Shown here: piece by piece, positions 1 to 64,000 of the stretch | Layout of the letters: the number at the start of each line of letters is the position of its first letter | Numbering within the stretch: position 1 is the stretch's first letter | IMG/VR virus record: IMGVR_UViG_3300042923_001459 | Coordinates: 1 to 64,000 of that record | Reading direction: 5' to 3' (one strand) | Source: a virus | DNA length: 64,000 nt | Position numbers and translations under genes: made by a program | Notes under the pieces: model-generated | What the model was told of the DNA's origin: nothing | The model's database searches: none | What the model saw: the letters and a program-made list of their open reading frames with translations, nothing else

Positions 1-212
1 TGCGTAAATTCAGCTTGAAGCATAGTACCACCCGGCATACGAATTCCCCATTCAATACCACTTACATATGTATCACGCAATTTACGTTTCTCAATATTTA
101 AACCCGTTAATAAACCACTAACCAGAAAAGCATCGAGATAATCTACGCATTCTATATGAAATTGCTGACACTCTTTTTTCCATTCTTTAATTCCTCTTAG
201 TTTCAATTTCAT
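1..212 (-). CDS. Hypothetical protein, 3' end cut by window edge
   Basis: The ATG at 212 follows a good AGGAGG site, and the frame stays open to the window edge, giving about 70 residues beginning MKLKLRGIKEWKKECQQF. The stop codon of the next gene upstream in the operon lies just before this start. I recognise no domain. It is the last gene seen in the minus-strand run and carries none of the CPIC or YWKEN signatures of its neighbours. Confidence 0.6.
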   Translation of the reverse strand, partial: MKLKLRGIKEWKKECQQFHIECVDYLDAFLVSGLLTGLNIEKRKLRDTYVSGIEWGIRMPGGTMLQAEFT

Positions 213-213
213 A

Positions 214-495
214 TCAATTTCCTCCTAAAATTTTAGCTAAGTACCTATCATCTTCTCTCCAATAAGCAATTTCTGCATACACATCATTAAGATATTTTTG
301 TAAGCTATGTGATTGTCTAAAGTCACATTGAAACTTTTTTCCAAACACATAACCTTCTTTTTGTATTGAATTATGAGAAATTTCAACAAAACATCTATTT
401 TTGCAATTCAAGATATCTTTAGCAAAACTCGTAGTTCTCACTATATGTGATTCGCAAATAGGGCACTTCTTGTATTTAATCCAGTAATCGTTCAT
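214..495 (-). CDS. CPIC/YWKEN family protein, copy 1
   Basis: First of 21 paralogues in this region. Each has an N-terminal CPIC motif, a second C-x-N-x-C motif 11-23 residues later, a variable middle rich in beta-type residues, and a C-terminal helix close to YWKENDRYLxKIMG. The CxxC plus CxNxC pairs look like a four-cysteine zinc ribbon (inference). No known family was recognised. Here the cysteines are C11, C14, C31 and C35, and the end reads YWREDDRYLAKILGG. The start overlaps the stop of copy 2, which indicates translational coupling. Confidence 0.85.
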   Translation of the reverse strand: MNDYWIKYKKCPICESHIVRTTSFAKDILNCKNRCFVEISHNSIQKEGYVFGKKFQCDFRQSHSLQKYLNDVYAEIAYWREDDRYLAKILGGN

Positions 496-782
496 TAGTC
501 TACCCTCCCAAGTATCTCACCAACATATCTATCGTTTTCCTTATAATACAGGATTGCTTGCTCTATCAATTTAAAGGTTTCTTGATTTTTATCTGCTTCT
601 TCTATTGTAGTACAAATTCCTATACGAAAATAATTAGAAAAAACTCTAAAATTAAAATCGCCATAGCCATCGACAGATTCTACACTATAACAACTATTTT
701 TACATGTTCTGTCACCAAAAAATTTGTCCATTAATTTGTCATCACATATTGGACATTTTCCGTTTTTACAATAAATATCCAT
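495..782 (-). CDS. CPIC/YWKEN family protein, copy 2
   Basis: A 95-aa member with C10, C13, C27 and C31 plus the extra N-terminal Cys of the common MDIYCKxGKC start (C5). Its C-terminal signature is divergent: YYKENDRYVGEILG, with Tyr for the usual Trp. It is adjacent to copies 1 and 3 on both sides. Confidence 0.85.
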   Translation of the reverse strand: MDIYCKNGKCPICDDKLMDKFFGDRTCKNSCYSVESVDGYGDFNFRVFSNYFRIGICTTIEEADKNQETFKLIEQAILYYKENDRYVGEILGRVD

Positions 783-783
783 T

Positions 784-1020
784 TTATTCTCCTAATAATT
801 TAATGAGATATCTTTCATTAGTTCGCCAATATTTAATTTTTTCTGCTATTGTGTTTTCACTATTTTTATCACTAAGTATAATTTGATTAAAAATAATGAC
901 ATACCCGTCACGAATGGTAAAACAACCATTTTTACATTGTTTGGATTTTAGTTTACAATCACAAATTGGACAATCTTCTATTAAAAATTGCAACACATAA
1001 TTACCACGATAGATAACCAT
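784..1020 (-). CDS. CPIC/YWKEN family protein, copy 3 (short)
   Basis: At 78 aa this is the shortest member. It has C17, C20, C29 and C33, an additional C22, and the ending YWRTNERYLIKLLGE. The middle region is only about 30 residues, so the minimal family fold appears to need little more than the four cysteines and the C-terminal helix. Confidence 0.82.
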   Translation of the reverse strand: MVIYRGNYVLQFLIEDCPICDCKLKSKQCKNGCFTIRDGYVIIFNQIILSDKNSENTIAEKIKYWRTNERYLIKLLGE

Positions 1021-1021
1021 A

Positions 1022-1357
1022 TTACACTAACCTCTCTGCAATTAACGCGAGAAGTTCTTCTTGGGTATTCACAAAAATAGGTTCCTTTAAAAAATGATCC
1101 CTATCGTTATTATCAAATTCGCCAATATCATGTCTGATGTTGAAAGCATAACTATTTGAAACATAAGTATATACTACAGCTAAAATTCCAAACTTATCAT
1201 AAATGTAAATTTGCGCAGAATTAGCATTGTGTGTAATTTTAAGTCCGTCTCTTGTCAAATAGGACATAATAAGTGCATCTTTTATTTTTGGAACCATTTC
1301 TTTTGCCGTTTGAACTGCATTTATTTTTACATCATCTGGATATACAAAAGTTTTCAT
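1022..1357 (-). CDS. Hypothetical protein
   Basis: A 111-aa protein starting MKTFVYPDDVKINAVQTA. The ATG at 1357 is preceded by GGAGGAAAAT; an upstream TTG would overlap that site and is not used here. It lacks the CPIC motifs and no domain is recognised. It is the first gene of a short operon with copies 1-3, below a candidate promoter at about 1377-1399. Confidence 0.65.
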   Translation of the reverse strand: MKTFVYPDDVKINAVQTAKEMVPKIKDALIMSYLTRDGLKITHNANSAQIYIYDKFGILAVVYTYVSNSYAFNIRHDIGEFDNNDRDHFLKEPIFVNTQEELLALIAERLV

Positions 1358-1376
1358 ATTTTCCTCCAAATCAAAT

Positions 1377-1399
1377 AATTATATTATTATTATTTAGTG
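1377..1399 (-). promoter_or_regulatory. Candidate phage promoter (CTAAATA...ATATAAT type)
   Basis: Read on the minus strand the element is CACTAAATAATAATAATATAAT, just upstream of the 1357 gene. Very similar elements precede the operons starting near 6714, 11543 and 13874, which suggests a shared promoter class rather than chance AT richness. Confidence 0.4.
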
Positions 1400-1420
1400 A
1401 AGAAATGTTAAAAAGATGTC

Positions 1421-1453
1421 AAAAATAAAAGGATAGTCAGAATCTATCCTTTT
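1421..1453 (-). terminator. Rho-independent terminator
   Basis: Minus-strand hairpin AAAAGGATAG/CTATCCTTTT with a 6-nt loop, followed by a U-rich tract, directly after the glycosyltransferase stop codon. Confidence 0.7.
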
Positions 1454-1459
1454 AACAAT

Positions 1460-2476
1460 TTATTTAACTTCAGTTAGGTTTTTTAAAAAATCGCTTGTTG
1501 CTTTTTGCCATGTGTACTTAGACATTACATAGTTTCTGCAAGTAACTGAATCCTTATTTTTTAAAGCAATTTTAATTGCTTCAAGTAATGATTGATTAGT
1601 GCAACCAACATTTGAATTAATAATATCAACTATTTGTGGTACTGAAAATGCAGCAACTGGAACACCTGAAGCAAGTGATTCAATCATCACCAAACCAAAT
1701 GTATCAGTTTTACTAGGGAAACAAAATACCTCAGCACTAGCATAATATGTTGCTAGCTCTTCTCCTTTTTTAGGACCAACAAAAACAACATCTGGATAAG
1801 CCTCTTTAAATTCTTCCAATTGTGGACCATCACCAACTACCAATTTTTTAAGTCCAGGTTTAATTGATGATAAATCTAAACCAAGAAAAGCATCTAAATT
1901 CTTTTCACTTGAAACACGTCCAACATAAAGAACATACTCAAAATCAAATTCGTTACTTTTCTTTTCTGGTGAGAATAGTTCTGCATCAACACCTCTAGAC
2001 CAATATTTAACTCTTGATATACCATTTATCCGTAACTCTTTCTTAATTGATTTTGTTGCAACCATAACATTTGATGATCTTCTGTGAAACCATTTCATAT
2101 ATAAATAACCAACTCGCAATGGTACACCTAATTTATCTTTTGCGTACTCTGGAAATTTAGTATGATAAGCAGTGGTGAATTTCAATTTTTTATCTACACA
2201 ATATTTCCTAGCAGAAATTCCCAATGGACCTTCAGTTGCTATATGAATGTAATTGGGTTTGATGTTTTCCATAAGAACATTAAGTTTTTTAGTATGATGA
2301 TAGACAATAGAAATCTCTTTATAAAATGGCAATGGAAATGTATCAAACATACTTGGCTCAATTACAAAAACTTCAAATCCTCTATCTTGTAATTCCTTAA
2401 TTGTATTGTTTAGCGTATTAACAACACCGTTAATTTGAGGTGACCAAGCATCAGTGACAATAAGTATTCTATTCAT
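1460..2476 (-). CDS. GT4-family (GT-B) glycosyltransferase
   Basis: A 338-aa protein with the GT-B layout. The N-terminal Rossmann part opens with ILIVTDAWSPQINGVVNTL, the hinge has YVLYVGRVSSEKN, and the C-terminal donor site reads SKTDTFGLVMIESLASGVP, containing the E-x7-E motif of retaining GT4 enzymes. It resembles alpha-mannosyl, sulfoquinovosyl and Agt-type glycolipid transferases. It overlaps the metallophosphoesterase upstream by an ATGA-type junction, so the two are coupled. That pairing recalls PlcP-Agt modules, which cleave phospholipid to diacylglycerol and then glycosylate it. This function is inferred from family and neighbour only; modification of wall or teichoic-acid glycans is an alternative. 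Confidence 0.8.
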   Translation of the reverse strand: MNRILIVTDAWSPQINGVVNTLNNTIKELQDRGFEVFVIEPSMFDTFPLPFYKEISIVYHHTKKLNVLMENIKPNYIHIATEGPLGISARKYCVDKKLKFTTAYHTKFPEYAKDKLGVPLRVGYLYMKWFHRRSSNVMVATKSIKKELRINGISRVKYWSRGVDAELFSPEKKSNEFDFEYVLYVGRVSSEKNLDAFLGLDLSSIKPGLKKLVVGDGPQLEEFKEAYPDVVFVGPKKGEELATYYASAEVFCFPSKTDTFGLVMIESLASGVPVAAFSVPQIVDIINSNVGCTNQSLLEAIKIALKNKDSVTCRNYVMSKYTWQKATSDFLKNLTEVK

Positions 2477-3263
2477 TCTTTATGATCTCTCCGTTTGGTA
2501 ACAATTCTACTATTACATTATTATTATTCTCATCGTACCATCTAATGAGTTTTATTGTTCCATCCATTTCTTCAACTAAAACAGTACAAGACTCAACAAA
2601 ATCTCCATCATTCAAGTAATGCACACCATTAATGTTTCTAATTTCAGGATGATGAATATGTCCACAAACTACTCCATCATATCCGTTTTTCTTGCATTCA
2701 TAAGACAAGGCTTCTTCAAAACTTGATATAAAATTTACAGCTTCTTTAACTTTGAGTTTAATATTAGCACTTAAACTCCAATATCCTAAACCAAATTTTC
2801 TTCTAATCCAGTTAAGAGGAGCATTTAAATTTAAAAGCAATTCATAACCATAATCACCTAAAATTGCTACCCACTTAGCATATCTGGTTACGTTATCAAA
2901 TTCATCACCATGAATGATTAAAAATTTCTTTCCAGTTGCAGTAATGTGATCAGTTTTTTCACATACTTCAATATCTCCAACATCTAATGGACAATAGTTT
3001 CTAATTGCGTCATCATGATTACCTGGAATATATTTAATTATAGTATTGTTTTCACTTTTCTTTAGAATTTTTCGAATAATTTCATTATGATCTTTTGGCC
3101 AATAAACTTTTGATTTCAATCTCCACATATCAATAATGTCTCCAACTAAATACAAATATTCTGATTCTGTATTGTTCAAAAGCGATAATACACTATTTGA
3201 TTTGCTACGTTTAGTACCCAAATGTAAATCTGACATCCATATAGTACGATATTTCATTTTCAA
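2469..3263 (-). CDS. Calcineurin-like metallophosphoesterase (PlcP/LpxH-like)
   Basis: A 264-aa protein with the complete metal-ligand series: SDLHLG near residue 11, GDIIDMW, GNHDD, HGDEFD and GHIHHPE. This arrangement is typical of the LpxH/PlcP group. A Firmicutes phage has no lipid A substrate, so an LpxH role is unlikely. The coupled glycosyltransferase downstream favours a PlcP-like phospholipase C role in membrane lipid remodelling (inference). The start has a GGAGGAAA site. No signal peptide is seen, so it is probably cytoplasmic or membrane-associated. Confidence 0.8.
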   Translation of the reverse strand: MKMKYRTIWMSDLHLGTKRSKSNSVLSLLNNTESEYLYLVGDIIDMWRLKSKVYWPKDHNEIIRKILKKSENNTIIKYIPGNHDDAIRNYCPLDVGDIEVCEKTDHITATGKKFLIIHGDEFDNVTRYAKWVAILGDYGYELLLNLNAPLNWIRRKFGLGYWSLSANIKLKVKEAVNFISSFEEALSYECKKNGYDGVVCGHIHHPEIRNINGVHYLNDGDFVESCTVLVEEMDGTIKLIRWYDENNNNVIVELLPNGEIIKNE

Positions 3264-3349
3264 ATTTCCTCCTCATCATTCATATTAAAATAATAAGTTA
3301 AAGCAAGACTAGAATTAATAGGAAAAAAAAATTTAACATGTAGTTTACA

Positions 3350-3377
3350 AAATAAAAAGGATAGTTGAATTCTATCC
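3350..3377 (-). terminator. Terminator overlapping a stop codon
   Basis: Minus-strand hairpin GGATAGAATTCAACTATCC followed by TTTTTATTTT. It includes the stop codon of CPIC/YWKEN copy 4. Confidence 0.65.
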
Positions 3378-3677
3378 TCCGGTGATAATTTTTGCTAAAT
3401 AACGCTCATTTTGTTTCCAATATGTTATGTGTTCTAACACTGCATTTTCTAATTTTTCTAAAGACTGACTATTACTACTAAATCTTGCTACTCTTTTATC
3501 AAACACATAAGCATAATATTGACGACAAGTTTTTAAATCACTGTCTCTATATTTGTATGTTTCAAGTTTGTAACAACCATTTGTGCAAAATAATACGCCA
3601 GAATCAAAATCATCCAATCCATCAAGTTCAGATTCACATATAGGACAATTTCCATCCCCACAATAAATATCTATCAT
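3372..3677 (-). CDS. CPIC/YWKEN family protein, copy 4
   Basis: A 101-aa member starting MIDIYCGDGNCPICESEL, with C11, C14, C31 and C35. It ends YWKQNERYLAKIITGG. Its ATG overlaps the TGA of the 3674-4009 gene, so it is translated as the second gene of a two-gene operon, away from the larger clusters. Confidence 0.85.
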   Translation of the reverse strand: MIDIYCGDGNCPICESELDGLDDFDSGVLFCTNGCYKLETYKYRDSDLKTCRQYYAYVFDKRVARFSSNSQSLEKLENAVLEHITYWKQNERYLAKIITGG

Positions 3678-4009
3678 AACATCCTCTTAAAATTATTAAG
3701 TACTCTCCAAAAACTTGGACTATTTTTCTTTCTGTAAATGATGGGAAATTTATCATTAGAAGAATAAATACTATATTGTGTGAACTGACTATGCTTATTG
3801 CGGTGAATTGTTAGAGTGTATTTATGATCATGATTTTTTTTAAAATAACAATGCATTTGCATATCACTTGAATTATATGCGCAAGTAATATCATATCCCA
3901 CCATTATTGCTAATAATTTAATATTGTCAAATTCATCGGATAGATTTTGCGCAATATCTTCTTTAGCATCATCTAAAAGAAACTCTATTTTGTCAATAAC
4001 TAATTTCAT
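3674..4009 (-). CDS. Hypothetical protein
   Basis: A 111-aa protein beginning MKLVIDKIEFLLDDAKEDI; no family recognised. It is basic near the C-terminus (YRKKNSPSFWRVLNNFKRML). A sigma-A-like promoter lies upstream and a CPIC/YWKEN gene is coupled downstream. Confidence 0.6.
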   Translation of the reverse strand: MKLVIDKIEFLLDDAKEDIAQNLSDEFDNIKLLAIMVGYDITCAYNSSDMQMHCYFKKNHDHKYTLTIHRNKHSQFTQYSIYSSNDKFPIIYRKKNSPSFWRVLNNFKRML

Positions 4010-4031
4010 GATTACACCCCCTTGATATTTT

Positions 4032-4060
4032 ATTATAAATAATAATTAAATAAGTTTAAA
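4032..4060 (-). promoter_or_regulatory. Sigma-A-like promoter
   Basis: On the minus strand TTTAAA, 17 bp, TATAAT, upstream of the 4009 gene. It matches the TTTACA-17-TATAAT layout seen at 4712, 7440 and 10580. Confidence 0.5.
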
Positions 4061-4132
4061 CAAGATGTATATAGATTATCATAGGTGAAATAATAATCAT
4101 GTAAGGAAAAACTATAAAAGGAGCTGATTATT

Positions 4133-4414
4133 ATGACATACCAAAATCGTGGACCTGAAAACCCAAATCACCAAATTGACCCTAATAAACTTAAAATCAC
4201 TGCAGTACGTAAGGATGGTAGAGGTGATATCACAGAAGTTCAATTTCAAAATGGAGAAACAGCTTCAATAGAACAAGCAATTCAAATGGCTGAACAGGAT
4301 TTAATCGAAGATGTTAATACAGGCGCAACACGCGGAGAAGATAAACACAAAACCCTTCGTTCTTATCCTGATGGAGATCCTACCAACAACCTAGATAATT
4401 TACCTACATTCTAA
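4133..4414 (+). CDS. DUF3892-like small protein
   Basis: A 93-aa plus-strand gene with a strong AAAGGAG site. The core, LKITAVRKDGRGDITEVQF followed by GETASIEQAIQMAEQ and the tail KTLRSYPDGDP, matches my recollection of DUF3892, a small family of unknown function common in Bacillus-group genomes. It stands alone between minus-strand genes with its own terminator and may be a cargo gene acquired from a host. Confidence 0.7.
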   Translation: MTYQNRGPENPNHQIDPNKLKITAVRKDGRGDITEVQFQNGETASIEQAIQMAEQDLIEDVNTGATRGEDKHKTLRSYPDGDPTNNLDNLPTF

Positions 4415-4424
4415 TTTTAAAATT

Positions 4425-4456
4425 AAAAGAGTACATCATAACGATGTACTCTTTTT
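4425..4456. terminator. Bidirectional terminator
   Basis: AAAAGAGTACATC/GATGTACTCTTTT perfect stem with a 5-nt loop, A-tract on one side and T-tract on the other. It lies between the convergent genes at 4414 and 4469. Confidence 0.8.
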
Positions 4457-4468
4457 ATTTGTGTATAT

Positions 4469-4678
4469 TTAAATTTTGATATCTGTTAGTCTATATCTTG
4501 TTTCCTTCGTACTTACAGAACCATTAAATAGTACCAAATAACCCTTTACATAACCTTTTCTAGGAGAAATTTTTTCAAATACTACTTCTCTGCCATCTAA
4601 TTCTGGTTTTCTAAAATGGTTAGTGATTGTAATTTTACTACCTCTTTTGAGTGATGTTGCTTGATTTTCTGTAATCAT
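4469..4678 (-). CDS. Hypothetical small protein
   Basis: A 69-aa protein starting MITENQATSLKRGSKITITN; the ATG at 4678 has GAAGGGAG upstream. Short beta-rich sequence, possibly a small barrel, but no family is recognised. It is transcribed alone from a near-consensus promoter. Confidence 0.55.
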   Translation of the reverse strand: MITENQATSLKRGSKITITNHFRKPELDGREVVFEKISPRKGYVKGYLVLFNGSVSTKETRYRLTDIKI

Positions 4679-4711
4679 AACTTTTCTCCCTTCAATAAAT
4701 TGTATATGATT

Positions 4712-4740
4712 ATTATATAATAACATTTAAGAAATGTAAA
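4712..4740 (-). promoter_or_regulatory. Sigma-A promoter, TTTACA-17-TATAAT
   Basis: Read on the minus strand: -35 TTTACA (4735-4740), 17-bp spacer, -10 TATAAT (4712-4717). It lies 34 bp upstream of the 4678 start. Confidence 0.65.
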
Positions 4741-4745
4741 CAAAT

Positions 4746-5381
4746 TTATCTTTCAATAACTTCTGGATGAAATCCATCTTCTTGTACATAGCCGTCAATA
4801 GACCAAATACCTATTTTCTCGTTTTTAGCAAGTTGCTCATCTTTTTGATACTCAATTAAGTGAGGTGCATTCTTAATATAAACATAAGCAACTCTCGCAA
4901 ATCCATTTAAAATTAATTGTTCTTGAACAGATTTACCATCTATGTAAACATATGCTAAACCACGATTGTATTTGTCAAGACCAGATTGAATTTCTAAACC
5001 AACCTCTTTATTTAATAAAAGTTTTTTTATAAACTCACTCGCTTCAGGTCCAAATGGTTGAATGGGCGTACCGGGTTTTTTAGTTTCAGGAGTATCAACT
5101 AACAAAAGTCTAAATTGTGTTTTTACACCATTTAAATCTGTCTCAATAGTATCTCCATCAATTACCCTTGTTACTTTAGCTTTTGCTCTTGAATACGTTG
5201 TTTTTCCAATTGGCGATGATAACGGAATTTCTGGTAATATTGATTGTGGTTGCATAACATTTTGAGTAACAGTTGATTGCGTTGGTTGTGGAACTGGTGT
5301 AGGACTAATTTTTCTAGCATCATAACAACCAACAGTTAAAACCAACATAGCTGACATTAATCCAAATAAAATCTTTTTCAT
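4746..5381 (-). CDS. Thermonuclease (SNase) family lipoprotein
   Basis: A 211-aa protein. The N-terminus MKKILFGLMSAMLVLTVGC is a lipoprotein signal with a lipobox-like TVGC, so the enzyme is probably anchored outside the membrane. After a Pro/Gln linker comes an SNase domain (about 65-200). It shows VTRVIDGDTIETDL, the catalytic-type FRLLLVDTPE (Arg and Glu) and DKYNRGLAYVY (second Arg), followed by QEQLILNGFARV. The fold hydrolyses DNA and RNA with Ca2+. An exported nuclease on a phage genome could degrade competing or host-released DNA (inference). Confidence 0.85.
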   Translation of the reverse strand: MKKILFGLMSAMLVLTVGCYDARKISPTPVPQPTQSTVTQNVMQPQSILPEIPLSSPIGKTTYSRAKAKVTRVIDGDTIETDLNGVKTQFRLLLVDTPETKKPGTPIQPFGPEASEFIKKLLLNKEVGLEIQSGLDKYNRGLAYVYIDGKSVQEQLILNGFARVAYVYIKNAPHLIEYQKDEQLAKNEKIGIWSIDGYVQEDGFHPEVIER

Positions 5382-5399
5382 TTTAAAAACCCCTTTTTT

Positions 5400-5816
5400 T
5401 TAGTAGAAATATCCTAAGTCGTATTGCCAGACATGTTTATTTAAAAAATCTTTTACTTCATCAAATGTTTTAAGTTTAATTTGAAATTCCTTCATCCATA
5501 AGTTTGATTTACCCTTTAATCCCGCGGCTTTAATTGAGTCCATAATATCTCTCTCGGTATCGTCCAAAAAGAAATCCAGTTCAAACCCATCATCAATAAT
5601 AGCAATAGAAAAAGTGAAGTTCCAACTTAGTTCATCATCACCATTTTCATCTTCTATACCCATATAACCAACCTTGTAAACTCCAACATAATCATTATTA
5701 TGATTGTCGGTACCTGTTCGTGTCTTAGGATCATAACTAGTATCTACCCTAACAGTTGTAATTGCCCACGCAATGATACAAAGGTCAAGATACTCCTGTA
5801 TTTCTTCTATCGTCAG
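5400..5816 (-). CDS. Hypothetical protein, probable CTG start
   Basis: The first ATG (5663) has no ribosome-binding site, but the frame is open 153 bp further upstream without ATG, GTG or TTG. At 5814-5816 a CTG lies 8 nt after AAGGAGA, which sits inside the last codons of CPIC copy 5. Read from there the protein is about 138 aa, opening TIEEIQEYLDLCIIAWAITT, and continues into GIEDENGDDELSWNFTF. No family is recognised. The alternatives are a short protein from 5663 or a mutated start. Confidence 0.55.
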   Translation of the reverse strand: MTIEEIQEYLDLCIIAWAITTVRVDTSYDPKTRTGTDNHNNDYVGVYKVGYMGIEDENGDDELSWNFTFSIAIIDDGFELDFFLDDTERDIMDSIKAAGLKGKSNLWMKEFQIKLKTFDEVKDFLNKHVWQYDLGYFY

Positions 5817-5820
5817 AAAA

Positions 5821-6111
5821 TCATCTCCTTATTAATTCAGCTAGATACTTATCGTTTTCTTTCCAATAAACAATTTGATCAATGACTTCCTGTTCTTTAA
5901 GTATCTTGTCTATGTCGCGACTATTAAACCCAATGAATAATTTACCAAAGAAATACACATAATATTTATCTGTCCAATCCAATTGTTCATATTCATCAAT
6001 TTTATAGCAACCATTTAAACAAGTCTTTTTAAAAACAACAAATGGTGAAATATCCATTTTTGAATTACAAATAGGGCACAAACTGTCTTTACAATAAATG
6101 TCAATATTCAT
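5821..6111 (-). CDS. CPIC/YWKEN family protein, copy 5
   Basis: A 96-aa member from MNIDIYCKDSLCPIC; the ATG at 6111 follows AGGTGG and the stop of copy 6, so an in-frame ATG 10 codons upstream is unlikely. C12, C15, C31 and C35 are present, with the end YWKENDKYLAELIRR. Its last codons contain the AAGGAGA that serves the next gene. Confidence 0.82.
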   Translation of the reverse strand: MNIDIYCKDSLCPICNSKMDISPFVVFKKTCLNGCYKIDEYEQLDWTDKYYVYFFGKLFIGFNSRDIDKILKEQEVIDQIVYWKENDKYLAELIRR

Positions 6112-6133
6112 AGTCGCACCACCTAAAGTAATA

Positions 6134-6433
6134 TTATACACTGTTCATAATTTTCATTAAGTATCTGTCATTTTCTTTCCAATAATTAATATTGTCTATT
6201 AATTGATTAGTAGCCATATTTTGTATTGATTTATTAGACATAAGTGGCACTATGCGTTGGTGTTTAAACACCCAAAATCTATCTACATTGTATCCACCAT
6301 TTTGTTGATTGTCTACGTGGAATTCATAACAACCATTTTTACATTGTGAACATCTTCCCATTGGCACTTTGATTTTTTGTAATTCTGAATTACAAATAGG
6401 GCAGAGACCATCTTTACAATAAATATCAATCAT
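6134..6433 (-). CDS. CPIC/YWKEN family protein, copy 6
   Basis: A 99-aa member with C11, C14, C31 and C35, an extra C28, and a textbook YWKENDRYLMKIM end. Its start overlaps the stop of copy 7 (ATGA), making copies 7-6-5 a coupled triplet. Confidence 0.86.
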   Translation of the reverse strand: MIDIYCKDGLCPICNSELQKIKVPMGRCSQCKNGCYEFHVDNQQNGGYNVDRFWVFKHQRIVPLMSNKSIQNMATNQLIDNINYWKENDRYLMKIMNSV

Positions 6434-6714
6434 CTTGTATCACCCAAAATTCTTATCAAATATCTATCGTTTTCTTTCCAATAAGCAACAATGTCTTTAA
6501 ATATTTGTTCTTCCTTTTTATTAGTTTCGTCACTTGTATAGCCACGAAAAATAATTATTTTTACTTTTTTTAGATCTGGAGACATTAAGCAATGATTAAC
6601 AAAGAGGCCAAAATCTTCAGTCTCATAACAACCATTTATGCAAATGGTGCCTACCATTCCACTACGCTCATATAATAGTTCTTTTTCGCAAATTGGACAA
6701 TGATTAAATTTCAT
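6430..6714 (-). CDS. CPIC/YWKEN family protein, copy 7
   Basis: A 94-aa member that lacks the MIDIYCKD leader and begins MKFNHCPICEKEL (C6, C9, C25, C29). It ends YWKENDRYLIRILGDTR. It is first in its operon, below a CTAAATA-type promoter. Confidence 0.85.
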   Translation of the reverse strand: MKFNHCPICEKELLYERSGMVGTICINGCYETEDFGLFVNHCLMSPDLKKVKIIIFRGYTSDETNKKEEQIFKDIVAYWKENDRYLIRILGDTR

Positions 6715-6730
6715 TTAATTCACCTCATCC

Positions 6731-6749
6731 TATATTATATATATTTAGG
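6731..6749 (-). promoter_or_regulatory. Candidate phage promoter (CTAAATA...TATAAT type)
   Basis: On the minus strand CCTAAATATATATAATATA, immediately upstream of the copy 7-6-5 operon. It shares the CTAAATA block and ATATAAT-like end with the elements at 1377, 11565 and 13895. Confidence 0.45.
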
Positions 6750-6778
6750 ACACGAGATTTAACCAGATGACACCAAAA

Positions 6779-6803
6779 AAGGATAGAAATAGATTCTATC
6801 CTT
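6779..6803 (-). terminator. Rho-independent terminator
   Basis: Minus-strand stem AAGGATAGAA/TTCTATCCTT followed by a T-run, downstream of the 6825 stop. Confidence 0.7.
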
Positions 6804-6824
6804 CCAAAAAAACCTATACAGATT

Positions 6825-7412
6825 TTAAAACAACACTAATTCTTTCATTACAATAATAGCCGCAAGTTCATCGTATTTTTCTTCATTTAATTCTATTTTC
6901 TTATTGTCAACCTCGCGAATGAATTCTTCAATAATTCGATAATTTACTTTTTTCTTCTTTGAGAGTAATTTTTTTGCTATATAATTTGCATCTTCTTTAG
7001 TTATTTCATGGTCCAATACAATATAAATTCTGCCAACACTAACTCCAACAGATGCATCTATAAGTATAGTTCTATGTTTATCAATAAACTTCTTACGTTC
7101 TACTTTATTTGGTAATAATTGATATGCTAATGCTTCATAACGGTGAACGTATTCAGGGTGTTGTTCAAACTCATACATCATAACTTCTTTTTCATCTTCT
7201 TCAAGAGCAAAGGTATTTGCATAGTCATCCATACTCTTAACATCTTTCAATAAATGACCAACGATCATTTCTTTTTTATTATGCGATATAGAATCAGCAT
7301 TAGCATTTAAATAAACAATTGCAGCTCTACAAGCTCTTTCTACACTACTTGAATCATCTAATTCCAATAGCTGTATAATTCTATCATAGTACTTATCTTC
7401 TTTATTAGACAT
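6825..7412 (-). CDS. Hypothetical protein
   Basis: A 195-aa, largely helical and charged cytoplasmic protein starting MSNKEDKYYDRIIQLLELDD. No family recognised. It is monocistronic, with its own sigma-A-like promoter and terminator. Confidence 0.65.
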   Translation of the reverse strand: MSNKEDKYYDRIIQLLELDDSSSVERACRAAIVYLNANADSISHNKKEMIVGHLLKDVKSMDDYANTFALEEDEKEVMMYEFEQHPEYVHRYEALAYQLLPNKVERKKFIDKHRTILIDASVGVSVGRIYIVLDHEITKEDANYIAKKLLSKKKKVNYRIIEEFIREVDNKKIELNEEKYDELAAIIVMKELVLF

Positions 7413-7439
7413 CGAATCACTCCTTCACCTTATGTATTA

Positions 7440-7468
7440 ATTATATCACAAAGATAAATTAGTGTAAA
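7440..7468 (-). promoter_or_regulatory. Sigma-A promoter, TTTACA-17-TATAAT
   Basis: Minus strand: TTTACA (7463-7468), 17 bp, TATAAT (7440-7445), upstream of the 7412 start. Same hexamers and spacing as at 4712-4740. Confidence 0.65.
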
Positions 7469-7482
7469 CTGTTTTAAAAATA

Positions 7483-7507
7483 AAAAAGAATGGATTTCTC
7501 CATCCTT
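7483..7507 (-). terminator. Rho-independent terminator
   Basis: Minus-strand hairpin GGATGGAGAAATCCATTC with a following TTTTTTATTTT, at the end of the phosphatase gene. Confidence 0.65.
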
Positions 7508-8306
7508 AAGTAATTATGTGTAAGTTCGTATTAACAGAGTTGACAGAAACTTGATTTCCATCAATAACTAAACCATGTAGCAATCCGCCAAATACTGCTC
7601 CACCATCAATACCAATTTTAGTTTTGCAAGGAGAAAGCCAAACATTATTTTTGTATTTATCATGATGAAGATTTCTTGTTGGTGTATGACCAAAAACAAA
7701 GTTTTTTCCCGTTTCATTTTTCATATGGTGAAATGGAGTACGAATCCATCGAAATTCACTTTCATCCGTTTTTTTCCAATCATCATAAGCAAGATTGACT
7801 CCCGCATGCACACAAACAAAATTTTTCCACTCAAAATAATTTGGTAAACTTCTAATGAAATCTACCTCATCAGGAAAATTATTCTTAATGTAATTAGCAT
7901 TTCGACTTGGTAAATATTTGTATGCATTATTACTATTTTCTTCACTGTAAAAAGAATTAATAGTTTTATCTCCACCATTTGAGACATACCAAATGCTCGT
8001 ACTATTTCCAGCTTCCTCATAAAAGTTTATAATTGATTCATTTTCTTGCCACTTAGAAAACCATACATCTTCTGGATTGTCAAGCCATTCTAAAAACATT
8101 GCTTCATGATTTCCACCAAGAGCAACCGCTCCATATTTTTCATGAAGATCTTTAACTAAATGAATAGCGCCATAAGAATCGTGTCCTCTATCTATATAAT
8201 CCCCAACAAATACTAGGCGTTCAGAATCTGGGTTCCATTTAGTAAGTAATTTATTTAACATATTTAATTGACCGTGAACGTCTCCAACAACAAACAATTT
8301 ATCCAT
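7506..8306 (-). CDS. PPP-family serine/threonine protein phosphatase
   Basis: A 266-aa protein with the PPP metal-binding series GDVHGQ (8-13), GDYIDRG, GNHEAMF, HAGVN and GHTPTRN in order. It resembles bacterial and lambda-type PPP phosphatases acting on phosphoproteins; a symmetrical diadenosine tetraphosphatase is the main alternative. It follows CPIC copy 8 by a few bases in the same operon, so it is co-expressed with the expanded family. It could reset host kinase signalling (inference). Confidence 0.83.
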   Translation of the reverse strand: MDKLFVVGDVHGQLNMLNKLLTKWNPDSERLVFVGDYIDRGHDSYGAIHLVKDLHEKYGAVALGGNHEAMFLEWLDNPEDVWFSKWQENESIINFYEEAGNSTSIWYVSNGGDKTINSFYSEENSNNAYKYLPSRNANYIKNNFPDEVDFIRSLPNYFEWKNFVCVHAGVNLAYDDWKKTDESEFRWIRTPFHHMKNETGKNFVFGHTPTRNLHHDKYKNNVWLSPCKTKIGIDGGAVFGGLLHGLVIDGNQVSVNSVNTNLHIIT

Positions 8307-8314
8307 AATATCAC

Positions 8315-8626
8315 CTATTTTGTCATTATTTTTATTAAGTACCTGTCATTTTCTTTCCAATATTGAATTTGCTTAATTATTTCTTTCTTTACAGCCTTTT
8401 TCTTTTTTCTAGAATAGATAGTTTTTAATGAATACTTTTTATTGAAAATAAAAAAGTCAATTTGACTATATATTTTCTTGCCATATGACCGCATTGAGAC
8501 AGAACCATAACACTTATTAATACAAAATGACGGAACAAGAGTTCCTGGTTTAAATCTACAACTATAAGTACTTAATAATTTTGATTTACAAATAGGACAT
8601 TTTCTATCTCTATAATAAAGATCCAT
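8315..8626 (-). CDS. CPIC/YWKEN family protein, copy 8
   Basis: A 103-aa member with C10, C13, C35 and C39 plus C23, giving one of the longest gaps between the two Cys pairs. The middle is very basic (YSRKKKKAVKKE). It ends YWKENDRYLIKIMTK. The PPP phosphatase follows it in the operon. Confidence 0.85.
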   Translation of the reverse strand: MDLYYRDRKCPICKSKLLSTYSCRFKPGTLVPSFCINKCYGSVSMRSYGKKIYSQIDFFIFNKKYSLKTIYSRKKKKAVKKEIIKQIQYWKENDRYLIKIMTK

Positions 8627-8631
8627 CGCGC

Positions 8632-8886
8632 CTATACTCCCATCATCTTTGTGAGATATCTTTCATCTTGCTTCCAATATTTAATTTCATCCATAATTTT
8701 AGCTTCATCTCTAAACATATTAAAGCAAACTTTATCTTCGTCAAAAAAGTGTATGAATACCTCATCAACTGTGAAACATCTATTCTCACAATAACTGAAA
8801 TCTACAAATCTACTTGGATCATTACATGTAATTTTACCATCACATATTGGACATTTATGTATGAATAGATTAAAAACTTTAACCAT
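8632..8886 (-). CDS. CPIC/YWKEN family protein, copy 9
   Basis: An 84-aa member starting MVKVFNLFIHKCPIC (C12, C15, C33, C37, extra C21) and ending YWKQDERYLTKMMGV. Its ATG overlaps the end of copy 10. Confidence 0.84.
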   Translation of the reverse strand: MVKVFNLFIHKCPICDGKITCNDPSRFVDFSYCENRCFTVDEVFIHFFDEDKVCFNMFRDEAKIMDEIKYWKQDERYLTKMMGV

Positions 8887-9211
8887 TTGTCATTATCCTC
8901 ATTAAATATTTTTCGTCTTGTTTCCAATAAACTATCTCACTTCTTACAGCATCTTCGACACTTCTCAACTCATCTTTTGACATTGTTTTATTAATTGTGT
9001 ATAATTGGCCAGAAAGTAATTCAAAATAATTAGTACTTTCACTACCATTGATTATCTTCTTAGTTTTTTCACTAACAAACATATGTGAAAAACAAACGTT
9101 TGGACAAATATACCAATACCCTGCACCTTTTCTATAAACAGAAAAACTGGATTTATCTATTAATCTACTATCACAAATAGGACATGCATCATCACAATAA
9201 ATATTTATCAT
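8879..9211 (-). CDS. CPIC/YWKEN family protein, copy 10
   Basis: A 110-aa member with the MINIYCDDACPIC leader; C10, C13, C36 and C40. An aromatic GYWYIC stretch precedes the CxNxC. It ends YWKQDEKYLMRIMTNG. Coupled with copies 9 and 11. Confidence 0.85.
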   Translation of the reverse strand: MINIYCDDACPICDSRLIDKSSFSVYRKGAGYWYICPNVCFSHMFVSEKTKKIINGSESTNYFELLSGQLYTINKTMSKDELRSVEDAVRSEIVYWKQDEKYLMRIMTNG

Positions 9212-9212
9212 A

Positions 9213-9491
9213 TTAAATACCCATCATCTTAGTAAGATACCTTTCGTCTTTTCTCCAATAACAAACAATATCAATTATATTTTCGTAATCCTTTGAAGCT
9301 ACCCCCATAAAATCTCCATAAATGAAAATAGCTGCACTTCTCTCCTCTTCGCCAATATAAATAATAGAATAGCAATTGTTTGCACATTTAACATCTATAT
9401 TGACAGAGCCTTCATATGTGGTTGTACTCATTGTGCTTTTACAAATTGGACATATATTATCTTTGCATAGAATAATATCTAGCACTTTCAC
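9213..9491 (-). CDS. CPIC/YWKEN family protein, copy 11 (GTG start)
   Basis: A GTG at 9489-9491 follows CCGGAGG, and the TAA of the RNase H-like gene lies between them. A longer reading would overlap that gene by about 60 bp. The 92-aa product has C14, C17, C36 and C40, and the end YWRKDERYLTKMMGI. Confidence 0.8.
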   Translation of the reverse strand: MKVLDIILCKDNICPICKSTMSTTTYEGSVNIDVKCANNCYSIIYIGEEERSAAIFIYGDFMGVASKDYENIIDIVCYWRKDERYLTKMMGI

Positions 9492-9492
9492 T

Positions 9493-9957
9493 TTACGCCT
9501 CCGGATATACATCTTTCCAAATAAAATCTCTATGTTCCCATCCTTGCACAATGTATTTTCTTGATAAGAAATGAGCCCTTAAATTATGACTCACAGGAAT
9601 AACATTCAACTTAAAGGATTTAAATTTCTTTAAGTTATTAGCAATCATAAAGACATTACTTTTTTCTAGTCCAATAGGAATAGCATCCTTTTTAACAATG
9701 TGTTTGTTGTATATTTTGGTAACTCTATCGTGAACTTCTTTAGAATTGAAATTGATTTCAACATTTTCCGCACCAATTTCAACTAAACGATCAACAACTA
9801 CCTTTAATGCTAATACGTGTTGACGTAATGATTTTTCTGCATCTTCAACTTGAACTACATTCTCCTCAATAAATTTGCCATTTTTGAAAATCAAGTAAGA
9901 AACTGCAGATTTCTCTCCCTTTAAAGAACCTGTGCAATAAGCTGTATATAAACTCAT
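9493..9957 (-). CDS. RNase H-like fold protein, probably catalytically degenerate
   Basis: A 154-aa protein from MSLYTAYCTGS (ATG at 9957 after GGAGGATG). The opening YCTGSLKGEKSAVSYLIF resembles the first strand of RNase HI (Y-T-D-G-S), but the metal-binding Asp would be Thr. The rest, with a central helix QHVLALKVVVDRLVEIG and a late VSHNLRAHFLSRKYI (compare the His loop of RNase HI), fits the fold loosely. It is embedded between CPIC copies 11 and 12. The assignment is weak. Confidence 0.45.
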   Translation of the reverse strand: MSLYTAYCTGSLKGEKSAVSYLIFKNGKFIEENVVQVEDAEKSLRQHVLALKVVVDRLVEIGAENVEINFNSKEVHDRVTKIYNKHIVKKDAIPIGLEKSNVFMIANNLKKFKSFKLNVIPVSHNLRAHFLSRKYIVQGWEHRDFIWKDVYPEA

Positions 9958-9958
9958 A

Positions 9959-10219
9959 TTATACATCCTCCATCAGTTTTATTAAGTATCTATCATTTTC
10001 TTTCCAATAATTTATCTTTGCATCAACATCTCGATGATATTCTCTCCATTGTTCATTGTCGTATGTGTAGTGAGCGTGAAACTCTTCATAAAAAATAACT
10101 GTCATGGTTGAACCGTAAGCAAATTCATAATAGTAACATCTGTTCGGACAAGCTTCCGAGTTTTCATCGTTATCACCTGTTTGTTTCATTTTGGCTTCAC
10201 AAATTGGACATTTAGACAC
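9959..10219 (-). CDS. CPIC/YWKEN family protein, copy 12
   Basis: An 86-aa member read from the second GTG (10219), which has AGGTG six bases upstream; a GTG at 10228 is the alternative. C4, C7, C24 and C28, ending YWKENDRYLIKLMEDV. Its middle (AYGSTMTVIFYEEF, HYTYDNEQ) closely matches copy 18, about 8.5 kb away. Confidence 0.82.
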   Translation of the reverse strand: MSKCPICEAKMKQTGDNDENSEACPNRCYYYEFAYGSTMTVIFYEEFHAHYTYDNEQWREYHRDVDAKINYWKENDRYLIKLMEDV

Positions 10220-10220
10220 A

Positions 10221-10550
10221 TTATTCACCTACCATTATTTTTGCTAAGTATCTATCATTTGCCTTCCAATAAGACACTCGTTCTAAGAACTTTTTCATAT
10301 CTTCATCAAATTTCTTTTGTCTTTCGTAATCTCTTGGTTGAATTGGATGCCATTGTAAAAGCGCTTCTTTATATAACTCTAAGAGAAAATATTCTTCTCC
10401 AAAAATTTTAACACTTACATTTTCACCCTGTGGATCAACATCATATGTAACACAACCATTGCTACACCAAAGATCAGTAGCTCCATCATATTCCGAATTT
10501 AACTCCTTACTGCAAATAGGACAAACATGATAATTGTAATCAAATTTCAT
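10221..10550 (-). CDS. CPIC/YWKEN family protein, copy 13
   Basis: A 109-aa member from MKFDYNYHVCPIC (ATG at 10550 after GGTGATTAAA); C10, C13, C29 and C33 with Val after the last Cys instead of Tyr or Phe. It ends YWKANDRYLAKIMVGE. It heads a seven-gene minus-strand operon through to the PPP phosphatase. Confidence 0.84.
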   Translation of the reverse strand: MKFDYNYHVCPICSKELNSEYDGATDLWCSNGCVTYDVDPQGENVSVKIFGEEYFLLELYKEALLQWHPIQPRDYERQKKFDEDMKKFLERVSYWKANDRYLAKIMVGE

Positions 10551-10579
10551 TTTAATCACCGTCTTTAATTTTTTTTATT

Positions 10580-10608
10580 ATTTTATGAAAGATTGTATAT
10601 TATGTAAA
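10580..10608 (-). promoter_or_regulatory. Sigma-A-like promoter, TTTACA-17-TAAAAT
   Basis: Minus strand: TTTACA (10603-10608), 17 bp, TAAAAT (10580-10585), upstream of copy 13. It faces away from the regulator gene at 10712, with the palindrome at 10635-10662 between the two starts. Confidence 0.6.
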
Positions 10609-10634
10609 CACAATTTCTTTACCCATTTCTTAAC

Positions 10635-10662
10635 AAAAAATATTACAAAGGTAATATTTTTT
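10635..10662. promoter_or_regulatory. Perfect 12-bp inverted repeat, probable operator
   Basis: AAAAAATATTAC-AAAG-GTAATATTTTTT: both arms match perfectly. It lies between divergent genes, close to both promoters, so an operator is more likely than a terminator. The ribbon-helix-helix protein encoded next to it is the obvious ligand (inference). Confidence 0.65.
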
Positions 10663-10711
10663 ATATACTTATTGTATATAGATTACAAATAACATTCGTG
10701 GAGGTTTTAAA

Positions 10712-11170
10712 ATGTCAAAATATGACGTTGTACTAAATATTAAATTAGATCAAGAGCTAAAATCAGCAATAGAAAAATTTGCAGAAGAATATGACGTTAC
10801 TTCATCTTCTGTAGTAAGAAGTATACTAAAACAACACTTTAATAAGGTTGATAATTTAAATGAAAAACAGACATACTATTACGATCACTTACTTCAAGAA
10901 ATCATTAATAATCAAGATCAAATTAATGATGTTGAATTTCAATCCAGCTTTGGCAAAAATCCATTAGTTAAAGTTGTTAAAGTCGGAAAACAAGAAGAAA
11001 AGAAAAATCAAATGTTAATAAGCAGAATAGAAGCTTTAGAAAATAGTTTCACAAAATACGTGCCAGCCACATATTCTTTAGCAAAAGATAGACATGAAGG
11101 TATCGTAGCTGGAGATTTGGAAATTGCTAGCGAAATAATAAAAAGAGAAAGGAAAAAAGGAGTGGAGTAA
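10712..11170 (+). CDS. Ribbon-helix-helix transcriptional regulator
   Basis: A 152-aa plus-strand gene with a GGAGG site. Residues 1-45 (YDVVLNIKLDQELKSAIEKF, then SSSVVRSILKQHF) have the strand-helix-helix pattern of CopG/Arc-type DNA-binding proteins. The rest is a charged, probably coiled-coil region. It is divergent from the CPIC copy 13 operon with a palindrome between. It probably represses itself, the neighbouring operon, or both. Confidence 0.75.
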   Translation: MSKYDVVLNIKLDQELKSAIEKFAEEYDVTSSSVVRSILKQHFNKVDNLNEKQTYYYDHLLQEIINNQDQINDVEFQSSFGKNPLVKVVKVGKQEEKKNQMLISRIEALENSFTKYVPATYSLAKDRHEGIVAGDLEIASEIIKRERKKGVE

Positions 11171-11187
11171 AATCCATTCCCTTTTTA
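11150..11187. terminator. Terminator between convergent genes
   Basis: AAAAAGGAGTGGA / TCCATTCCCTTTTT imperfect stem overlapping the regulator stop codon, with A- and T-tracts on both sides. Confidence 0.6.
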
Positions 11188-11192
11188 TCTTA

Positions 11193-11543
11193 TTATTTGA
11201 TTTTATATTTTTTTCTAAGTCCTTCTAATTCATTAGAGTATTTCATTTTATTGGAAACTTCATTGTCTTCTAGTTTCTTCATGTCTTTTAATTTTGTTTT
11301 CAAACGATAAACTTCAGATTCAGCCTTAGATAATTCTTCTTTCAGCAATTGTTCTTGTTGAGCATCTTCGCATGAACAGAAATAAATAATCTCCTCATCC
11401 CATCTATTGTTGTGAGAACATCCAACATCCTTACGTTGCGCCTTCTGTCCACAATACGAACAATAATGAACTTCAACGTGTGAAGAAAAACTAAACATGC
11501 CTGGTTCATACTCATTAAAGGTAAATGTTGATGTACTTTTCAT
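11193..11543 (-). CDS. Zinc-ribbon plus coiled-coil protein
   Basis: A 116-aa protein. The middle has CSYCGQKAQRKDVGCSH and later FCSCED, a Cys/His pattern suited to zinc binding. The C-terminal third is a heptad-like coiled coil (EQLLKEELSKAESEVYRLKTK). It is not related to the CPIC/YWKEN family: the spacing differs and it lacks the C-terminal signature. Role unknown. Confidence 0.65.
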   Translation of the reverse strand: MKSTSTFTFNEYEPGMFSFSSHVEVHYCSYCGQKAQRKDVGCSHNNRWDEEIIYFCSCEDAQQEQLLKEELSKAESEVYRLKTKLKDMKKLEDNEVSNKMKYSNELEGLRKKYKIK

Positions 11544-11564
11544 AAAATCTCTCCCTATGTTTGA

Positions 11565-11587
11565 TATTATATTGTATATATTTAGTG
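11565..11587 (-). promoter_or_regulatory. Candidate phage promoter (CTAAATA...ATATAAT type)
   Basis: On the minus strand CACTAAATATATACAATATA, just upstream of the 11543 gene. Confidence 0.45.
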
Positions 11588-11610
11588 AATAAGTTTGAAA
11601 TGAAATAAAA

Positions 11611-11636
11611 AAGAAACAGACTTATGTCTATTTCTT
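11611..11636 (-). terminator. Rho-independent terminator
   Basis: Minus strand AAGAAATAGAC-ATAA-GTCTGTTTCTT followed by TTTTATTTC, after the ParB-like gene. Confidence 0.75.
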
Positions 11637-11653
11637 CATAACGCCTATATTGT

Positions 11654-12118
11654 TCAATCAGTGTGTTGTTTTGCAATTTTATAAAGTCTACTAATAGACA
11701 CACTTGCCGTTTTGCCAGGCTCTACATTTAATTTCTTTTCATGCATTTCTTCATCCCACGGACCGTCGTCCCCGACATCTGACGCAACATAAGCTTTTAT
11801 TTTATCTTTACCAGCTTTTTGGAATCCCAATGTGCGATGATATCCATCAGCCACCTGATAACGACCAGTTGATTGTTTAACAAGTACTACTGGATCCATC
11901 TTTTGACCATCTTGAACAGCTTTTGCTATACCATTAACCTTACCCATATTACGACCACCCGGACGACGTGACATGTTAATGTCTGAGAGCTTTATTGTCT
12001 TTAAACTCCAATTAGCCTTCTTTACCCAACCAAGAACATCCTTCGGATAATGCTCTTTTAATTTATTGTATACTTCACTTTGCAAATCTTTGCTTGACTT
12101 CTTAATCAATCTGCTCAT
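11654..12118 (-). CDS. ParB/sulfiredoxin-like domain protein
   Basis: A 154-aa protein. KLSDINMSRRPGGRN, then VNGIAKAVQDGQKMDPVVLVK and YQVADGYHRTLGFQKAGK, form the ParB-like nuclease/CTPase core with its G-x-H-R motif (DGYHR, about residue 95). No HTH domain is present, so it is a stand-alone ParB-fold domain rather than a partition protein. The N-terminus MSRLIKKSSKDLQ resembles the RLKKIA-type tag of the virion-module proteins, hinting that it may be packaged (inference). Good AGGAGG site. Confidence 0.7.
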   Translation of the reverse strand: MSRLIKKSSKDLQSEVYNKLKEHYPKDVLGWVKKANWSLKTIKLSDINMSRRPGGRNMGKVNGIAKAVQDGQKMDPVVLVKQSTGRYQVADGYHRTLGFQKAGKDKIKAYVASDVGDDGPWDEEMHEKKLNVEPGKTASVSISRLYKIAKQHTD

Positions 12119-12131
12119 TTTAACTTTCCTC

Positions 12132-12626
12132 CTACTTGTTTCTTCTCTTTTGTTCTACTTCACTAATCATTCTTAATATCTTTTTAGCAAACATCTTTTG
12201 TCCCTCATTAATATATCTATCCTCAATGTCAATAGCGCGTTCATTCTTTATGTCAGTTAGTTCTTCTTCAATGAACTTCTTAAACACAGTAAAGTCAAAA
12301 TCGCTTGCTTCTCTTTGTCTAAACATACCTTGAGTTCTTTCAATCTCTTTAAGTATTTTTTCTTCAATATACCTTTCGATATCATCTTCAAAAGGATCTT
12401 CATAGTTTTTAGTTGTCTCAGCATATTTGTCTGTTTCATTACTAACCAAAACAACAGGATTGTTCTCATTATTAATTAAAAATCTATTCAAGAAAAAACC
12501 ATCCTTAGAATAAGCATTATGTAGCATGGAATGCTCTCCCTCAAATGAATTGTTTTTTCTATTGTAAGCATTCAAATAGGTGAACGTCTTACTTACATCG
12601 GATAAAATAATATATGTTTTACGCAA
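12132..12626 (-). CDS. Hypothetical protein
   Basis: A 164-aa charged, mostly helical protein with the distinct N-terminus MRKTYIILSDVSKTFTYLNA. It is directly upstream of the ParB-like gene (13-bp gap) and so probably co-transcribed with it. No family recognised. Confidence 0.65.
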   Translation of the reverse strand: MRKTYIILSDVSKTFTYLNAYNRKNNSFEGEHSMLHNAYSKDGFFLNRFLINNENNPVVLVSNETDKYAETTKNYEDPFEDDIERYIEEKILKEIERTQGMFRQREASDFDFTVFKKFIEEELTDIKNERAIDIEDRYINEGQKMFAKKILRMISEVEQKRRNK

Positions 12627-12698
12627 TCAGATTACCTCCTACACTATTTAAAAAATAGTAAATTAAGTAATCTGAACTATATTACATCAAACAAAATA

Positions 12699-12722
12699 AA
12701 AAGGAGTAGATTTCTCCACTCC
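12699..12722 (-). terminator. Rho-independent terminator
   Basis: Minus strand GGAGTGGAGAAATCTACTCC then TTTTTATTTT, ending the operon of CPIC copies 16-15-14. Confidence 0.75.
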
Positions 12723-13015
12723 TAATCACTTATGATTTTTATCAAATATCTGTCGTTTTCTTTCCAATACTCAATGCGTTCTCTAATTTGAGTCTCTTGT
12801 TTTCTGTATTTTGTTTCTCCATCACGCTTAACTAGATTAAAATAACCTTTATTTCCATCTAAATTTACAATAATAGAAACATCGCTTCCGCTGACTTCAT
12901 TATATCCAAATGTATAACAACCGTTTACACAATTAGTTGCCATAGATTCAACATCAAACTTTACCCTACCATCGCATATTGGACATTTTTTATTCTGCAT
13001 ATAAATATCAATCAT
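12722..13015 (-). CDS. CPIC/YWKEN family protein, copy 14
   Basis: A 97-aa member whose leader MIDIYMQNKK lacks the usual fifth Cys; C11, C14, C29 and C33 remain. It ends YWKENDRYLIKIISD. Last gene of its operon. Confidence 0.85.
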   Translation of the reverse strand: MIDIYMQNKKCPICDGRVKFDVESMATNCVNGCYTFGYNEVSGSDVSIIVNLDGNKGYFNLVKRDGETKYRKQETQIRERIEYWKENDRYLIKIISD

Positions 13016-13017
13016 AA

Positions 13018-13302
13018 TTATTTTGACAATAGATTCAATAAATATCTATCATCTTGCCTCCAGTACTCAATTTTCTTCTTGATGCTTTTTCTATCTAAAT
13101 ACTTTACAATAAAATTGTCGTCATCCCAAATAGAAGCAACCTTTTCATCAAACACATAGTAATCTATATATCCATATCCACCATACGTGGTATAACAACC
13201 ATTTCTACAAATTTTATTGCTACCATTATACCATGTCATTTCAGATTCACAAACCGGACAACAGTACTCAAAATTCTTAAATTTTTTCTTATTCACCGAC
13301 AA
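13018..13302 (-). CDS. CPIC/YWKEN family protein, copy 15 (CPVC variant)
   Basis: A 94-aa member in which CPIC has become CPVC (C15, C18) with an adjacent C14; the second pair is C32 and C36. It ends YWRQDDRYLLNLLSK. The start is TTG at 13302 or GTG at 13296; both lie near GAGGATAA. Confidence 0.82.
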   Translation of the reverse strand: MSVNKKKFKNFEYCCPVCESEMTWYNGSNKICRNGCYTTYGGYGYIDYYVFDEKVASIWDDDNFIVKYLDRKSIKKKIEYWRQDDRYLLNLLSK

Positions 13303-13570
13303 TTATCCTCATTAAATATTTGTCATTCTCTTTCCAATAATTAATTTTGTCAATTATCTTTTTCTTTTGTGTCTTAGTACTAAAATAAGTTTCTTCCTCA
13401 TTATCTTCATCATAAAATATAGAAACAGCATACCCGTTTGAAATATCGCTCCTGTATATCTCATAACATTTGTTTACGCATACAGAATCAAATTTGTAAA
13501 AATCACTTACAACAATATTTGATTCGCATATTGGACATTTTCTATTTTTACAATAAATGTCAATTTCCAT
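13289..13570 (-). CDS. CPIC/YWKEN family protein, copy 16
   Basis: A 93-aa member from MEIDIYCKNRKCPIC (ATG at 13570 inside the end of the 13560 gene, after GAGAAGG). A 42-residue longer reading upstream would overlap that gene heavily and is rejected. C12, C15, C31 and C35. From the second Cys pair onwards it is strikingly similar to copy 17, on the far side of the tail-spike genes. Confidence 0.85.
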   Translation of the reverse strand: MEIDIYCKNRKCPICESNIVVSDFYKFDSVCVNKCYEIYRSDISNGYAVSIFYDEDNEEETYFSTKTQKKKIIDKINYWKENDKYLMRIIVGE

Positions 13571-13874
13571 CTTTCTCAACCTTCTCTTTAAAGGTGTCAC
13601 ATTGGCAATACTTACATCCACATGGATAGTTGTTTTCGTAACTATCAAAATGTCTATAATAAACATGATTACACTCACAAACTCTATTATCTCCATAATG
13701 CGGATTGTATTTTCTATTTTTACTTATCTCAATAGCACTAATATAAGGAGCTTCTTTTACATCTTCAACCAAATGTAAACAATCACATTCTTCCAAATCC
13801 TTCAACAACTGCTCTTTAGTTATATTCTTAAAATAATCGTCAAGTTGTTTCATTAGTATCTTTTCATCCCACAT
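13560..13874 (-). CDS. Cys/His-rich hypothetical protein
   Basis: A 104-aa protein from MWDEKILMKQLDDYF (ATG at 13874, nine bases after AAGGTGG; an ATG at 13880 is possible). The C-terminal half, CECNHVYYRHF then CGCKYCQC, can bind one or two metal ions. It lacks the CPIC/YWKEN signature. It heads the operon of copies 16-14. Confidence 0.6.
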   Translation of the reverse strand: MWDEKILMKQLDDYFKNITKEQLLKDLEECDCLHLVEDVKEAPYISAIEISKNRKYNPHYGDNRVCECNHVYYRHFDSYENNYPCGCKYCQCDTFKEKVEKDGN

Positions 13875-13894
13875 ATTCATCTACCACCTTTTAA

Positions 13895-13915
13895 TTATAT
13901 TATATATATTTAGTT
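13895..13915 (-). promoter_or_regulatory. Candidate phage promoter (CTAAATA...ATATAAT type)
   Basis: On the minus strand AACTAAATATATATAATATA, 15-20 bp upstream of the ribosome-binding site of the 13874 gene. Best match among the four copies of this element. Confidence 0.5.
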
Positions 13916-13955
13916 GGCAAACTTGAACAGAATCTAAATAGAAATATATGAAGTC

Positions 13956-13974
13956 ACATGAAATATAAAATATT
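13956..13974 (+). repeat. Upstream 19-bp direct repeat, copy A
   Basis: ACATGAAATATAAAATATT, present again at 15971-15989 at the same place relative to the second tail-spike promoter. Confidence 0.8.
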
Positions 13975-14001
13975 GCAACTAGAAATAACATCATAGATAA
14001 T
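13973..14001 (+). promoter_or_regulatory. Promoter of first tail-spike gene
   Basis: TTGCAA (13973-13978), 17 bp, GATAAT (13996-14001), 18 bp before the start codon region. The second spike gene has TTGCAC with the same 17-bp spacing. Confidence 0.55.
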
Positions 14002-14019
14002 ATAAATAGAGGTGATTTT

Positions 14020-15951
14020 ATGTCGAAAAAAATTAAGTTCACCGGTTTTGATGCTGGAGTTAATGCGGAATCATTAACATTGTCTCTTTATCACAATAAT
14101 CAAGATGTTAAATTTTTAAAATTAACTGAAAATCAAGAAGTTACTATTTCTGAAGATGACTACAATAGTTTGCCTGAAAGCTTATTTGAAAATGGAACTA
14201 TAGTTTTAGTTGAAGATGTTAATTTAACAAAAGTAAGTATTGATATTGTAAATGTTAAAAGTTTTGGAGCAATTGGAGACGGAGTAAATGATGATTCAGA
14301 TGCTATATTAGCAACTTTTGATTATGCTTTCTCAAATAACAAGGTTGTTTATTTTCCCGCAGGCTCATTTATGATAAGCAAACCAATTGTTTTTAAAGCT
14401 CCTTTTTACGGTTTGTCAAATCATTCTAGTGCTATAAAAGCATTACCTTCTTTTGTAGGAAGACATGATTCAAATTGGGCAGCAACAACAGCATATGCAC
14501 TAAATAGCTATGTATTGTCAACAAATGGGAAAATTTACAAAGCAACTGTGGCTGGTACAAGTGGTTCAACAGCACCATCTCATGCAAGTGGAACATCAGG
14601 AGACGGAACAGTAACTTGGCAATATGTAGATTCATTCATGATTGATTTTTATCATCTAAACTACAAAGAACGTAAATACATTAAAGGAATTAACTTTAGT
14701 GCTCAAAATGTAGTTGGTTTAAAAATCTTTGGTAGTTCAAGTACTGGCGGTGGTGCAGGTAGTGCTCAAACTTTATTTGAAGATTTATGGTTTACAAATA
14801 CACATGCAAATGTTTATGCTGTTGGTGGGGATAGTGGCGGAGTAGTTGAAGCAGGTATGCTTACAGGCGGTACTTTTTTAAGATGTACATGGAACGGTTG
14901 CCCTAGAATGCTTAAAATAGGTAGTAACCAAGATGACACAGTGTTTATTGGTTGTCGTTTTGTTATGCCGGGTACTCCACCTGGTGGCTATACAATGGAA
15001 CTTCAAGGTCAAAACTGTAATTTTACTGATAGTTATATGTCCTTAACTACTGGTTGGTCAAGCGGTGGAATTAAAACATTGATTTTCGTTGGAAGTTTTC
15101 CTGTAAAATTTTCAGGATTATTTTTAGAATGTAACAGCGGTGATTTTACGCATGTATTCCATTGTGGAAATCCTAGCGCGGTACTTATTTTAGAAAATGT
15201 TGTTCATAGAATAGTTGGAAATTCACCATATGTTTCATTAATTCGCTCACAAGTTAATGGTTCTACAAACCCTGATGGAACAACTATAGATGTAAGAAAT
15301 ATTTATGCTTATACAGGAACAACAACTCCAGTTCTTGATGTTTACACAAACGGAATTGCTTCCCCTCAATCAATTACATTTAGATTCAGTGGTATTGATA
15401 TGTTCCCAAATATCATGCAATTCGCAACTGGTAGTGGTGGAGCTGATAACGCAAATGGTTCAGTTAAGTTATTCGGTAACTTTAAAGGAAAATCATATGA
15501 ACACGCAGTCAATTGGACAAATGGAGTAAATAAATTAATACCATTAAAGGCGGATGGTCGTTATGGAATGGTTACAAGTGAAAGTAATGTAACAATTGCT
15601 TCTCAAGTAAGTCCATCAATTTCAACCTTTACCTTACCATCAGCAGGTATGTGGCTAGTTGCTGTTACTGCAAAATTGAATGGAAGTAAAGATCATATGG
15701 GTAATACTTTGTATTTAGTTAATTACTATGATGCAACCAATGATACTTTAACTTCAGAGAATTTGGGTAATGGTTCAAAATTCTCAGCGGGAAGTGGATT
15801 TGGAGCTAACGTTTTGACCGTTAGTGCACCAACGACTGCAGGGGTACTAACTATTACAGCTGGATGGACAGATGGAGCAGCTCACTCGGTTGTTTTCTCG
15901 GTTCAAGCTAGAAAATTAACTTCCTATGATACAGGTTTTAACGGATACTAA
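14020..15951 (+). CDS. Tail spike / receptor-binding protein 1 (pectate-lyase beta-helix)
   Basis: A 643-aa protein. Residues 1-70 (MSKKIKFTGFDAGVNAES...) are nearly shared with the next gene and probably form the virion-attachment part. From about 78 comes a Pectate_lyase_3-type start, VKSFGAIGDGVNDDSDAIL then VVYFPAGSFMISKPI, leading into a long right-handed beta-helix. An inserted module near 155-205 (GKIYKATVAGTSGSTAP) resembles small carbohydrate-binding modules of phage tail proteins. It probably binds or cleaves a surface polysaccharide; the substrate cannot be read from sequence. It is on the plus strand, opposite to neighbours. Confidence 0.83.
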   Translation: MSKKIKFTGFDAGVNAESLTLSLYHNNQDVKFLKLTENQEVTISEDDYNSLPESLFENGTIVLVEDVNLTKVSIDIVNVKSFGAIGDGVNDDSDAILATFDYAFSNNKVVYFPAGSFMISKPIVFKAPFYGLSNHSSAIKALPSFVGRHDSNWAATTAYALNSYVLSTNGKIYKATVAGTSGSTAPSHASGTSGDGTVTWQYVDSFMIDFYHLNYKERKYIKGINFSAQNVVGLKIFGSSSTGGGAGSAQTLFEDLWFTNTHANVYAVGGDSGGVVEAGMLTGGTFLRCTWNGCPRMLKIGSNQDDTVFIGCRFVMPGTPPGGYTMELQGQNCNFTDSYMSLTTGWSSGGIKTLIFVGSFPVKFSGLFLECNSGDFTHVFHCGNPSAVLILENVVHRIVGNSPYVSLIRSQVNGSTNPDGTTIDVRNIYAYTGTTTPVLDVYTNGIASPQSITFRFSGIDMFPNIMQFATGSGGADNANGSVKLFGNFKGKSYEHAVNWTNGVNKLIPLKADGRYGMVTSESNVTIASQVSPSISTFTLPSAGMWLVAVTAKLNGSKDHMGNTLYLVNYYDATNDTLTSENLGNGSKFSAGSGFGANVLTVSAPTTAGVLTITAGWTDGAAHSVVFSVQARKLTSYDTGFNGY

Positions 15952-15970
15952 GATAAAAATATTTAAGGTA

Positions 15971-15989
15971 ACATGAAATATAAAATATT
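15971..15989 (+). repeat. Upstream 19-bp direct repeat, copy B
   Basis: Exact second copy of the element at 13956-13974, followed by a TTGCAC -35 box. It indicates that promoter and 5' part were duplicated together. Confidence 0.8.
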
Positions 15990-16017
15990 TGCACCGAGAA
16001 ATAGCATAATAAAATAT
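15989..16017 (+). promoter_or_regulatory. Promoter of second tail-spike gene
   Basis: TTGCAC (15989-15994), 17 bp, AAATAT (16012-16017). The -10 box is weaker than in copy 1, so expression may differ. Confidence 0.45.
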
Positions 16018-16034
16018 GAATAGAGGTGATTTTT

Positions 16035-17564
16035 ATGTCAAAAAAAATCAAATTTACAGGTTTTGATGCTGGTGTTAATGCTGAAACATTAATATTATCT
16101 TTGTATCCAAACAACGAGGATGTTAAGTTTCTAAAATTAATTGAAAATCAAGAAGTTACTATTTCCAACAGTGACTATAACAACTTACCAGAAAGTTTAT
16201 TTACAGATGGAACAATAGTTCTACTTGAAGACAAACTTTCAATAAATGCAAAAGAATTTAACGTTATAGGCGATGGAGTCGCAGACGATACGGTAGCTAT
16301 ACAAAACGCAATAAACGCAGCAACAAACGCTAAACTACCATTATTCTTACCAGCTGGTACTTACAAAATCACTGCTGGATTAACAGCCCCTGTAAGAAAC
16401 TTCATGATGTATGGAGCAGGCGGAACATTAACTAAAATCGTTCCAGATACTTATACATTCGATGTTTTAACTATTGGTACAGCTGCAGGTTCAGTTCCTA
16501 TTGGCTCATCAGGTTACCTAAAGGACATTTTCATTGAAGGTAAAACTACTTACTATTCAACAGATTACTGGACAGGAGTAAAATTAGTAAGTACGAGACA
16601 GTTCAATGTTGAAAACGTAACGGTTCATAAAATGTCAATTGGTTTCGATCTTATAAGTAATTGCTACGGAACCGTATTCAACAACTGTAGAGCTATGTTA
16701 GGAGCTGTCGGCGTAAACCTTAGATCAGGCCCAGAAAGTGGTAGTGATCTTAACTTCTATGGTGGTTGGTTTTCTGGAGTTGTTGCTGCTGTCCACATGA
16801 GTCCAGACGGTGGAGGATATCACTTCTTTGGTGGACAATTCTCTGGTGGAGCAAATTTATCTTCAGATCAAGACTTACTTGGTTCAATTATTATTGGTAA
16901 AGATTATATCACTGGAGCAGTTGGTATTACTCCAAACGTAATATTTGACGGTATTGATTTTGAAGGCGCAAAATATATGCACGCAATCAGATGTTTCGGT
17001 CAAACTACATTGACAATTCGTAATTGTAGCTTCTTACAAACTGATTCTTCAGCACCTGGATTATTAGCGGCTCCACTTAGTATTATTAAATCTGATAACG
17101 CTGTTCAATCTCAAATCATATTTGATAATAATGGAGTTAAAGGTTACTGGAAATCTGTTAAAGCGTTTGATATAACTGGTCAAGGAAGCGTATGTTATGT
17201 ACAGGAAACTGGAACAGTTCTTGAGTCTAATGTTAAATTCAATAACGTATCTGTTGGTAATGGAACTCCATTGATGGTTCAATCTCAATGCTCTTTAGGT
17301 TCTGCATTCTGGAGATCTGGTTCAGCACCAAAGGTATTGATGGGAAGTGTTATTTCTCGTATGACAAGCGGAAAATTAGAGAAATCATACGACTGGGGTA
17401 CAACTTGGAATACTGAAATTCCTTCTGGAACAACAGCAGCAAGACCTACTACCACAGCAATTATGTATGCAGGCTATATGTACTTTGATACAACTCTTGG
17501 AAAACCTATCTGGAGAAATACAGCTAATACTGGTTGGGTAGATTCTGCAGGTACAACAGTTTAA
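16035..17564 (+). CDS. Tail spike / receptor-binding protein 2 (pectate-lyase beta-helix)
   Basis: A 509-aa protein from the ATG at 16035 after AGAGGTGAT. The N-terminal ~68 residues are paralogous to spike 1. A different beta-helix follows (EFNVIGDGVADDTVAIQNAI, LFLPAGTYKITAGL). The C-terminus reads TTAARPTTTAIMYAGYMYFD and then GKPIWRNTANTGWVDSAG, a recurring phage tail C-terminal motif. It is probably an alternative receptor-binding protein on the same baseplate site. Confidence 0.83.
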   Translation: MSKKIKFTGFDAGVNAETLILSLYPNNEDVKFLKLIENQEVTISNSDYNNLPESLFTDGTIVLLEDKLSINAKEFNVIGDGVADDTVAIQNAINAATNAKLPLFLPAGTYKITAGLTAPVRNFMMYGAGGTLTKIVPDTYTFDVLTIGTAAGSVPIGSSGYLKDIFIEGKTTYYSTDYWTGVKLVSTRQFNVENVTVHKMSIGFDLISNCYGTVFNNCRAMLGAVGVNLRSGPESGSDLNFYGGWFSGVVAAVHMSPDGGGYHFFGGQFSGGANLSSDQDLLGSIIIGKDYITGAVGITPNVIFDGIDFEGAKYMHAIRCFGQTTLTIRNCSFLQTDSSAPGLLAAPLSIIKSDNAVQSQIIFDNNGVKGYWKSVKAFDITGQGSVCYVQETGTVLESNVKFNNVSVGNGTPLMVQSQCSLGSAFWRSGSAPKVLMGSVISRMTSGKLEKSYDWGTTWNTEIPSGTTAARPTTTAIMYAGYMYFDTTLGKPIWRNTANTGWVDSAGTTV

Positions 17565-17572
17565 TTTCTAAT

Positions 17573-17606
17573 AAAAAGAGTAGCTTAAAAGCTACTCTTT
17601 TTTTAT
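17573..17606 (+). terminator. Terminator after tail-spike genes
   Basis: AAAAAGAGTAGCTT-AA-AAGCTACTCTTTTTTT, a perfect stem with T-run; it can also work for the convergent gene at 17646. Confidence 0.85.
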
Positions 17607-17645
17607 GTCATTTTTAAATATCATTACATTTGTTTTTCTAGCTCT

Positions 17646-18113
17646 CTAAAATTCAACCTCTACATTAAACTTAACACCATTCTCATTGTAATAAAATACC
17701 TTAAAACCATCTAATCTAGCATCAATTTCTCTATAAGTTACATCTCTCGGCCATTCAAAACTATATTGACCAATTTCTTCCCATTTCTCGTAAGTGATTT
17801 CTTCGGGCCAATCTTCATCATAAGCTGGTTCGCCATCCATTGAACCAAGATATTCATGACCAAACCAAAGTTTATATTCGGCATGCTTAGAATAAGAATT
17901 ACGAGCTTCATTCCATGGCAGATTTTTAAACTTATGTAATGTTGCAAGTACTTCTTCAACTAATTCAATTTTCTCAGATGGAATTCTAACATACTCCTTA
18001 GTATAAGCATCCGCGTCACCATGCATAAATTTAACTTCAATTTCATACCTGTTTGTACTTTTAGGGGTATCTGACATTGTCCCAATTGTTAATTTCAATT
18101 TTATTCTCTCCAT
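17646..18113 (-). CDS. Hypothetical protein
   Basis: A 155-aa acidic protein with many aromatic residues (EEITYEKWEEIGQYSFEWPR). No family recognised. Monocistronic between a divergent AT-rich promoter region and the bidirectional terminator. It begins MERIKLKLTIGTM. Confidence 0.62.
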   Translation of the reverse strand: MERIKLKLTIGTMSDTPKSTNRYEIEVKFMHGDADAYTKEYVRIPSEKIELVEEVLATLHKFKNLPWNEARNSYSKHAEYKLWFGHEYLGSMDGEPAYDEDWPEEITYEKWEEIGQYSFEWPRDVTYREIDARLDGFKVFYYNENGVKFNVEVEF

Positions 18114-18168
18114 TCATTTTTAATGATAAATAATTATTATTTATTAAGTCCTATTTTTTAACAAAATA

Positions 18169-18190
18169 AAAAGAGAGTATTTTTACTCCC
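18169..18190 (-). terminator. Rho-independent terminator
   Basis: Minus strand GGGAGTAAAAATACTCTC then TTTTTATTTTG, overlapping the end of copy 17. Confidence 0.65.
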
Positions 18191-18461
18191 CAACAAGGAT
18201 TCTCATTAAGTATCTATCATTCTCTTTCCAATATTCAATCTTCTCAATTATCTTCACCATTTGCTTTTTAATACTAAAATAAGTTTCATCTTCATTGTCT
18301 CTATCATAAAATACAGAGATTGCATACACTCTCTCTTCACCATCCATATGTATCTCATAACATTTATTTTCACAATAGGCAGAAAGATCGCTAAGATGAA
18401 TGAGATCGTTTTCACATATTGGACATTTGTTATCCTTACAATAAACATCTATTTCACTCAT
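18183..18461 (-). CDS. CPIC/YWKEN family protein, copy 17
   Basis: A 92-aa member from MSEIDVYCKDNKCPIC (ATG at 18461 after AAGGTGGAG). C13, C16, C30 and C34. The segment with VFYDRDNEDETYFS through to YWKENDRYLMRILVGE pairs with copy 16, pointing to a recent duplication now split by the tail spikes. Confidence 0.85.
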   Translation of the reverse strand: MSEIDVYCKDNKCPICENDLIHLSDLSAYCENKCYEIHMDGEERVYAISVFYDRDNEDETYFSIKKQMVKIIEKIEYWKENDRYLMRILVGE

Positions 18462-18480
18462 TTTCTCCACCTTCTAGTCA

Positions 18481-18759
18481 TTAGTTAATAGTTAATATCT
18501 TGGTCAAGTATCTATCATTCTCTTTCCAATATTTAATAGTGTCTTCTATTTTATTGGATACATCAAAACACTGTTCTTTATTAAAATCATAGTGTTCATA
18601 AAATTCTTCTCCAAATATCAAAATTTTTGTAGTTCCATACGCATAATCTTCAGAATAGCAACCATTAACACATTTCTCATGAGACTCTTCTGTTCTTCCA
18701 TACTCATCACTATAAATATTATAATGAAGTTTTGAACCACAAATTGGACAATCTCGCAA
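18481..18759 (-). CDS. CPIC/YWKEN family protein, copy 18
   Basis: A 92-aa member with a TTG start after GGAGTGG: MRDCPICGSKL (C4, C7, C30, C34). The sequence AYGTTKILIFGEEFYEHYDF is close to copy 12. It ends YWKENDRYLTKILTIN. Confidence 0.85.
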   Translation of the reverse strand: MRDCPICGSKLHYNIYSDEYGRTEESHEKCVNGCYSEDYAYGTTKILIFGEEFYEHYDFNKEQCFDVSNKIEDTIKYWKENDRYLTKILTIN

Positions 18760-18760
18760 T

Positions 18761-19063
18761 TTAATCCACTCCCATAATCTTCATTAAATATCTATCATTC
18801 TTTCTCCAATAAATCAATCTTTCCATGAATCTAATTTGATGCATTGAGAATTCTTCTAAGTCTTCGTCATCAAATAATAATTTTTCTACGTTGTAAAGTA
18901 TTGGCTCATCAAAAATCTTAACATTGGCAAATGCAGTGTATCTATCAATAAAGCACCAAAAGCATTTATTAGGGCATGTTGAATAACCATACTTGTCTTC
19001 GTCAAACATCTTGCTTCTACATATTGGGCATTCTCCAAGTTTAAAATTTATTTTATTTCGCAT
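18761..19063 (-). CDS. CPIC/YWKEN family protein, copy 19
   Basis: A 100-aa member with C12, C15, C30 and C34, plus C37 giving CFWC after the second pair. Acidic middle (LLFDDEDLEEFS). It ends YWRKNDRYLMKIMGVD. Confidence 0.85.
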   Translation of the reverse strand: MRNKINFKLGECPICRSKMFDEDKYGYSTCPNKCFWCFIDRYTAFANVKIFDEPILYNVEKLLFDDEDLEEFSMHQIRFMERLIYWRKNDRYLMKIMGVD

Positions 19064-19077
19064 TTATATCACCTATT

Positions 19078-19359
19078 TTATACATTCATTATTTTTACTA
19101 AGTACCGATCGTTTTCTTTCCAAAAATTAATTTTCTCTTTAACTGCTATTTCCGTCTCTTTCTTATACTCATCATAATGACATCTAACCATTTCTTCAAA
19201 AATTAGAAAAGTATGAACTTCTGGTTCACCTAACCAATAAACATATTCATAACATTTATTTTTACAACAAATTCTATACAGATAACTTTCTTTTGTTTGC
19301 ATTTTAGATCCACATATGGGACAAATCTCTTTTTCACAATAAATATCTATTTTACTCAC
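19078..19359 (-). CDS. CPIC/YWKEN family protein, copy 20
   Basis: A 93-aa member with a GTG start overlapping the stop of copy 21. C13, C16, C33 and C37, with C32 giving CCKNKC. The signature Trp is preceded by Phe (FWKENDRYLVKIM), the only FW variant in the set. Confidence 0.84.
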   Translation of the reverse strand: MSKIDIYCEKEICPICGSKMQTKESYLYRICCKNKCYEYVYWLGEPEVHTFLIFEEMVRCHYDEYKKETEIAVKEKINFWKENDRYLVKIMNV

Positions 19360-19654
19360 CTGCCATTATCCCAATTAAATATCTATCATTTTCTTTCCAA
19401 TATCTGATTGTTTGTTCAATTTTATCTCTAGTTGCTTTATAACTAATAAAATAAGAATCATCATGAAATAAAGATATGTAAGGATCTTTATTGAAAAATC
19501 GAAAGACAGAATAGCTATTATTGTTTCCAATAAAATAACAGGCATTTTTACATTGAAACATTTTATCCGATAGATCCCAACCATCATATTGATCAAGTTC
19601 AATCAACAAACTATCACAAATAGGACATTTTCCATCACTACAATGAATATCCAT
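19352..19654 (-). CDS. CPIC/YWKEN family protein, copy 21
   Basis: A 100-aa member from MDIHCSDGKCPIC; C10, C13, C35 and C39. It ends YWKENDRYLIGIMAGE. First gene of the copy 21-17 run, immediately downstream of the broken endonuclease gene. Confidence 0.85.
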   Translation of the reverse strand: MDIHCSDGKCPICDSLLIELDQYDGWDLSDKMFQCKNACYFIGNNNSYSVFRFFNKDPYISLFHDDSYFISYKATRDKIEQTIRYWKENDRYLIGIMAGE

Positions 19655-19669
19655 GTGTCATTTCTCCCA

Positions 19670-20636
19670 TTAACTCTTCTTTTTATTTTTAGTTTCAACA
19701 TTGCCTAAACTTGTAAGTATATCTGCTCTTTTCTTTCGCTCTTCTTTACTAAATTCAGTATACCAAACACTCTTGCACATTTTATATTTGAAATGAACTC
19801 CAAATTTTGTTAAATCCGTACGAGCATTAATGTTTGTATTATTAAATAAAGATTTAATGATTTTTATTTGACCGTCATAAAACTCAATATGTTTACTATC
19901 AGTTGAATGTATTAGATGTTTCATCCAGTCTTTATAATAATTAGAACAAACTAAACATTGTTCATAATTATCTTTAATTAATTGCTCGTCATCTGATTTA
20001 TAAAATTCTGGATTATCTCTAACATTTTTTTTATCATTTTCCCATAACGGAAGTTTATGAGAAAACCATCTTTCTAATTTTCTATATCTGTCTCTTTCAA
20101 TTACAATTAATTTCCTTTCACCATATTGTTCTTTAAACAGTTTTACCTTTTCAATTGCATCAGTTTCCCATTTCCCTTTTACTTCTATATATCTATAGAT
20201 ATTTAGGTAAATAGAAATCTACATTGTAAGCAAACTTTAAATTACCACATTCATCATATAAGGGCATAGATGTTTCTTCGAACTTATAATCTATATTTTT
20301 TAGTTTTAATATTCTAGCAATATTTGCTTCCCAAGTTGCTCTAAAATATTGATTGTTTAAATCTCCACGTTTACCACCAATACTTCTTCCAAAACCTTTA
20401 GAAACTTTTCTTTTTCCATCGGCAAAGTCTTGTTTTGCTTGTCGAGAACGTTCTTCCTTTGTTTCAACTTTATTTTTCTTTATTTTGTCTATGATTTTTT
20501 GAGATGTTATTGGTGAGTTCAGGAATTTTTCTTTATATTCATCAACAGTCATATTGTGTTTATTTTTTATGTGTACATTTAATTGCATTTTTTTCTCTTT
20601 GCATATCCTACAAACGACATATTCATAACTATCCAT
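19670..20636 (-). pseudogene. Frameshifted homing-endonuclease-like gene
   Basis: From 20636 the frame gives MDSYEYVVCRICKEKK and a Ros/MucR-like zinc finger (CRIC...HIKNKH, then MTVDEYKEKF). A nuclease core follows with FRATWEANIARIL and VDFYLPKY, stopping at TAG (20193). The next frame continues without a break, YRYIEVKGKWETDAIEKV, through 20192-19925 into the open frame ending at 19670. Together they give a PD-(D/E)XK-type enzyme (D in VDFYLP, E-x-K in IEVKG) of about 320 aa. One extra base or two missing bases near 20195-20215 explain the break. The position beside the capsid gene is typical of free-standing phage homing endonucleases. Confidence 0.75.
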
Positions 20637-20699
20637 TAGATTGTTTCCATCCTTACATTTTTAAATATCATATAAAAAATAGCTTAATAAATAAACAAA

Positions 20700-20728
20700 T
20701 AAAAAAGGAGTGGATTTCTCCACTCCTT
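20700..20728 (-). terminator. Terminator after major capsid gene
   Basis: Minus strand AAGGAGTGGAGAAATCCACTCCTTTTTT, a perfect 8-10 bp stem with T-run. Confidence 0.85.
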
Positions 20729-20746
20729 CTATATGATTTCTTAAGA

Positions 20747-21595
20747 TTAAGAAATTGTGATTTTTGCGATAGCTAAGCTATTTACTACGGCCAAGCCTAT
20801 TTCTTCGTAAATAACCCACCCAAGGCGTAGCTCTTCTGGTTTGTCGGCTGGGATGACTTGGATATCTTGACGAATTGGCATTACGCCAACGAACTCAGGG
20901 TCAGCCATTACATAAACTACGCCCATTGGAACTTTCTTACTGATAAGGATATCAGCAGTCCAGATGTGTCCAAAAAGACCAGTTTGTAATACTTCGTGTT
21001 GAGTTACTGGATCGAATTCGTTTTGTCCCCATGAACGGATGTCAGCGAACTGAGAAGCGTTCATAACGATTTTAGTAACAACAAGGTCATGCTTTTCGAT
21101 TTCTTGGAAAGCTTTTGTTAAAGCAGTACGTTGTAAACCACCAGTGGATACTGTTACTGGGTTAACTGCAGTTGCTGAAGAATCAAGCAATGCGAAGATT
21201 TCAGCATCTTCAACAGCCATGATATCGGATTTAGCACGTTGTTGAGCACGGTCGATAACATTGAAACGACGCTCTTTAACTTGGCTAAAACGAACTTGTG
21301 GGTATGAAACGATTTCGAAAGTAGGAACTTGAATTCTGTCGCCTTCGATTACTTGATCAGGTACTTGACCACGTTTTGAGATAACGAACGCTTTAGCATC
21401 AACGTCTTTATCGTAAACAGGCAATGCGCCTTGTGGTAATGGATCTACTACTAACAATTTACGTCCTACTCCTTGATAGTCAAGGGATACACGAATTGGG
21501 TTAGCCATAGCTTGAGCTAGAGCAACTCTTCCTTCTTCTGTTTCAAGAGCTTTAGAAATTAAAAATTCTTTTTGATCATTTGTTAATTCACTCAT
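20747..21595 (-). CDS. Major capsid protein
   Basis: A 282-aa protein from MSELTNDQKEF (ATG at 21595, six bases after GGAGGTG; an ATG 15 bp earlier has a weaker site). The pattern looks like an HK97-fold capsid protein: N-arm, VPTFEIVSYPQVRFSQVKER, a central helix with DIMAVEDAEIFALLDSS, then VMNASQFADIRSWG and IWTADILISKKVPMGVVYVM. Its codons use more G and C than the accessory genes, as expected for a highly expressed gene. It is last in the virion operon, with a strong terminator. Confidence 0.82.
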   Translation of the reverse strand: MSELTNDQKEFLISKALETEEGRVALAQAMANPIRVSLDYQGVGRKLLVVDPLPQGALPVYDKDVDAKAFVISKRGQVPDQVIEGDRIQVPTFEIVSYPQVRFSQVKERRFNVIDRAQQRAKSDIMAVEDAEIFALLDSSATAVNPVTVSTGGLQRTALTKAFQEIEKHDLVVTKIVMNASQFADIRSWGQNEFDPVTQHEVLQTGLFGHIWTADILISKKVPMGVVYVMADPEFVGVMPIRQDIQVIPADKPEELRLGWVIYEEIGLAVVNSLAIAKITIS

Positions 21596-21622
21596 TTTTG
21601 ACACCTCCATTTTTCCTTTAGA

Positions 21623-22153
21623 TTAGATGAATAGGATAAATCCGATAAAGTCTCCGCCATTAGCAGCAGTTCCTGCGTGTGCATACATGTTACCAGCTGT
21701 GAAAGCACCTACGTGTGTGCAAACACCAAGAGCTTTGTGAGTTGGGTTAGCAACTAAGTCAAGTTTAACTAATTTACCGTTTGCATCAGAAGTAATTTGG
21801 TCACCAACAGCGATTGTAGCTGTAGTAGCTGTAGTACGTGATACTGAAACATAATATTCTCCGCCGCGGAAGTAGAAAGTTGCTTTCAAAGAAGCATTAA
21901 TCATATCTCCCAAATCTTCACGGAATAAACCGATTGCATCTTTACCGCCTGCAGTTGCAAGACCTACTCCGTCTGCTTTTATAGCTGCAAATTTACCAGC
22001 AAGTTCACCTGTTACACCTGTACCGTCATTACCACCAGTAGCAACTATAGCTGCTGAAACGTCATGTGCGCCGTTTAAAGTTCCCTCGTAACCAAGTCTT
22101 ACAAATGGTGTAGAGTTATAAGTAGGACCGAATTTTTTGAATCCACCTGCCAT
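21623..22153 (-). CDS. Putative capsid decoration / structural protein
   Basis: A 176-aa protein rich in Gly, Ala and Thr (MAGGFKKFGPTYNSTPFVRL, TTATTATIAVGDQITSDANG), with repeated short beta segments and no long helices. The composition and the position directly upstream of the major capsid gene suit a head decoration protein (inference). GGAGGTG site. Confidence 0.6.
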   Translation of the reverse strand: MAGGFKKFGPTYNSTPFVRLGYEGTLNGAHDVSAAIVATGGNDGTGVTGELAGKFAAIKADGVGLATAGGKDAIGLFREDLGDMINASLKATFYFRGGEYYVSVSRTTATTATIAVGDQITSDANGKLVKLDLVANPTHKALGVCTHVGAFTAGNMYAHAGTAANGGDFIGFILFI

Positions 22154-22481
22154 GTTAAAACACCTCCGAGTGTCATTTACAAAATTTATTATTGTATTGA
22201 TTGGATTTTCCGAGACTGGCTATATTTGAATCTGAGAAAAGAAAGGGTGCGAGTGCGTTATCTAATCTCTTCTTCTTCAAAGTGAAGCATCATGGTCTCT
22301 TTTGTTCTCTTTCGTATTAGAAATATGGAATCTTGAAGTTTATATAACCGCTGATTTAAAATATTTGTAAGTTTTTTTCACTTTATTTTAGACCAGATTA
22401 AACGCCCTTCTTGATTTAATACTATTATTAAAGGAGAGCTATTGTGCTCCCCTTTAATTATTTTAAAAAGAGTAACTTTTT
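22154..22481 (-). other. 328-bp non-coding leader upstream of the capsid genes
   Basis: No ORF with a plausible start was seen on either strand. It contains the terminator-like hairpin at 22428-22458 near the holin end, then about 230 bp of mixed sequence leading to the GGAGGTG of the decoration gene. It probably carries the promoter and 5' untranslated leader of the highly expressed capsid transcript, but no clear -35/-10 pair stands out. Confidence 0.4.
22428..22458 (-). terminator. Putative terminator after holin operon
   Basis: Minus strand TTAAAGGGGAGCACAATAGCTCTCCTTTAA, an 11-bp stem with a G-U wobble. The following T-run is weak, so termination may be partial. Confidence 0.45.
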
Positions 22482-22865
22482 TTAAATATTTATTGTAACA
22501 TCTTTGCTTTCTTCCTTCTTGCTAGTTGCTTTTCCCCATTCTTCGCCGAACTGATCTTTAAGTTCACGAATGGTTGCTTCAACTAAACCTCTAATCTCTT
22601 TCTCTTCCACCTTAATTCCTTTAGAAGCTAACGTAGTAATAATCCATTCAATCGCATGGTCCAATTTTTCACCAGATTCGAAAGTTTGTTCAGCGTACTT
22701 AACGCCCATCTCAACAATTTGTTTAATCAAATGTGATTGCTCTTGAATTTTCTTCATATTTTCTACGCCAATTTTCTTTTTCAGGAAAGCGATTAAAAAA
22801 CCAACACCGACAGTAACTAAAGCATAAGCCAAATCTTGAATTAACGCCATAAATAATTCGTTCAT
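22482..22865 (-). CDS. Holin, LL-H family
   Basis: A 127-aa protein with one N-terminal membrane helix (LIQDLAYALVTVGVGFLIAF). A long amphipathic helical region follows: KQIVEMGVKYAEQTFESGEK, then GIKVEEKEIRGLVEATIREL. This is the pattern of phage_holin_6_1 (LL-H-type) proteins, which form inner-membrane lesions for endolysin release. It lies downstream of the endolysin in one lysis cassette, GGAGGTG site. Confidence 0.75.
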   Translation of the reverse strand: MNELFMALIQDLAYALVTVGVGFLIAFLKKKIGVENMKKIQEQSHLIKQIVEMGVKYAEQTFESGEKLDHAIEWIITTLASKGIKVEEKEIRGLVEATIRELKDQFGEEWGKATSKKEESKDVTINI

Positions 22866-22879
22866 CCTAATGCACCTCC

Positions 22880-23371
22880 TTAAATATCGTCCGTGAAACG
22901 ATTTGAATCTTTGAAAATCTCAGTTGAACCAGACTCGCTCAATTCACTAGAAGTACTAGGTGTGTCGATTTCATTTAAGCTTTTCGACTGCTGTTGTTCC
23001 TTGCTGTTTGGTACAACCATATTCTTAATAGCAGTAGTAACACCAGATATAACACCTGGAATGGTATCTATCATATTAAATTGTGATTTTACGAAAGAAC
23101 TACCACCACTTAAGACTAAAGCAGTTAATAACCAACCTTCCCATGGCTTAGAAAAGTTAATATTGAGGTATCTAAAGAGATCGAAATTGCCCTCCATACA
23201 TACAACATAACTTATTCCTAACACAACGAAATAAGCAATCCACCATTCAAACTGATCTGGTAGTCTTGGAATACGTTTCATGATAGCTTGCAGAACCAAA
23301 GTAATTCTATCAGCCATAACAGAAATTAAAGCTAAAGCAATAAAAGGAATAATTAATGCAACAATTTCCAT
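22880..23371 (-). CDS. Membrane protein of the lysis cassette (possible second holin)
   Basis: A 163-aa protein from MEIVALIIPFIALALISVMA (ATG at 23371 after GGAGGTG). Three hydrophobic segments (about 2-22, 45-62, 80-98) are followed by a polar Ser/Gln-rich tail. It is placed between endolysin and holin, so a holin, antiholin or pinholin role is likely but unproven. Confidence 0.6.
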   Translation of the reverse strand: MEIVALIIPFIALALISVMADRITLVLQAIMKRIPRLPDQFEWWIAYFVVLGISYVVCMEGNFDLFRYLNINFSKPWEGWLLTALVLSGGSSFVKSQFNMIDTIPGVISGVTTAIKNMVVPNSKEQQQSKSLNEIDTPSTSSELSESGSTEIFKDSNRFTDDI

Positions 23372-23389
23372 TGCGAGCACCTCCTATAG

Positions 23390-25399
23390 TTATCTCACAA
23401 AGAATATTTCTTGAGCCTTTGTATCATACTTAGCTGCATAACCAAATGCTTTAGCGATACCAGTTGCTCTAACAAACCCTTTCCCATCAATAATTAAAGC
23501 TTCCATGTCTGAGTTTCCAAGATGAGCTACCGTGTAATACACATCTATGTTTACAATTTGCTTGTCACCTGGAGCATCGTATGGTTTTCTTGCGGGAGGT
23601 AAACTAGATATAACAATCTCACTCGTTTGATTATCAAATAGTGCTTTCTGATTAAATCTATCGGCAATATCTGAAGCTCTTACGTAACCTTTACCATCAA
23701 CAACAACTGATAAGATTTTGTAGCTATCAATATTTGTAAATGTATAGAAAACATCTTTCTTTTCCGTACGTTTTACAAATTCTTCATTATCAGATGTAGG
23801 TTTTTCTTGTGGTACTGGTTTTGTAGCGGGTGGTGTAGTACCAACAGCAGTCTTCATTGCTTCAAACATTTTTACAATATCTTGACCGTAGGTCGCGTTA
23901 TTTTTAAATGCCTCATCAAATGAAGTGTATTTATTTTTGTCAAATCCAGGAACTGCCCAACGACCGCCAAGATCTTCAAATGAGTTAGCATTTTTGTTTA
24001 AACTTTGTACTAACTTGAAACGCGGGTCGATTACTTGAATGCCATTTGGAAGTGGTTGATTTGTGATGTAAGCCCATAAATGTTGCATGTGAGCCATTAC
24101 ACCTTCTTCAACTGTTGCAAATGAAGCACCCTTTACTCCGCCACCAGTAGTTCCAAGACCGCAGAAATTATTTTGATCCGCAGTTACATCTCCGCCAAAT
24201 TTAAACCATCCAGTTTCCTTGATAGCTTGGCAAATAGCGATATCTCCGCGAATGCCTAATTGAGCACCGATTTTGATATATGCCTTACCAACTGATGGAG
24301 CTTTGGGATTACGTTGTTTGATGTATGCATCTATAGCATCTCCATCAGTAACTTCAGATAAACCTTTAATTAAAGTGCCCTTAACTGGAGTAGGTTGTGG
24401 AGTTGGAATAGTTTTTTTAGCAGGGTTTTCATCCTGGTGTTTATCGAAAGTATAGATACCATCTGGGTCTGTCATGACAACACCTGGGTAGCCGTTGTTG
24501 TATAATTGCCAGCCTCTGTCGTATCCTTCTTTTTTGTTGAAATATACTTCGATAACGCCATTTACATTTAATCTATATGCATAAGGGTTATCTTCGGGGT
24601 GTTTAGCAAAAGTATATACACCGTCTGGTTCGATTGCAAAGACATCTTTGTATCCAGCCTTTAGCAAGTCCCAACCTCTCTTATAGGCTTCTTCAACAGT
24701 GTCATAATGTTCTTCTACACCATTTACGTTAATCTTGAAAACTTTTTTAGCTGGAATATTACTCCAGACCCAGTTTCCAGTAGCTATTTCACGAACTGAT
24801 GAATTAGACCATTTTTTAGCTTCTTGAACGGCATCATCGTAGTCAGCAAATTTACTTAGCAAATTGTCGTTTTGATAAACGTTGTATTTTGGTGTAGCGC
24901 TTTGATTTAGTACTTTTTTAACATCAGCAATAAAACTAGCCATTGATTGACCATGATCTGCAAAGTAATCATCTGGATCAGAATGATTTGTTTCGCGCCA
25001 TTGTTGAGAGCACCAGTGATGCGAGTGAATAGCTTCACTAGGGTTCCATCCGTATCGTTTACACATATCAGCTACTAACCACACGCCTCTTTTCCAAATT
25101 TCTTGGAATTTAGCTTCTTCATCAAAATGACATAATTCAATACCAACATACCTTTTATTTGCTGTAGGGCCGGCGTGCCAAGCTTGTTCGTTTTCTGGAA
25201 TGAATTTAGAAATAGAATCGTAATCTACAAAATAGTGAGCAGATGCATTTCTATTTCCGCCGCAGAAGTAACGGTATTCCGCTTCATCTGTAGCATTTGG
25301 AGTTGCTGTTTCGTGAATAATTACGCCGACTGGGTTTAATCTTGTACCTGGGCGGTTCACGCCAGCAGGAAGCAACGTGTCTTTAACTTGATATCCCAT
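23390..25399 (-). CDS. Modular endolysin: amidase plus glucosaminidase
   Basis: A 669-aa protein. Residues about 1-165 form an Amidase_2 domain: GVIIHETATPNATDEAEYRY, AWHAGPTANKRYVGIELCH and the late zinc ligand in TNHSDPDDYF. Three short related repeats follow (YKRGWDLLKAGYKDVFAIEP; YDRGWQLYNNGYPGVVMTDP). An endo-beta-N-acetylglucosaminidase-type domain comes next with AICQAIKETGWFKFGG (probable catalytic Glu). Two C-terminal repeats (VVVDGKGYVRASDIADRF; LIIDGKGFVRATGIAKAF) probably bind the wall. It cuts the peptide-glycan amide bond and the glycan chain. The size is large for an endolysin; a virion-associated lysin is an alternative. Confidence 0.82.
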   Translation of the reverse strand: MGYQVKDTLLPAGVNRPGTRLNPVGVIIHETATPNATDEAEYRYFCGGNRNASAHYFVDYDSISKFIPENEQAWHAGPTANKRYVGIELCHFDEEAKFQEIWKRGVWLVADMCKRYGWNPSEAIHSHHWCSQQWRETNHSDPDDYFADHGQSMASFIADVKKVLNQSATPKYNVYQNDNLLSKFADYDDAVQEAKKWSNSSVREIATGNWVWSNIPAKKVFKINVNGVEEHYDTVEEAYKRGWDLLKAGYKDVFAIEPDGVYTFAKHPEDNPYAYRLNVNGVIEVYFNKKEGYDRGWQLYNNGYPGVVMTDPDGIYTFDKHQDENPAKKTIPTPQPTPVKGTLIKGLSEVTDGDAIDAYIKQRNPKAPSVGKAYIKIGAQLGIRGDIAICQAIKETGWFKFGGDVTADQNNFCGLGTTGGGVKGASFATVEEGVMAHMQHLWAYITNQPLPNGIQVIDPRFKLVQSLNKNANSFEDLGGRWAVPGFDKNKYTSFDEAFKNNATYGQDIVKMFEAMKTAVGTTPPATKPVPQEKPTSDNEEFVKRTEKKDVFYTFTNIDSYKILSVVVDGKGYVRASDIADRFNQKALFDNQTSEIVISSLPPARKPYDAPGDKQIVNIDVYYTVAHLGNSDMEALIIDGKGFVRATGIAKAFGYAAKYDTKAQEIFFVR

Positions 25400-25471
25400 C
25401 GTTTTTCACCTCAATAAAAAATTTAAATTGAAAGACCTACCTCAATCTATCAATTCATATTTATATAAAAA

Positions 25472-25500
25472 AAGATGTCACTATAATAATAGTAACATCT
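25472..25500 (-). terminator. Rho-independent terminator
   Basis: Minus strand AGATGTTACT-ATTATTATA-GTGACATCT then TTTTTTTATATA, after the 25565 gene. Confidence 0.65.
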
Positions 25501-25564
25501 TATATAAAATTTACCTTCTCTTACTGTTTCTTTAGTTCCAGAAAAATTAATAGTTTTATTTTTA

Positions 25565-27070
25565 TTATCTACCAATTCTTAGGTTACTACCTTTTTTTGG
25601 AGTTCCCGACCAGCCCATATCGCTAAATAGATCGGCAAACTTTGCACCAGCATTCATATCTTTATTTGGAATATTAATAGGTGTAGTTAAACCTTGCAAA
25701 TTATTAAAACTTGAAAAATCTAACCCAGTATCAGCCTTTCTATTAATAGCTTTTCTTTCTTGACTGGCTGTGGCTAATTTTCTTGATTCATTACTACCAG
25801 AATTTCCACTAGTTTGTGATGAAAAATCTCCAACATTAGCTCTAAAATTAGATGCTAGACCACCATTTTCAAAGAAAGAAGTATCTCCCATTTCAATTCC
25901 ATCTACAGAACGACCTGGTTTCACTGACTTTTTCATAGCTTCTTTAGTTCTAGCATATTCTTGACCATCTTCAATATCAGAATAATCGTCATCACCAAGA
26001 AGGGCTTCAATTTCAGCGGCGTCAGCAGCGGAAGCTAATTTTGTTCCAAGAATTGCTTGCTTATATGTTTCAAATGCTTGGTCATCCATAGCCATAATTG
26101 CTGCCATTTGTAATTCTACAACTTCTTCAGCTTTACCAAGCATTCCTTTCTTTTGCATAAGATCAATTATTTCACTTGCAGCTTTTTCTTTGATTTTTTG
26201 AATATCAATTTCATTTACTTGAGCTTGCAATTCATTAACCTTTCTTTGCAACTTAACCTTCTCAATGTCAATGTCGCCTTCAACTTCTTCATCTTCACTT
26301 GACTCAGTAGAACTTAAAGCATTATTGATGGTTTGTTCTAATCCACTCTTTGGAAAAGAAGGAGTTTCTAAAGGACTAACACGTTCTTGTACTGGATCAA
26401 CATATGCTTTCTTTAAAAACTTTGAAGCATCCGATAGATTCATACGTTCACGTGTGTTATCATTCCAAACCACAGAAACAATATTACGACCAATAAAAGC
26501 AACCTTACCCTTTAAACCCATTTCTTCATCTTCAACTTGGTCTCCAGCTTGAAAAGTATCGGTTTGTGTAGGTTTTGTTTCTTCTACCTTTAGTTCATCT
26601 AAACTAAATCTTCCATTGGGGCTAGTTCTATCAATTGCTTCTTCTTGATTAATTTGCTCGTAAAAATCTTGGGCGGTTTCTTTGATTTTATTAACCTCAT
26701 CTTCACGAGGATTGTTTGGTAAAGCATATGTTTCAGGGCTCAAATCCATTTTATCGTAAATTTGAGGTTTGTTCTTAATTCTATAAGAACGTTGTCTATG
26801 ATCTTGAACAACTGCAATAGGATCAAATGTAACTACGGGAGTATTTTGAACTAACGGATTAGAATTATTAATTGTAACTTCTGGTTGAACGTTGTAAAGT
26901 TCTTCGTTGTTCTTGTTATCATCCGGATCGTTAGCATGATAACCAACTCTCTTGTCTTCATTTGGATATTGATAGTCCCCTTCTTGTTTTCCATCAAAAG
27001 GATAAGTGTGTGCATATTCTTGCTCAGTTTGTCTTGCGACTTTTTGTCTTGCATCAATTCTATTACTCAC
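25565..27070 (-). CDS. Virion-module protein with KOW/SH3-like segment
   Basis: A 501-aa acidic protein with a GTG start after GGGGAGAG. Low-complexity N-terminal third. Residues about 172-220 (FQAGDQVEDEEMGLKGKVAF, then VVWNDNTRERMNL) look like a small KOW/SH3 barrel; a similar segment occurs in the 35019 gene. A coiled coil follows (KLQRKVNELQAQVNEIDIQK). It lies between the protease module and the endolysin, so a scaffold or internal virion role is plausible, but no family is recognised. Confidence 0.6.
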   Translation of the reverse strand: MSNRIDARQKVARQTEQEYAHTYPFDGKQEGDYQYPNEDKRVGYHANDPDDNKNNEELYNVQPEVTINNSNPLVQNTPVVTFDPIAVVQDHRQRSYRIKNKPQIYDKMDLSPETYALPNNPREDEVNKIKETAQDFYEQINQEEAIDRTSPNGRFSLDELKVEETKPTQTDTFQAGDQVEDEEMGLKGKVAFIGRNIVSVVWNDNTRERMNLSDASKFLKKAYVDPVQERVSPLETPSFPKSGLEQTINNALSSTESSEDEEVEGDIDIEKVKLQRKVNELQAQVNEIDIQKIKEKAASEIIDLMQKKGMLGKAEEVVELQMAAIMAMDDQAFETYKQAILGTKLASAADAAEIEALLGDDDYSDIEDGQEYARTKEAMKKSVKPGRSVDGIEMGDTSFFENGGLASNFRANVGDFSSQTSGNSGSNESRKLATASQERKAINRKADTGLDFSSFNNLQGLTTPINIPNKDMNAGAKFADLFSDMGWSGTPKKGSNLRIGR

Positions 27071-27102
27071 CTTTGCTCTCCCCTTTCTATATTTGAATAT
27101 AC

Positions 27103-27912
27103 TTAAATTCTATTATTATCAAAATCTTTGTCAGACTTTTCAACTTTTTCTTGATCTTCATCATCTTTTTGTTTAAGTCTAGACTTAGGTTGCTCATGCT
27201 GTTCGTGTCCTTCAGGTTTTGCTGGAGGATGTGCAGGAATTGGAGCATGTGGAGATGGAGAATTTGGAAGAGCTGGTACAGCTTCTGGAGCTTCTGGCTT
27301 TTCCGGACCAGGTGATTGTGGAGCTTCACTTGGTGATTTTGGTGTATCTATTTTGTCTTCAAGACTATCTCCGTTACCTTCAGGTTTTTGTTCTTCCTTT
27401 GGTTCAGGATTCTTGTTTTCATCAGTGACTTCTTGTTGGCGTTGATATATAGCATTAATGTCCATGTTTTCAATGTCAAAAACAACATCATAAATTGATT
27501 GTGCAGATGTTTCAAGATTTTTCTTTTTACCTTGAATCATTTCAGTTAACGCAGGATCGTTTTTCATTACTCGAGAAGCTTGATCAACAAAGAACTTGTA
27601 ATCTTCAATAGATTTTAAAACATCTCTACCTTTATCACTAATTTGGTCTAATTGTGATTGAAACATATTAATTGGCATCATTGCTATTTTTTTAAGACGA
27701 GTATTTTTAGTCATAGTTACCACCTGTTTCTTTTCTTCTTTTTTAACTAAACGTTCAACTGTTTTTTCATTCATCATTTTTGAATAAGACTGTTCGTCAC
27801 TATCCTTAAATGTATCATCATGTTGATCTGGAAAAGAAGGATAAGCAGGAGTAGTTTTTAAAACTAACTCCCTTACATCCGGATTTTCATCATTAGCAAT
27901 TAATCTTTTCAT
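27103..27912 (-). CDS. Virion-module protein, Pro-rich C-terminus
   Basis: About 269 aa from MKRLIANDENP (ATG at 27912, six bases after GGAG; overlapping the end of the protease gene). An internal KNTRLKKIAMMPINM copy of the recurring basic tag is at about residue 70. A helical region follows, and a Pro-rich segment at about 175-245 (KSPSEAPQSPGPEKPEAPEA). It is coupled to the prohead protease, so a scaffold or core protein is likely (inference). Confidence 0.6.
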   Translation of the reverse strand: MKRLIANDENPDVRELVLKTTPAYPSFPDQHDDTFKDSDEQSYSKMMNEKTVERLVKKEEKKQVVTMTKNTRLKKIAMMPINMFQSQLDQISDKGRDVLKSIEDYKFFVDQASRVMKNDPALTEMIQGKKKNLETSAQSIYDVVFDIENMDINAIYQRQQEVTDENKNPEPKEEQKPEGNGDSLEDKIDTPKSPSEAPQSPGPEKPEAPEAVPALPNSPSPHAPIPAHPPAKPEGHEQHEQPKSRLKQKDDEDQEKVEKSDKDFDNNRI

Positions 27913-27914
27913 AA

Positions 27915-28814
27915 TTAACTCCAAGGTAGATTATTAAGTTGATCTTTGAATGATTTAAACTCAACACCTTCATGGCGTCTGTTCTTCTCACTTGCGACCT
28001 TTAATAATGCTGCTTCATACGGGTTACTTGTAGTCATTTTAGCAACTCTAGGAGCACCTTTAGAAGCTACTTTTTCTAAAATTTTAGCTTGCTTATCAGC
28101 ACCTTGACTAACGAAACTGATTTCAAAGAATTCAATTTCTCTATTATCTTCAAATACTGGTTTGTTATCAATTTCTCTACCTTTTGCTGAAATAATGTGA
28201 TCACAGAAATCTTCTTCTGTAATAGCTTCGTTTTTGCAAACGGAGCAAATTGACTTTCCACAACGGCATCCCATAGATACGTCTGTAATGTAGCCCATTT
28301 CTATGCCCCTAGTTAACTCTGGAAAAGCCTTTTTATCGACAGCAATAAGTAATTCTACAAATTTACCACGTTCATTCCAGATAGAGTCTAAAATAATACC
28401 TCTAGCTTCTTCAACGTTTTCGTTTTGATGATCAACGAAAGCAGCTTTACCAATGAATGTTTTGTAAGTTTTTTTCAATTCATCGTAAGAGAAAAAATCT
28501 CCATTATCATTTGCGCCTCTGATTTGTTTACCATATTTTGCTAGATTATCCATAAGTGTTTCCATTGGAACCAATTCAGCATATCCATTATCATGTTCAA
28601 TAACGTTACCGGCAGATACCGCTCTAACTCTAACATATAGAAAGTCATCTTCTTTTGGAGCAATTTTTACAACTTTGGAAGCTGTTTTGACCATATTCAA
28701 TGTATTAGATCTATTCAAAACTGACAAATCTGGTCTTTTATTTGGCTCCAATGAAACTTTTGCAACCGAATCACTATATCCTGCAATTTTTACAGGTAGC
28801 GTATATTTAATCAT
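27915..28814 (-). CDS. Prohead maturation protease
   Basis: A 299-aa protein. KAAFVDHQNENVEEARG supplies the His, and GYITDVSMGCRCGKSICSVC supplies the Ser in a VSMG context with a Cys-rich insert and FCDHI. FEISFVSQGADKQAKIL follows. This is the layout of large-phage prohead proteases with the herpesvirus-protease fold (T4 gp21/S78-like). It should cleave capsid and internal proteins during head maturation. Its own N-terminus carries VKIAGYSD and VVKIAPKEDD, which may be self-cleavage sites (inference). Portal and MuF genes are upstream. Confidence 0.78.
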   Translation of the reverse strand: MIKYTLPVKIAGYSDSVAKVSLEPNKRPDLSVLNRSNTLNMVKTASKVVKIAPKEDDFLYVRVRAVSAGNVIEHDNGYAELVPMETLMDNLAKYGKQIRGANDNGDFFSYDELKKTYKTFIGKAAFVDHQNENVEEARGIILDSIWNERGKFVELLIAVDKKAFPELTRGIEMGYITDVSMGCRCGKSICSVCKNEAITEEDFCDHIISAKGREIDNKPVFEDNREIEFFEISFVSQGADKQAKILEKVASKGAPRVAKMTTSNPYEAALLKVASEKNRRHEGVEFKSFKDQLNNLPWS

Positions 28815-28907
28815 TTAGCTCACCGCCTATTTTTTTAGTTCTCTTTAAACTAATAAAGCAAATAAAACTTCTTATAATTAATAAGAGAGATTACATGTAA
28901 TATTACA

Positions 28908-28941
28908 AAAGAAACCCGTCTTATTTAGACGAGTTCTTTTT
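28908..28941 (-). terminator. Rho-independent terminator over a stop codon
   Basis: Minus strand AAAAGAACTCGTC-taaataa-GACGGGTTTCTTTTG, an imperfect stem of about 12 bp including the stop codon of the 28921 gene. Confidence 0.6.
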
Positions 28942-29952
28942 AATTAGTCTTTTATTCATTGTATTAGCAACGTTACTACTTTGCAATTCTTGTTTGATGC
29001 TTTCGAAAAACTGATCAACATTTTGTCCATATGTCTTGAGTGAATCTATTGAATAACCATCAAGAACAATCCTAATGTTTTGTTCTGCATCAATCATTTT
29101 TTGATAGTTATCTTTTTTAAATATTTTAGCTTCTGGCTCATTAAGATAAGCATTAAAATCATTATCATTTCCAAATATAGAGTCTAAAGATTTTAATGGA
29201 ATGTAATAGTTAACATTAGGACCATCAATTTTGATTCTAAGATAATTAGTGATTAATTTGTCAAAAGCAGCACCTTGAAAAACTTTTCTAGATACTTCGT
29301 CTAACGCTGCTTTAAATATAGTTAGTGAGGTATTTGAAACTAAACCATTATCATCAACAGTGACACCTTTTTCTCTTAAACCAGCTATTAATTCTGGAGT
29401 TTTGTTGTTTAAATTCTCTCTGTTATTTATGTTGTAGTAACTTTCATTCCATTCCGACTCTGTTGTTTCACCGGAGATAAGCTTTGAAACTTCCGGAAAT
29501 ACTCCCTTTTCATCTACCGCTCTTTTAAAAGTTTGCTGTAAATCATAATTTGCAAAATCAGCTCGAACTGGCATCCAATAACTGGAATTTTTCCCCCAAT
29601 TTTGATTGTAGTAATTTAAAAAATTCTTAAATAATACTGCAGCAGCCATGGTTTTTCTTTTTTCAGGTAAATTAAAATAAAGTTGATCATTAACATTAAC
29701 GATATTTACATCCAAAACTTTATCTTCTTCTTCATAACCTTGATTTTCTATAATATCAATTGTTTCTTCTTTACTCAAATCAGCAGAACTACAAGCTGAT
29801 TTTATATCCGTGATTTCTCCAACCAACCACATAACTGGTTCATTTGGAGATAGCTCATCGTCATAGACTCCAACCTTTAAATTACCACCGGAAAATTCTA
29901 CCTTACTTTGAAGCTTTGCAAGTCTCTTAAAAAACGACATCCTTTGCACCAC
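28921..29952 (-). CDS. Virion-module hypothetical protein
   Basis: A 343-aa protein. The N-terminus (MSFFKRLAKLQSKVEF after an upstream GTG/ATG choice) and the C-terminus (MNKRLIKKNSSK) both carry basic RL-K motifs. The middle is a mixed soluble sequence (MAAAVLFKNFLNYYNQNWGK). No family recognised. It lies between the protease and the tandem small proteins. Confidence 0.6.
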   Translation of the reverse strand: MVQRMSFFKRLAKLQSKVEFSGGNLKVGVYDDELSPNEPVMWLVGEITDIKSACSSADLSKEETIDIIENQGYEEEDKVLDVNIVNVNDQLYFNLPEKRKTMAAAVLFKNFLNYYNQNWGKNSSYWMPVRADFANYDLQQTFKRAVDEKGVFPEVSKLISGETTESEWNESYYNINNRENLNNKTPELIAGLREKGVTVDDNGLVSNTSLTIFKAALDEVSRKVFQGAAFDKLITNYLRIKIDGPNVNYYIPLKSLDSIFGNDNDFNAYLNEPEAKIFKKDNYQKMIDAEQNIRIVLDGYSIDSLKTYGQNVDQFFESIKQELQSSNVANTMNKRLIKKNSSK

Positions 29953-30007
29953 CTATTGTGTATTAAATAATAATCATACAAATGAATATACTCACCTGTA
30001 TCTAAAA

Positions 30008-30030
30008 ACACTTCCCCTTGCGAGGAAGTA
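30008..30030 (-). terminator. Putative terminator
   Basis: Stem ACTTCC/GGAAGT with an 8-nt loop, just beyond the 30038 stop. Short and without a long T-run. Confidence 0.45.
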
Positions 30031-30037
30031 TTTAGAT

Positions 30038-30313
30038 TTAGCTTATAATGATGTTTCTAGCCCTTAAAATCTGTTTTGCTCTAGCCAACCAAGCATCCCA
30101 ATTAGCCTTGGCATCAGCTTGACTACTAATGTCATCAAAATCTCCACGTTCGATATCTTGTGCCATTTGAGCTTGTAAATCATATCTTGGAACAATTGGT
30201 AATCCATAAATTAGATCTTTTGCTAAAGCAAAACTATTACTAATATAATCTTCTTTATCAGAAACGGTTTTGTTTGGTGTAGTCCCATTCATTTTGTGAA
30301 CATCTTTATTCAT
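30038..30313 (-). CDS. Small paralogue of the 30379 protein, start unclear
   Basis: The ATG at 30313 has no ribosome-binding site, and the frame is open upstream to 30391 without any start codon. The core SFALAKDLIYGLPIVPRYDL and the ending AKQILRARNIII match the 30379-30687 protein (FLLAKQLIAALPISPSNSVT, AQDFLKTKGILV), so this is a tandem duplicate. A -1 slip in the A9 run at 30385-30393 would read KKKRLAGPNNLYTDKYTDN straight into this frame and fuse both. Role unknown; virion-module position. Confidence 0.6.
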   Translation of the reverse strand: MNKDVHKMNGTTPNKTVSDKEDYISNSFALAKDLIYGLPIVPRYDLQAQMAQDIERGDFDDISSQADAKANWDAWLARAKQILRARNIIIS

Positions 30314-30378
30314 ATCAAGATAATTGTTTGTATATAAATTATCAGTATATTTATCAGTATAAAGATTGTTTGGTCCTG

Positions 30379-30687
30379 CTAGTCTTTTTTTTTAGCAACT
30401 AAAATACCTTTTGTTTTTAAAAAATCTTGAGCTGCCTTAAGAAGAGCTCCAAAATCAACATTGTCTCCCTCAATTGAACCTAATGCTCCTTCAGCAAGTG
30501 CATCTGCAAGAACATGAGTTACGGAGTTTGATGGAGAAATAGGTAATGCAGCAATTAACTGTTTAGCGAGCAAAAATGCATCAATCTTATCCTCATTTGG
30601 ATTTTGTGATGGGTTTGAAACCATCTTCTCAATTTTAACATTAATATAAGGATCTGAACCATTAGCAATTTTTTTTAATCTACTCAA
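30379..30687 (-). CDS. Small virion-module protein with N-terminal RLKKIA tag
   Basis: A 102-aa protein with a TTG start after GGAGGAG. It begins MSRLKKIANGSDPYINVK, one of the clearest copies of the basic tag. The body is helical. It ends ILVAKKKD, where AKKK is encoded by a run of nine A directly before the stop. It is paralogous to the following reading frame. Confidence 0.7.
   Translation of the reverse strand: MSRLKKIANGSDPYINVKIEKMVSNPSQNPNEDKIDAFLLAKQLIAALPISPSNSVTHVLADALAEGALGSIEGDNVDFGALLKAAQDFLKTKGILVAKKKD
30385..30393 (-). promoter_or_regulatory. Candidate -1 frameshift site (A9 run)
   Basis: Nine A on the minus strand in the frame GCT AAA AAA AAA GAC TAG. A -1 slip on A-AAA-AAA avoids the stop and enters the 30038 frame, which lacks its own start signal. 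Confidence 0.5.
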
Positions 30688-31045
30688 AATTAACTCCTCC
30701 TTGTTTCAGCTTATTGTAAGCTTCGTTTGCAATTTCTTCCACATCGCCATTGACTGGAGTAACACCTAGAATTCTCCATGGAAACGGTAAAGCATAGTTT
30801 AAAGCCATTAAGTAATAGCTATCAAATACGTCAATTGTTTCTTCATGTATCATATTTTTATTATCAACTTTTTCCTCGTTTAAAAGAAACATTTTATGAT
30901 CTAGGATGATATTTAATGTCTCCATAAGTAAGTTATCTTCGGTTGAATAAGCAACATCACCAGTACCGTGACAAGAGCAAATTACTCCAACTGGTTTATT
31001 TTCTCTGATATCGCATATGATAGCTAAATTACCTTTTCTATCCAT
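30680..31045 (-). CDS. Hypothetical protein
   Basis: A 121-aa protein starting MDRKGNLAIICDIRENKPVG, soluble, with a short VICSCHGTGD segment. It overlaps the start of the 30687 gene. No family recognised; a weak upstream site suggests coupling to the MuF gene. Confidence 0.6.
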   Translation of the reverse strand: MDRKGNLAIICDIRENKPVGVICSCHGTGDVAYSTEDNLLMETLNIILDHKMFLLNEEKVDNKNMIHEETIDVFDSYYLMALNYALPFPWRILGVTPVNGDVEEIANEAYNKLKQGGVNFE

Positions 31046-31065
31046 ATTAGAAATACCCGCCTTTA

Positions 31066-32616
31066 TTAGAAAAATTCAACTGAATTAAAAATATTCTCCT
31101 TGATATAGTCAAACACACTTTTGTCTATTGATTTCAATTTATTTGGTTGATTTACATATGCTATAGTAGATTCAATTAAATAATCTTCTGCAGTATCTTG
31201 AGCCAGATAACTTATAAATGGATCTTGAAATACTGCAATACCAGTACCAATGTGTTTAGAATTTACTTTTTCAGTATATCTATTTTTAACCCATTCGGTA
31301 ACTGTAATCTTATCCCCAACAATTTTTCTAACAAGCATGTTCTCAATTAGTTGAGCATCGAAAGACATTGGAGAAACATAGTAAATGTTATCATAATCAA
31401 ATGACGCTATTTTAAAACGAAGTTTATCTTGTGCAATACAAGCTTCGTTATTAGCTTTAAACTCATTTTCATCTTTTGATAAATAGTGAGTCTTTACAGA
31501 TTGAAACCAATCATCTACATCTGTAATGTTATCGACAAATACAAAAGTTGTATCACTCATAAATTGCTTTGCATAAATTTGAAATTTCTTAATGAGCTTA
31601 ATAACTCTGTATTCCATCTCAATAGGTACATTTTTAAATTCAAAATTAGAAATCTTGAAATCAATATGCGTGTGTATTTCTTTATTGAGAAATGTTGATT
31701 TATGTTTCATGAATGGAGAAGTTTCTACGTGAGTATTAACTTCAGCCAATATACTTAAATCTGTAATTTGATTTCTATAGCTAATTACTGGGTCAATAGA
31801 TAATTTACAAAATGAATGATTAGTACCACCATTAACACCATAGTCGGATATTGAATCACTCAGGCTTGTAATTTTACCCGACCTAGCATTACAAATGGGA
31901 CAACACAGAGATTCATCTTCAGATATAAATACTACAGCATCAATACCAAGATTTTTAAACTCCTCAATTTGAGCTCTTCTAAATAACTGAATAATTTCTC
32001 TAGCTATTGCATCCATAAATTCATCAAATACTCCAGAAAAAGAATTCTCAACTACCTTAATAACTCCATTCATTTCTTCATCGGACAACTCTTGCTTACT
32101 ATATTCAAAATGAGTATAATCTTCATCACCATCTAAATTCCACTTTCCTTGGATTTTTTTAGAAGTTATTCTTTCAACTAGATAATTAACAATAGCATTA
32201 TCGAATTGAAGGGTGAGTTGTGTTAATTTATTTGACTTATAAAGATTAATGAATTGCTTGTCATTACTAGTAAAAGAGTATTTTTCACCATGATTTGGTT
32301 GTTGTTTTGCTAACTTTAGTTTCTTTCTAGTAATTAGTTTACCGCTATAGTACACACCTTCAGCATAGTAATCCATTAGAGAAATTATAGTTTGAACAAA
32401 ATCTCCCATTTCTTTTTCAATTATATTTCTCATAAAATTATTGCTAGATATAAGAGGTGCCGAAAGCACCTCTTTTTTAATTCTATCTTGAATGAACCCT
32501 AAAGTTTTTTCAAAACATTCTTTTGCTTCTTCATCGATAGACAAAATATATTTTTTAGCCAATTCACTCACCTGCATCTTCAACAACAATTCTCTCCAAC
32601 CTTCTTCAACAGCCAT
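31066..32616 (-). CDS. MuF-like minor head protein
   Basis: A 516-aa protein. Around residue 225-270 the sequence FISEDESLCCPICNARSGKI and then NHSFCKLSIDPVISY matches the MuF/SPP1 gp7 C-terminal signature (C-P-x-C...G-K...H-x-x-C). The gene follows the portal, the usual place of MuF proteins. The C-terminal 230 residues are extra and unrecognised; in MuF proteins such extensions are often variable or toxin-like domains, which I cannot confirm here. The start codon overlaps the portal stop. Confidence 0.72.
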   Translation of the reverse strand: MAVEEGWRELLLKMQVSELAKKYILSIDEEAKECFEKTLGFIQDRIKKEVLSAPLISSNNFMRNIIEKEMGDFVQTIISLMDYYAEGVYYSGKLITRKKLKLAKQQPNHGEKYSFTSNDKQFINLYKSNKLTQLTLQFDNAIVNYLVERITSKKIQGKWNLDGDEDYTHFEYSKQELSDEEMNGVIKVVENSFSGVFDEFMDAIAREIIQLFRRAQIEEFKNLGIDAVVFISEDESLCCPICNARSGKITSLSDSISDYGVNGGTNHSFCKLSIDPVISYRNQITDLSILAEVNTHVETSPFMKHKSTFLNKEIHTHIDFKISNFEFKNVPIEMEYRVIKLIKKFQIYAKQFMSDTTFVFVDNITDVDDWFQSVKTHYLSKDENEFKANNEACIAQDKLRFKIASFDYDNIYYVSPMSFDAQLIENMLVRKIVGDKITVTEWVKNRYTEKVNSKHIGTGIAVFQDPFISYLAQDTAEDYLIESTIAYVNQPNKLKSIDKSVFDYIKENIFNSVEFF

Positions 32617-34598
32617 TAATTCTCCGAATTCTTCTGTTGAGTCTCCGCTTGACGTCTCACTTTTGTCGTTTGTGAAGAACGGGGATCCGTAGACGTCTGA
32701 GTTTCTTCTTGAACCCCGCTTTGTACTAAAAAATCTGATAAATTGTTAGAGGAATGCTTTGGTCCAACTGATGGAGGTGGAGCATTCTGTTGTGATTTAT
32801 CATTTGGTGAAGGAGCTTTCTCTGTTGGAGCAGGTCCCTTACCAGGGAAACCAAATGCTTGAGGGTTTGGTCCTTTATCACCACCAGGTACTGGTGCTCC
32901 TGGTTTTCCCGGAGGAGTTGGTGGTGTTGGTCCATGTCCCGGTGCTCCTGGTGGCCCACTTGCTGGAGGATGAACTCCTGGAGGTCCTGGAGGATGTGGA
33001 GGTCCACCTGTAGGAGCACTTGGTCCGCCTGCTGCTGGGCCGCCTCCTGGAACTTTAGGAGCGTTGGAATCAAATACTGTTCCACGTTCTTTTTCAAGAT
33101 TTTTCATTTCGGTTTCAGGATCAAGCTTAAGCATAGGTAAAATAGTATGCATAGATACAAGACCTTTTGATTGCAATTGTTGAACAAAGTTTAAAACGGA
33201 TTGGTTAGAAGTCAAATCTTGTTGAGACCAAGAAATTTCAGGAATGATTAGATTCATTTCTTTTTTACTTGCCAATCTTCTTTGTTCTTTTTCGCTTAAA
33301 TACTTACTAGAAATAGTTCCAGTAGCTGGTTTATAGAAACCTTGAATTTCAGCAATAGGCTTGTAAACTTTTCTTCTAATCCAAGATTCCATCTTTAAAC
33401 GATAAGAAGCATAACGCTTAGCTAATGCATCCATACCAACTTGAGCATTAGCATATGTTGGACCAGTACCATCAACAAGGGCTTGGTTAATCATAAGACC
33501 ATTCATAAGTTCTTTTTGAATAAAATCAAACTCTTGATTCAGAGGAAGAATTTTTCCTGAAGAACCAACATAATCTGTTTGAAGGGCATAGTGATAAACT
33601 AGAACGAAGTTAGGGTCTTCATCGGCCATCATTAAAGTATCACGTAAAGAATCTAAATCTTCTTGTTGTGGCATTGGCTCACCAGGTGCACCAACTTTAA
33701 AGATACGTAATGGTGTGATGTGTCTATTTGCAATAGCGTTTTGTGCTTCTCTCAATTTATCCTTATAGATAAGAGTTTTGAAACAACGCATCATGATAGG
33801 TGTTCCCCAAGTTTCATACTGAGCAGCCTTATGAGCAATATGAGAAACAAGACGATTATCTAATTTCATGTTTCTACCCATACGTACTTGACGCACGACA
33901 TCTTCAGGTAATTGTTGATAGATTGAAGCATAATCTCCACGCGGTCCAGCAGAAACAATTGCTTTAACTGTTTCATCGGGAATAAGTTCAATAACTGGAT
34001 CACCAGCTAGAATTGAAGCTTTAATATCTACGAAGTCTGGATTTAAGAGTACAAATCTTTCCCACATTCCATCACTTTCATTTAATTGACCAAATGGGAA
34101 AACGTCTCCAATCTTCCAATACTCTAGTCCAATATCTAAAAGTAGACTTATTAAATCTAAACGATCGAATGCCATGTGATCAAAGAAATCTTTAATTCCA
34201 TTATCTGAAACTACATGATTAAAATCTGAAATTGGAAATTCAGTGTGTAAATCTAATGACGTAGCAATAATTGGTTCAGTTCTATAGAAATGTCTGCACC
34301 ATTCATTACGCTCCCTTCTGTCTCTTGGGAGCATTATGTTCATAGCTTGGAATAAAGGGTGATAGAAGTTAGGATTACCCATCTTAATATTACCCATTGA
34401 CGGATTAGCCATTTTTCTTTGTATGTTCTTAGGCAAGCCATTTTTATCTTGTAAAAGCGCACTACGCATCATAGCTCCGCCGCCATGATTATTGTTCATG
34501 CCACTATTTCCTGTTGCGTTCATCGCAGCTTGTTTTGCCATTTTAAAATCTGATTCGGTAACATTTGTGATGATACGATCACTCACGCGGTACACCAC
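32616..34598 (-). CDS. Portal protein with Pro/Gly-rich C-terminal tail
   Basis: A 660-aa protein. The central part (residues about 75-460) resembles T4 gp20-type portals of large myoviruses: NEWCRHFYRTEPIIATSLDL, LDIGLEYWKIGDVFPFGQL, LREAQNAIANRHITPLRIFK and KRYASYRLKMESWIRRKVYK. It forms the dodecameric DNA gate at one capsid vertex. From about 520 to 620 it carries a collagen-like Pro/Gly-rich stretch (GPPHPPGPPGVHPPASGPPG) that is unusual for a portal. GTG-rich start region; the MuF gene follows. Confidence 0.82.
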   Translation of the reverse strand: MVYRVSDRIITNVTESDFKMAKQAAMNATGNSGMNNNHGGGAMMRSALLQDKNGLPKNIQRKMANPSMGNIKMGNPNFYHPLFQAMNIMLPRDRRERNEWCRHFYRTEPIIATSLDLHTEFPISDFNHVVSDNGIKDFFDHMAFDRLDLISLLLDIGLEYWKIGDVFPFGQLNESDGMWERFVLLNPDFVDIKASILAGDPVIELIPDETVKAIVSAGPRGDYASIYQQLPEDVVRQVRMGRNMKLDNRLVSHIAHKAAQYETWGTPIMMRCFKTLIYKDKLREAQNAIANRHITPLRIFKVGAPGEPMPQQEDLDSLRDTLMMADEDPNFVLVYHYALQTDYVGSSGKILPLNQEFDFIQKELMNGLMINQALVDGTGPTYANAQVGMDALAKRYASYRLKMESWIRRKVYKPIAEIQGFYKPATGTISSKYLSEKEQRRLASKKEMNLIIPEISWSQQDLTSNQSVLNFVQQLQSKGLVSMHTILPMLKLDPETEMKNLEKERGTVFDSNAPKVPGGGPAAGGPSAPTGGPPHPPGPPGVHPPASGPPGAPGHGPTPPTPPGKPGAPVPGGDKGPNPQAFGFPGKGPAPTEKAPSPNDKSQQNAPPPSVGPKHSSNNLSDFLVQSGVQEETQTSTDPRSSQTTKVRRQAETQQKNSEN

Positions 34599-34691
34599 CT
34601 TCTCTGTTTTAACATCTAATATATGCTTAATATATTATGCAATTCTATTTTAATAATAAAATCATTGCACAAATTAAAAATAGCTTGCTAC

Positions 34692-34730
34692 AAAAAAGAC
34701 AAATACTCTTTTTTTGAGTATTTGTCTTAA
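34692..34730 (-). terminator. Strong terminator upstream of the portal promoter region
   Basis: AGACAAATACTC-ttttttt-GAGTATTTGTCT, a perfect 12-bp stem followed on the minus strand by TTTTTT, after the 34737 gene. Confidence 0.85.
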
Positions 34731-34736
34731 TATAAT

Positions 34737-35003
34737 TTATTTGTTTTTTGCTTTTAATTTGTGTTTTTTCAAACCATGATCAATTGAGTTGTGTAACATT
34801 TCATAATGTTCACTTTTATCATGTCCCTTACGACCTTTGATTCCATCAATATGACCACCATTTTCATGAAAATGATCAATAATATCTGCAAAGTGGTCTT
34901 GCTCAAGTCTTAAGCCTGAACGTCTAGTTACCAAATAACCGATTAGTTTTTCTAGTTCGCTTTTTGCTGCATAAGCAGCACTTTTTGCCATTAAACGTTT
35001 CAT
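34737..35003 (-). CDS. Small basic virion-module protein
   Basis: An 88-aa protein from MKRLMAKSAAYAAKSELEK (ATG at 35003, nine bases after GGAG). Short N-terminal basic tag of the MKRL-A form, then helices and a His-rich stretch (DIIDHFHENGGHIDGIKGRK). No family recognised. Confidence 0.6.
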   Translation of the reverse strand: MKRLMAKSAAYAAKSELEKLIGYLVTRRSGLRLEQDHFADIIDHFHENGGHIDGIKGRKGHDKSEHYEMLHNSIDHGLKKHKLKAKNK

Positions 35004-35018
35004 TGTCAACAACTCCAA

Positions 35019-35390
35019 TTAGAATAAGTCGTCATCTTCCTTTTCTTCCACTGGAGGAACATACGCTTTAATTGAAACTCCATCATCTTCAGCGGTAGTA
35101 ATGCCGCCTTCTTCTGTTTCAATTTCATAGTTATCTTTTCCATTTTCTGAAGCATAAGGACCATAGATGACAGTTCCGAAGATACCTCGTGTCTCTACTT
35201 GATCTCCAACCGCAAAATTAGCTTTCTTAGTTTTCTTTTTGGTTGTTTTGTTTTTCTTAACCAATCTGAAATCATCGAAGTACTCTTTTAAATCAGGGTC
35301 AAGGCCCCCGAACATCATAGCTTCTCTAGTAAAAGAATCCATGTCATCCATACTGCTATATGATTTTTTTAAACGTCCTTTATCTTTCAT
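35019..35390 (-). CDS. Small virion-module protein with KOW/SH3-like segment
   Basis: A 123-aa protein starting MKDKGRLKKSYSSMDDMD. A Lys-rich patch (KKNKTTKKKTKKANF) precedes a small barrel (FAVGDQVETRGIFGTVIYGP) similar to that of the 25565 protein. Acidic C-terminus. Role unknown. Confidence 0.6.
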   Translation of the reverse strand: MKDKGRLKKSYSSMDDMDSFTREAMMFGGLDPDLKEYFDDFRLVKKNKTTKKKTKKANFAVGDQVETRGIFGTVIYGPYASENGKDNYEIETEEGGITTAEDDGVSIKAYVPPVEEKEDDDLF

Positions 35391-35461
35391 TGCTCAATTA
35401 GCTCCTTAACCCTGAATTATTAATATATCTATATTATGCGGTTGGCCATATAAAAGTTTAA

Positions 35462-36595
35462 TTATTTTTTATGTTGAAAGATTTCTCCACTTCTCAAATC
35501 AACTGCGTATTCAGTACCACCTTTTGGTGAATACACGCCTTGGAAATGACCAGCAGTAGTGGATTTAACAAGTTCTTCACCTGTTTCTGGACAAATACCT
35601 TGTTGGAAGATTTTTTCAGCTACACCGCTAAGTTTTTCAACTTTATCTTCTCCACATGTGCATTCTCCATTTTCACAACCACAATCCTCGCAACAATCTT
35701 CGTCTTTATCTTTTTCACCAGGAACTTCAACTTTAGGTTCAAGCTCAGGTTTAGGTTCTTCTTCAGCAGGTGCTTCAACCGCTGGAGTTTCTGTTGCTAC
35801 TGGAGCATCATTAGTTACAGCTTGTTGAACTTCAGAAGGAGCGTGTTGTGATAACTCAACGCGACCAGCTGGAGAAGTAATGTCAACAGCTTTTTCTTTA
35901 GCGAGTTCTTGAGCTGATTGGTTAGCTGAATCAGTAAAGTGTTGAACTTCATCTTGAATAGCTTGAGTAGCACCTGGATCATCAACAAATTGTGGAACAC
36001 GAGCATATTGTTGTTCAATGCTAGATAGACGTTTCTCTAAAGTAGCAATAGTAGCTTCCAATTCTTCAAAGCCAGAAGCAATTACGTTCATAACTTCTTC
36101 ACCCTCAAGAACTTCATCTTCTTCGCCAACTGCAGCTTCTTTAGTTTCATTAACTGGTGGAACATCACAAGCTTCTTCTTCAACACTTGCAGTAATGTCT
36201 TCATCTTCACCCTCAAGGATTTCATCTTCTTCACCTAAGGAGAGAGCAAGTTTATCCAATTCGTTTGCTAAATCATCTTCTTTAACTTCTTCAGCAGCAA
36301 CAATCTCATTAGCATTAAGTTTGTGATCTACTTCTTCAACAGATTTAACATCTGGAATAGAAGTAACAGTGTTACCAAATTCATTTATAACGTTTGCGCC
36401 TTTTTCATCAAAAGCTACTCTAAAAGTTTCATCTTTCCATACAATTTTATCAAGGTCACCAACATTAATTTCAGCTACTACTTCTTCTTTAGTCTCCTCT
36501 TCTTTTGTGTCGACTTCAGCCTTTTTTGCTAATCCATTAATAAATTCTTCCATCCAAGCAGATAAACCTCTTTTTGAAACATGTTTGTTTTCCAT
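35462..36595 (-). CDS. Acidic scaffold-like protein with Cys cluster
   Basis: A 377-aa protein, very rich in Glu, Asp and Val, with a coiled coil (GFEELEATIATLEKRLSSIE) as in phage scaffold or core proteins. A dense cysteine cluster at about 300-318 (DCCEDCGCENGECTCGED) could bind a metal. The N-terminus contains NGLAKKAEVDTKEEE, a possible processing site. The internal scaffold role is inferred from composition and position among head genes. Good TAGGAG site. Confidence 0.55.
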   Translation of the reverse strand: MENKHVSKRGLSAWMEEFINGLAKKAEVDTKEEETKEEVVAEINVGDLDKIVWKDETFRVAFDEKGANVINEFGNTVTSIPDVKSVEEVDHKLNANEIVAAEEVKEDDLANELDKLALSLGEEDEILEGEDEDITASVEEEACDVPPVNETKEAAVGEEDEVLEGEEVMNVIASGFEELEATIATLEKRLSSIEQQYARVPQFVDDPGATQAIQDEVQHFTDSANQSAQELAKEKAVDITSPAGRVELSQHAPSEVQQAVTNDAPVATETPAVEAPAEEEPKPELEPKVEVPGEKDKDEDCCEDCGCENGECTCGEDKVEKLSGVAEKIFQQGICPETGEELVKSTTAGHFQGVYSPKGGTEYAVDLRSGEIFQHKK

Positions 36596-36747
36596 CTTGA
36601 AAAATCACTCCTAACAGAATTTTATATTGTCTTTGAACTTTAATTTAATTATTCAAAAACCAAAATGATAACTATCTATAATTATTACGTAATTATATTA
36701 GCCTTAACACTATAAAATATTTCACTTTTTAATATTTTTTATAATGC

Positions 36748-36984
36748 TTATTTTTTGAGTCTACTTCTCTTATTAGAGCTCATTAATTGATGTTCAGCAT
36801 AGTCAATTGGTTGTTCAAATAACCATTGCTGCGAAATTGAAGGTCCATATGTTTTTTTTGTTATCTCATCTTTATTATCAACTATTTCTTCTGGATTTCC
36901 AAAAAGAACGGGTACTGCTGAATAACCAGTACCCATACCGCCGGATTCATCGGCAATTTTTTTAAGTCTTGTTTTAGTTTCCAC
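36748..36984 (-). CDS. Small virion-module protein tagged at both ends
   Basis: A 78-aa protein with GTG start after GAGGTGG: METKTRLKKIADESGGMG, ending NKRSRLKK. It has no other recognisable feature, so most of the protein is the tag plus a short middle (WLFEQPIDYAEHQLM). Confidence 0.62.
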   Translation of the reverse strand: METKTRLKKIADESGGMGTGYSAVPVLFGNPEEIVDNKDEITKKTYGPSISQQWLFEQPIDYAEHQLMSSNKRSRLKK

Positions 36985-37003
36985 TCGGTACCACCTCTTT
37001 TTA

Positions 37004-37417
37004 TTACGAAAAACCTAAGAAGCTAGGTTTCTTGAGTAGTAAATTATGATAATAGTCATTTTTACCTTTGTTACGTGGATTAGATACAAATTGCTCTAAT
37101 TGCTTTTGAAGTACTGGTATTTGTTTTGCAAACTTCTCAGCACGCGATACTCCTTTAAAAGCAGTTAATAAATCTGAATACATTCTAAATGCAGATTTAA
37201 CATCTGGACCATCATAAAAAGAACTAGTGTTTGTATCATAATTAATATAAACTTGATACCATGGGTTCCAGTTTACAACTCTTGCGGATAGACCAACAAT
37301 GTCTCCACTTCCAAGAATTTCCGTATCAAGATCCATAGCGGGTGATGCTATCTTAGTCATCGTGTCTATATTGATTTTTGCCTCTTCTGATTTTTTCAAT
37401 TTTCTTAAACGACTCAC
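37004..37417 (-). CDS. Virion-module protein with N-terminal SRLRK tag
   Basis: Read from the GTG at 37417 (AAGGTG six bases upstream) it begins MSRLRKLKKSEEAKINID, fitting the other tagged N-termini; the GTG three codons earlier overlaps the binding site. TMTKIASPAMDLD lies near residue 25. About 137 aa, mixed fold, no family recognised. Its 5' end overlaps the 37353 gene by 65 bp in another frame. Confidence 0.6.
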   Translation of the reverse strand: MSRLRKLKKSEEAKINIDTMTKIASPAMDLDTEILGSGDIVGLSARVVNWNPWYQVYINYDTNTSSFYDGPDVKSAFRMYSDLLTAFKGVSRAEKFAKQIPVLQKQLEQFVSNPRNKGKNDYYHNLLLKKPSFLGFS

Positions 37418-37571
37418 GTGTATCACCTTGGCCTTTAACTGACTTTAAACTGCCGTCGTCACAGGATTCGCAGATTGTAATAATGGTTTTATCATCTAAC
37501 CATACCTTTTTAATCTCTTCTTCCGGGGTATAATTATTACAATCTGGCATACCGCACCTGAAAATTTTCAT
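37353..37571 (-). CDS. Small zinc-ribbon protein
   Basis: A 72-aa protein: MKIFRCGMPDCNNYTPEEE, then TIITICESCDDGSLK, giving a Cx4C...CxxC pair that probably binds zinc. Basic tail. Strong GGGGGA site. Unrelated to the CPIC/YWKEN family. Confidence 0.6.
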   Translation of the reverse strand: MKIFRCGMPDCNNYTPEEEIKKVWLDDKTIITICESCDDGSLKSVKGQGDTRESFKKIEKIRRGKNQYRHDD

Positions 37572-37603
37572 TTGCTTTCAATTTCCCCCAATAAACTATT
37601 ATG

Positions 37604-37978
37604 TTATTGTGACCATACTGGTCCATGAGGAGCAATAAAATCACTATCTGGTGGTCTATCTTGAGATCCACTATTTTCATACTCAATTTTTAAGCCAGGA
37701 ACAGGAATAATGCTTGATTTTTGAATATCATTAATCAAGTCAGTTTTTTCTAGCTCTTTCGATATACTTTCATTATTAGAGGTTTTGCGTAAATCTTTTA
37801 CAAGTTTACCTTCTAAGGCTGATTTTTTTTCAAGACTTGTTTTTCTTTCATCGGCTATTTTGTCTAATTTTGACATAGAACCCAATAATTGACTATAATC
37901 AATGCCAAGAGGCTGATTGACAGCCTCTTGGTTTTTTGGTAAGTTTGTTCTTTCGCTTGACTTAATGTAAGGATTCAT
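37604..37978 (-). CDS. Virion-module hypothetical protein
   Basis: A 124-aa polar protein. SMSKLDKIADERKTSLEKK near residue 35 is another tag-like stretch. Helical middle, Pro-rich end (QDRPPDSDFIAPHGPVW). Ribosome site AAGGAGAT. Confidence 0.6.
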   Translation of the reverse strand: MNPYIKSSERTNLPKNQEAVNQPLGIDYSQLLGSMSKLDKIADERKTSLEKKSALEGKLVKDLRKTSNNESISKELEKTDLINDIQKSSIIPVPGLKIEYENSGSQDRPPDSDFIAPHGPVWSQ

Positions 37979-37990
37979 ACCTACATCTCC

Positions 37991-40768
37991 TTATTGGAAA
38001 TAGCGGCGTAATTCTTTTGCCACCATCTCTAAATCTTTCGCAGATTCAGCGTTTTCTAAAGCTACTTTTAACAAACTAGATTTATTAGCAGTTATTTTTT
38101 TCATTGATTCAGCCTTGTTAATTGTAGATTCTATGCTATTTTTAGCTTCTATCAATTTTGGAGCTAAACCTTTTTGAACTTCTAAAGCTCTAGTTTCAGA
38201 ACGCATTTCGTATGCAGAACCAAGATTGAATCTATGTTCATCTCTATTAGCCAATTGAATTTGTTCTTTACCTTCTTTAACGTTCATTTGATCTCCAGCT
38301 AAAGCTACAAGTTCAGCAACTGTGCGTTGACTTGCAAATGTAGCACTGTTCAGTGGTTGAATAAAACCTTTGCTAACAAAACCATCAATGATAGATGCGA
38401 TTTTATCAGTAGATGCAACTACTTTAAGTTTACCCATTAAGTTGCTTTTGCTAATTAGATTTCTGTCATTGCTTCTATTATCAACTTTATTATGAGCTGT
38501 AAATTGTTTTTGAGCTTCAGAAACATTTTTAGCTAGTAATTCAGAAAGTTTATTTACTGGAACCTCTTCATTACCATGAGCAACCGAAACAAGATTTTTC
38601 AATTTACCTTCTTCTTTGTTAAAATTGAAAGCTAATTTAAGATTTGTTCCGCTAAGAGGATTACGAACGTCTGCAACTACAGAATAAGTTGTTTCACTTT
38701 CACCAGCAGCTACAACAATGTATTCTTTGAACATTCTACCAATTGCGTCAGATGCAAATACATTCTTCTTATCAATAGACCATTCAGATTCTATAACATC
38801 TCTCACGCCAGTATCTTCAGTTGTTTCATCAGTATTAACTTTAAGCTGTCTACCAAAGTGTTGACTTTGATAATCTGCAACTTTTTGTTCTTCGTCAGTA
38901 ATAATAGAGTCATCAGCGACTTTAGAAAGCAATTCTTCGAATGAATGATCACTTGCCAAAGTTTCTTGATTGAGCTCAGTCATCAAACCATTATCCAACC
39001 ATTTTTGAATTGTTTCATCGATTTTGGATGCTGTAACAACTGATGCTAGTTTTCTTTGAAGATTCTTTCTAGAAATAACAATTGATTCAACTGTTAATCC
39101 AGCAGTTTTATCTTGTAAATACTTAGCAAGAACCTTGTTCTTAATAAATGCTTGTGCTAAGTTTTTAATACTAACATCATGATCTCCGATAGAAGCAACA
39201 CATTCAACAACTTTTGATCCATCGAAAGAAATAGTGAATGGAACATCATGACGAGTACCAGTAGCCTTATTCATTAAACTAACATTCATAGCATAAGAAT
39301 CTCTATTAATCTTATTAAAAGAAGATACTCTGTATTTTTTCAAGTGTTTATTGATGAATGAATTAGCATTAAATAATCTTTGCTCATCAGTACCCTTATC
39401 TTCAACTTCACGAACTTCTTCTTGAGGTTTAATTAAATCTGTTTCAACCTCTAAACCGCCACCGAAGTGTTTTTGTAAATCTGAAATTTCAGAAGTTTGC
39501 TCGTCAGTTAACATATCAACATTAGCACTTCGAAGAAGTTCTTCAAAAGTTTTTTCTGTAGCAAAAGTTGAGCTGTTGATTGGGGTTACCAAGCCGTCAG
39601 CAATCCAATTTTTAATAACATTTGGAATTTGACTTGCTTCAACAGTTTTGAACAATTTAGACTCAATATCTTTGCTTGTTAGAACCATGCCAGAATACGC
39701 ATGTTTTGAAGCTGTCTTGCCTGTTGAAAGATATTTATTTAGTAACGAATTATCAATCTGAGTTAATTGTTGGTGCAGTTCATTGGTTGTTAAGTGTTTT
39801 TGATTAATTTGAGCTGTTTTTATACCAGAGAGCTTTTCACCCTCAATGCCAAATGAGAAGTTAATGTTTTCTCTAACACCATTTTTCCCCAAGATAACAG
39901 CACTAACAAGTAATTCGTTTCCATTTCTTTGAGCTTCTTTAACAGAAACATCTTTTCCAAATTCTCCTACTAAGTAGTTATTAGCATCAATAGTTAATAA
40001 TCTTGCAGATTTAACTTGATTAGAAGCTACATGCTCTTGATTTGGTGTGAAATGGAATTCTCCCATTTTGTCATTTGCGCCTTGTTTTTCCAATTGCGGA
40101 AATAATTGGTCTGCATCATAAAATGAAGCGTAAGTGTTACTTCCCGCTCCGATAATAACTCCATCATGCAGTAATTCATTAATTTTATCAGTTGCTTGCC
40201 TTAATGAACCATTATAGCGACGTACGATTTCTTCTCTATTGATAAGATACGCTTTACCAACAGCCTCCACTTTTTTGGATTCTTTAGTTCTGCCAGCCTT
40301 AATATCTGCTAAGCTTTCCTCTAATCCAGCTTTACTAAATGGATATTCTCCATTGTTTGCATAAAAAATATTAGCAGTTGTAAGTTTTCCAGCTTTAATT
40401 TCGAACGGAAATTGAAAATTTGCACCAACACTATCAAGAACAGCGTCCAATGCAACATAATCAGTACCTACATTAGTACTGGTAACTTTATAGTATTTAC
40501 CTACTAGAAATTTAGCTAAGCTAATTTTAGACTCAGAAATCAGCTTGGTTTCGTTATAATTATTTTTAAGATAACGAGGATCAGCTGACATTTCTGGGCG
40601 ATATACTTGTTGTCTTTCAGCAAATACACCTTTTTGTTCTGCTTCTAATTCTATAGTTTCACGTTGTTTAATCTGTAAATTATCCGTTAGGTTACTCATC
40701 CAATCAGGAATATTCTCCTTATTTTGTTTGGTGAATAAACTAGGGTTTGTAGTACTAAATTTGCTCAT
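37991..40768 (-). CDS. Large repeat-containing virion protein
   Basis: A 925-aa soluble protein with four related units of about 200 residues. The repeat core is seen in SKIDETIQKWLDNGLMTELN...FEELLSK, SQIPNVIKNWIADGLVTPIN...FEELLRS, DKIASIIDGFVSKGFIQPLN...VAELVAL, and more weakly in DKINELLHDGVIIGAGS. Each unit also has a beta part (YRVSSFNKINRDSYAMNVSL). Ends with a helical region. A major structural or internal head protein is likely; no known family recognised. Confidence 0.65.
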   Translation of the reverse strand: MSKFSTTNPSLFTKQNKENIPDWMSNLTDNLQIKQRETIELEAEQKGVFAERQQVYRPEMSADPRYLKNNYNETKLISESKISLAKFLVGKYYKVTSTNVGTDYVALDAVLDSVGANFQFPFEIKAGKLTTANIFYANNGEYPFSKAGLEESLADIKAGRTKESKKVEAVGKAYLINREEIVRRYNGSLRQATDKINELLHDGVIIGAGSNTYASFYDADQLFPQLEKQGANDKMGEFHFTPNQEHVASNQVKSARLLTIDANNYLVGEFGKDVSVKEAQRNGNELLVSAVILGKNGVRENINFSFGIEGEKLSGIKTAQINQKHLTTNELHQQLTQIDNSLLNKYLSTGKTASKHAYSGMVLTSKDIESKLFKTVEASQIPNVIKNWIADGLVTPINSSTFATEKTFEELLRSANVDMLTDEQTSEISDLQKHFGGGLEVETDLIKPQEEVREVEDKGTDEQRLFNANSFINKHLKKYRVSSFNKINRDSYAMNVSLMNKATGTRHDVPFTISFDGSKVVECVASIGDHDVSIKNLAQAFIKNKVLAKYLQDKTAGLTVESIVISRKNLQRKLASVVTASKIDETIQKWLDNGLMTELNQETLASDHSFEELLSKVADDSIITDEEQKVADYQSQHFGRQLKVNTDETTEDTGVRDVIESEWSIDKKNVFASDAIGRMFKEYIVVAAGESETTYSVVADVRNPLSGTNLKLAFNFNKEEGKLKNLVSVAHGNEEVPVNKLSELLAKNVSEAQKQFTAHNKVDNRSNDRNLISKSNLMGKLKVVASTDKIASIIDGFVSKGFIQPLNSATFASQRTVAELVALAGDQMNVKEGKEQIQLANRDEHRFNLGSAYEMRSETRALEVQKGLAPKLIEAKNSIESTINKAESMKKITANKSSLLKVALENAESAKDLEMVAKELRRYFQ

Positions 40769-40797
40769 CTTTTCTCACCTAACCTTATGAGTTATAA

Positions 40798-40824
40798 AAA
40801 GTAGGGGGAGTTTTCCTCCCCACT
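40798..40824 (-). terminator. Putative terminator
   Basis: Minus strand GTGGGGAGGAAAACTCCCCCTAC then TTTTTATAAC, beyond the 40823 stop. Confidence 0.65.
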
Positions 40825-41194
40825 ATCTTAGATATCCATTAATTTCATTTTTAGCTTCTTCAAGTGTAGTATAGAAACCTCTATACTCTACATTTTCCCA
40901 TTCGCCTTGTTGATAACCTTCAACAACATGATCAGCACTTAAAACAACATATGCTTCATTTGTTTGATTTCTCTCTTGCTCAACAAATACTTTCCAAACC
41001 TCAAATACCTCTACGATATTTTTTGGAAGTCTAAAACCTTTTGGTATTTCTTGATTGGGATTCTCAGCTTGATTATTATCCTGTTTTTTAACTGTCTCAA
41101 CAGGCACTGGAGGAACCTCTAAATTTCTAGTCATCAATGCTGCTACATTATGAGATGCAACTGAGAGTGCATCTAAAACTAAATTTAAAGGCAA
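40823..41194 (-). CDS. Hypothetical protein, start unclear, probably read by frameshift
   Basis: The only possible starts (TTG 41194, or a later ATG) have no Shine-Dalgarno site. The frame is open upstream into the A9 run at 41219-41227, giving KKKVTANAIENLPLNLVLDA if the ribosome slips -1 at the end of the LysM gene. The product is about 123-135 aa; the C-terminal part (YVVLSADHVVEGYQQGEWEN, FYTTLEEAKNEI) is a soluble domain of unknown function. Confidence 0.58.
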   Translation of the reverse strand: MPLNLVLDALSVASHNVAALMTRNLEVPPVPVETVKKQDNNQAENPNQEIPKGFRLPKNIVEVFEVWKVFVEQERNQTNEAYVVLSADHVVEGYQQGEWENVEYRGFYTTLEEAKNEINGYLR

Positions 41195-41214
41195 ATTCTC
41201 AATTGCATTAGCAG

Positions 41215-42339
41215 TTACTTTTTTTTTAAGCGATTTGTTACTGCATTTGCTTTATAAACGTTGAATGGTCCAGTTTCATATGAACTTGGAGAAACTCCAC
41301 CGGAACTAGGAGAATCGGATCTCATTTGAGTTGTAGAATCATATCCGCCCATTCCACCGTCATTTGGCTTACCAACTGGATCTTGATTACCACTATCCAT
41401 CTTTTCCATTTGATCTAAAGCTTCATCAGAAAGTTGAATGTCTTTGAACTCTTCAAATCCAATAGTAGGTTTATCCAAAGTAACATCAATTAGAGCTGAA
41501 GCATAATCATCTGGGAAAATTTGTTTGAAGTAATCTAACATACCCATGGCTTCTGCTTTTTTAACAATTATGTTAGATTTTTCTAATTCCGTTACTTCAT
41601 CAAACATTGCTTTAGCAACCTTAGAAGTGGGAAAGATTTTATTGAGTTCAGCTAAGCGCGAAATGATAGAACCTTTAGATAACTTAGAAATTTTTGTAAA
41701 TACCTTGATTTTCGAAGCATATCTAGGAGTTTCATCAGTTAGCGTTGGAGTTACTTCATATCCCCAACCTTTAAGAATTTCTGCAATTTGTTTTTTCATT
41801 TCATTTGTGGTTTTATTCATTGTAAAACCATCATAGAAGTTTTGAATCGGACCGTCTACTTGACTCCATAAAGTTAAAATCTCTTTTGCAAGATTCTCTG
41901 GTGTGTAAGTGATGTCTTGAACTTCTTTAGTGGCAACTCTTTCTGGTCTTCTACCAACAATCAACATTAAACCTTCCTTAATTGGTTGTTTTGCTAAATC
42001 ACTATTTAGTTCAGCGATTTTACTAGCTTGGTTTTCATGACCAAAATACTTTTTAGCGATACTTGCTAAAGTTTCGCCTTTTGTTGTTTGATGCAAAACA
42101 TTTCTATCAGCAAAATATCTCATAGTATACGGCTCCATTTCATACCCCTTATTGTAATCATTAATTGAAGGATCGGTGAGAGACGGGATGGACGGGTCAA
42201 TTAGACCGTGGTCATTTTTGACTCCGCCATCATCTTGCCAGTTGAGGTCTGACGTTCCATACTCATTGTTCTCTTCTACATTTAGAGTATAATCTAGGGG
42301 TTTAGATTTATTATTATTGAATTTTTTAATCCTACTCAC
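41215..42339 (-). CDS. LysM-domain virion protein, tagged at both ends
   Basis: A 374-aa protein with a GTG start after AGGAGTGATG: MSRIKKFNNNKSK. Residues about 82-130 form a LysM domain (HQTTKGETLASIAKKYFGHE, KIAELN...LMLIVG). LysM units bind peptidoglycan or act as baseplate joints in phages. It ends VTNRLKKK, encoded by TTA AAA AAA AAG TAA, which is a candidate frameshift site. Confidence 0.7.
   Translation of the reverse strand: MSRIKKFNNNKSKPLDYTLNVEENNEYGTSDLNWQDDGGVKNDHGLIDPSIPSLTDPSINDYNKGYEMEPYTMRYFADRNVLHQTTKGETLASIAKKYFGHENQASKIAELNSDLAKQPIKEGLMLIVGRRPERVATKEVQDITYTPENLAKEILTLWSQVDGPIQNFYDGFTMNKTTNEMKKQIAEILKGWGYEVTPTLTDETPRYASKIKVFTKISKLSKGSIISRLAELNKIFPTSKVAKAMFDEVTELEKSNIIVKKAEAMGMLDYFKQIFPDDYASALIDVTLDKPTIGFEEFKDIQLSDEALDQMEKMDSGNQDPVGKPNDGGMGGYDSTTQMRSDSPSSGGVSPSSYETGPFNVYKANAVTNRLKKK
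41219..41227 (-). promoter_or_regulatory. Candidate -1 frameshift site (A9 run, A-AAA-AAG)
   Basis: In the frame TTA AAA AAA AAG TAA the heptamer A-AAA-AAG, the E. coli dnaX-type slippery sequence, stands directly before the stop. The -1 frame continues into the 40823 gene, which has no start signal. Confidence 0.55.
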
Positions 42340-42352
42340 AATTTCATCACTC

Positions 42353-43159
42353 CTATTTGTTAAAGTACTTTCTTTGTCTTCCGACTTTTTCCAAGTGCTC
42401 TTTAACAGCAGAGTTGATAAATTTACTTAGCGTATATTTAGAATTAACTTCCATAGTCAATGCTGTTGCTGCAAGTTTCTTAATTTCATCAACTGCATCG
42501 TCATCAGTAATTCCATGTTCAGCCAATTTAGAAATAATCAATTTGTCCATTTTTTGATTAAACATTGCATATAATGCGTGTTTCACTTCGGGAGTTGCAT
42601 CATGTAAAAAAGCATCGCCAAATGAAGAATCGTAAAGTATGTTTGCAATTGTCTTGAAAGAAACATCTGAAGTATATCTAACGTCTTTTCTTTTTGTTGC
42701 AGCTGTTTTTGTTTGTTGTGCGAGTTGAGGATTTCTTACTGGAGTTTCTTCTTCATCCTCTTCAACTTCTTTAACTAAAACTGGAGCACCATTTTCATCT
42801 GTCGCTAATTTCCAAATTGTACCATCGTTAAAATTGTAATTGAACAACTCGCCGACACCTGATTCTCTTTGAAAACAATATCTTCCCCAAGCTAATTTTT
42901 TAAACTGACCACTTTCTTCAGCTTCATTTAAAGAAACATGTTGTAATTTAGCAGTATAAACTTTAAACTTACCATTTACAGTTTCTTCAACTTCAGTTTT
43001 GAATCCATTTACCTTTAACTCAGCTGCACAAACATCTGCTTCTTTTTTGGAATCAAATGTATCAAAAAGTTTTTTACTTTCGGCTTTCTCAATAGCTGAA
43101 GCAATCTTATTGAGTTCCTTACTTGAGAAAACTGAATAATCATCGGTACGTTTTATCAT
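42353..43159 (-). CDS. Virion-module hypothetical protein
   Basis: A 268-aa protein from MIKRTDDYSVFSSKELNKIA (ATG at 43159 after GGTGAGGTG). A SPOR-like stretch (KKEADVCAAELKVNGFKTEV) is followed by a C-terminal helical domain. Role unknown; it opens the virion operon just after the sigma factor gene. Confidence 0.6.
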   Translation of the reverse strand: MIKRTDDYSVFSSKELNKIASAIEKAESKKLFDTFDSKKEADVCAAELKVNGFKTEVEETVNGKFKVYTAKLQHVSLNEAEESGQFKKLAWGRYCFQRESGVGELFNYNFNDGTIWKLATDENGAPVLVKEVEEDEEETPVRNPQLAQQTKTAATKRKDVRYTSDVSFKTIANILYDSSFGDAFLHDATPEVKHALYAMFNQKMDKLIISKLAEHGITDDDAVDEIKKLAATALTMEVNSKYTLSKFINSAVKEHLEKVGRQRKYFNK

Positions 43160-43244
43160 ATTAAACACCTCACCTACTAAATGTATTACACTTTTGTATT
43201 TACATAAGTAAGTGTCTATTGATTATTATACATTTAAGTAAATA

Positions 43245-43865
43245 TTAATCGTTTTTAAGTTGGTCTTTCAATTTCTTGATTGTTTTCTTTTTAATAACAG
43301 ATACTCTGCTTTGACTAATATCTAACATATCACCAATTTCTTGTTGCTTAAATCCACTCATTGATAATTTAATAATTTGACTTTGTCTATCAGAAATTAA
43401 ATCGTATATTTCTTCTACGAACATTTTGTCATCTATAGATAAATGATCTTTTGAAGCTCCCATTAGATATTCCGAAAATTCTGTAGGTTGTTCTCTTTTG
43501 CGTTTAAAGTAGTAGCTTTGAATAAAAGCACGAAGTTTAATGATAAGATTTTTGAAAAGATATTTATCAAAAGGTATAAAGTTACCATTGTAGTAAGGAT
43601 TGTAATTTTTGCAAAAATCTACAAAATACATATAAGCTTGTTGATAAAGTTCATCGGAATCAAAATTTTTCCAGTATCCTAAACTATTTGCAACTTTTCT
43701 AATTTTTTCATCATACTTAAACCACATTGCATTTGGATCGTTCTTAATCAAGTATAAATCAGCTTCTACCGGTAAATCTTTTAGTTCTATAGGCCCATAT
43801 TCTCTTGCTTCTACTTCTTTATTTTCTGAAACCTCTGTATTTTCATTTTGCGGATTGTTTACCAT
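43245..43865 (-). CDS. Sigma-70-family RNA polymerase sigma factor
   Basis: A 206-aa protein. Region 2-like segment at about 60-120 (DSDELYQQAYMYFVDFCKNY, FIPFDKYLFKNLIIKLRAFI). Region 4 helix-turn-helix at about 165-200 (MSGFKQQEIGDMLDISQSRV, then IKKKTIKKLK). It probably redirects host RNA polymerase to phage promoters; its position before the virion module suggests late-gene control (inference). GGGAGGGAA site. Confidence 0.8.
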   Translation of the reverse strand: MVNNPQNENTEVSENKEVEAREYGPIELKDLPVEADLYLIKNDPNAMWFKYDEKIRKVANSLGYWKNFDSDELYQQAYMYFVDFCKNYNPYYNGNFIPFDKYLFKNLIIKLRAFIQSYYFKRKREQPTEFSEYLMGASKDHLSIDDKMFVEEIYDLISDRQSQIIKLSMSGFKQQEIGDMLDISQSRVSVIKKKTIKKLKDQLKND

Positions 43866-43897
43866 TATTTAATTTCCCTCCCAATTTTTAAAACAAT

Positions 43898-43937
43898 AAA
43901 GGGCTGCAAGACAAAAATGAATGTCTCACAACCCATA
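43898..43937 (-). terminator. Rho-independent terminator
   Basis: GGGCTGCAAGACA / TGTCTCACAACCC stem of about 13 bp with wobbles and an 8-nt loop, followed on the minus strand by TTTATTGTTTT. Confidence 0.65.
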
Positions 43938-43959
43938 AGGTGCTCTTTTAGGTTGTACA

Positions 43960-45180
43960 CTATTTTGGTGTAATTTGTGAAAACTGCCAGTTGTCCGGTA
44001 CAAAATACTGTCTTGCAACTCTTTGTATATCTTCTTTTGTTACTGCTTCGATACCACTGAGATAATCGTCAGGTTCAGTGGATGTTTCATCTATAATAGC
44101 ATTTCCGATGTAACTATTGATTGATGATGGTTTCTCAAGATTGATAATGTGAGAACCGCGAGTATATGCTATAGCGCGTTTCAATTCAATATCACTTACA
44201 GGTTCATTTCTTAAACGTTCGAATTCTTCAATAACAGTATCCTTAACTGCTTCAATCTTGCTTGCATCTAAACCAGTATAACCAAGAATCATTCCAGAAT
44301 CGCGAAGCGCATAATAACTAACACGAACTGTGTAAGCTAAACCACGTTTTTCTCTAATAAGTTGATATAATCTTGAAGAAGAACTGCCGCCTAAAATAAC
44401 ACATGCAATATCCATAGCGTAATAATCAGAACTATTAATCGATGGACCAAATAAACCCCAAGCAAAGTGAGCTTGTTCAATGCTTCTTTCAATCTCTATC
44501 GTGTTTGAATCTAAAATATCAGGTTCGAATTCTTCTTTTTTAAATTCATTAGGATTTTCTTGAAAGTCTTTTGTGTATTCTTCCATAAATTTATTGATAG
44601 CTTCATCATCTATCTTGCCAGTTGCTACAACAAATATATTGTTAGGTTGGTAAAATTTATTCTTGAAATCAATTAAATCTTGTCTTGATATCTCAGCAAC
44701 TTGTTTTGGTGTTCCACCAACTAATTGTCTGCTTGGAAAACTCTTATGCATTGCTGTAAAAAGCATGTCTGTAACATGTGAAGAAGTATCATCTGAGTAC
44801 ATCTTGAGTTCTTCTTGAATCACCGTTCGTTCCAATTCGACTTCTTCTTCAGGAATAGTAGAATGAAATATGATGTCAGATATTACATCTGCTGCTGTTT
44901 TCCAATTTTCCGCTGGCACTGTAGCAAAGTACCTAGTGTGTTGAAAACTTGTCTCAGCATTAATGTAACCGCCTATTGATTCAATTTCTTCCATAATTTG
45001 CTGTGAATTGCGTGAATCCGTTCCTTTAAATACCATGTGTTCAATGAAATGAGCGATACCAAATCTATCTGTTTCATCGTATGAACCAACTTTTACATAA
45101 ATACTAAATGTCATTGTTTTTGCAGACTCGATTTTTTCTGTATAAACATCGAGACCATTTGGAAGTGTTTTCTTTTGCAA
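43960..45180 (-). CDS. M16 family zinc processing peptidase
   Basis: A 406-aa protein with a TTG start after AAAGGAGG. The inverted zinc motif HFIEH (H44, E47, H48) and a downstream Glu (TVIQEELKMY) complete the active site. Length and architecture match bacterial mitochondrial-processing-peptidase-like proteins (about 410 aa, B. subtilis YmxG type). Such genes are rare on phages. It could process virion or host polypeptides, or be a captured host gene. Overlapping translation signals link it to the nucleotidase upstream. Confidence 0.85.
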   Translation of the reverse strand: MQKKTLPNGLDVYTEKIESAKTMTFSIYVKVGSYDETDRFGIAHFIEHMVFKGTDSRNSQQIMEEIESIGGYINAETSFQHTRYFATVPAENWKTAADVISDIIFHSTIPEEEVELERTVIQEELKMYSDDTSSHVTDMLFTAMHKSFPSRQLVGGTPKQVAEISRQDLIDFKNKFYQPNNIFVVATGKIDDEAINKFMEEYTKDFQENPNEFKKEEFEPDILDSNTIEIERSIEQAHFAWGLFGPSINSSDYYAMDIACVILGGSSSSRLYQLIREKRGLAYTVRVSYYALRDSGMILGYTGLDASKIEAVKDTVIEEFERLRNEPVSDIELKRAIAYTRGSHIINLEKPSSINSYIGNAIIDETSTEPDDYLSGIEAVTKEDIQRVARQYFVPDNWQFSQITPK

Positions 45181-45193
45181 CGTCGTACCTCCT

Positions 45194-45751
45194 TTATTTT
45201 AATAATCCTTCAATAGTAGATTCAACTTCATTCCAATCCTTAACCCTAATGATTCCTTCTGAAGTAGAATTTTTTCTATTTTTTGGGAGGTCCATGAAGA
45301 TAGTGGTAATTCCTACTTTATGCATCGATTCAACAACTTTTGGATAATCATCAACAAATGCGTTTAAGTTTAGGTCTTTAGCTAAGTTAGATTTTTCTTC
45401 ATCAAAATACAATTCATGATATTTAATTCCATTCTGCTTCAACCAGATTTTTGTTCTCTCTACAGCTGTTAGAGGTCTGGCTGTAATAATGATAATTTCA
45501 TGACCTTCATCATACCACTTATTAATTGTTTCTACTGATTTTGGAAATGGACTTAAGTCTTCAAATATTTCATTTCCAAAGTTTTTAAAAAATTCATCCA
45601 TTAGTGATTTTGGTATATCGTATACGTCACTGAGTCTTCCATTAACATCGTTTACTGTAATGTTCTTATTAAATTTTTCGTTTAATAATGGAAGGTAGTA
45701 ACTAAAGCTATCGGCTATTGTATCGTCAATGTCAAAACCTAACTTTGCCAA
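45194..45751 (-). CDS. HAD-family 5'(3')-deoxyribonucleotidase-like
   Basis: A 185-aa protein. The HAD motif 1 is FDIDDTIAD (D7, D9); IIIITARPLTAVERT and a late FVDDYPKVVES follow, as in the NT5C family of nucleotidases. It probably dephosphorylates (deoxy)nucleoside monophosphates and so tunes nucleotide pools; a sugar-phosphate substrate cannot be excluded. TTG start after AAGGGG. Confidence 0.75.
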   Translation of the reverse strand: MAKLGFDIDDTIADSFSYYLPLLNEKFNKNITVNDVNGRLSDVYDIPKSLMDEFFKNFGNEIFEDLSPFPKSVETINKWYDEGHEIIIITARPLTAVERTKIWLKQNGIKYHELYFDEEKSNLAKDLNLNAFVDDYPKVVESMHKVGITTIFMDLPKNRKNSTSEGIIRVKDWNEVESTIEGLLK

Positions 45752-45763
45752 CTTGAAAACCCC

Positions 45764-46177
45764 TTACTCGTTTTGTTTTATATAATCTTCTAGAATTTTG
45801 AATGCTTCTGGGCTTTTATCCTTGTCCTGGATATCGGTGCCTCTGGGAATGTAGATAATGTTTCTACGTTCTGGCTTAAGAGTTTCAATTAAAACTTCCA
45901 TTGCTTTGAATGGGTCTCCTTCATCACCACAAGTAAATACATCTGCTGCAGCATAACCAAGCTCTGGATAGGTGTGAATGCTCATATGACTTTCACTCAA
46001 TAAAGCTAAGGCTGTTACTCCAAATGGTTTGAATTGATGTGAGGACAAATTCAGCAATGTCATTTTAGCTTCTTCAACCGCTTTCTTGAATGTTTCAAGA
46101 AAAAGTTCCTCATTATCTAATACTTTAAAATCACAACCGTACATTTCCAATATAACGTGTTTTCCCAGTGACTGCAA
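45764..46177 (-). CDS. speD: S-adenosylmethionine decarboxylase proenzyme
   Basis: A 137-aa protein with the short SpeD architecture of Bacillus and Thermotoga. The hallmark LLSESHMSIHTYPE contains the self-cleavage site E62-S63 that makes the pyruvoyl group. Tyr-rich AAADVFTCGDEGDPFKAM matches the family too. It makes decarboxylated AdoMet for spermidine synthesis; no spermidine synthase is in the window, so it would work with the host enzyme. Polyamines may help condense packaged DNA (inference). TTG start after GGAGGGGG. Confidence 0.88.
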   Translation of the reverse strand: MQSLGKHVILEMYGCDFKVLDNEELFLETFKKAVEEAKMTLLNLSSHQFKPFGVTALALLSESHMSIHTYPELGYAAADVFTCGDEGDPFKAMEVLIETLKPERRNIIYIPRGTDIQDKDKSPEAFKILEDYIKQNE

Positions 46178-46451
46178 TTCCAGCCCCCTCCTTTATAATA
46201 TGCATTTTTAATTTTTTTTTAAATACCTCACTAACAAAGTGGAATATTTGATCTTTGTTAACGTATTAGAATCTTCTTACTTGAATGATTATCAACGCAA
46301 CATTCTAAGAATAATCAACTGACTAAATATAATAACCAAAGTATGTATTTTTTTTAAATAATTTTTTTTCTAATAGCCAAGTCTGGGTTGCATTTTAGAG
46401 ACGCTAACAAAACAAAAAGGTGAGATAAATTCTCACCTTTCATTTTACAAA
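46178..46451 (-). other. 274-bp intergenic region
   Basis: No credible ORF. It contains the terminator of the subtilisin gene at one end, poly-T tracts (around 46207 and 46350) and AT-rich sequence leading to the speD ribosome site. It probably holds the promoter for speD, the nucleotidase and the peptidase, although no consensus pair is convincing. Confidence 0.4.
46417..46440 (-). terminator. Rho-independent terminator
   Basis: Minus strand AAAGGTGAGAATTTATCTCACCTTT then TTTGTTTTG, after the subtilisin gene. Confidence 0.8.
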
Positions 46452-47378
46452 TTATTTTATGTTATTGAAAGAGAATAATCCATATCCAAATTCATTATCT
46501 CTACCACTTATTCCTTCATCTTTACTGTTAGCTGCAAGGAATGATAGAACATCATGCGGTTTCATCATTTTACCTGTTTTTTGTAGAGAATCAGCTTGAA
46601 TTAATGCAACAGCACCGGCAATATGAGGACAAGCCATAGAGGTTCCAGATAGACGAGCATATTTTCCATTAGGAAAAGTACTAACCACGTCAACCCCGGC
46701 AGCAGAAACGTCAACCTCTACACTAGTACTAGAAAAAGAACCCTTGTGTTCTATTGAGTCAACGGCTGCAACTGAAATAACTTCATCAAAACTTGCAGGA
46801 TAACCAACTGTATCTTGACCAGCACCTTCATTACCAGCAGCAGCTACCAATACAATTCCAGCATCATATGCTTTTTTAATTGCATTATACAATGACGGGA
46901 TAAAACCTGGAGCTCCGAGACTCATAGAGACAACATGAATTCCATTTTCAATACACCATTCAAGACCTTGAATAATCCATTCTAATGTACCTTGACCACT
47001 GTCACTAAGTACCTTTACAGCATATAACTCAACTTCAGGTGCAACTCCTACAATACCAAGATAGTTTATTGAAGCGCCAATTACTCCAGCACAGTGAGTA
47101 CCATGACCTTGACGATCCATGTAATCATTGATGTCTGAAGTGGTAAAATTAACTCCACCCTTGAATCTGTCTTTTAGATCTTGATGATTGTAATCAATGC
47201 CAGTATCAAGTACAGCAACTTTAATTCCAGCGCCCTTTGTTTTTTCCCATTCTTTTTGAGCGCCAATTAGACGTACACCATATTCAACATTATCAATTGC
47301 ATTAGTTGATGCAGTCTTTAAAAATCCTTCAGCTTCAATAATTTCTAAAACCTTAAAACCAGAAACTTTAAATTCCAT
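46452..47378 (-). CDS. Subtilisin-like (S8) serine protease, intracellular type
   Basis: A 308-aa protein with the full triad: D58 in VAVLDTGIDYNH, H92 in GHGTHCAGVIGA and the Ser in LSGTSMACPHIAGAVAL. There is no signal peptide and only a short leader, as in B. subtilis IspA (about 320 aa). The protein should act in the cytoplasm or be packaged. The leader includes GFLKTASTNAI. It lies between terminase and SpeD with its own terminator. Confidence 0.85.
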   Translation of the reverse strand: MEFKVSGFKVLEIIEAEGFLKTASTNAIDNVEYGVRLIGAQKEWEKTKGAGIKVAVLDTGIDYNHQDLKDRFKGGVNFTTSDINDYMDRQGHGTHCAGVIGASINYLGIVGVAPEVELYAVKVLSDSGQGTLEWIIQGLEWCIENGIHVVSMSLGAPGFIPSLYNAIKKAYDAGIVLVAAAGNEGAGQDTVGYPASFDEVISVAAVDSIEHKGSFSSTSVEVDVSAAGVDVVSTFPNGKYARLSGTSMACPHIAGAVALIQADSLQKTGKMMKPHDVLSFLAANSKDEGISGRDNEFGYGLFSFNNIK

Positions 47379-47465
47379 TTAAAGCACCTCCAGTGATTTA
47401 AAATACTTAATTCAATGATTAGAATTAAGTATAATAAATATATAAGATGATGTTTAAAAAATAAT

Positions 47466-47499
47466 AAAAGCTTACTCTATTTGAGAGAGTAAGCTTTTA
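47466..47499 (-). terminator. Strong terminator after terminase
   Basis: AAAAGCTTACTCT-attt-gAGAGAGTAAGCTTTT, about 13-bp stem followed by ATTATTTTTT on the minus strand. Confidence 0.85.
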
Positions 47500-47511
47500 T
47501 ACTTGAGGTTA

Positions 47512-49179
47512 TTAAACTCTATACATTCTTCCAGTTGTAGGTCTTGGCATTCTACTTTTTCCACCAAATTCAGCTGCAAAATTAGCTAACGCATCAGAAC
47601 AACAAGCATCATCATGTCCACCATTTGGAGCTTCAATTCTTTTATTAACTGTTTGACGAACTTCCATCTCTAAATCTTTCCATTCACCAATCATTTTATG
47701 ATAAAAACCACCTAAATCTCTATTGCCAGTTTTATTAATTACATCTTTAGAAGGATATTTGAACCTTCCAACTTCTATATCATGCTTTATTTTTGCGAAC
47801 ATAATATTTTTCATATTCATACCAGAACGAGTATAGGAATCAGAAGCATTAAATGTGATACCTTCTAATTGTCTTAACCCATCTTGATCTCTAAGAATAT
47901 CAACAATTGGTCTACCTACACCAGTAAAATCAGCAAAAATTGACTCTACTGGAAATTTAGGTCTTGGTCCGCCAAACAATTTTAAAATTTCTAATCTTTG
48001 AGTATTAAAGCTCTCACCATGCATCTCCATAGCAAATACCTTTTCTCTTAATCCATTTGGTTGAACTCTCAATACTGAAATATGAGTATAATCGGCACCT
48101 GATGCGGCAGAACCTGCAAAGTCAATACCTGCAACGTATTTTTCTCCATAGTTGCCACTTTCTTGCCATTCGTGTTCTCCAGAGATCAATGTATCCCATT
48201 CCGATGTACTTAGGAATTGGCCAGCTCCATCAACAAATTCAAGCATATATTGTGTCTTAAAATCCTCTACTGACATTTCTCCTTCAGTCCAAACTTCTGG
48301 ATTTTTAGGGAAATATTGTTGCTTTAAAGGCTTAGGCATCAAACGAAGAACGTAAGCAGAGTATGGTCTCATTTCTTCTGGATTTTTGTAATCTGGAAGA
48401 TAAGTAGCATCCAAAGCCCATAATTGAGGACACTCTGTCCAGTCTTTTCTGATTTGAACAAATCCTTTTGGATTTTTAATTGAATCATATGCAATACCAG
48501 GTTGAAATGATTCCCAGAAATGATTACGAAATTTAGGTGTACCAATTTTAATAATTTTAGCATTTGTTGCACCACCCATCGGAACAATACGCTCAGATAC
48601 GGTGTAATTGGAAATTTTTTGTGCTTCATCTAATACAATTATATCAAATGTCAAACCCTCAATATTTGATTGGTCGGAACCAGAAACTGCCATTACATAA
48701 GAGCCATTGCTAAGTTCAATTTTACCTTTTGTACATTTTACAAGTTTATTGTTGAGTTTTTCTTCATTCATTTGAAAGAAGATAGCTGTACGTCCAACAT
48801 TAAGTTCTGCTTGCTGAATACGAGGGGTAAAGATACCAATTCTCATGTTTGGATAATTATCTAATAGGTAACCGGTAAATGATGCAATTGATTCTGTTTT
48901 ACCAGCTTGTCGAGCCATGAGGGCTGCAACAGAACGAATTTTAGGATTACATACAGCTCTAATTAACTCTACTTGATTAGCATGTAATTTCTGTTTATTT
49001 GGTGGCAAATGAGCTCTAAGAACTCTATGACAATATTCAACTGGATCCATTTTTGTAAGCATTTTTTTAAATATATAGCCACCTAAATCTTCACCATGAA
49101 TTTTATTTTGTTTCATAGCATTAAGTTGACCTTGAATAGCATTTGTATCACTTTTAAGTTTCGATATGTCGAAGAACAA
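47512..49179 (-). CDS. Terminase large subunit
   Basis: A 555-aa protein with a TTG start. Walker A is ARQAGKTES (K94), Walker B is FDIIVLDEAQ, and the C-terminal RNase H-like nuclease domain starts at AGIDFAGSAASGADYT with later Asp residues (SIFADFTGVGRPIVD, GHDDACCSDALANF). It drives and cuts DNA during headful-type packaging. No small terminase subunit gene was recognised next to it. A long palindrome overlaps its upstream region. Confidence 0.9.
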   Translation of the reverse strand: MFFDISKLKSDTNAIQGQLNAMKQNKIHGEDLGGYIFKKMLTKMDPVEYCHRVLRAHLPPNKQKLHANQVELIRAVCNPKIRSVAALMARQAGKTESIASFTGYLLDNYPNMRIGIFTPRIQQAELNVGRTAIFFQMNEEKLNNKLVKCTKGKIELSNGSYVMAVSGSDQSNIEGLTFDIIVLDEAQKISNYTVSERIVPMGGATNAKIIKIGTPKFRNHFWESFQPGIAYDSIKNPKGFVQIRKDWTECPQLWALDATYLPDYKNPEEMRPYSAYVLRLMPKPLKQQYFPKNPEVWTEGEMSVEDFKTQYMLEFVDGAGQFLSTSEWDTLISGEHEWQESGNYGEKYVAGIDFAGSAASGADYTHISVLRVQPNGLREKVFAMEMHGESFNTQRLEILKLFGGPRPKFPVESIFADFTGVGRPIVDILRDQDGLRQLEGITFNASDSYTRSGMNMKNIMFAKIKHDIEVGRFKYPSKDVINKTGNRDLGGFYHKMIGEWKDLEMEVRQTVNKRIEAPNGGHDDACCSDALANFAAEFGGKSRMPRPTTGRMYRV

Positions 49180-49191
49180 AACAATACACTC

Positions 49192-49227
49192 CCTTGTGAA
49201 TATTTATTAATAAATATAAACACAAGG
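49192..49227. promoter_or_regulatory. Near-perfect palindrome upstream of terminase
   Basis: CCTTGTG...CACAAGG arms enclose an AT palindrome (TATTTATTAATAAATA). It lies between the thymidylate kinase end and the terminase start. Operator or promoter control element are both possible. Confidence 0.5.
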
Positions 49228-49247
49228 TACTTTATAATAACAAGAAA

Positions 49248-49273
49248 AAAGAGAACTCAAACGAGTTCTCTTT
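49248..49273 (-). terminator. Rho-independent terminator
   Basis: Minus strand AAAGAGAACTCGTTTGAGTTCTCTTTTTTC, overlapping the thymidylate kinase stop. Confidence 0.8.
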
Positions 49274-49991
49274 CAGTAATTATTTTATCAATTTCTCTTT
49301 TAATCATAGCAAATACTTCGTCAACTGATTTTTGTTTGCCATTTTTCATTTGATCAATAACGATCCAGTTATCTCTAGTTTTTGCAAAGTCGAGATAAGT
49401 TTCTGATACATTAATTAGAAGTTGATTGTTATTTTCATGAATATCTTCTTTACCTTCTTGATACTCTCGTTTACCACGAGATTCAATTCGCTCGATAGAA
49501 ATTGAAGGGTCAACATAAAGATAAAAATTGTAATCAGGCTTCACAACTTTAAGTTCATTGAACTCCATGTCTTCAATCCATCCAATGAATTCTTGTCTCT
49601 CTTCTTTTGATATTTTTTTACCAGCTGTAAAAAGATTAGAGTAAGTATATCTATCAGCCAATACAATATGACCATTTTCAATACTATTTTTTATTTCATC
49701 TCTTAATCTTGCTCTATCTGCAGCATAAGCAATACATATGAGTTCATCAGGGACGCTGTCAATACCACCATATTCGCCCTTGAGGTATGATGCAATTACT
49801 TTTCCAATTGGACGTTCATATTCAGGAAAAGAAACAATGTGCACTGTATGACCAAGATTTTCAAGATACTTAGCTGTACTTTTAACATGTGTACCTTTAC
49901 CCGCTCCATCAATTCCCTCGAATGTAAGAAGTAAGCCTTGTTCTAGACGTTTTTTGTTTTTAAAGAGATTGTAAATTTGTAGCTTACTCAT
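49257..49991 (-). CDS. tmk: Thymidylate kinase
   Basis: About 244 aa from MSKLQIYNLFKNKK (ATG at 49991 after AAGGGATGG). P-loop LLTFEGIDGAGKGTHVKSTA, the DR motif in HIVLADRYTYSNLF and a LID-like VDPSISIERIESRGKREYQ. It converts dTMP to dTDP with ATP for phage DNA synthesis. The N-terminal 20-residue extension before the P-loop strand is unusual. It forms an operon with the 50005 gene. Confidence 0.85.
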   Translation of the reverse strand: MSKLQIYNLFKNKKRLEQGLLLTFEGIDGAGKGTHVKSTAKYLENLGHTVHIVSFPEYERPIGKVIASYLKGEYGGIDSVPDELICIAYAADRARLRDEIKNSIENGHIVLADRYTYSNLFTAGKKISKEERQEFIGWIEDMEFNELKVVKPDYNFYLYVDPSISIERIESRGKREYQEGKEDIHENNNQLLINVSETYLDFAKTRDNWIVIDQMKNGKQKSVDEVFAMIKREIDKIITERELV

Positions 49992-50004
49992 TGCTGCCAT
50001 CCCT

Positions 50005-50298
50005 TCAAACGTTTAATTTTTGTTTGTATTTATTTTTAAGAACAGTATTAAGAGTATCGAAATAGAAACAAGGTTCACCTTTATCGTTTAAACCTCTACC
50101 CATATAGACAAATTCTTCAACAGTGTTATCTTCAAATTCAATTTTAAATCCTTCTTTGTATAAATAGTCTTCTAATTGATGGAAAACATAAGTATCTACC
50201 GTTTCTGTATCTACTAACACATCACCATTTGGCATAGTGATTTTAGCAATTGAACCAATGCTATCTTGTTCGTTAACAATGAATTCTAAGAACTCCAT
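50005..50298 (-). CDS. Hypothetical protein
   Basis: A 97-aa acidic protein from MEFLEFIVNEQDSIGSIAKI (ATG at 50298 after AGAGGAATG). Beta-rich N-terminus; no family recognised. Located directly upstream of tmk. Confidence 0.6.
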   Translation of the reverse strand: MEFLEFIVNEQDSIGSIAKITMPNGDVLVDTETVDTYVFHQLEDYLYKEGFKIEFEDNTVEEFVYMGRGLNDKGEPCFYFDTLNTVLKNKYKQKLNV

Positions 50299-50374
50299 AA
50301 ACATTCCTCTTTTCTTATTCTTATTTAATTATTATATGAATTATGTATACTCATTTTAAAGGATAATTAAATAA

Positions 50375-50403
50375 AAAAGACACCTTATTCATCGGTGCCT
50401 TTC
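50375..50403 (-). terminator. Rho-independent terminator
   Basis: Minus strand AAGGCACCGATGAATAAGGTGTCTTTTTT over the stop of the 50385 gene. Confidence 0.65.
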
Positions 50404-51086
50404 AATTTGTTTATTTTGTTAATAAAAGCATTGTTGAAACCAGTCACTTCACGTATCTTGGCTTTACTTAAATCTATTTCACCAATACAACTTTTTTGAG
50501 CACATTTAATTGTTCCCGTGAAATCCTTATTGATAAGTTCTTTTGTAGCTTTTCTACAGGTTGGGCATCTTACTGATATGAGTTTCACAATTGCGTTCCT
50601 AGAGAACTTGCCAGCAGTTTCATCTTTATTCTCTTTATTTTCTTCATGATAGAGAAAAGTATTAGTTAAAGACCTTGCTGTTCTCTTTAAAGTGGTATCA
50701 AACAAAGTTTTCAATCTACCTGTATTTTTTACTGGATTTTTTACAACCTCAACTTGATCGTGTTCGTCAACCCACAATAAACCATATCCTTGTGGTAGTT
50801 CTTCTGGTTGAATTAAGTTAGTTGGACACATGATGTATGCATAGTGAGCATGATGAAAATAGGATGTTTTATCTCCAAATAGTTTAGTGTCTCTCTTATA
50901 ATCACCTTTTGAAGCTTTTACCTCAATAACCCTAACTTCTCTTCTTTTCAGATTCAAACCAACTGCATCCGCTATACTCCAAGCGTTATTGAATTCGACC
51001 TCGTTAGCTACTAAATCAGTCACTTTACTTTTTAGCCAATGCAATGCTACATATTTAAGGTGCTTGTGTGTTTCTCCCTCAGCCAT
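50385..51086 (-). CDS. PD-(D/E)XK nuclease, MmcB-like, with zinc ribbon
   Basis: A 233-aa protein. SIADAVGLNLKRREVRVIEV followed by KASKGDYKRD gives the D...E-x-K active site of MmcB-like DNA-repair nucleases. FHHAHYAYIMCP fits the fold. The C-terminus has VRCPTCRKATKE and IKCAQKSCIGE, a CxxC/Cx4C zinc ribbon. Probably a DNA repair or recombination nuclease in phage replication. Confidence 0.72.
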   Translation of the reverse strand: MAEGETHKHLKYVALHWLKSKVTDLVANEVEFNNAWSIADAVGLNLKRREVRVIEVKASKGDYKRDTKLFGDKTSYFHHAHYAYIMCPTNLIQPEELPQGYGLLWVDEHDQVEVVKNPVKNTGRLKTLFDTTLKRTARSLTNTFLYHEENKENKDETAGKFSRNAIVKLISVRCPTCRKATKELINKDFTGTIKCAQKSCIGEIDLSKAKIREVTGFNNAFINKINKLKGTDE

Positions 51087-51147
51087 GAAATCGCCTCCTT
51101 ATATATTCTATTCAAAATTTGCAAACTTTATTACAAAATAAATAAAA

Positions 51148-51165
51148 AAGGAGCCGAAGCTCCTT
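51148..51165 (-). terminator. Short terminator
   Basis: AAGGAGC-TTCG-type GCTCCTT hairpin (AAGGAGCTTCGGCTCCTTTTTT on the minus strand split by the loop), with T-run. Confidence 0.7.
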
Positions 51166-51538
51166 ATTCAAAACCATCTTTTAATTTAGCAATTCTTGCT
51201 ATTTCTACAAAAAGCTTTTTAAATTCATCAAAATCATAGAAAGTATATCTAGCACTGTGTGTTGAAGAATCATGATTGAAATGCGAAGTTTTAAAATTGG
51301 ATTTATCTAAATACGATATTAAAGTTCTGTGATCATGTGCATGTTTCATTAAGTAAATAGAAAAGACCAATTTATCTTCATAACAAAACAATTCAAACTC
51401 AAATATTTTATTTACATTAATTCGTAGATAGGTTAGTGTTTCATCACTGTGAAGTGTCTTCATCGTTACTGGAGCTCCACCAGTTAATTCTGCCATTACA
51501 AGAAATGCGCTTAGAAAATCCTCAAATTCATCCAACAT
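51164..51538 (-). CDS. Hypothetical protein
   Basis: A 124-aa protein from MLDEFEDFLSAFLVMAELTG (ATG at 51538, after the stop of the 51546 gene). Contains HAHDHRTLISYLDKSNFKTS and ends YDFDEFKKLFVEIARIAKLK. No family recognised. Confidence 0.6.
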   Translation of the reverse strand: MLDEFEDFLSAFLVMAELTGGAPVTMKTLHSDETLTYLRINVNKIFEFELFCYEDKLVFSIYLMKHAHDHRTLISYLDKSNFKTSHFNHDSSTHSARYTFYDFDEFKKLFVEIARIAKLKDGFE

Positions 51539-51545
51539 TACAATA

Positions 51546-52280
51546 CTACTCTTTATATGCACCAACGAGTTTTTCAATTGCTTTTTTCCTCGCTTTCATA
51601 GATTCCAAATTATCTCTAAGCGTATCAAGCTTTCTTTGAGCCAAATTTACTTTATCTGGTTCAATTTCGTTATCAACGATAATTTTTTGAATTTCAATTT
51701 CAACTTCTAACTTTGGAATACTTTTGGTTACGTCTTCTAATAAACCTTTTAAAATATAAATCTTTAATTCGTCCATGTTACTCACTTTTTCTTCGCCACC
51801 TTTTGGTAAATTACTTATTCTTTCAATAGTGCTGTTTTCAGAGTTGCGTTGAAACACATAGTGAGGTATTTTTTTAGCCTCATCTTTTTTTGGTTCAACT
51901 TTTTTCTTTTTTAACTCTTTTACAGGAACAACAATATCTTTTGTTTCTTCTTCTAAATCTAATTTTAGATTTATTTTTTCAATATCTAGACTTTGTTCTT
52001 TAGCTATCACTCTTTCTAACCATTCATCATTGATTGGAGGAAGATCAAGCTCTGCAATAGGGGCATAAACTGTGTCTAGTGTTTTCAATTCTTCTTCGAC
52101 GTTAAGTTCAACTTCCTTTTCAACAAATACTTCATCAACTGCAGATTCTTTTTCTGGCTGACTTTCTTCAATCGGAGCTTGTTGTATTGGCTGTGAGTCA
52201 TTTATTAACTCAGATTCGCTCTGTTTCCTTGAAGAATTATTATTTAAACGTGGATTATAAGAATTTTTACCCTTGGCCAT
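51546..52280 (-). CDS. Coiled-coil hypothetical protein
   Basis: A 244-aa highly charged protein with a low-complexity N-terminal half (Glu/Lys/Pro) and a C-terminal coiled coil (LEDVTKSIPKLEVEIEIQK, LAQRKLDTLRDNLESMKARK). It overlaps the exonuclease gene end, so it is coupled with it. Role unknown. Confidence 0.6.
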   Translation of the reverse strand: MAKGKNSYNPRLNNNSSRKQSESELINDSQPIQQAPIEESQPEKESAVDEVFVEKEVELNVEEELKTLDTVYAPIAELDLPPINDEWLERVIAKEQSLDIEKINLKLDLEEETKDIVVPVKELKKKKVEPKKDEAKKIPHYVFQRNSENSTIERISNLPKGGEEKVSNMDELKIYILKGLLEDVTKSIPKLEVEIEIQKIIVDNEIEPDKVNLAQRKLDTLRDNLESMKARKKAIEKLVGAYKE

Positions 52281-53145
52281 TATAAAAACCGTCCTTCATT
52301 AGCTTTTTAATAAAGCTATAAAACTCGAGGTCAGTAAATATTTCTCTTGCAGCCTTCCAATTGAGTTGAATTTCACAGTCATCGAAGGTATAAGGAACCG
52401 GAACATCCCGTCGAATAGTTACAAGTTCTAATGTTTTGCTTGCATTTGGTGCCCAAGCTCTAACATTTTCACCAATTTTACCTTTAATAGCTCCAGCATT
52501 TTCAACAACACCATCAAGAGAACCATATTCTTTAAGAAGTTTGATTCCTGTTTTTTGGCCGCATTTTTCAATACCCTTAACATTATCTCCACCATCACCC
52601 ATTAAAGCTTTAAGTTCTGCAAATTGTTCAACTTTAATATCATACTCAGTTTCAAATGCTTCACGAGTATAAAATTTCATATTAGAAGTACCTGTTAATG
52701 GAAACATTACTGTTGTGTTATCATCAATCAATTGAAAACTATCTTTATCACCAGTAAAAATATAAGTCTTATCAGCTTCAGTGATATTAGCATAAGTACC
52801 AAGAACATCATCTGCTTCATAGCCAGGAATGCCAACATGTTTAATGCCAATTAAAGTTAAGATAGATTTAATGTCTTCAAATTGACTATATAATCCTTCT
52901 GATTTAGAAGAATCACGATTAGCTTTATATGTTTCATCAATACCTGTTCTAAAGTTAGCTTTTCCTACATCCCATCCAATAACAACGTGAGTAGCTCTTA
53001 CCATTTTCATAGCACTATCAAGCATTGTGAAAAACCTGTAAGTTCCTCCAGTTTCTCTACCGCCAGAAGTTGTCATTACTGGTGGTACAAAAGCTCCCCT
53101 ACAAGCAATTGAGTTACCGTCTACGATTAAAAGTACTTTTTCCAT
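52267..53145 (-). CDS. 5'-3' exonuclease / flap endonuclease (FEN family)
   Basis: A 292-aa protein with the family acidic residues: LLIVDGNSIACRG at the N-terminus, GYEADDVLGTYA, FTGDKDSFQLI, and the helix-hairpin-helix region MGDGGDNVKGIEKCGQKTG. Like the T5/T7 exonucleases or the Pol I N-terminal domain, it removes RNA primers and flaps during replication. Length is typical. Confidence 0.87.
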   Translation of the reverse strand: MEKVLLIVDGNSIACRGAFVPPVMTTSGGRETGGTYRFFTMLDSAMKMVRATHVVIGWDVGKANFRTGIDETYKANRDSSKSEGLYSQFEDIKSILTLIGIKHVGIPGYEADDVLGTYANITEADKTYIFTGDKDSFQLIDDNTTVMFPLTGTSNMKFYTREAFETEYDIKVEQFAELKALMGDGGDNVKGIEKCGQKTGIKLLKEYGSLDGVVENAGAIKGKIGENVRAWAPNASKTLELVTIRRDVPVPYTFDDCEIQLNWKAAREIFTDLEFYSFIKKLMKDGFYNGQG

Positions 53146-53160
53146 TTTTGTATCCTCCAG

Positions 53161-53355
53161 TTAGCTACTTACGATTTCTATATTTTCTTTCATCCAAGCA
53201 AATACTTTTTCTCTAAATTCCGTATCATTGGGTCCCCATTGAATTGCGAGATTCATAATATCTAACGGAATAGAATCAATAATGTCGTCAATTTGATTTT
53301 GACTTGGTTTTTCTCCAATAATATCGACAAAACAATCATTAATTGTATTTTTCAT
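53161..53355 (-). CDS. Small hypothetical protein
   Basis: A 64-aa protein from MKNTINDCFVDIIGEKPSQN (ATG at 53355 after AAAGGAG, overlapping the NAD kinase TGA). Acidic and helical. No family recognised. It is coupled between NAD kinase and the exonuclease. Confidence 0.6.
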   Translation of the reverse strand: MKNTINDCFVDIIGEKPSQNQIDDIIDSIPLDIMNLAIQWGPNDTEFREKVFAWMKENIEIVSS

Positions 53356-54137
53356 ACAAATGACTCCTTTACGCGATTCCAAAAAGTATGTCTTTTGCAT
53401 CTAGCAAATCTAATCTTCTTATTTGAAACTCTTAATTTCAATTTTGAAAAATTATCAGCTATCACAGTATGGTCTGCACCAAGAACCAACTCATCGCTAT
53501 CTCCTTCAATGTGAATTTCTAGAGTGTGATGCTTTGGTAAAATGATAGAAGAACCAATAGTTCTAAACACGTTGTTGTTTACTGACGCCATCTCTGATAA
53601 TTGTATAGCTTCCAATGAAGGATGAACAATTGATCCATTTAGAGCTTTATTGTAAGCAGTACTTCCAGATGGAGTTGATATACATAAACCATCACCTCTG
53701 AAATTTTCGAAATGATCACCATTGATGTATACACTGCATATTAAAGATTTTTTAGGACTTTTCAAATAAATTTCATTTACAGCCAAGTACTCAAGTTCTT
53801 CTTCACCATCATTAAATGTCAACTCAACAAGTGGATATTCAACAATGGTTGGTTCATCATTGATTAAATGGTTAAGTAGTTCTTCAAAATCAGCTTGTTT
53901 CCAATCAGTATAGAAACCCAAGTGACCAGTATGTAAACCAACAAAAGCTACTTTGTCAAGAGAATCACTATATTTGTGGAATGCATGTAGCATAGTTCCA
54001 TCCCCGCCAATACTCAACACAATATCAGGTGTACCATAAGTTTGCCACCCAGCATATTTTAATCTATCTCTTATGGCATTTGCTAATCCGTCAGAAAGAA
54101 TGTCACCACGACTAACAATATCGAATTTTTTAATCAT
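53352..54137 (-). CDS. NAD kinase
   Basis: A 261-aa protein with the GGDGT motif (LSIGGDGTMLHAF, about residue 44) and the second conserved block STPSGSTAYNKALNGSIVHP. Length matches Bacillus-type NAD kinases. It phosphorylates NAD to NADP, which feeds NADPH-dependent ribonucleotide and thymidylate synthesis. It is seldom seen on phages and is probably of host origin (inference). Confidence 0.87.
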   Translation of the reverse strand: MIKKFDIVSRGDILSDGLANAIRDRLKYAGWQTYGTPDIVLSIGGDGTMLHAFHKYSDSLDKVAFVGLHTGHLGFYTDWKQADFEELLNHLINDEPTIVEYPLVELTFNDGEEELEYLAVNEIYLKSPKKSLICSVYINGDHFENFRGDGLCISTPSGSTAYNKALNGSIVHPSLEAIQLSEMASVNNNVFRTIGSSIILPKHHTLEIHIEGDSDELVLGADHTVIADNFSKLKLRVSNKKIRFARCKRHTFWNRVKESFV

Positions 54138-54209
54138 TTATCTTTACCTTCCCATCTTTTTTTAATTATTATATGATAAAAAGGGACTGAGTTTTACTCA
54201 ATAAAAAAA

Positions 54210-54231
54210 TAGTAGGTTTTATCCTACTACT
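54210..54231 (-). terminator. Rho-independent terminator
   Basis: Minus strand AGTAGGATAAAACCTACT followed by ATTTTTTTATTG, after the 54231 gene. Confidence 0.75.
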
Positions 54232-54920
54232 TAATTGGTGTAATCATAAGTTTCAAAATCAAGTAAGACACCTTTTTTATTTGAAATTGATTTTTTACAA
54301 GTATCTATTAGTCTTTCTAATGCAGCTTTCATTAATGGTTCTCTACCATATGTACCAAGTTTTGTTTCAATAGCACATAGTACAGTTTCGTGTATGCCGG
54401 ATTCCATATAGTTACCGCTTGAATCGAGTATACCTGAATTATTATTGTGTTTGTAACCCATTTTAATTGGGCTTTCACCGAGATTTGGATCATATATAAC
54501 TACTGGAGAAGGGTTGCTTTTTCCTGCATTCCATCCCTCTTGAGATTTAGTAAATAACATAACAAACGTCCATTCATTTGACCACTTACTCAAAATATCT
54601 TCCAATTCATCTAGAAGAGATTTAGTTTTATCGAAATCAACGTAGACGTCATTGTTGGCGGTGTACATAAAGGTTGGATACTTACTACCCATTAACCTCA
54701 AATTATCAAGACCTTTAGCATTACCGCCACCAATGATGTGTTCTAAATTATACCAAATGGTATCCATTAGATTATAGAGAAGTGGTGGTGAAATCGTAAT
54801 TTTTTCCCATAGCTGATTGTCAATTTCATCAGCAATTCTAGCCATGTTAGCGCGAATATCACGATCTTGAATTCCTTCATCTCTTAGCATTTTTAAAATC
54901 TTACTCGTAAAATCTTCCAT
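54231..54920 (-). CDS. Hypothetical protein
   Basis: A 229-aa soluble protein starting MEDFTSKILKMLRDEGIQD. Contains SKWSNEWTFVMLFTKSQEGW and a Gly/Asn-rich loop. No family recognised. It precedes NAD kinase with a terminator between them. Confidence 0.62.
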   Translation of the reverse strand: MEDFTSKILKMLRDEGIQDRDIRANMARIADEIDNQLWEKITISPPLLYNLMDTIWYNLEHIIGGGNAKGLDNLRLMGSKYPTFMYTANNDVYVDFDKTKSLLDELEDILSKWSNEWTFVMLFTKSQEGWNAGKSNPSPVVIYDPNLGESPIKMGYKHNNNSGILDSSGNYMESGIHETVLCAIETKLGTYGREPLMKAALERLIDTCKKSISNKKGVLLDFETYDYTN

Positions 54921-54963
54921 ACTAAGGACACAAAAATCGTATCCTCACACCTTCCTTTCTCTT

Positions 54964-55281
54964 TTAGAGTAGGGGATTCTTGCTGTCTTTCTTGATACCA
55001 AATACTTCATTCACTACTTCAGAAGCAGCAGATAGAGCAGCACCAGCAATAATTGTAAAGAATACTTCGCTTGCATAGAAAGTTTCAGGTAGATCACCAT
55101 TGATAGATTCAACTATTTTCTCCAAAGAATCAATCTTCTTCTCAATTTCAATTAAGCGAGCCTTGATTTCTTTTTCCTCGTCAGTCAATTCTATTTGCAC
55201 ATCTGGTTGTTGTTTCGACTTTGAAGCTCCTGGAAGGAGAACCAATTTCGATTTTAAGTCCTTGTCATCTTTATTGCTCAT
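54964..55281 (-). CDS. Hypothetical membrane-associated protein
   Basis: A 105-aa protein with a coiled coil (EEKEIKARLIEIEKKIDSLE) followed by a hydrophobic segment (SEVFFTIIAGAALSAASEVV) near the C-terminus. The layout resembles small phage membrane or tail accessory proteins; function unknown. Confidence 0.58.
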   Translation of the reverse strand: MSNKDDKDLKSKLVLLPGASKSKQQPDVQIELTDEEKEIKARLIEIEKKIDSLEKIVESINGDLPETFYASEVFFTIIAGAALSAASEVVNEVFGIKKDSKNPLL

Positions 55282-55427
55282 ATAATGACCCCCTCGAGAG
55301 AAGCTAGTAAAGCCCTCTCAAGGAATAAATATCGTTATATTTGATAATTATTACTTAGCACCCTGTGAACGGTTTTAATGCTTTTTTAAACTTTTTTCTT
55401 CATAAGAAGAACTCAATAAACCCAATA

Positions 55428-56189
55428 TCAATTATCTTGTAATACCCAAAACTTAAGTTGCTTGTTACCAAGTTTTAAGGCTTCTTGCGTAGTTGAGACG
55501 CATATGTCGACTCTGTATTTTCCTTTAATAGCTCCTCCGGTGTCTTGGGCAATTACCACACCGAATCCTTCTACATAGAACTTTGTACCGAGTTCCCAAT
55601 AACGAGTATCTACCGCTATCGTCACTCCTGGTTGCGCTTTTGCACCAGAGGCAGTTTTGCCTGTGCATCCAACACATTTCGGAGTATAGAATGAAGCATT
55701 AAAAACACCAGTGGGTTGGGTGTTTTCTATTTCATTGATGTTGTTGGTCTGGATAGGTTTCACTTTAGCCACATTTGAAGAATCAACAGAAAGATTCTTA
55801 AGTGTATTAGCTTGTTTCTCACTACCCAAGGCTATTGTTAGCCGTTTTTTTTCCAGGGCGTCACGGCGTTCCCTGTATTTTTTTGTTAAATCCTCATTAT
55901 CTACTGTTAATTGTTGTATACTTTGTTCTTGTAATGCGACCTTACTTTTTAAATCTTCAATTATCTGTTTATTAGCCGTAGATTCTTGCTTGATGATTTC
56001 AAACTGACCAACTACTTCATTCAACTGTCTCGATCTCTCTGTTAAGTCTTTGCCCATTACCCACATACTAAGTGAGGAAAACAGAATCAACGCTGCACTG
56101 CCAATCGCAACGATATAAAATTTCTTTCGTGAAACTGGTAATGCATTTGGGTTTAATTGAGTTCTCCTATTGGCTGCCGGGTTTTTCAT
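55428..56189 (-). CDS. Membrane-anchored 3D-domain cell-wall protein
   Basis: A 253-aa protein. One membrane helix (IVAIGSAALILFSSLSMWV, about 28-46) is followed by a coiled coil (KSKVALQEQSIQQLTVDNED). The C-terminal 3D domain, about 165-250, has GVTIAVDTRYWELGTKFYVE and VIAQDTGGAIKGKYRVDICV. 3D domains, shared with MltA and YocH-type proteins, bind or cleave peptidoglycan. A periplasm-facing wall hydrolase involved in lysis or DNA entry is likely. Confidence 0.78.
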   Translation of the reverse strand: MKNPAANRRTQLNPNALPVSRKKFYIVAIGSAALILFSSLSMWVMGKDLTERSRQLNEVVGQFEIIKQESTANKQIIEDLKSKVALQEQSIQQLTVDNEDLTKKYRERRDALEKKRLTIALGSEKQANTLKNLSVDSSNVAKVKPIQTNNINEIENTQPTGVFNASFYTPKCVGCTGKTASGAKAQPGVTIAVDTRYWELGTKFYVEGFGVVIAQDTGGAIKGKYRVDICVSTTQEALKLGNKQLKFWVLQDN

Positions 56190-56541
56190 ACAGCACCTCC
56201 ATAGGATGTTTGTGAATCATTTTTTATTTTATGATTATAAATGTCAAATATTAACTGCTAATGTCGAGACGTAAGTGTCTCTAGGATGTCCTCTAATTCA
56301 CGTAGTGCATTGATATCAGTGATATCTATGAATCAATGGTTATTCACAGGGTGCATCTATAAATATAAGATCTATTATATAAGAATATAAATAAAGAAAT
56401 ATAGAGAAAGATAAGAGAGAGAGGGAAGCAAGTTCCCTGTGCAATTAATGTTTTTACGTCTCGAATTCAGTCGTGTTACTATTTGATATTTGAACTTTAA
56501 TAGGTTTAACCATGACTTATATTCTAGTTTTATCCTTGCAT
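56190..56541. other. 352-bp non-coding region with nested inverted repeats
   Basis: No credible gene. Three nested inverted pairs: TCAAATA (56244-56250) with TATTTGA (56480-56486); TCGAGACGTAA (56264-56274) with TTACGTCTCGA (56454-56464); CACAGGG (56345-56351) with CCCTGTG (56435-56441). There is also a separate palindrome GATATCA-G-TGATATC (56312-56326) and a purine-rich tract at about 56385-56430. This order suggests a cis-acting site such as a replication origin, or a large structured RNA. Confidence 0.6.
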
Positions 56542-57042
56542 CTACTTACCCTTAACTGCTCTCAACAAGTTTACGTAATCAAGAAAAGCTTTCAACTCTT
56601 TACCTTCAATTCTACTAACATTTAACTTGTTGTTCTTAAGAGGACCGCTATTTTGTATTTTGTGTATCAGATAAGAGTTTGGAAAAAAGCGATACTCATA
56701 AATCCCAAACTTTTTAAAATCAACAAGAAATGCAACCCAAACTTTCTTACCTGTGTTTGCTTCTTTTTTTGCATAAGCTTCAACGTGACTCTTGTTTATA
56801 AGTAAACAATTTTCAGGTTCAATACCTGTATGCTGCATTGACCACATAAACTCAGATTCTAGATACTTACTGTCTACGTACATTTCATCGTACACAAGTT
56901 CAATATCAATATCCTTCACATCTTCTTCGTTGTTGAGTTTTGATGGAACACCATTAAGATTTAATAACTCAACTAATAAATCTTCTTTGTCATTGCCAAT
57001 CTTTAATTTTTCTTCAAAGCTTCTACTATCTGATTGATACAA
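56542..57042 (-). CDS. Hypothetical protein, possible PD-(D/E)XK nuclease
   Basis: A 166-aa protein with a TTG start after AAAGGGATG. GNDKEDLLVELLNLNGV, then DIDIELVYDEMYVDSKYLES, could represent the helix-Glu and D...D-x-K pattern of restriction-endonuclease-fold proteins, but the match is loose. The rest (VWVAFLVDFKKFGIYEYRFF) is mixed. It neighbours the inverted-repeat region. Confidence 0.45.
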   Translation of the reverse strand: MYQSDSRSFEEKLKIGNDKEDLLVELLNLNGVPSKLNNEEDVKDIDIELVYDEMYVDSKYLESEFMWSMQHTGIEPENCLLINKSHVEAYAKKEANTGKKVWVAFLVDFKKFGIYEYRFFPNSYLIHKIQNSGPLKNNKLNVSRIEGKELKAFLDYVNLLRAVKGK

Positions 57043-57366
57043 GTTTATTCACATCCCTTTAAAAAGTTAATATTATTAAGCGTTAAAATATGAATCGAGT
57101 ATATTGTATGAAATTTAGCAGCTATGTTTAAATTTTATGTAAATAAGTTACGTGATTAAAAATGTTCAATTTTTGATTCTGTGGCGATATTTACATCAAT
57201 ATGAATGAAATAACACAGTATGTATATTTTCAAACCTCAGTTGAAATCATGTACCTAAATAATAATCATTTCCATCAGTAAAAGATGCGGAATATGTTCA
57301 CCGTCTGGTATAATCTGGTTTTTGACAAAAAAATACCCATCTTTTAATGAGATGGGATATCAGGAC
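57043..57366. other. 324-bp non-coding region
   Basis: No credible ORF. AT-rich, with the terminator at 57333-57359 next to the 57367 gene and upstream signals of the 57042 gene at the other end. No repeats as clear as those at 56190-56541 were seen. Confidence 0.4.
57333..57359 (-). terminator. Rho-independent terminator
   Basis: Minus strand ATCCCATCTCATTAAAAGATGGGTAT then TTTTTTTGTC, after the 57367 gene. Confidence 0.75.
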
Positions 57367-57732
57367 TTATTTTTTTATATCCATAATTTTATCAATCATT
57401 TCTTCAGAAACTGCATCAGTTATGTCAAGCTCAATCTCAACACCATTTTGCACAAATAGTTGTACAGCAATTGTTACGCAATTAGAACAAATAAGGGGTT
57501 CATTTTTTTCACTTAAAGAAACTACTGGTTTTTCGTTAGTTCCAATAGTTCCACAAAATGAACACGAATGAAATGAACTTTGCAAACCTTCAAGTCCAGC
57601 AGTTCCTCCATATAGTGGTAAAATTTGTCCATCTTCAAATTCAACAAAAGTCATTTGTCCATCTTGTTTGATGTCCTTTACTGGTTGTTTCATTAATATT
57701 GTAAGTTCTTTTATTCTTTCCTCATCTAACAT
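57367..57732 (-). CDS. Protein with ClpX-type C4 zinc finger
   Basis: A 121-aa protein from MLDEERIKELTILMKQPVKD (ATG at 57732 after GGAAGGAAG). SSFHSCSFCGTIGTNEKPVV and ICSNCVTIAVQLFVQNGVEI form the CxxC...CxxC finger of ClpX N-domains, without the AAA+ part. It could modulate the host ClpXP adaptor system by mimicking the ClpX zinc domain (inference). Confidence 0.65.
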   Translation of the reverse strand: MLDEERIKELTILMKQPVKDIKQDGQMTFVEFEDGQILPLYGGTAGLEGLQSSFHSCSFCGTIGTNEKPVVSLSEKNEPLICSNCVTIAVQLFVQNGVEIELDITDAVSEEMIDKIMDIKK

Positions 57733-57733
57733 A

Positions 57734-58003
57734 TCACATCTTCCTTCCAAGTATAGAATTTAACATTGAATCAACTTGGTTAGAACCATTTGAGTTCTTT
57801 AAAATGGTCTGTGTTACTGTTAATTCATTAAGCACTCTAGAAAGTTGAAGCATAATTGAACTAGCTTCTATTAGATTTTCAAACTTATAGTTCTTGTCAT
57901 TTCTATTATCTTCCATAGAACACTTACGAGACAACAATTCTATTTGTTTTACTATGGCATTTATAGCTAAATCAATTTGATCTTGCTGCGACTCCAAACT
58001 CAT
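57734..58003 (-). CDS. Small helical hypothetical protein
   Basis: An 89-aa, nearly all-helical protein (MSLESQQDQIDLAINAIVKQ; ASSIMLQLSRVLNELTVTQT). Its stop overlaps the next start, so it is coupled to the ClpX-finger protein. No family recognised. Confidence 0.6.
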   Translation of the reverse strand: MSLESQQDQIDLAINAIVKQIELLSRKCSMEDNRNDKNYKFENLIEASSIMLQLSRVLNELTVTQTILKNSNGSNQVDSMLNSILGRKM

Positions 58004-58018
58004 TTTTAACTTCCCTTC

Positions 58019-58774
58019 TTACTTGTTGTTAAAAGTTTTAATAAAACATCCAGTATATTCATTGACGCTACTATCATTGCGTGTTATTTTAGCAGAAATA
58101 ACGTCATAATCCAAAACATCACTAGTGTTTAAAATAATATTAACTAAATCAGTAGAAATTACATATGAAATTATCTTTGAAAGTTTAACATCAGTATTAT
58201 CATCAAAAACAACAATTAATTTGTTCGTAATTAAATCAAATCTAATGTTGCCAAAATGAGTTCCGTCCTTAACAATATCTGCTTCTACTATAGATGTTTT
58301 TAATATATCATATTCAAAGACTTCATCATTGTAAACAAGGAATTTACCAATAATATCTGAAGCATTACCCTGAATATTTAATTTAAAATTCTTAAAAAGA
58401 GATAAATCAATACTTTTTAAAGAACTTTCATCCTGTAGCACTGAAAATCCAATATTTATTTTGTTATTTTCAATCACTGAAGCAAAAATTCTTGAAAAAG
58501 CTAAACTAGCACAATTAAAACACCAGTAAGTATTTCTAACTTCATCAATTAAAAGCTTATCTAAAAATCCATCAACATTGTTTTTGTAGTAGAAATCTTG
58601 CGCTCCTAAATTTTGATGTTGTGCAAATCCCCATCCATTATGAAGAGATAAAGGTGATAATATTCCTTGTTTCATTTGACTTTCTACACCTTCACAAAAA
58701 ATGCAAACAATTGCATCTTCACCATTTGCGTTAGCTGCGATCAAGTTTCTACTTTGTATAGGTTTTGAAATCAT
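58019..58774 (-). CDS. Zinc-finger hypothetical protein
   Basis: A 251-aa protein. AIVCIFCEGVESQMKQG and TYWCFNCASLAFSRIFASVI form two CxxC pairs about 77 residues apart, analogous in order and following helix to the ClpX-type finger of the 57367 product. The C-terminal 170 residues are beta-rich and unrecognised. Same operon. Confidence 0.6.
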   Translation of the reverse strand: MISKPIQSRNLIAANANGEDAIVCIFCEGVESQMKQGILSPLSLHNGWGFAQHQNLGAQDFYYKNNVDGFLDKLLIDEVRNTYWCFNCASLAFSRIFASVIENNKINIGFSVLQDESSLKSIDLSLFKNFKLNIQGNASDIIGKFLVYNDEVFEYDILKTSIVEADIVKDGTHFGNIRFDLITNKLIVVFDDNTDVKLSKIISYVISTDLVNIILNTSDVLDYDVISAKITRNDSSVNEYTGCFIKTFNNK

Positions 58775-58791
58775 AACAATTCAACTCCAAA

Positions 58792-59088
58792 TTACTTCTT
58801 TTTCTTTTGTTTTTCTAATTCTTTAATTTGATCATCTGTCAGAGTCTTAAGTTGTTTCGTATCATCACCATCTATATCGGACTGATGTTTAATGATTACT
58901 TTGTAACCTGCAGCGCCAAGCAATTGCTTTGCTAATTGTAGTGAAATTTCTGCGTCTTCATTTTTCAAACGAGAAATCCAAGACTTAGAAACATCAGCTT
59001 TTTTGGCAAATTGAGTAACAGTAATACCGTTTTGATAGCAATAAGTTCTTACGATTCTTATAATATCTTTTGTGGTAGGTTGAATCAT
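58792..59088 (-). CDS. XRE-family helix-turn-helix regulator
   Basis: A 98-aa protein. GITVTQFAKKADVSKSWISR and LKNEDAEISLQLAKQLLGAA give the five-helix Cro/CI-type DNA-binding fold. Lys-rich tail. It probably regulates its own operon of zinc-finger proteins. Confidence 0.78.
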   Translation of the reverse strand: MIQPTTKDIIRIVRTYCYQNGITVTQFAKKADVSKSWISRLKNEDAEISLQLAKQLLGAAGYKVIIKHQSDIDGDDTKQLKTLTDDQIKELEKQKKKK

Positions 59089-59156
59089 GAACTACAACTC
59101 CTTTTTTTATATAGATAAAATAATTGATTTGCTTAATAATAACAAAAAAAATCAAA

Positions 59157-59178
59157 AACCCTACACAACGTAGGGTTA
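59157..59178 (-). terminator. Rho-independent terminator
   Basis: Minus strand AACCCTACGTTGTGTAGGGTTTTTGATTTTTTT, after the GNAT-repeat gene. Confidence 0.85.
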
Positions 59179-59187
59179 TACATATTG

Positions 59188-61743
59188 TTATACAACTGAT
59201 TTGTTCTTCTGCCTAAAGTCTGTTAACTTCGGTAAGAGCTCGTTATACCATTTTTCCTCATCTTGATGATTATAATCTCTCTTAGTATTGTTGAGCGTAA
59301 TTTCGGGGAACCAACCCATAGCAACAGCCTTGTTAAATGTATATTCTGCTACTGGGTTTATGAATGTTCTACCAAGTCTCCAATTTTGATATTGAGAATT
59401 GTATTCTTCTGAAAATGTTTTATATAAGAGCATAGCAACTCCATTTTTTCTATATTGCTCTTGTACTTCAACATAATTAATGTAGATGTATTCATGTTCA
59501 GGATAGATTTCATACTTCATATCTCCAAGCATTTCTCCATCTCTAAAGATCTCAATTTTACGTCCTCTATTATTAATTTCTTTTTTCTGAACATCAATTG
59601 GACCAACTGCAACTTCGGATGCAAATTTACGCAATCTGTAATCATTACCTTTAGCCCAATATTCAGGACCTTTATACTGTTCTGGCAACTTATTACGTAA
59701 GTCATTCCAAACTTCGTCTGGGTTTGTTTTAAGGCTTTTATTATATCGATCTCTCTTCACATACTTATCATCTATTGAAGTTTCATTTATCCAACCTAAA
59801 CTTACAGCTTTTCTAAATGCATATTCAGCTATTGGATTAATATAGTATCTAGAAACCGGCCAATCACTAAAGTTAGAATTGTAGATTTCACCAAACTTTT
59901 TGTAAAGTAGTTGTCCAACACCATAACTTCTATATTCTTCCTTTACTTGGACTTCATCTACGTGAATAATATTGCTGCCAGGTGGTAAATCCCTAAGACT
60001 TCTATTGTTTTCGTGAATATATTTAGGGTTTTCAACATTGTAAAAAGCTGAAAAATACATATTTCCAATATTAATACCATTAGATAATTTAGCGTTTATT
60101 GAATAGTCAACTTGTTTTTCGGCACCAACATAATCTCCATCTTCTTCTGACTCAGTATAAGATAGTACAATGTTTCTCATATCAATTTCTGACAAATCAG
60201 CTAATTTAAATAGTTTTTTCAATCTAGAACTACCTCTATACATTGGAGGAAGTTTCTTTCTCAAATCCTTCCAAAGCGTTTTATCTTTTTTATCATAATT
60301 GCGCTTTAATTTATCATCATTTAAAGCCCATCCAGAAATCCACCCTAATGAAATAGCTTTACGATAAGAATATTCAGCTATAGGGTTATGAAAATCTACA
60401 GAAACTGGGAGACGATCAAATTGTTGTTGATAAATTTCACCAAATTTCTGAAGAAGTAATTGACCAATACCAAGGCTTTGATATTGTTCAGTAACTTTAA
60501 TTAAATCGATATGAACTTTATCTCTTCCTGCATAGGCACTATTTGTATCATAAACGTAAGCTGTAAATCTTATGCTTCCCACTTCTTCACCATTAAGTTG
60601 TGCATAAACCATGTGGGTGTCCATTGTTAAGCCATTGTCATAAGTTGAACTACCAATAGAACCTCCATCTTCAAGTATTATGCCAGACCTAATATCGGTC
60701 ACGCTTAGATCTGAAGCTAGTTTACGTAAATCTTTTTTCATACTAGCCTCCGGCCCTCTAACATGTTCTGGAAGTTTTTGTCTTAAATCATTCCAAAGCG
60801 CTTTATTTTTTGTACTATAGTCACGAATTATCTTTTCTTCAGAAAGAGCCATATCTGGAACCCAGCCAAGAGATACTGCTTTTCTAAAGGAATATTCAGC
60901 AACAGGATTTACAAATTGTCTACCAACTGCCCAACCATTAAATTGTTCAGTGTACATCTCACCAAATTTTTTGTAAAGCATTTGGCCTACGCCAGCTCCT
61001 TCAAAATATTGTTGCACATACAAAAACGAAACATATAATTCTGGTTCAGTATAATCTTTAGCTTCTTCTTTTGGAACATACTTTGAAAAATCCAAATAAC
61101 CAATTTGACTTCCAGCGTACATAGCGGAAATTTCATAACTAGATCTAAGTGTTTGTCCCCAGTCTTTTTCTTCACTAGGACCAGAAACTTCAAATTGAAT
61201 ACCTTGTCGTAAGTCAATTTTTTCATCATCACTTATGGCAATTTTTTTCAATCTTGAAAATCTACTAGCATGTAAATTTTCTGGTAATTTTTGTTTTAAG
61301 TCATTCCATTGTTGCTCTTTTTTATCATCATAACTTCTAGTTGTTCTCTCTGGAGTATAAGCTTGATTTGGTACCCAACCTTGATCTACTGCTTTTTTAA
61401 AAGAATATTCAGCAATGGGACTCTCAAAGTGTCTTTCAACTTCCCAGTCCATAAAGTTTTGGCTATACACTTCACCAAATTTTTTGTAAAGCATACCACT
61501 AATTCCAGTTCCACGATACTCAGATTCAACTTTGATATAAGCAAGGTATAGAATATCTTCCTCGTTGCCATTTTCATCTAGTTGCGAAACTTGATTGAAA
61601 TCTAAAGCGCCAATTTCGCCTCCATTGTACATAGCTTCAATTCTATGCATAGTCATGTAGTATCCATCTTCAGGATCACTATCACTACCAACATTAGGTG
61701 AGTAATCAATTCTAACTTTTCTAATGTCAAACTGATCAGACAT
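59188..61743 (-). CDS. Five-domain GNAT acetyltransferase-repeat protein
   Basis: An 851-aa protein made of five head-to-tail units of about 165 residues. Each unit has the GNAT acetyl-CoA loop R/Q-x-x-G-x-G/A: YRGTGISGMLYKKF, FEGAGVGQMLYKKF, YQSLGIGQLLLQKF, YRSYGVGQLLYKKF, YRKNGVAMLLYKTF. A conserved F-NP-IAEYSFRKAVSLGWVP block follows, then LWNDLRQKLPE. Between units stand basic linkers: SRFSRLKKIAISDDE, MKKDLRKLASDLS, SSRLKKLFKLADLS, DYRLRKFASEVA. These match tags on virion proteins. Unit 5 lacks the second loop Gly and may be inactive. Targets unknown. Confidence 0.8.
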   Translation of the reverse strand: MSDQFDIRKVRIDYSPNVGSDSDPEDGYYMTMHRIEAMYNGGEIGALDFNQVSQLDENGNEEDILYLAYIKVESEYRGTGISGMLYKKFGEVYSQNFMDWEVERHFESPIAEYSFKKAVDQGWVPNQAYTPERTTRSYDDKKEQQWNDLKQKLPENLHASRFSRLKKIAISDDEKIDLRQGIQFEVSGPSEEKDWGQTLRSSYEISAMYAGSQIGYLDFSKYVPKEEAKDYTEPELYVSFLYVQQYFEGAGVGQMLYKKFGEMYTEQFNGWAVGRQFVNPVAEYSFRKAVSLGWVPDMALSEEKIIRDYSTKNKALWNDLRQKLPEHVRGPEASMKKDLRKLASDLSVTDIRSGIILEDGGSIGSSTYDNGLTMDTHMVYAQLNGEEVGSIRFTAYVYDTNSAYAGRDKVHIDLIKVTEQYQSLGIGQLLLQKFGEIYQQQFDRLPVSVDFHNPIAEYSYRKAISLGWISGWALNDDKLKRNYDKKDKTLWKDLRKKLPPMYRGSSRLKKLFKLADLSEIDMRNIVLSYTESEEDGDYVGAEKQVDYSINAKLSNGINIGNMYFSAFYNVENPKYIHENNRSLRDLPPGSNIIHVDEVQVKEEYRSYGVGQLLYKKFGEIYNSNFSDWPVSRYYINPIAEYAFRKAVSLGWINETSIDDKYVKRDRYNKSLKTNPDEVWNDLRNKLPEQYKGPEYWAKGNDYRLRKFASEVAVGPIDVQKKEINNRGRKIEIFRDGEMLGDMKYEIYPEHEYIYINYVEVQEQYRKNGVAMLLYKTFSEEYNSQYQNWRLGRTFINPVAEYTFNKAVAMGWFPEITLNNTKRDYNHQDEEKWYNELLPKLTDFRQKNKSVV

Positions 61744-61762
61744 TTATTACACCCTCTTTTGA

Positions 61763-62251
61763 TTAAGAATATTTAAGTTTTCTTTTTAGTCTTTTAGCAC
61801 CTCTATATTGTTCAGGCACCTTTTCTCTTAAATCTTGCCATTGTTGTTTTTGTTGATCGTCGTAATTTCTATTTACGTTGTTTTCATCTAAGGCTGAAGA
61901 TGGTATCAATCCACCAGAAATTAAATTTCTAAATGCTAATTCAAATTCTGGATCGTGAAAGTTTAAAATTACCTTCCAACCCGTGTAATTAGCTTCAAAT
62001 TCCTTACCAAATTCATCCATTAACATTTCTTCTAAATCATAATCTCTGTATTTTTCACTAATAAGACATTCATCTACGGATAAAACACCTTTAGATGCTT
62101 CTGTAAATTCAACGTGACCAACTTCTTTGCCGTTATAGATAGACGAAATTCTATGATCTTTTGAACCAAAAGTACCTTGATGATCAAAATAAATTTGAGC
62201 TTGAAACTGTTCTATGTTTGACGGTGCTGCAACCTTTCTAAGTTTACTCAT
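61763..62251 (-). CDS. Single-domain GNAT-like protein, probably degenerate
   Basis: A 162-aa unit from MSKLRKVAAPSNIEQFQ (ATG at 62251 after AAGGGTGAT, overlapping the upstream stop). It keeps the order of the repeat, but the acetyl-CoA loop reads YRDYDLEEMLMDEF without glycines, so acetyl transfer is unlikely. It ends KRLKRKLKYS. It may be a structural or regulatory partner of the active units. Confidence 0.7.
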   Translation of the reverse strand: MSKLRKVAAPSNIEQFQAQIYFDHQGTFGSKDHRISSIYNGKEVGHVEFTEASKGVLSVDECLISEKYRDYDLEEMLMDEFGKEFEANYTGWKVILNFHDPEFELAFRNLISGGLIPSSALDENNVNRNYDDQQKQQWQDLREKVPEQYRGAKRLKRKLKYS

Positions 62252-64000
62252 TTTTATCACCCTTATCCCTATAATCTTTTCTTTCAATACTTTTCTTAAA
62301 CTTCTTTTTCTCTTTTGCTGGTAACCAATCAAATAAATCTTTAGCAATTTGTTTTTCATGTTCATCATATTGACGCGCTATTAAATCATCATTATATGCA
62401 GTTTCAGGGATATTTCCCTTATCGACTTCTTCTTTAAATACATATTCTGCTATAGGGTTTGCAAAAACTTGAGCAACTGGCCAATCCATAAAATCTTGCT
62501 TGTAAATTTCTCCAAACTTCTCATATAATTTCTTGCCAATTCCATAACCTCTGTACTCACTATTCACAAGAACGTTGTTTACATATAACATTTCATCATA
62601 ATGCTTGTTTTCAAGAGAAGTATGAACATCTTTAGCTGTTACATTATGAAATTCTGAAAAGTGCATGTAACCAATTTGAGAACCATAATAATCACAATAA
62701 ATTTCGTGATCAACTACATGATCTGCTCCATTCTTGTTTTCTTCTCTTGGGATATTTTGAACATCAATTTCTATGTGATTCCATTCAATGTCTGGTTTAT
62801 CATCTTTTTTTTCTTCACCATCATATGAGTCAGAAACATAATTAACTGCATTTTCTTTTTTGAGCAATCTTTTTGTCAATTTAGCCCAAGTCTCAGGGCC
62901 CTTTAAATTGTCTGGAAGTTTATTTCTTAAATCGGTTATTGTTTGTGAATCATAATTTTTATAATCCCTAGTGATCATTGGTTCAGTTAATGCTGATTCT
63001 GGCACAAAACCTTTTGAAACTGAATTTCTAAAAGCGTATTCAGCTACTGGATTCATAAAATGCCTTTCAACAGGCCAACCATTAAACTTTTCACTATAAA
63101 TTTCTCCAAATTTTTTGTAAATTTCATACGCTAGACCTTGATTTTGATATTTTGGATCAACCTCAAGTTGAATAATTTCAATATATTTTCCATTAGTATC
63201 AGCAGTGAAGGCTAAGAATCCAGCGTGATCACCATTTACAAGCAAAGTAATGTCATTTGTTGAACTAGTTCCCCAATCTTCAAAGAAATAGGTTGTTTCA
63301 ATATTTTGTTCCTCTGATTTTCTAATCATACGAAGTCTTTTAATTTTTGACCATGTTTCAGGACCTTGAACATGTTCTGGTAACTTATTGCGTAAATCTT
63401 TTGCTAGATTTCTTTCAGTATCGGTATATACTCTTGCAATGTCATCTTCTTGTAATGCTTCTTGGGGAACCCAACCTAATCCAACAGCTTTTCTAAATGA
63501 ATATTCTGCTATAGGGTTAATAAAAAAACGTTTAACTTTTGTGCCCATATATTTTTGTGAGTAAATATTTCCAAATTCTTTATACAATAATTGCCCAATT
63601 CCTAAATTTCGATATTTATCATCAACGTCTACTGAATCAATTTCAATATGATTATCGCTTCCGACTATTTTAAAGTCCATTTCTCCAACTTTTTGTCCAT
63701 TCAATTTAGCGGTAATGTAATTATGATAATTCCAATTGGAGAATTCAAATTGTATATTTCTTAAATCAACTTTTTCTTCTTCAGCTGTTTTTAGAAGTTT
63801 AATTTTTTTCAGTCTTGATTGAATTTCTGGACCACGATATTGTTCTGGCAATTTTTGTCTTAAATCTTGCCAAAGTTGTGTTCTATTATCGTTTTCATCT
63901 AGTGGTTTATTGTATCCTCTATTGATATATTGTTCAGTTAACGCATTTTCACTAATTAATCCATTTGCAACCGCTTTTCTAAATGAATATTCTGCGACTG
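62244..64000 (-). CDS. GNAT-repeat protein, 5' end outside the window
   Basis: The frame runs off the window edge: residues VAEYSFRKAVANGLISENAL at the edge belong to a unit cut by the boundary. Three complete units follow, with loops YRNLGIGQLLYKEF, YQNQGLAYEIYKKF and YRGYGIGKKLYEKF. Linkers contain QSRLKKIKLLKTAEEE, IKRLRMIRKSEEQ and LTKRLLKKENAV. It ends with a Lys-rich tail. A start inside the frame at 63851 would be a TTG in the LRQKLPE block and is not credible. Confidence 0.78.
   Translation of the reverse strand, partial: VAEYSFRKAVANGLISENALTEQYINRGYNKPLDENDNRTQLWQDLRQKLPEQYRGPEIQSRLKKIKLLKTAEEEKVDLRNIQFEFSNWNYHNYITAKLNGQKVGEMDFKIVGSDNHIEIDSVDVDDKYRNLGIGQLLYKEFGNIYSQKYMGTKVKRFFINPIAEYSFRKAVGLGWVPQEALQEDDIARVYTDTERNLAKDLRNKLPEHVQGPETWSKIKRLRMIRKSEEQNIETTYFFEDWGTSSTNDITLLVNGDHAGFLAFTADTNGKYIEIIQLEVDPKYQNQGLAYEIYKKFGEIYSEKFNGWPVERHFMNPVAEYAFRNSVSKGFVPESALTEPMITRDYKNYDSQTITDLRNKLPDNLKGPETWAKLTKRLLKKENAVNYVSDSYDGEEKKDDKPDIEWNHIEIDVQNIPREENKNGADHVVDHEIYCDYYGSQIGYMHFSEFHNVTAKDVHTSLENKHYDEMLYVNNVLVNSEYRGYGIGKKLYEKFGEIYKQDFMDWPVAQVFANPIAEYVFKEEVDKGNIPETAYNDDLIARQYDEHEKQIAKDLFDWLPAKEKKKFKKSIERKDYRDKGDKNE

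What the first reader, a model, noticed from the sequence alone, without database searches (positions are those of the whole stretch)
214..19654. A 21-member tandem family of small CPIC / CxNxC / YWKENDRYL proteins
Twenty-one minus-strand genes, in runs of one to six and often overlapping, encode 78-110-aa proteins. All have CPxC near the N-terminus, C-x-N-x-C 11-23 residues later and a C-terminal helix close to YWKENDRYLxKIM. The ends are strongly conserved and the middles highly variable, as expected for a shared scaffold with diversifying target surfaces. The four cysteines look like a zinc ribbon. I know of no named family with this signature. An arsenal of host-takeover or anti-defence proteins with different targets is a reasonable hypothesis; dosage amplification of one function is the alternative.
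Basis: partly seen in the sequence, partly recalled or inferred. Interest (0 to 1): 0.9.

Follow-up and report, generated by a model that had tools for sequence, protein, structure and literature searches.

The report
Phage G-type tandem zinc-ribbon family
A giant bacterial virus related to Bacillus phage G carries 21 different copies of a small, probably zinc-binding protein next to its capsid gene; the family was already known from phage G (about 35 copies, function untested), so this is a second large set of a known but unexplained expansion, probably a toolkit for controlling the host.

Summary
Twenty-one intact minus-strand genes (214-19654) encode one family with four invariant cysteines (CPxC, CxNxC) and a C-terminal YWKENDRYL helix. 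The family is not new. The window is from a relative of Bacillus phage G (capsid protein 91%, terminase 78%, portal 76% identical), and phage G has 36 members. Hua et al. 2017 reported phage G's tandem array of >30 genes; Iyer et al. 2021 called the family a zinc ribbon in ~35 copies, possibly DNA-binding. It is phrog_4661/phrog_13559, function unknown. What is added here: a second large set, at the same place downstream of the capsid gene as phage G's gp32-gp46; about 30-40% identity between the two phages' members although core genes are mostly far more alike; a confident fold with no PDB match; conservation by protein-level selection; no shared basic charge, which weakens the DNA-binding idea; and absence from close relatives, one of which has a 32-copy array of an unrelated ~95-aa family instead. 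Best reading: adaptor-like accessory proteins with a shared docking end and diversified target surfaces. Targets unknown; confidence about 0.4.

The parts
214..495 (-). family member, 93 aa
495..782 (-). family member, 95 aa
784..1020 (-). family member, 78 aa, shortest spacer (8)
3372..3677 (-). family member, 101 aa; overlaps upstream gene 3674-4009 by 4 bases
3356..3380 (-). intrinsic terminator-like site right after member 3372
5821..6141 (-). family member, 106 aa from GTG; domain from about 6108
6134..6433 (-). family member, 99 aa; modelled by AlphaFold2 (pLDDT 90.4)
6430..6714 (-). family member, 94 aa
8315..8626 (-). family member, 103 aa, unusually basic (net +20)
8632..8886 (-). family member, 84 aa
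8879..9211 (-). family member, 110 aa
9213..9551 (-). family member, 112 aa from TTG; domain about 90 aa
9493..9966 (-). RNase H-like gene inside the run (not a member)
   Evidence: assignment by inspection only
9959..10228 (-). family member, 89 aa; groups with 18481 and phage G gp46
10221..10559 (-). family member, 112 aa
12702..12723 (-). intrinsic terminator-like site right after member 12722
12722..13015 (-). family member, 97 aa
13018..13302 (-). family member, 94 aa (CPVC)
13289..13696 (-). family member, ORF 135 aa, domain about 94 aa; closest paralogue of 18183 (60% identity)
18172..18191 (-). intrinsic terminator-like site right after member 18183
18183..18470 (-). family member, 95 aa
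18481..18759 (-). family member, 92 aa; groups with 9959 and phage G gp46
18761..19063 (-). family member, 100 aa
19078..19359 (-). family member, 93 aa
19352..19654 (-). family member, 100 aa
20747..21610 (-). major capsid protein, 91% identical to phage G gp27; anchors the locus

Best explanation
This is the phage G zinc-ribbon family, expanded and diversified in a second giant phage of the same group. SHOWN: one homologous family of about 36 genes in phage G and 21 here; four invariant Cys; a model of a three-stranded Cys-knuckle ribbon, a beta-hairpin and one long C-terminal helix; nine consecutive conserved residues in that helix; variable middles; intact copies under purifying selection; abutting genes in short runs ending in terminator-like sites; patchy presence among close relatives. 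INFERRED: the proteins are small cytoplasmic adaptors. The zinc knuckles hold the fold, the conserved C-terminal helix docks on one partner common to all copies (a host or phage machine, or another copy), and the variable hairpins bind a different target in each copy. Copies arise by duplication, diverge and are lost one by one, giving an accessory set for host takeover or counter-defence. The partner, the targets and expression timing are unknown.
For: Conservation of residues 84-92 (YWKENDRYL) on every face of the helix, while upstream in the same helix only packing positions are conserved, points to a shared binding site beyond folding. Ends and middle have similarly saturated synonymous change (pS 0.75 and 0.65) but very different pN (0.27 and 0.62), so the ends are kept by selection on protein, not by gene conversion. 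Mean identity among the window's members is about 31%, which argues against dosage. pI 4.6-10 and net charge -9 to +20 suggest different partners. Runs end in terminator-like sites and genes abut or overlap. The family is absent from 34 other G-like records, apart from one marginal partial match, as expected of accessory genes. In phage G, 28 copies also carry an extra ~106-aa N-domain. Unrelated tandem arrays of ~70-100-aa proteins with a conserved C-terminal motif occur in a sister phage (32 copies) and in coliphage 121Q (20 copies).
Against: No experiment, interaction or expression data exist for any member that I could find. No fold or sequence match to a known anti-defence or takeover protein. 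Surface exposure of the variable residues was not measured. A conserved helix could also be a homodimer interface or a nucleic-acid contact. Many close relatives live without the family.
Confidence: 0.4

Rival explanations
1. The proteins are DNA-binding: phage-specific transcription factors or structural DNA-binding proteins, each copy with its own site, as Iyer et al. 2021 suggested for phage G.
For: Zinc ribbons often bind DNA (general knowledge); published suggestion for the same family, and phage G also expands Myb-type factors.
Against: No common basic character: mean net charge -0.8 per 100 aa against -2.5 for other minus-strand ORFs of the record, p 0.46; middle regions mean -4.8; pI from 4.6. 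No conserved basic patch outside the zwitterionic helix motif.
Confidence: 0.2
2. Recombination-driven amplification with little adaptive meaning, or dosage of one function; diversity is drift.
For: Tandem duplication is visible in phage G: neighbours more alike than non-neighbours, p 0.0005; Hua et al. interpret the array as tandem duplication enlarging the genome.
Against: All 21 copies intact with 4/4 Cys and the motif kept at high divergence; dN/dS about 0.2-0.5 in the closest pairs; about 31% mean identity; neighbour effect weak in the window (p 0.07).
Confidence: 0.15
3. Virion or packaged internal proteins: the array follows the capsid gene and the proteins coat or condense the genome or capsid.
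For: Position directly downstream of the capsid gene in two phages.
Against: 28 of phage G's 36 copies are far away, at 352-371 kb; absent from relatives with 74-90% identical capsid protein; no common charge. The phage G virion mass-spectrometry paper was not available.
Confidence: 0.1

Closest known systems
Bacillus phage G zinc-ribbon expansion (gp32, gp34, gp35, gp37, gp46, gp166, gp206, gp410, gp444, gp447-451, gp453-474); Hua et al. 2017 and Iyer et al. 2021; phrog_4661, phrog_13559
   Same: Same homologous domain, Cys pattern, C-terminal motif, tandem organisation and, for gp32-gp46, the same place downstream of the capsid gene
   Different: Window members are all single-domain; 28 phage G members carry an extra ~106-aa N-terminal domain not found in the window's record. 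Best cross-phage identities are 30-41%, with few clear orthologues
IMGVR_UViG_3300042923_001771 (G037), phage-G-like contig with at least 3 members
   Same: Same family; two members at the contig start precede homologues of phage G gp50, gp52 and gp53, i.e. the same cluster
   Different: Only 3 found, the first cut by the contig end. May be another part of the same or a very near phage: complementary region, 4-mer distance 0.064
Lar restriction-alleviation zinc ribbon (PF14354)
   Same: CPxC-type zinc ribbon followed by a C-terminal helix (from general knowledge)
   Different: Only 4 of 55 members match, best E 0.0016, and the member scored is far below the curated cut-off; not a member
Coliphage 121Q tandem array (Hua et al. 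2017)
   Same: Tandem array of 63-97-aa proteins with one conserved C-terminal motif in a jumbo phage
   Different: Different sequence (LGTNYQE motif, no CPxC); no convincing family match in 121Q

Membership tests
Phage G ZnR family (phrog_4661 / phrog_13559) | Profile match of the domain | tested here: met
   21 of 21 match both PHROGs, best E 7.5e-24 and 1.4e-18; profile from the window finds 36 phage G genes including gp32 = YP_009015343.1, the published example
Phage G ZnR family (phrog_4661 / phrog_13559) | Lineage-specific expansion in tandem, in a Donellivirus-type phage | tested here: met
   21 copies; capsid, terminase and portal proteins 91, 78 and 76% identical to phage G
Phage G ZnR family (phrog_4661 / phrog_13559) | N-terminal ~106-aa domain of phrog_4661's longer members | tested here: not met
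   Absent from all 21; no convincing stand-alone copy in the record. Single-domain phage G members also lack it, so it does not define the family
Zinc ribbon (fold class) | Two Cys knuckles and a three-stranded beta ribbon | tested here: met
   Four Cys invariant in 55 of 55; model strands 17-23, 26-31, 36-41 around Cys 11/14 and 31/35, pLDDT 90.4. The second knuckle is Cx3C, not the usual Cx2C
Zinc ribbon (fold class) | Binds zinc | not testable with these tools
   No metal in the model; needs biochemistry
Zinc ribbon (fold class) | Structural match to a solved zinc ribbon | tested here: not met
   No PDB match with E below 0.3; the hairpin and long helix make up much of the model
Lar restriction alleviation (PF14354) | Profile score above curated cut-off | tested here: not met
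   4 of 55 members, best E 0.0016; 14.8 bits against a cut-off of 28.6 for the member scored
Known defence or counter-defence protein | Match in PADLOC or NCBIfam | tested here: not met
   Only sporadic weak matches, none recurrent

The most novel reading that the evidence does not exclude
Giant phages repeatedly and independently evolve arsenals built the same way: tens of tandem ~100-aa proteins that keep one C-terminal docking motif and vary the rest, from unrelated starting folds (zinc ribbon in phage G and the window, the WIES family in sister phage G003, the LGTNYQE family in coliphage 121Q), each copy aimed at a different host or defence target.
Probability: 0.25. Interest if true: 0.85.

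Novelty: new member of a known kind. Interest (0 to 1): 0.5.

Why it matters
The phage G expansion has been on record since 2017 as an oddity of one phage. A second phage with 21 strongly diverged copies, plus relatives without the family, turns it into a comparative system: the invariant positions point to the shared function and the variable ones to specificity. If the adaptor reading is right, each array is a ready-made panel of host-directed proteins, and the unrelated arrays in G003 and 121Q suggest a general giant-phage strategy.

Tried and rejected
Named-family searches: Pfam, NCBIfam and PADLOC gave only weak generic zinc-ribbon matches. PDB sequence and fold searches gave nothing convincing. 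Lar membership: tested and not met. Stand-alone version of phage G's N-domain in the window's record: not found (best own_68046 at 5% probability). Homology between the G003 array and this family: rejected (hhalign 0.5%). Family in 121Q or 201phi2-1: no convincing match; the weak fold matches to 201phi2-1 and Phabio proteins (TM about 0.4) were not pursued. Promoter scan: 115 sites against 116 expected, uninformative. dN/dS: too saturated for a test of positive selection. Tree: only 4 of 52 branches well supported. Bacterial genomes: no relative (980 species, but one motif pattern only). Plasmids: none. Virion proteomics of phage G: paper not held. The first regex script was faulty and was replaced.

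Full report
OBSERVATION. The ORF list and alignment confirm 21 minus-strand genes from 214 to 19654. A profile of the family searched against the whole 108,591-base record finds those 21 and no other place up to E=10. Every copy keeps four cysteines (CPxC, CxNxC), the Asn of CxNxC and the Tyr of the C-terminal motif. The spacer between the two Cys pairs is 8-22 residues. Within runs, genes abut or overlap by up to 14 bases, and three runs end exactly in terminator-like hairpins (3380-3356, 12723-12702, 18191-18172; 12 such sites in the region against 5.9 expected).

WHOSE GENOME. The record is a relative of Bacillus phage G (Donellivirus gee): capsid protein 91%, sigma factor 80%, terminase 78%, portal 76% identical, and colinear. 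The array begins right after the capsid gene and a gp28 remnant. In phage G the published family example gp32, and gp34, gp35, gp37 and gp46, lie in the same place.

THE FAMILY IS KNOWN. All 21 proteins match phrog_4661 and phrog_13559. A profile built from the window finds 36 genes in phage G: seven single-domain, gp206, and 28 at 352-371 kb with a shared N-terminal domain of about 106 aa. Hua et al. [quoted passage not shown] Iyer et al. 2021 (PMC7824862) wrote that phage G has an unprecedented expansion (~35 copies) of a zinc ribbon that might act as transcription factors or structural DNA-binding proteins. That the 2017 phage G array is this family is inferred: it is the only family of that size among phage G's paralogues. 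No function was tested in the passages I read.

DISTRIBUTION. Scans of 2.9 million viral contigs found the family only in phage G and in a 175-kb phage-G-like contig, G037. G037 has three members, two of them at its start next to homologues of phage G gp50, gp52 and gp53, and one before the RarA gene where phage G has none. G037 covers a complementary part of the genome and has nearly the window's composition (4-mer distance 0.064, against 0.18 between window and phage G), so it may be the same or a very near phage. Of 36 records with a related capsid protein, phage G has 36 copies; the other records have none, apart from one marginal partial match (G010, E 9.8e-4, positions 4-50) that I do not count. 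The nearest one (G002, capsid 90%) keeps flanking genes of the window's array without the family. Fragmentary records limit this, and each scan relies on short exact peptide patterns.

EVOLUTION. Core genes are mostly far closer to phage G (many 50-91% identical) than the family members, whose best matches are 30-41%. The tree is poorly resolved, yet one well-supported group joins window copies 9959 and 18481 with phage G gp46, so at least one lineage predates the split. Synonymous change is near saturation at both ends and middle (pS 0.75, 0.65) while amino-acid change is low at the ends and high in the middle (pN 0.27, 0.62). The conserved ends are therefore held by selection on the protein rather than by gene conversion. 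The closest pairs have dN/dS about 0.2-0.5; positive selection is not shown.

STRUCTURE. The AlphaFold2 model of member 6134 is confident (pLDDT 90.4, pTM 0.80): strands 17-23, 26-31 and 36-41 around Cys 11/14 and 31/35, a hairpin 50-63, and one helix 68-98. No solved structure matches; the only good matches are phage G proteins (TM 0.72-0.81). Within the helix, mainly packing positions are conserved before residue 84, but 84-92 (YWKENDRYL) is conserved on all faces. I infer a functional contact shared by all copies.

FUNCTION. A shared docking helix plus variable surfaces best fits a set of adaptors with different targets. DNA binding is weakened by the lack of any common basic character. Dosage is weakened by about 31% mean identity, and drift by the intact, selected copies. 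A virion role is weakened by the distant main cluster in phage G. None is excluded, and targets are unknown.

PARALLELS. A sister phage, G003 (capsid 87%), lacks the family but has 32 tandem copies of an unrelated ~95-aa family ending in 'iYFknKkdAkkAkeWlESlLixkKl' (hhalign 0.5%; no recurrent Pfam or PHROG match). Coliphage 121Q has 20 copies of a 63-97-aa family with 'LGTNYQExYVxxYIxxL'. The recurrence suggests a general feature of giant phages, but the functional analogy is inference.

VERDICT. Confirmed observation; new member (second large set) of a known, functionally unexplained family; interpretation partly supported.

Noticed in passing
L122/L123 (G003 = IMGVR_UViG_3300039191_000589), 6681-36202: 32 tandem copies of an unrelated ~95-aa family with conserved C-terminal motif AkkAkeWlESlLixkKl in a sister phage-G-like virus; no recurrent Pfam or PHROG match.
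   Followed up: partly
Coliphage 121Q (NC_025447) 155706-175244 and 160771-180229: 20 copies of a 63-97-aa LGTNYQE-motif family, with neighbouring 9-copy (LFQEALVFDKKY) and 7-copy (EEYYFQQS) families.
   Followed up: partly
G000 72491-73494 (minus strand, outside the window; in L009): Four tandem small CxxC...CxxC proteins (71-106 aa) with a shared ending EYIExKKLANxLG: another small zinc-protein array in the same phage.
   Followed up: no
window 19670-20636: Homologue of phage G gp28 (about 310 aa, homing-endonuclease-like) is split into two short ORFs here, apparently a decaying gene.
   Followed up: no
window 14020-17564 (plus strand): Two large beta-helix-like tail-spike proteins sharing an N-terminal domain (MSKKIKFTGFDAG) sit in the middle of the array on the opposite strand; G037 has three relatives.
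   Followed up: no
window minus-strand runs, e.g. 18481-19654: The ribosome-binding site of the next gene often lies in the previous gene's last codons (ATGGGAG...), so part of the C-terminal sequence may serve translational coupling.
   Followed up: no
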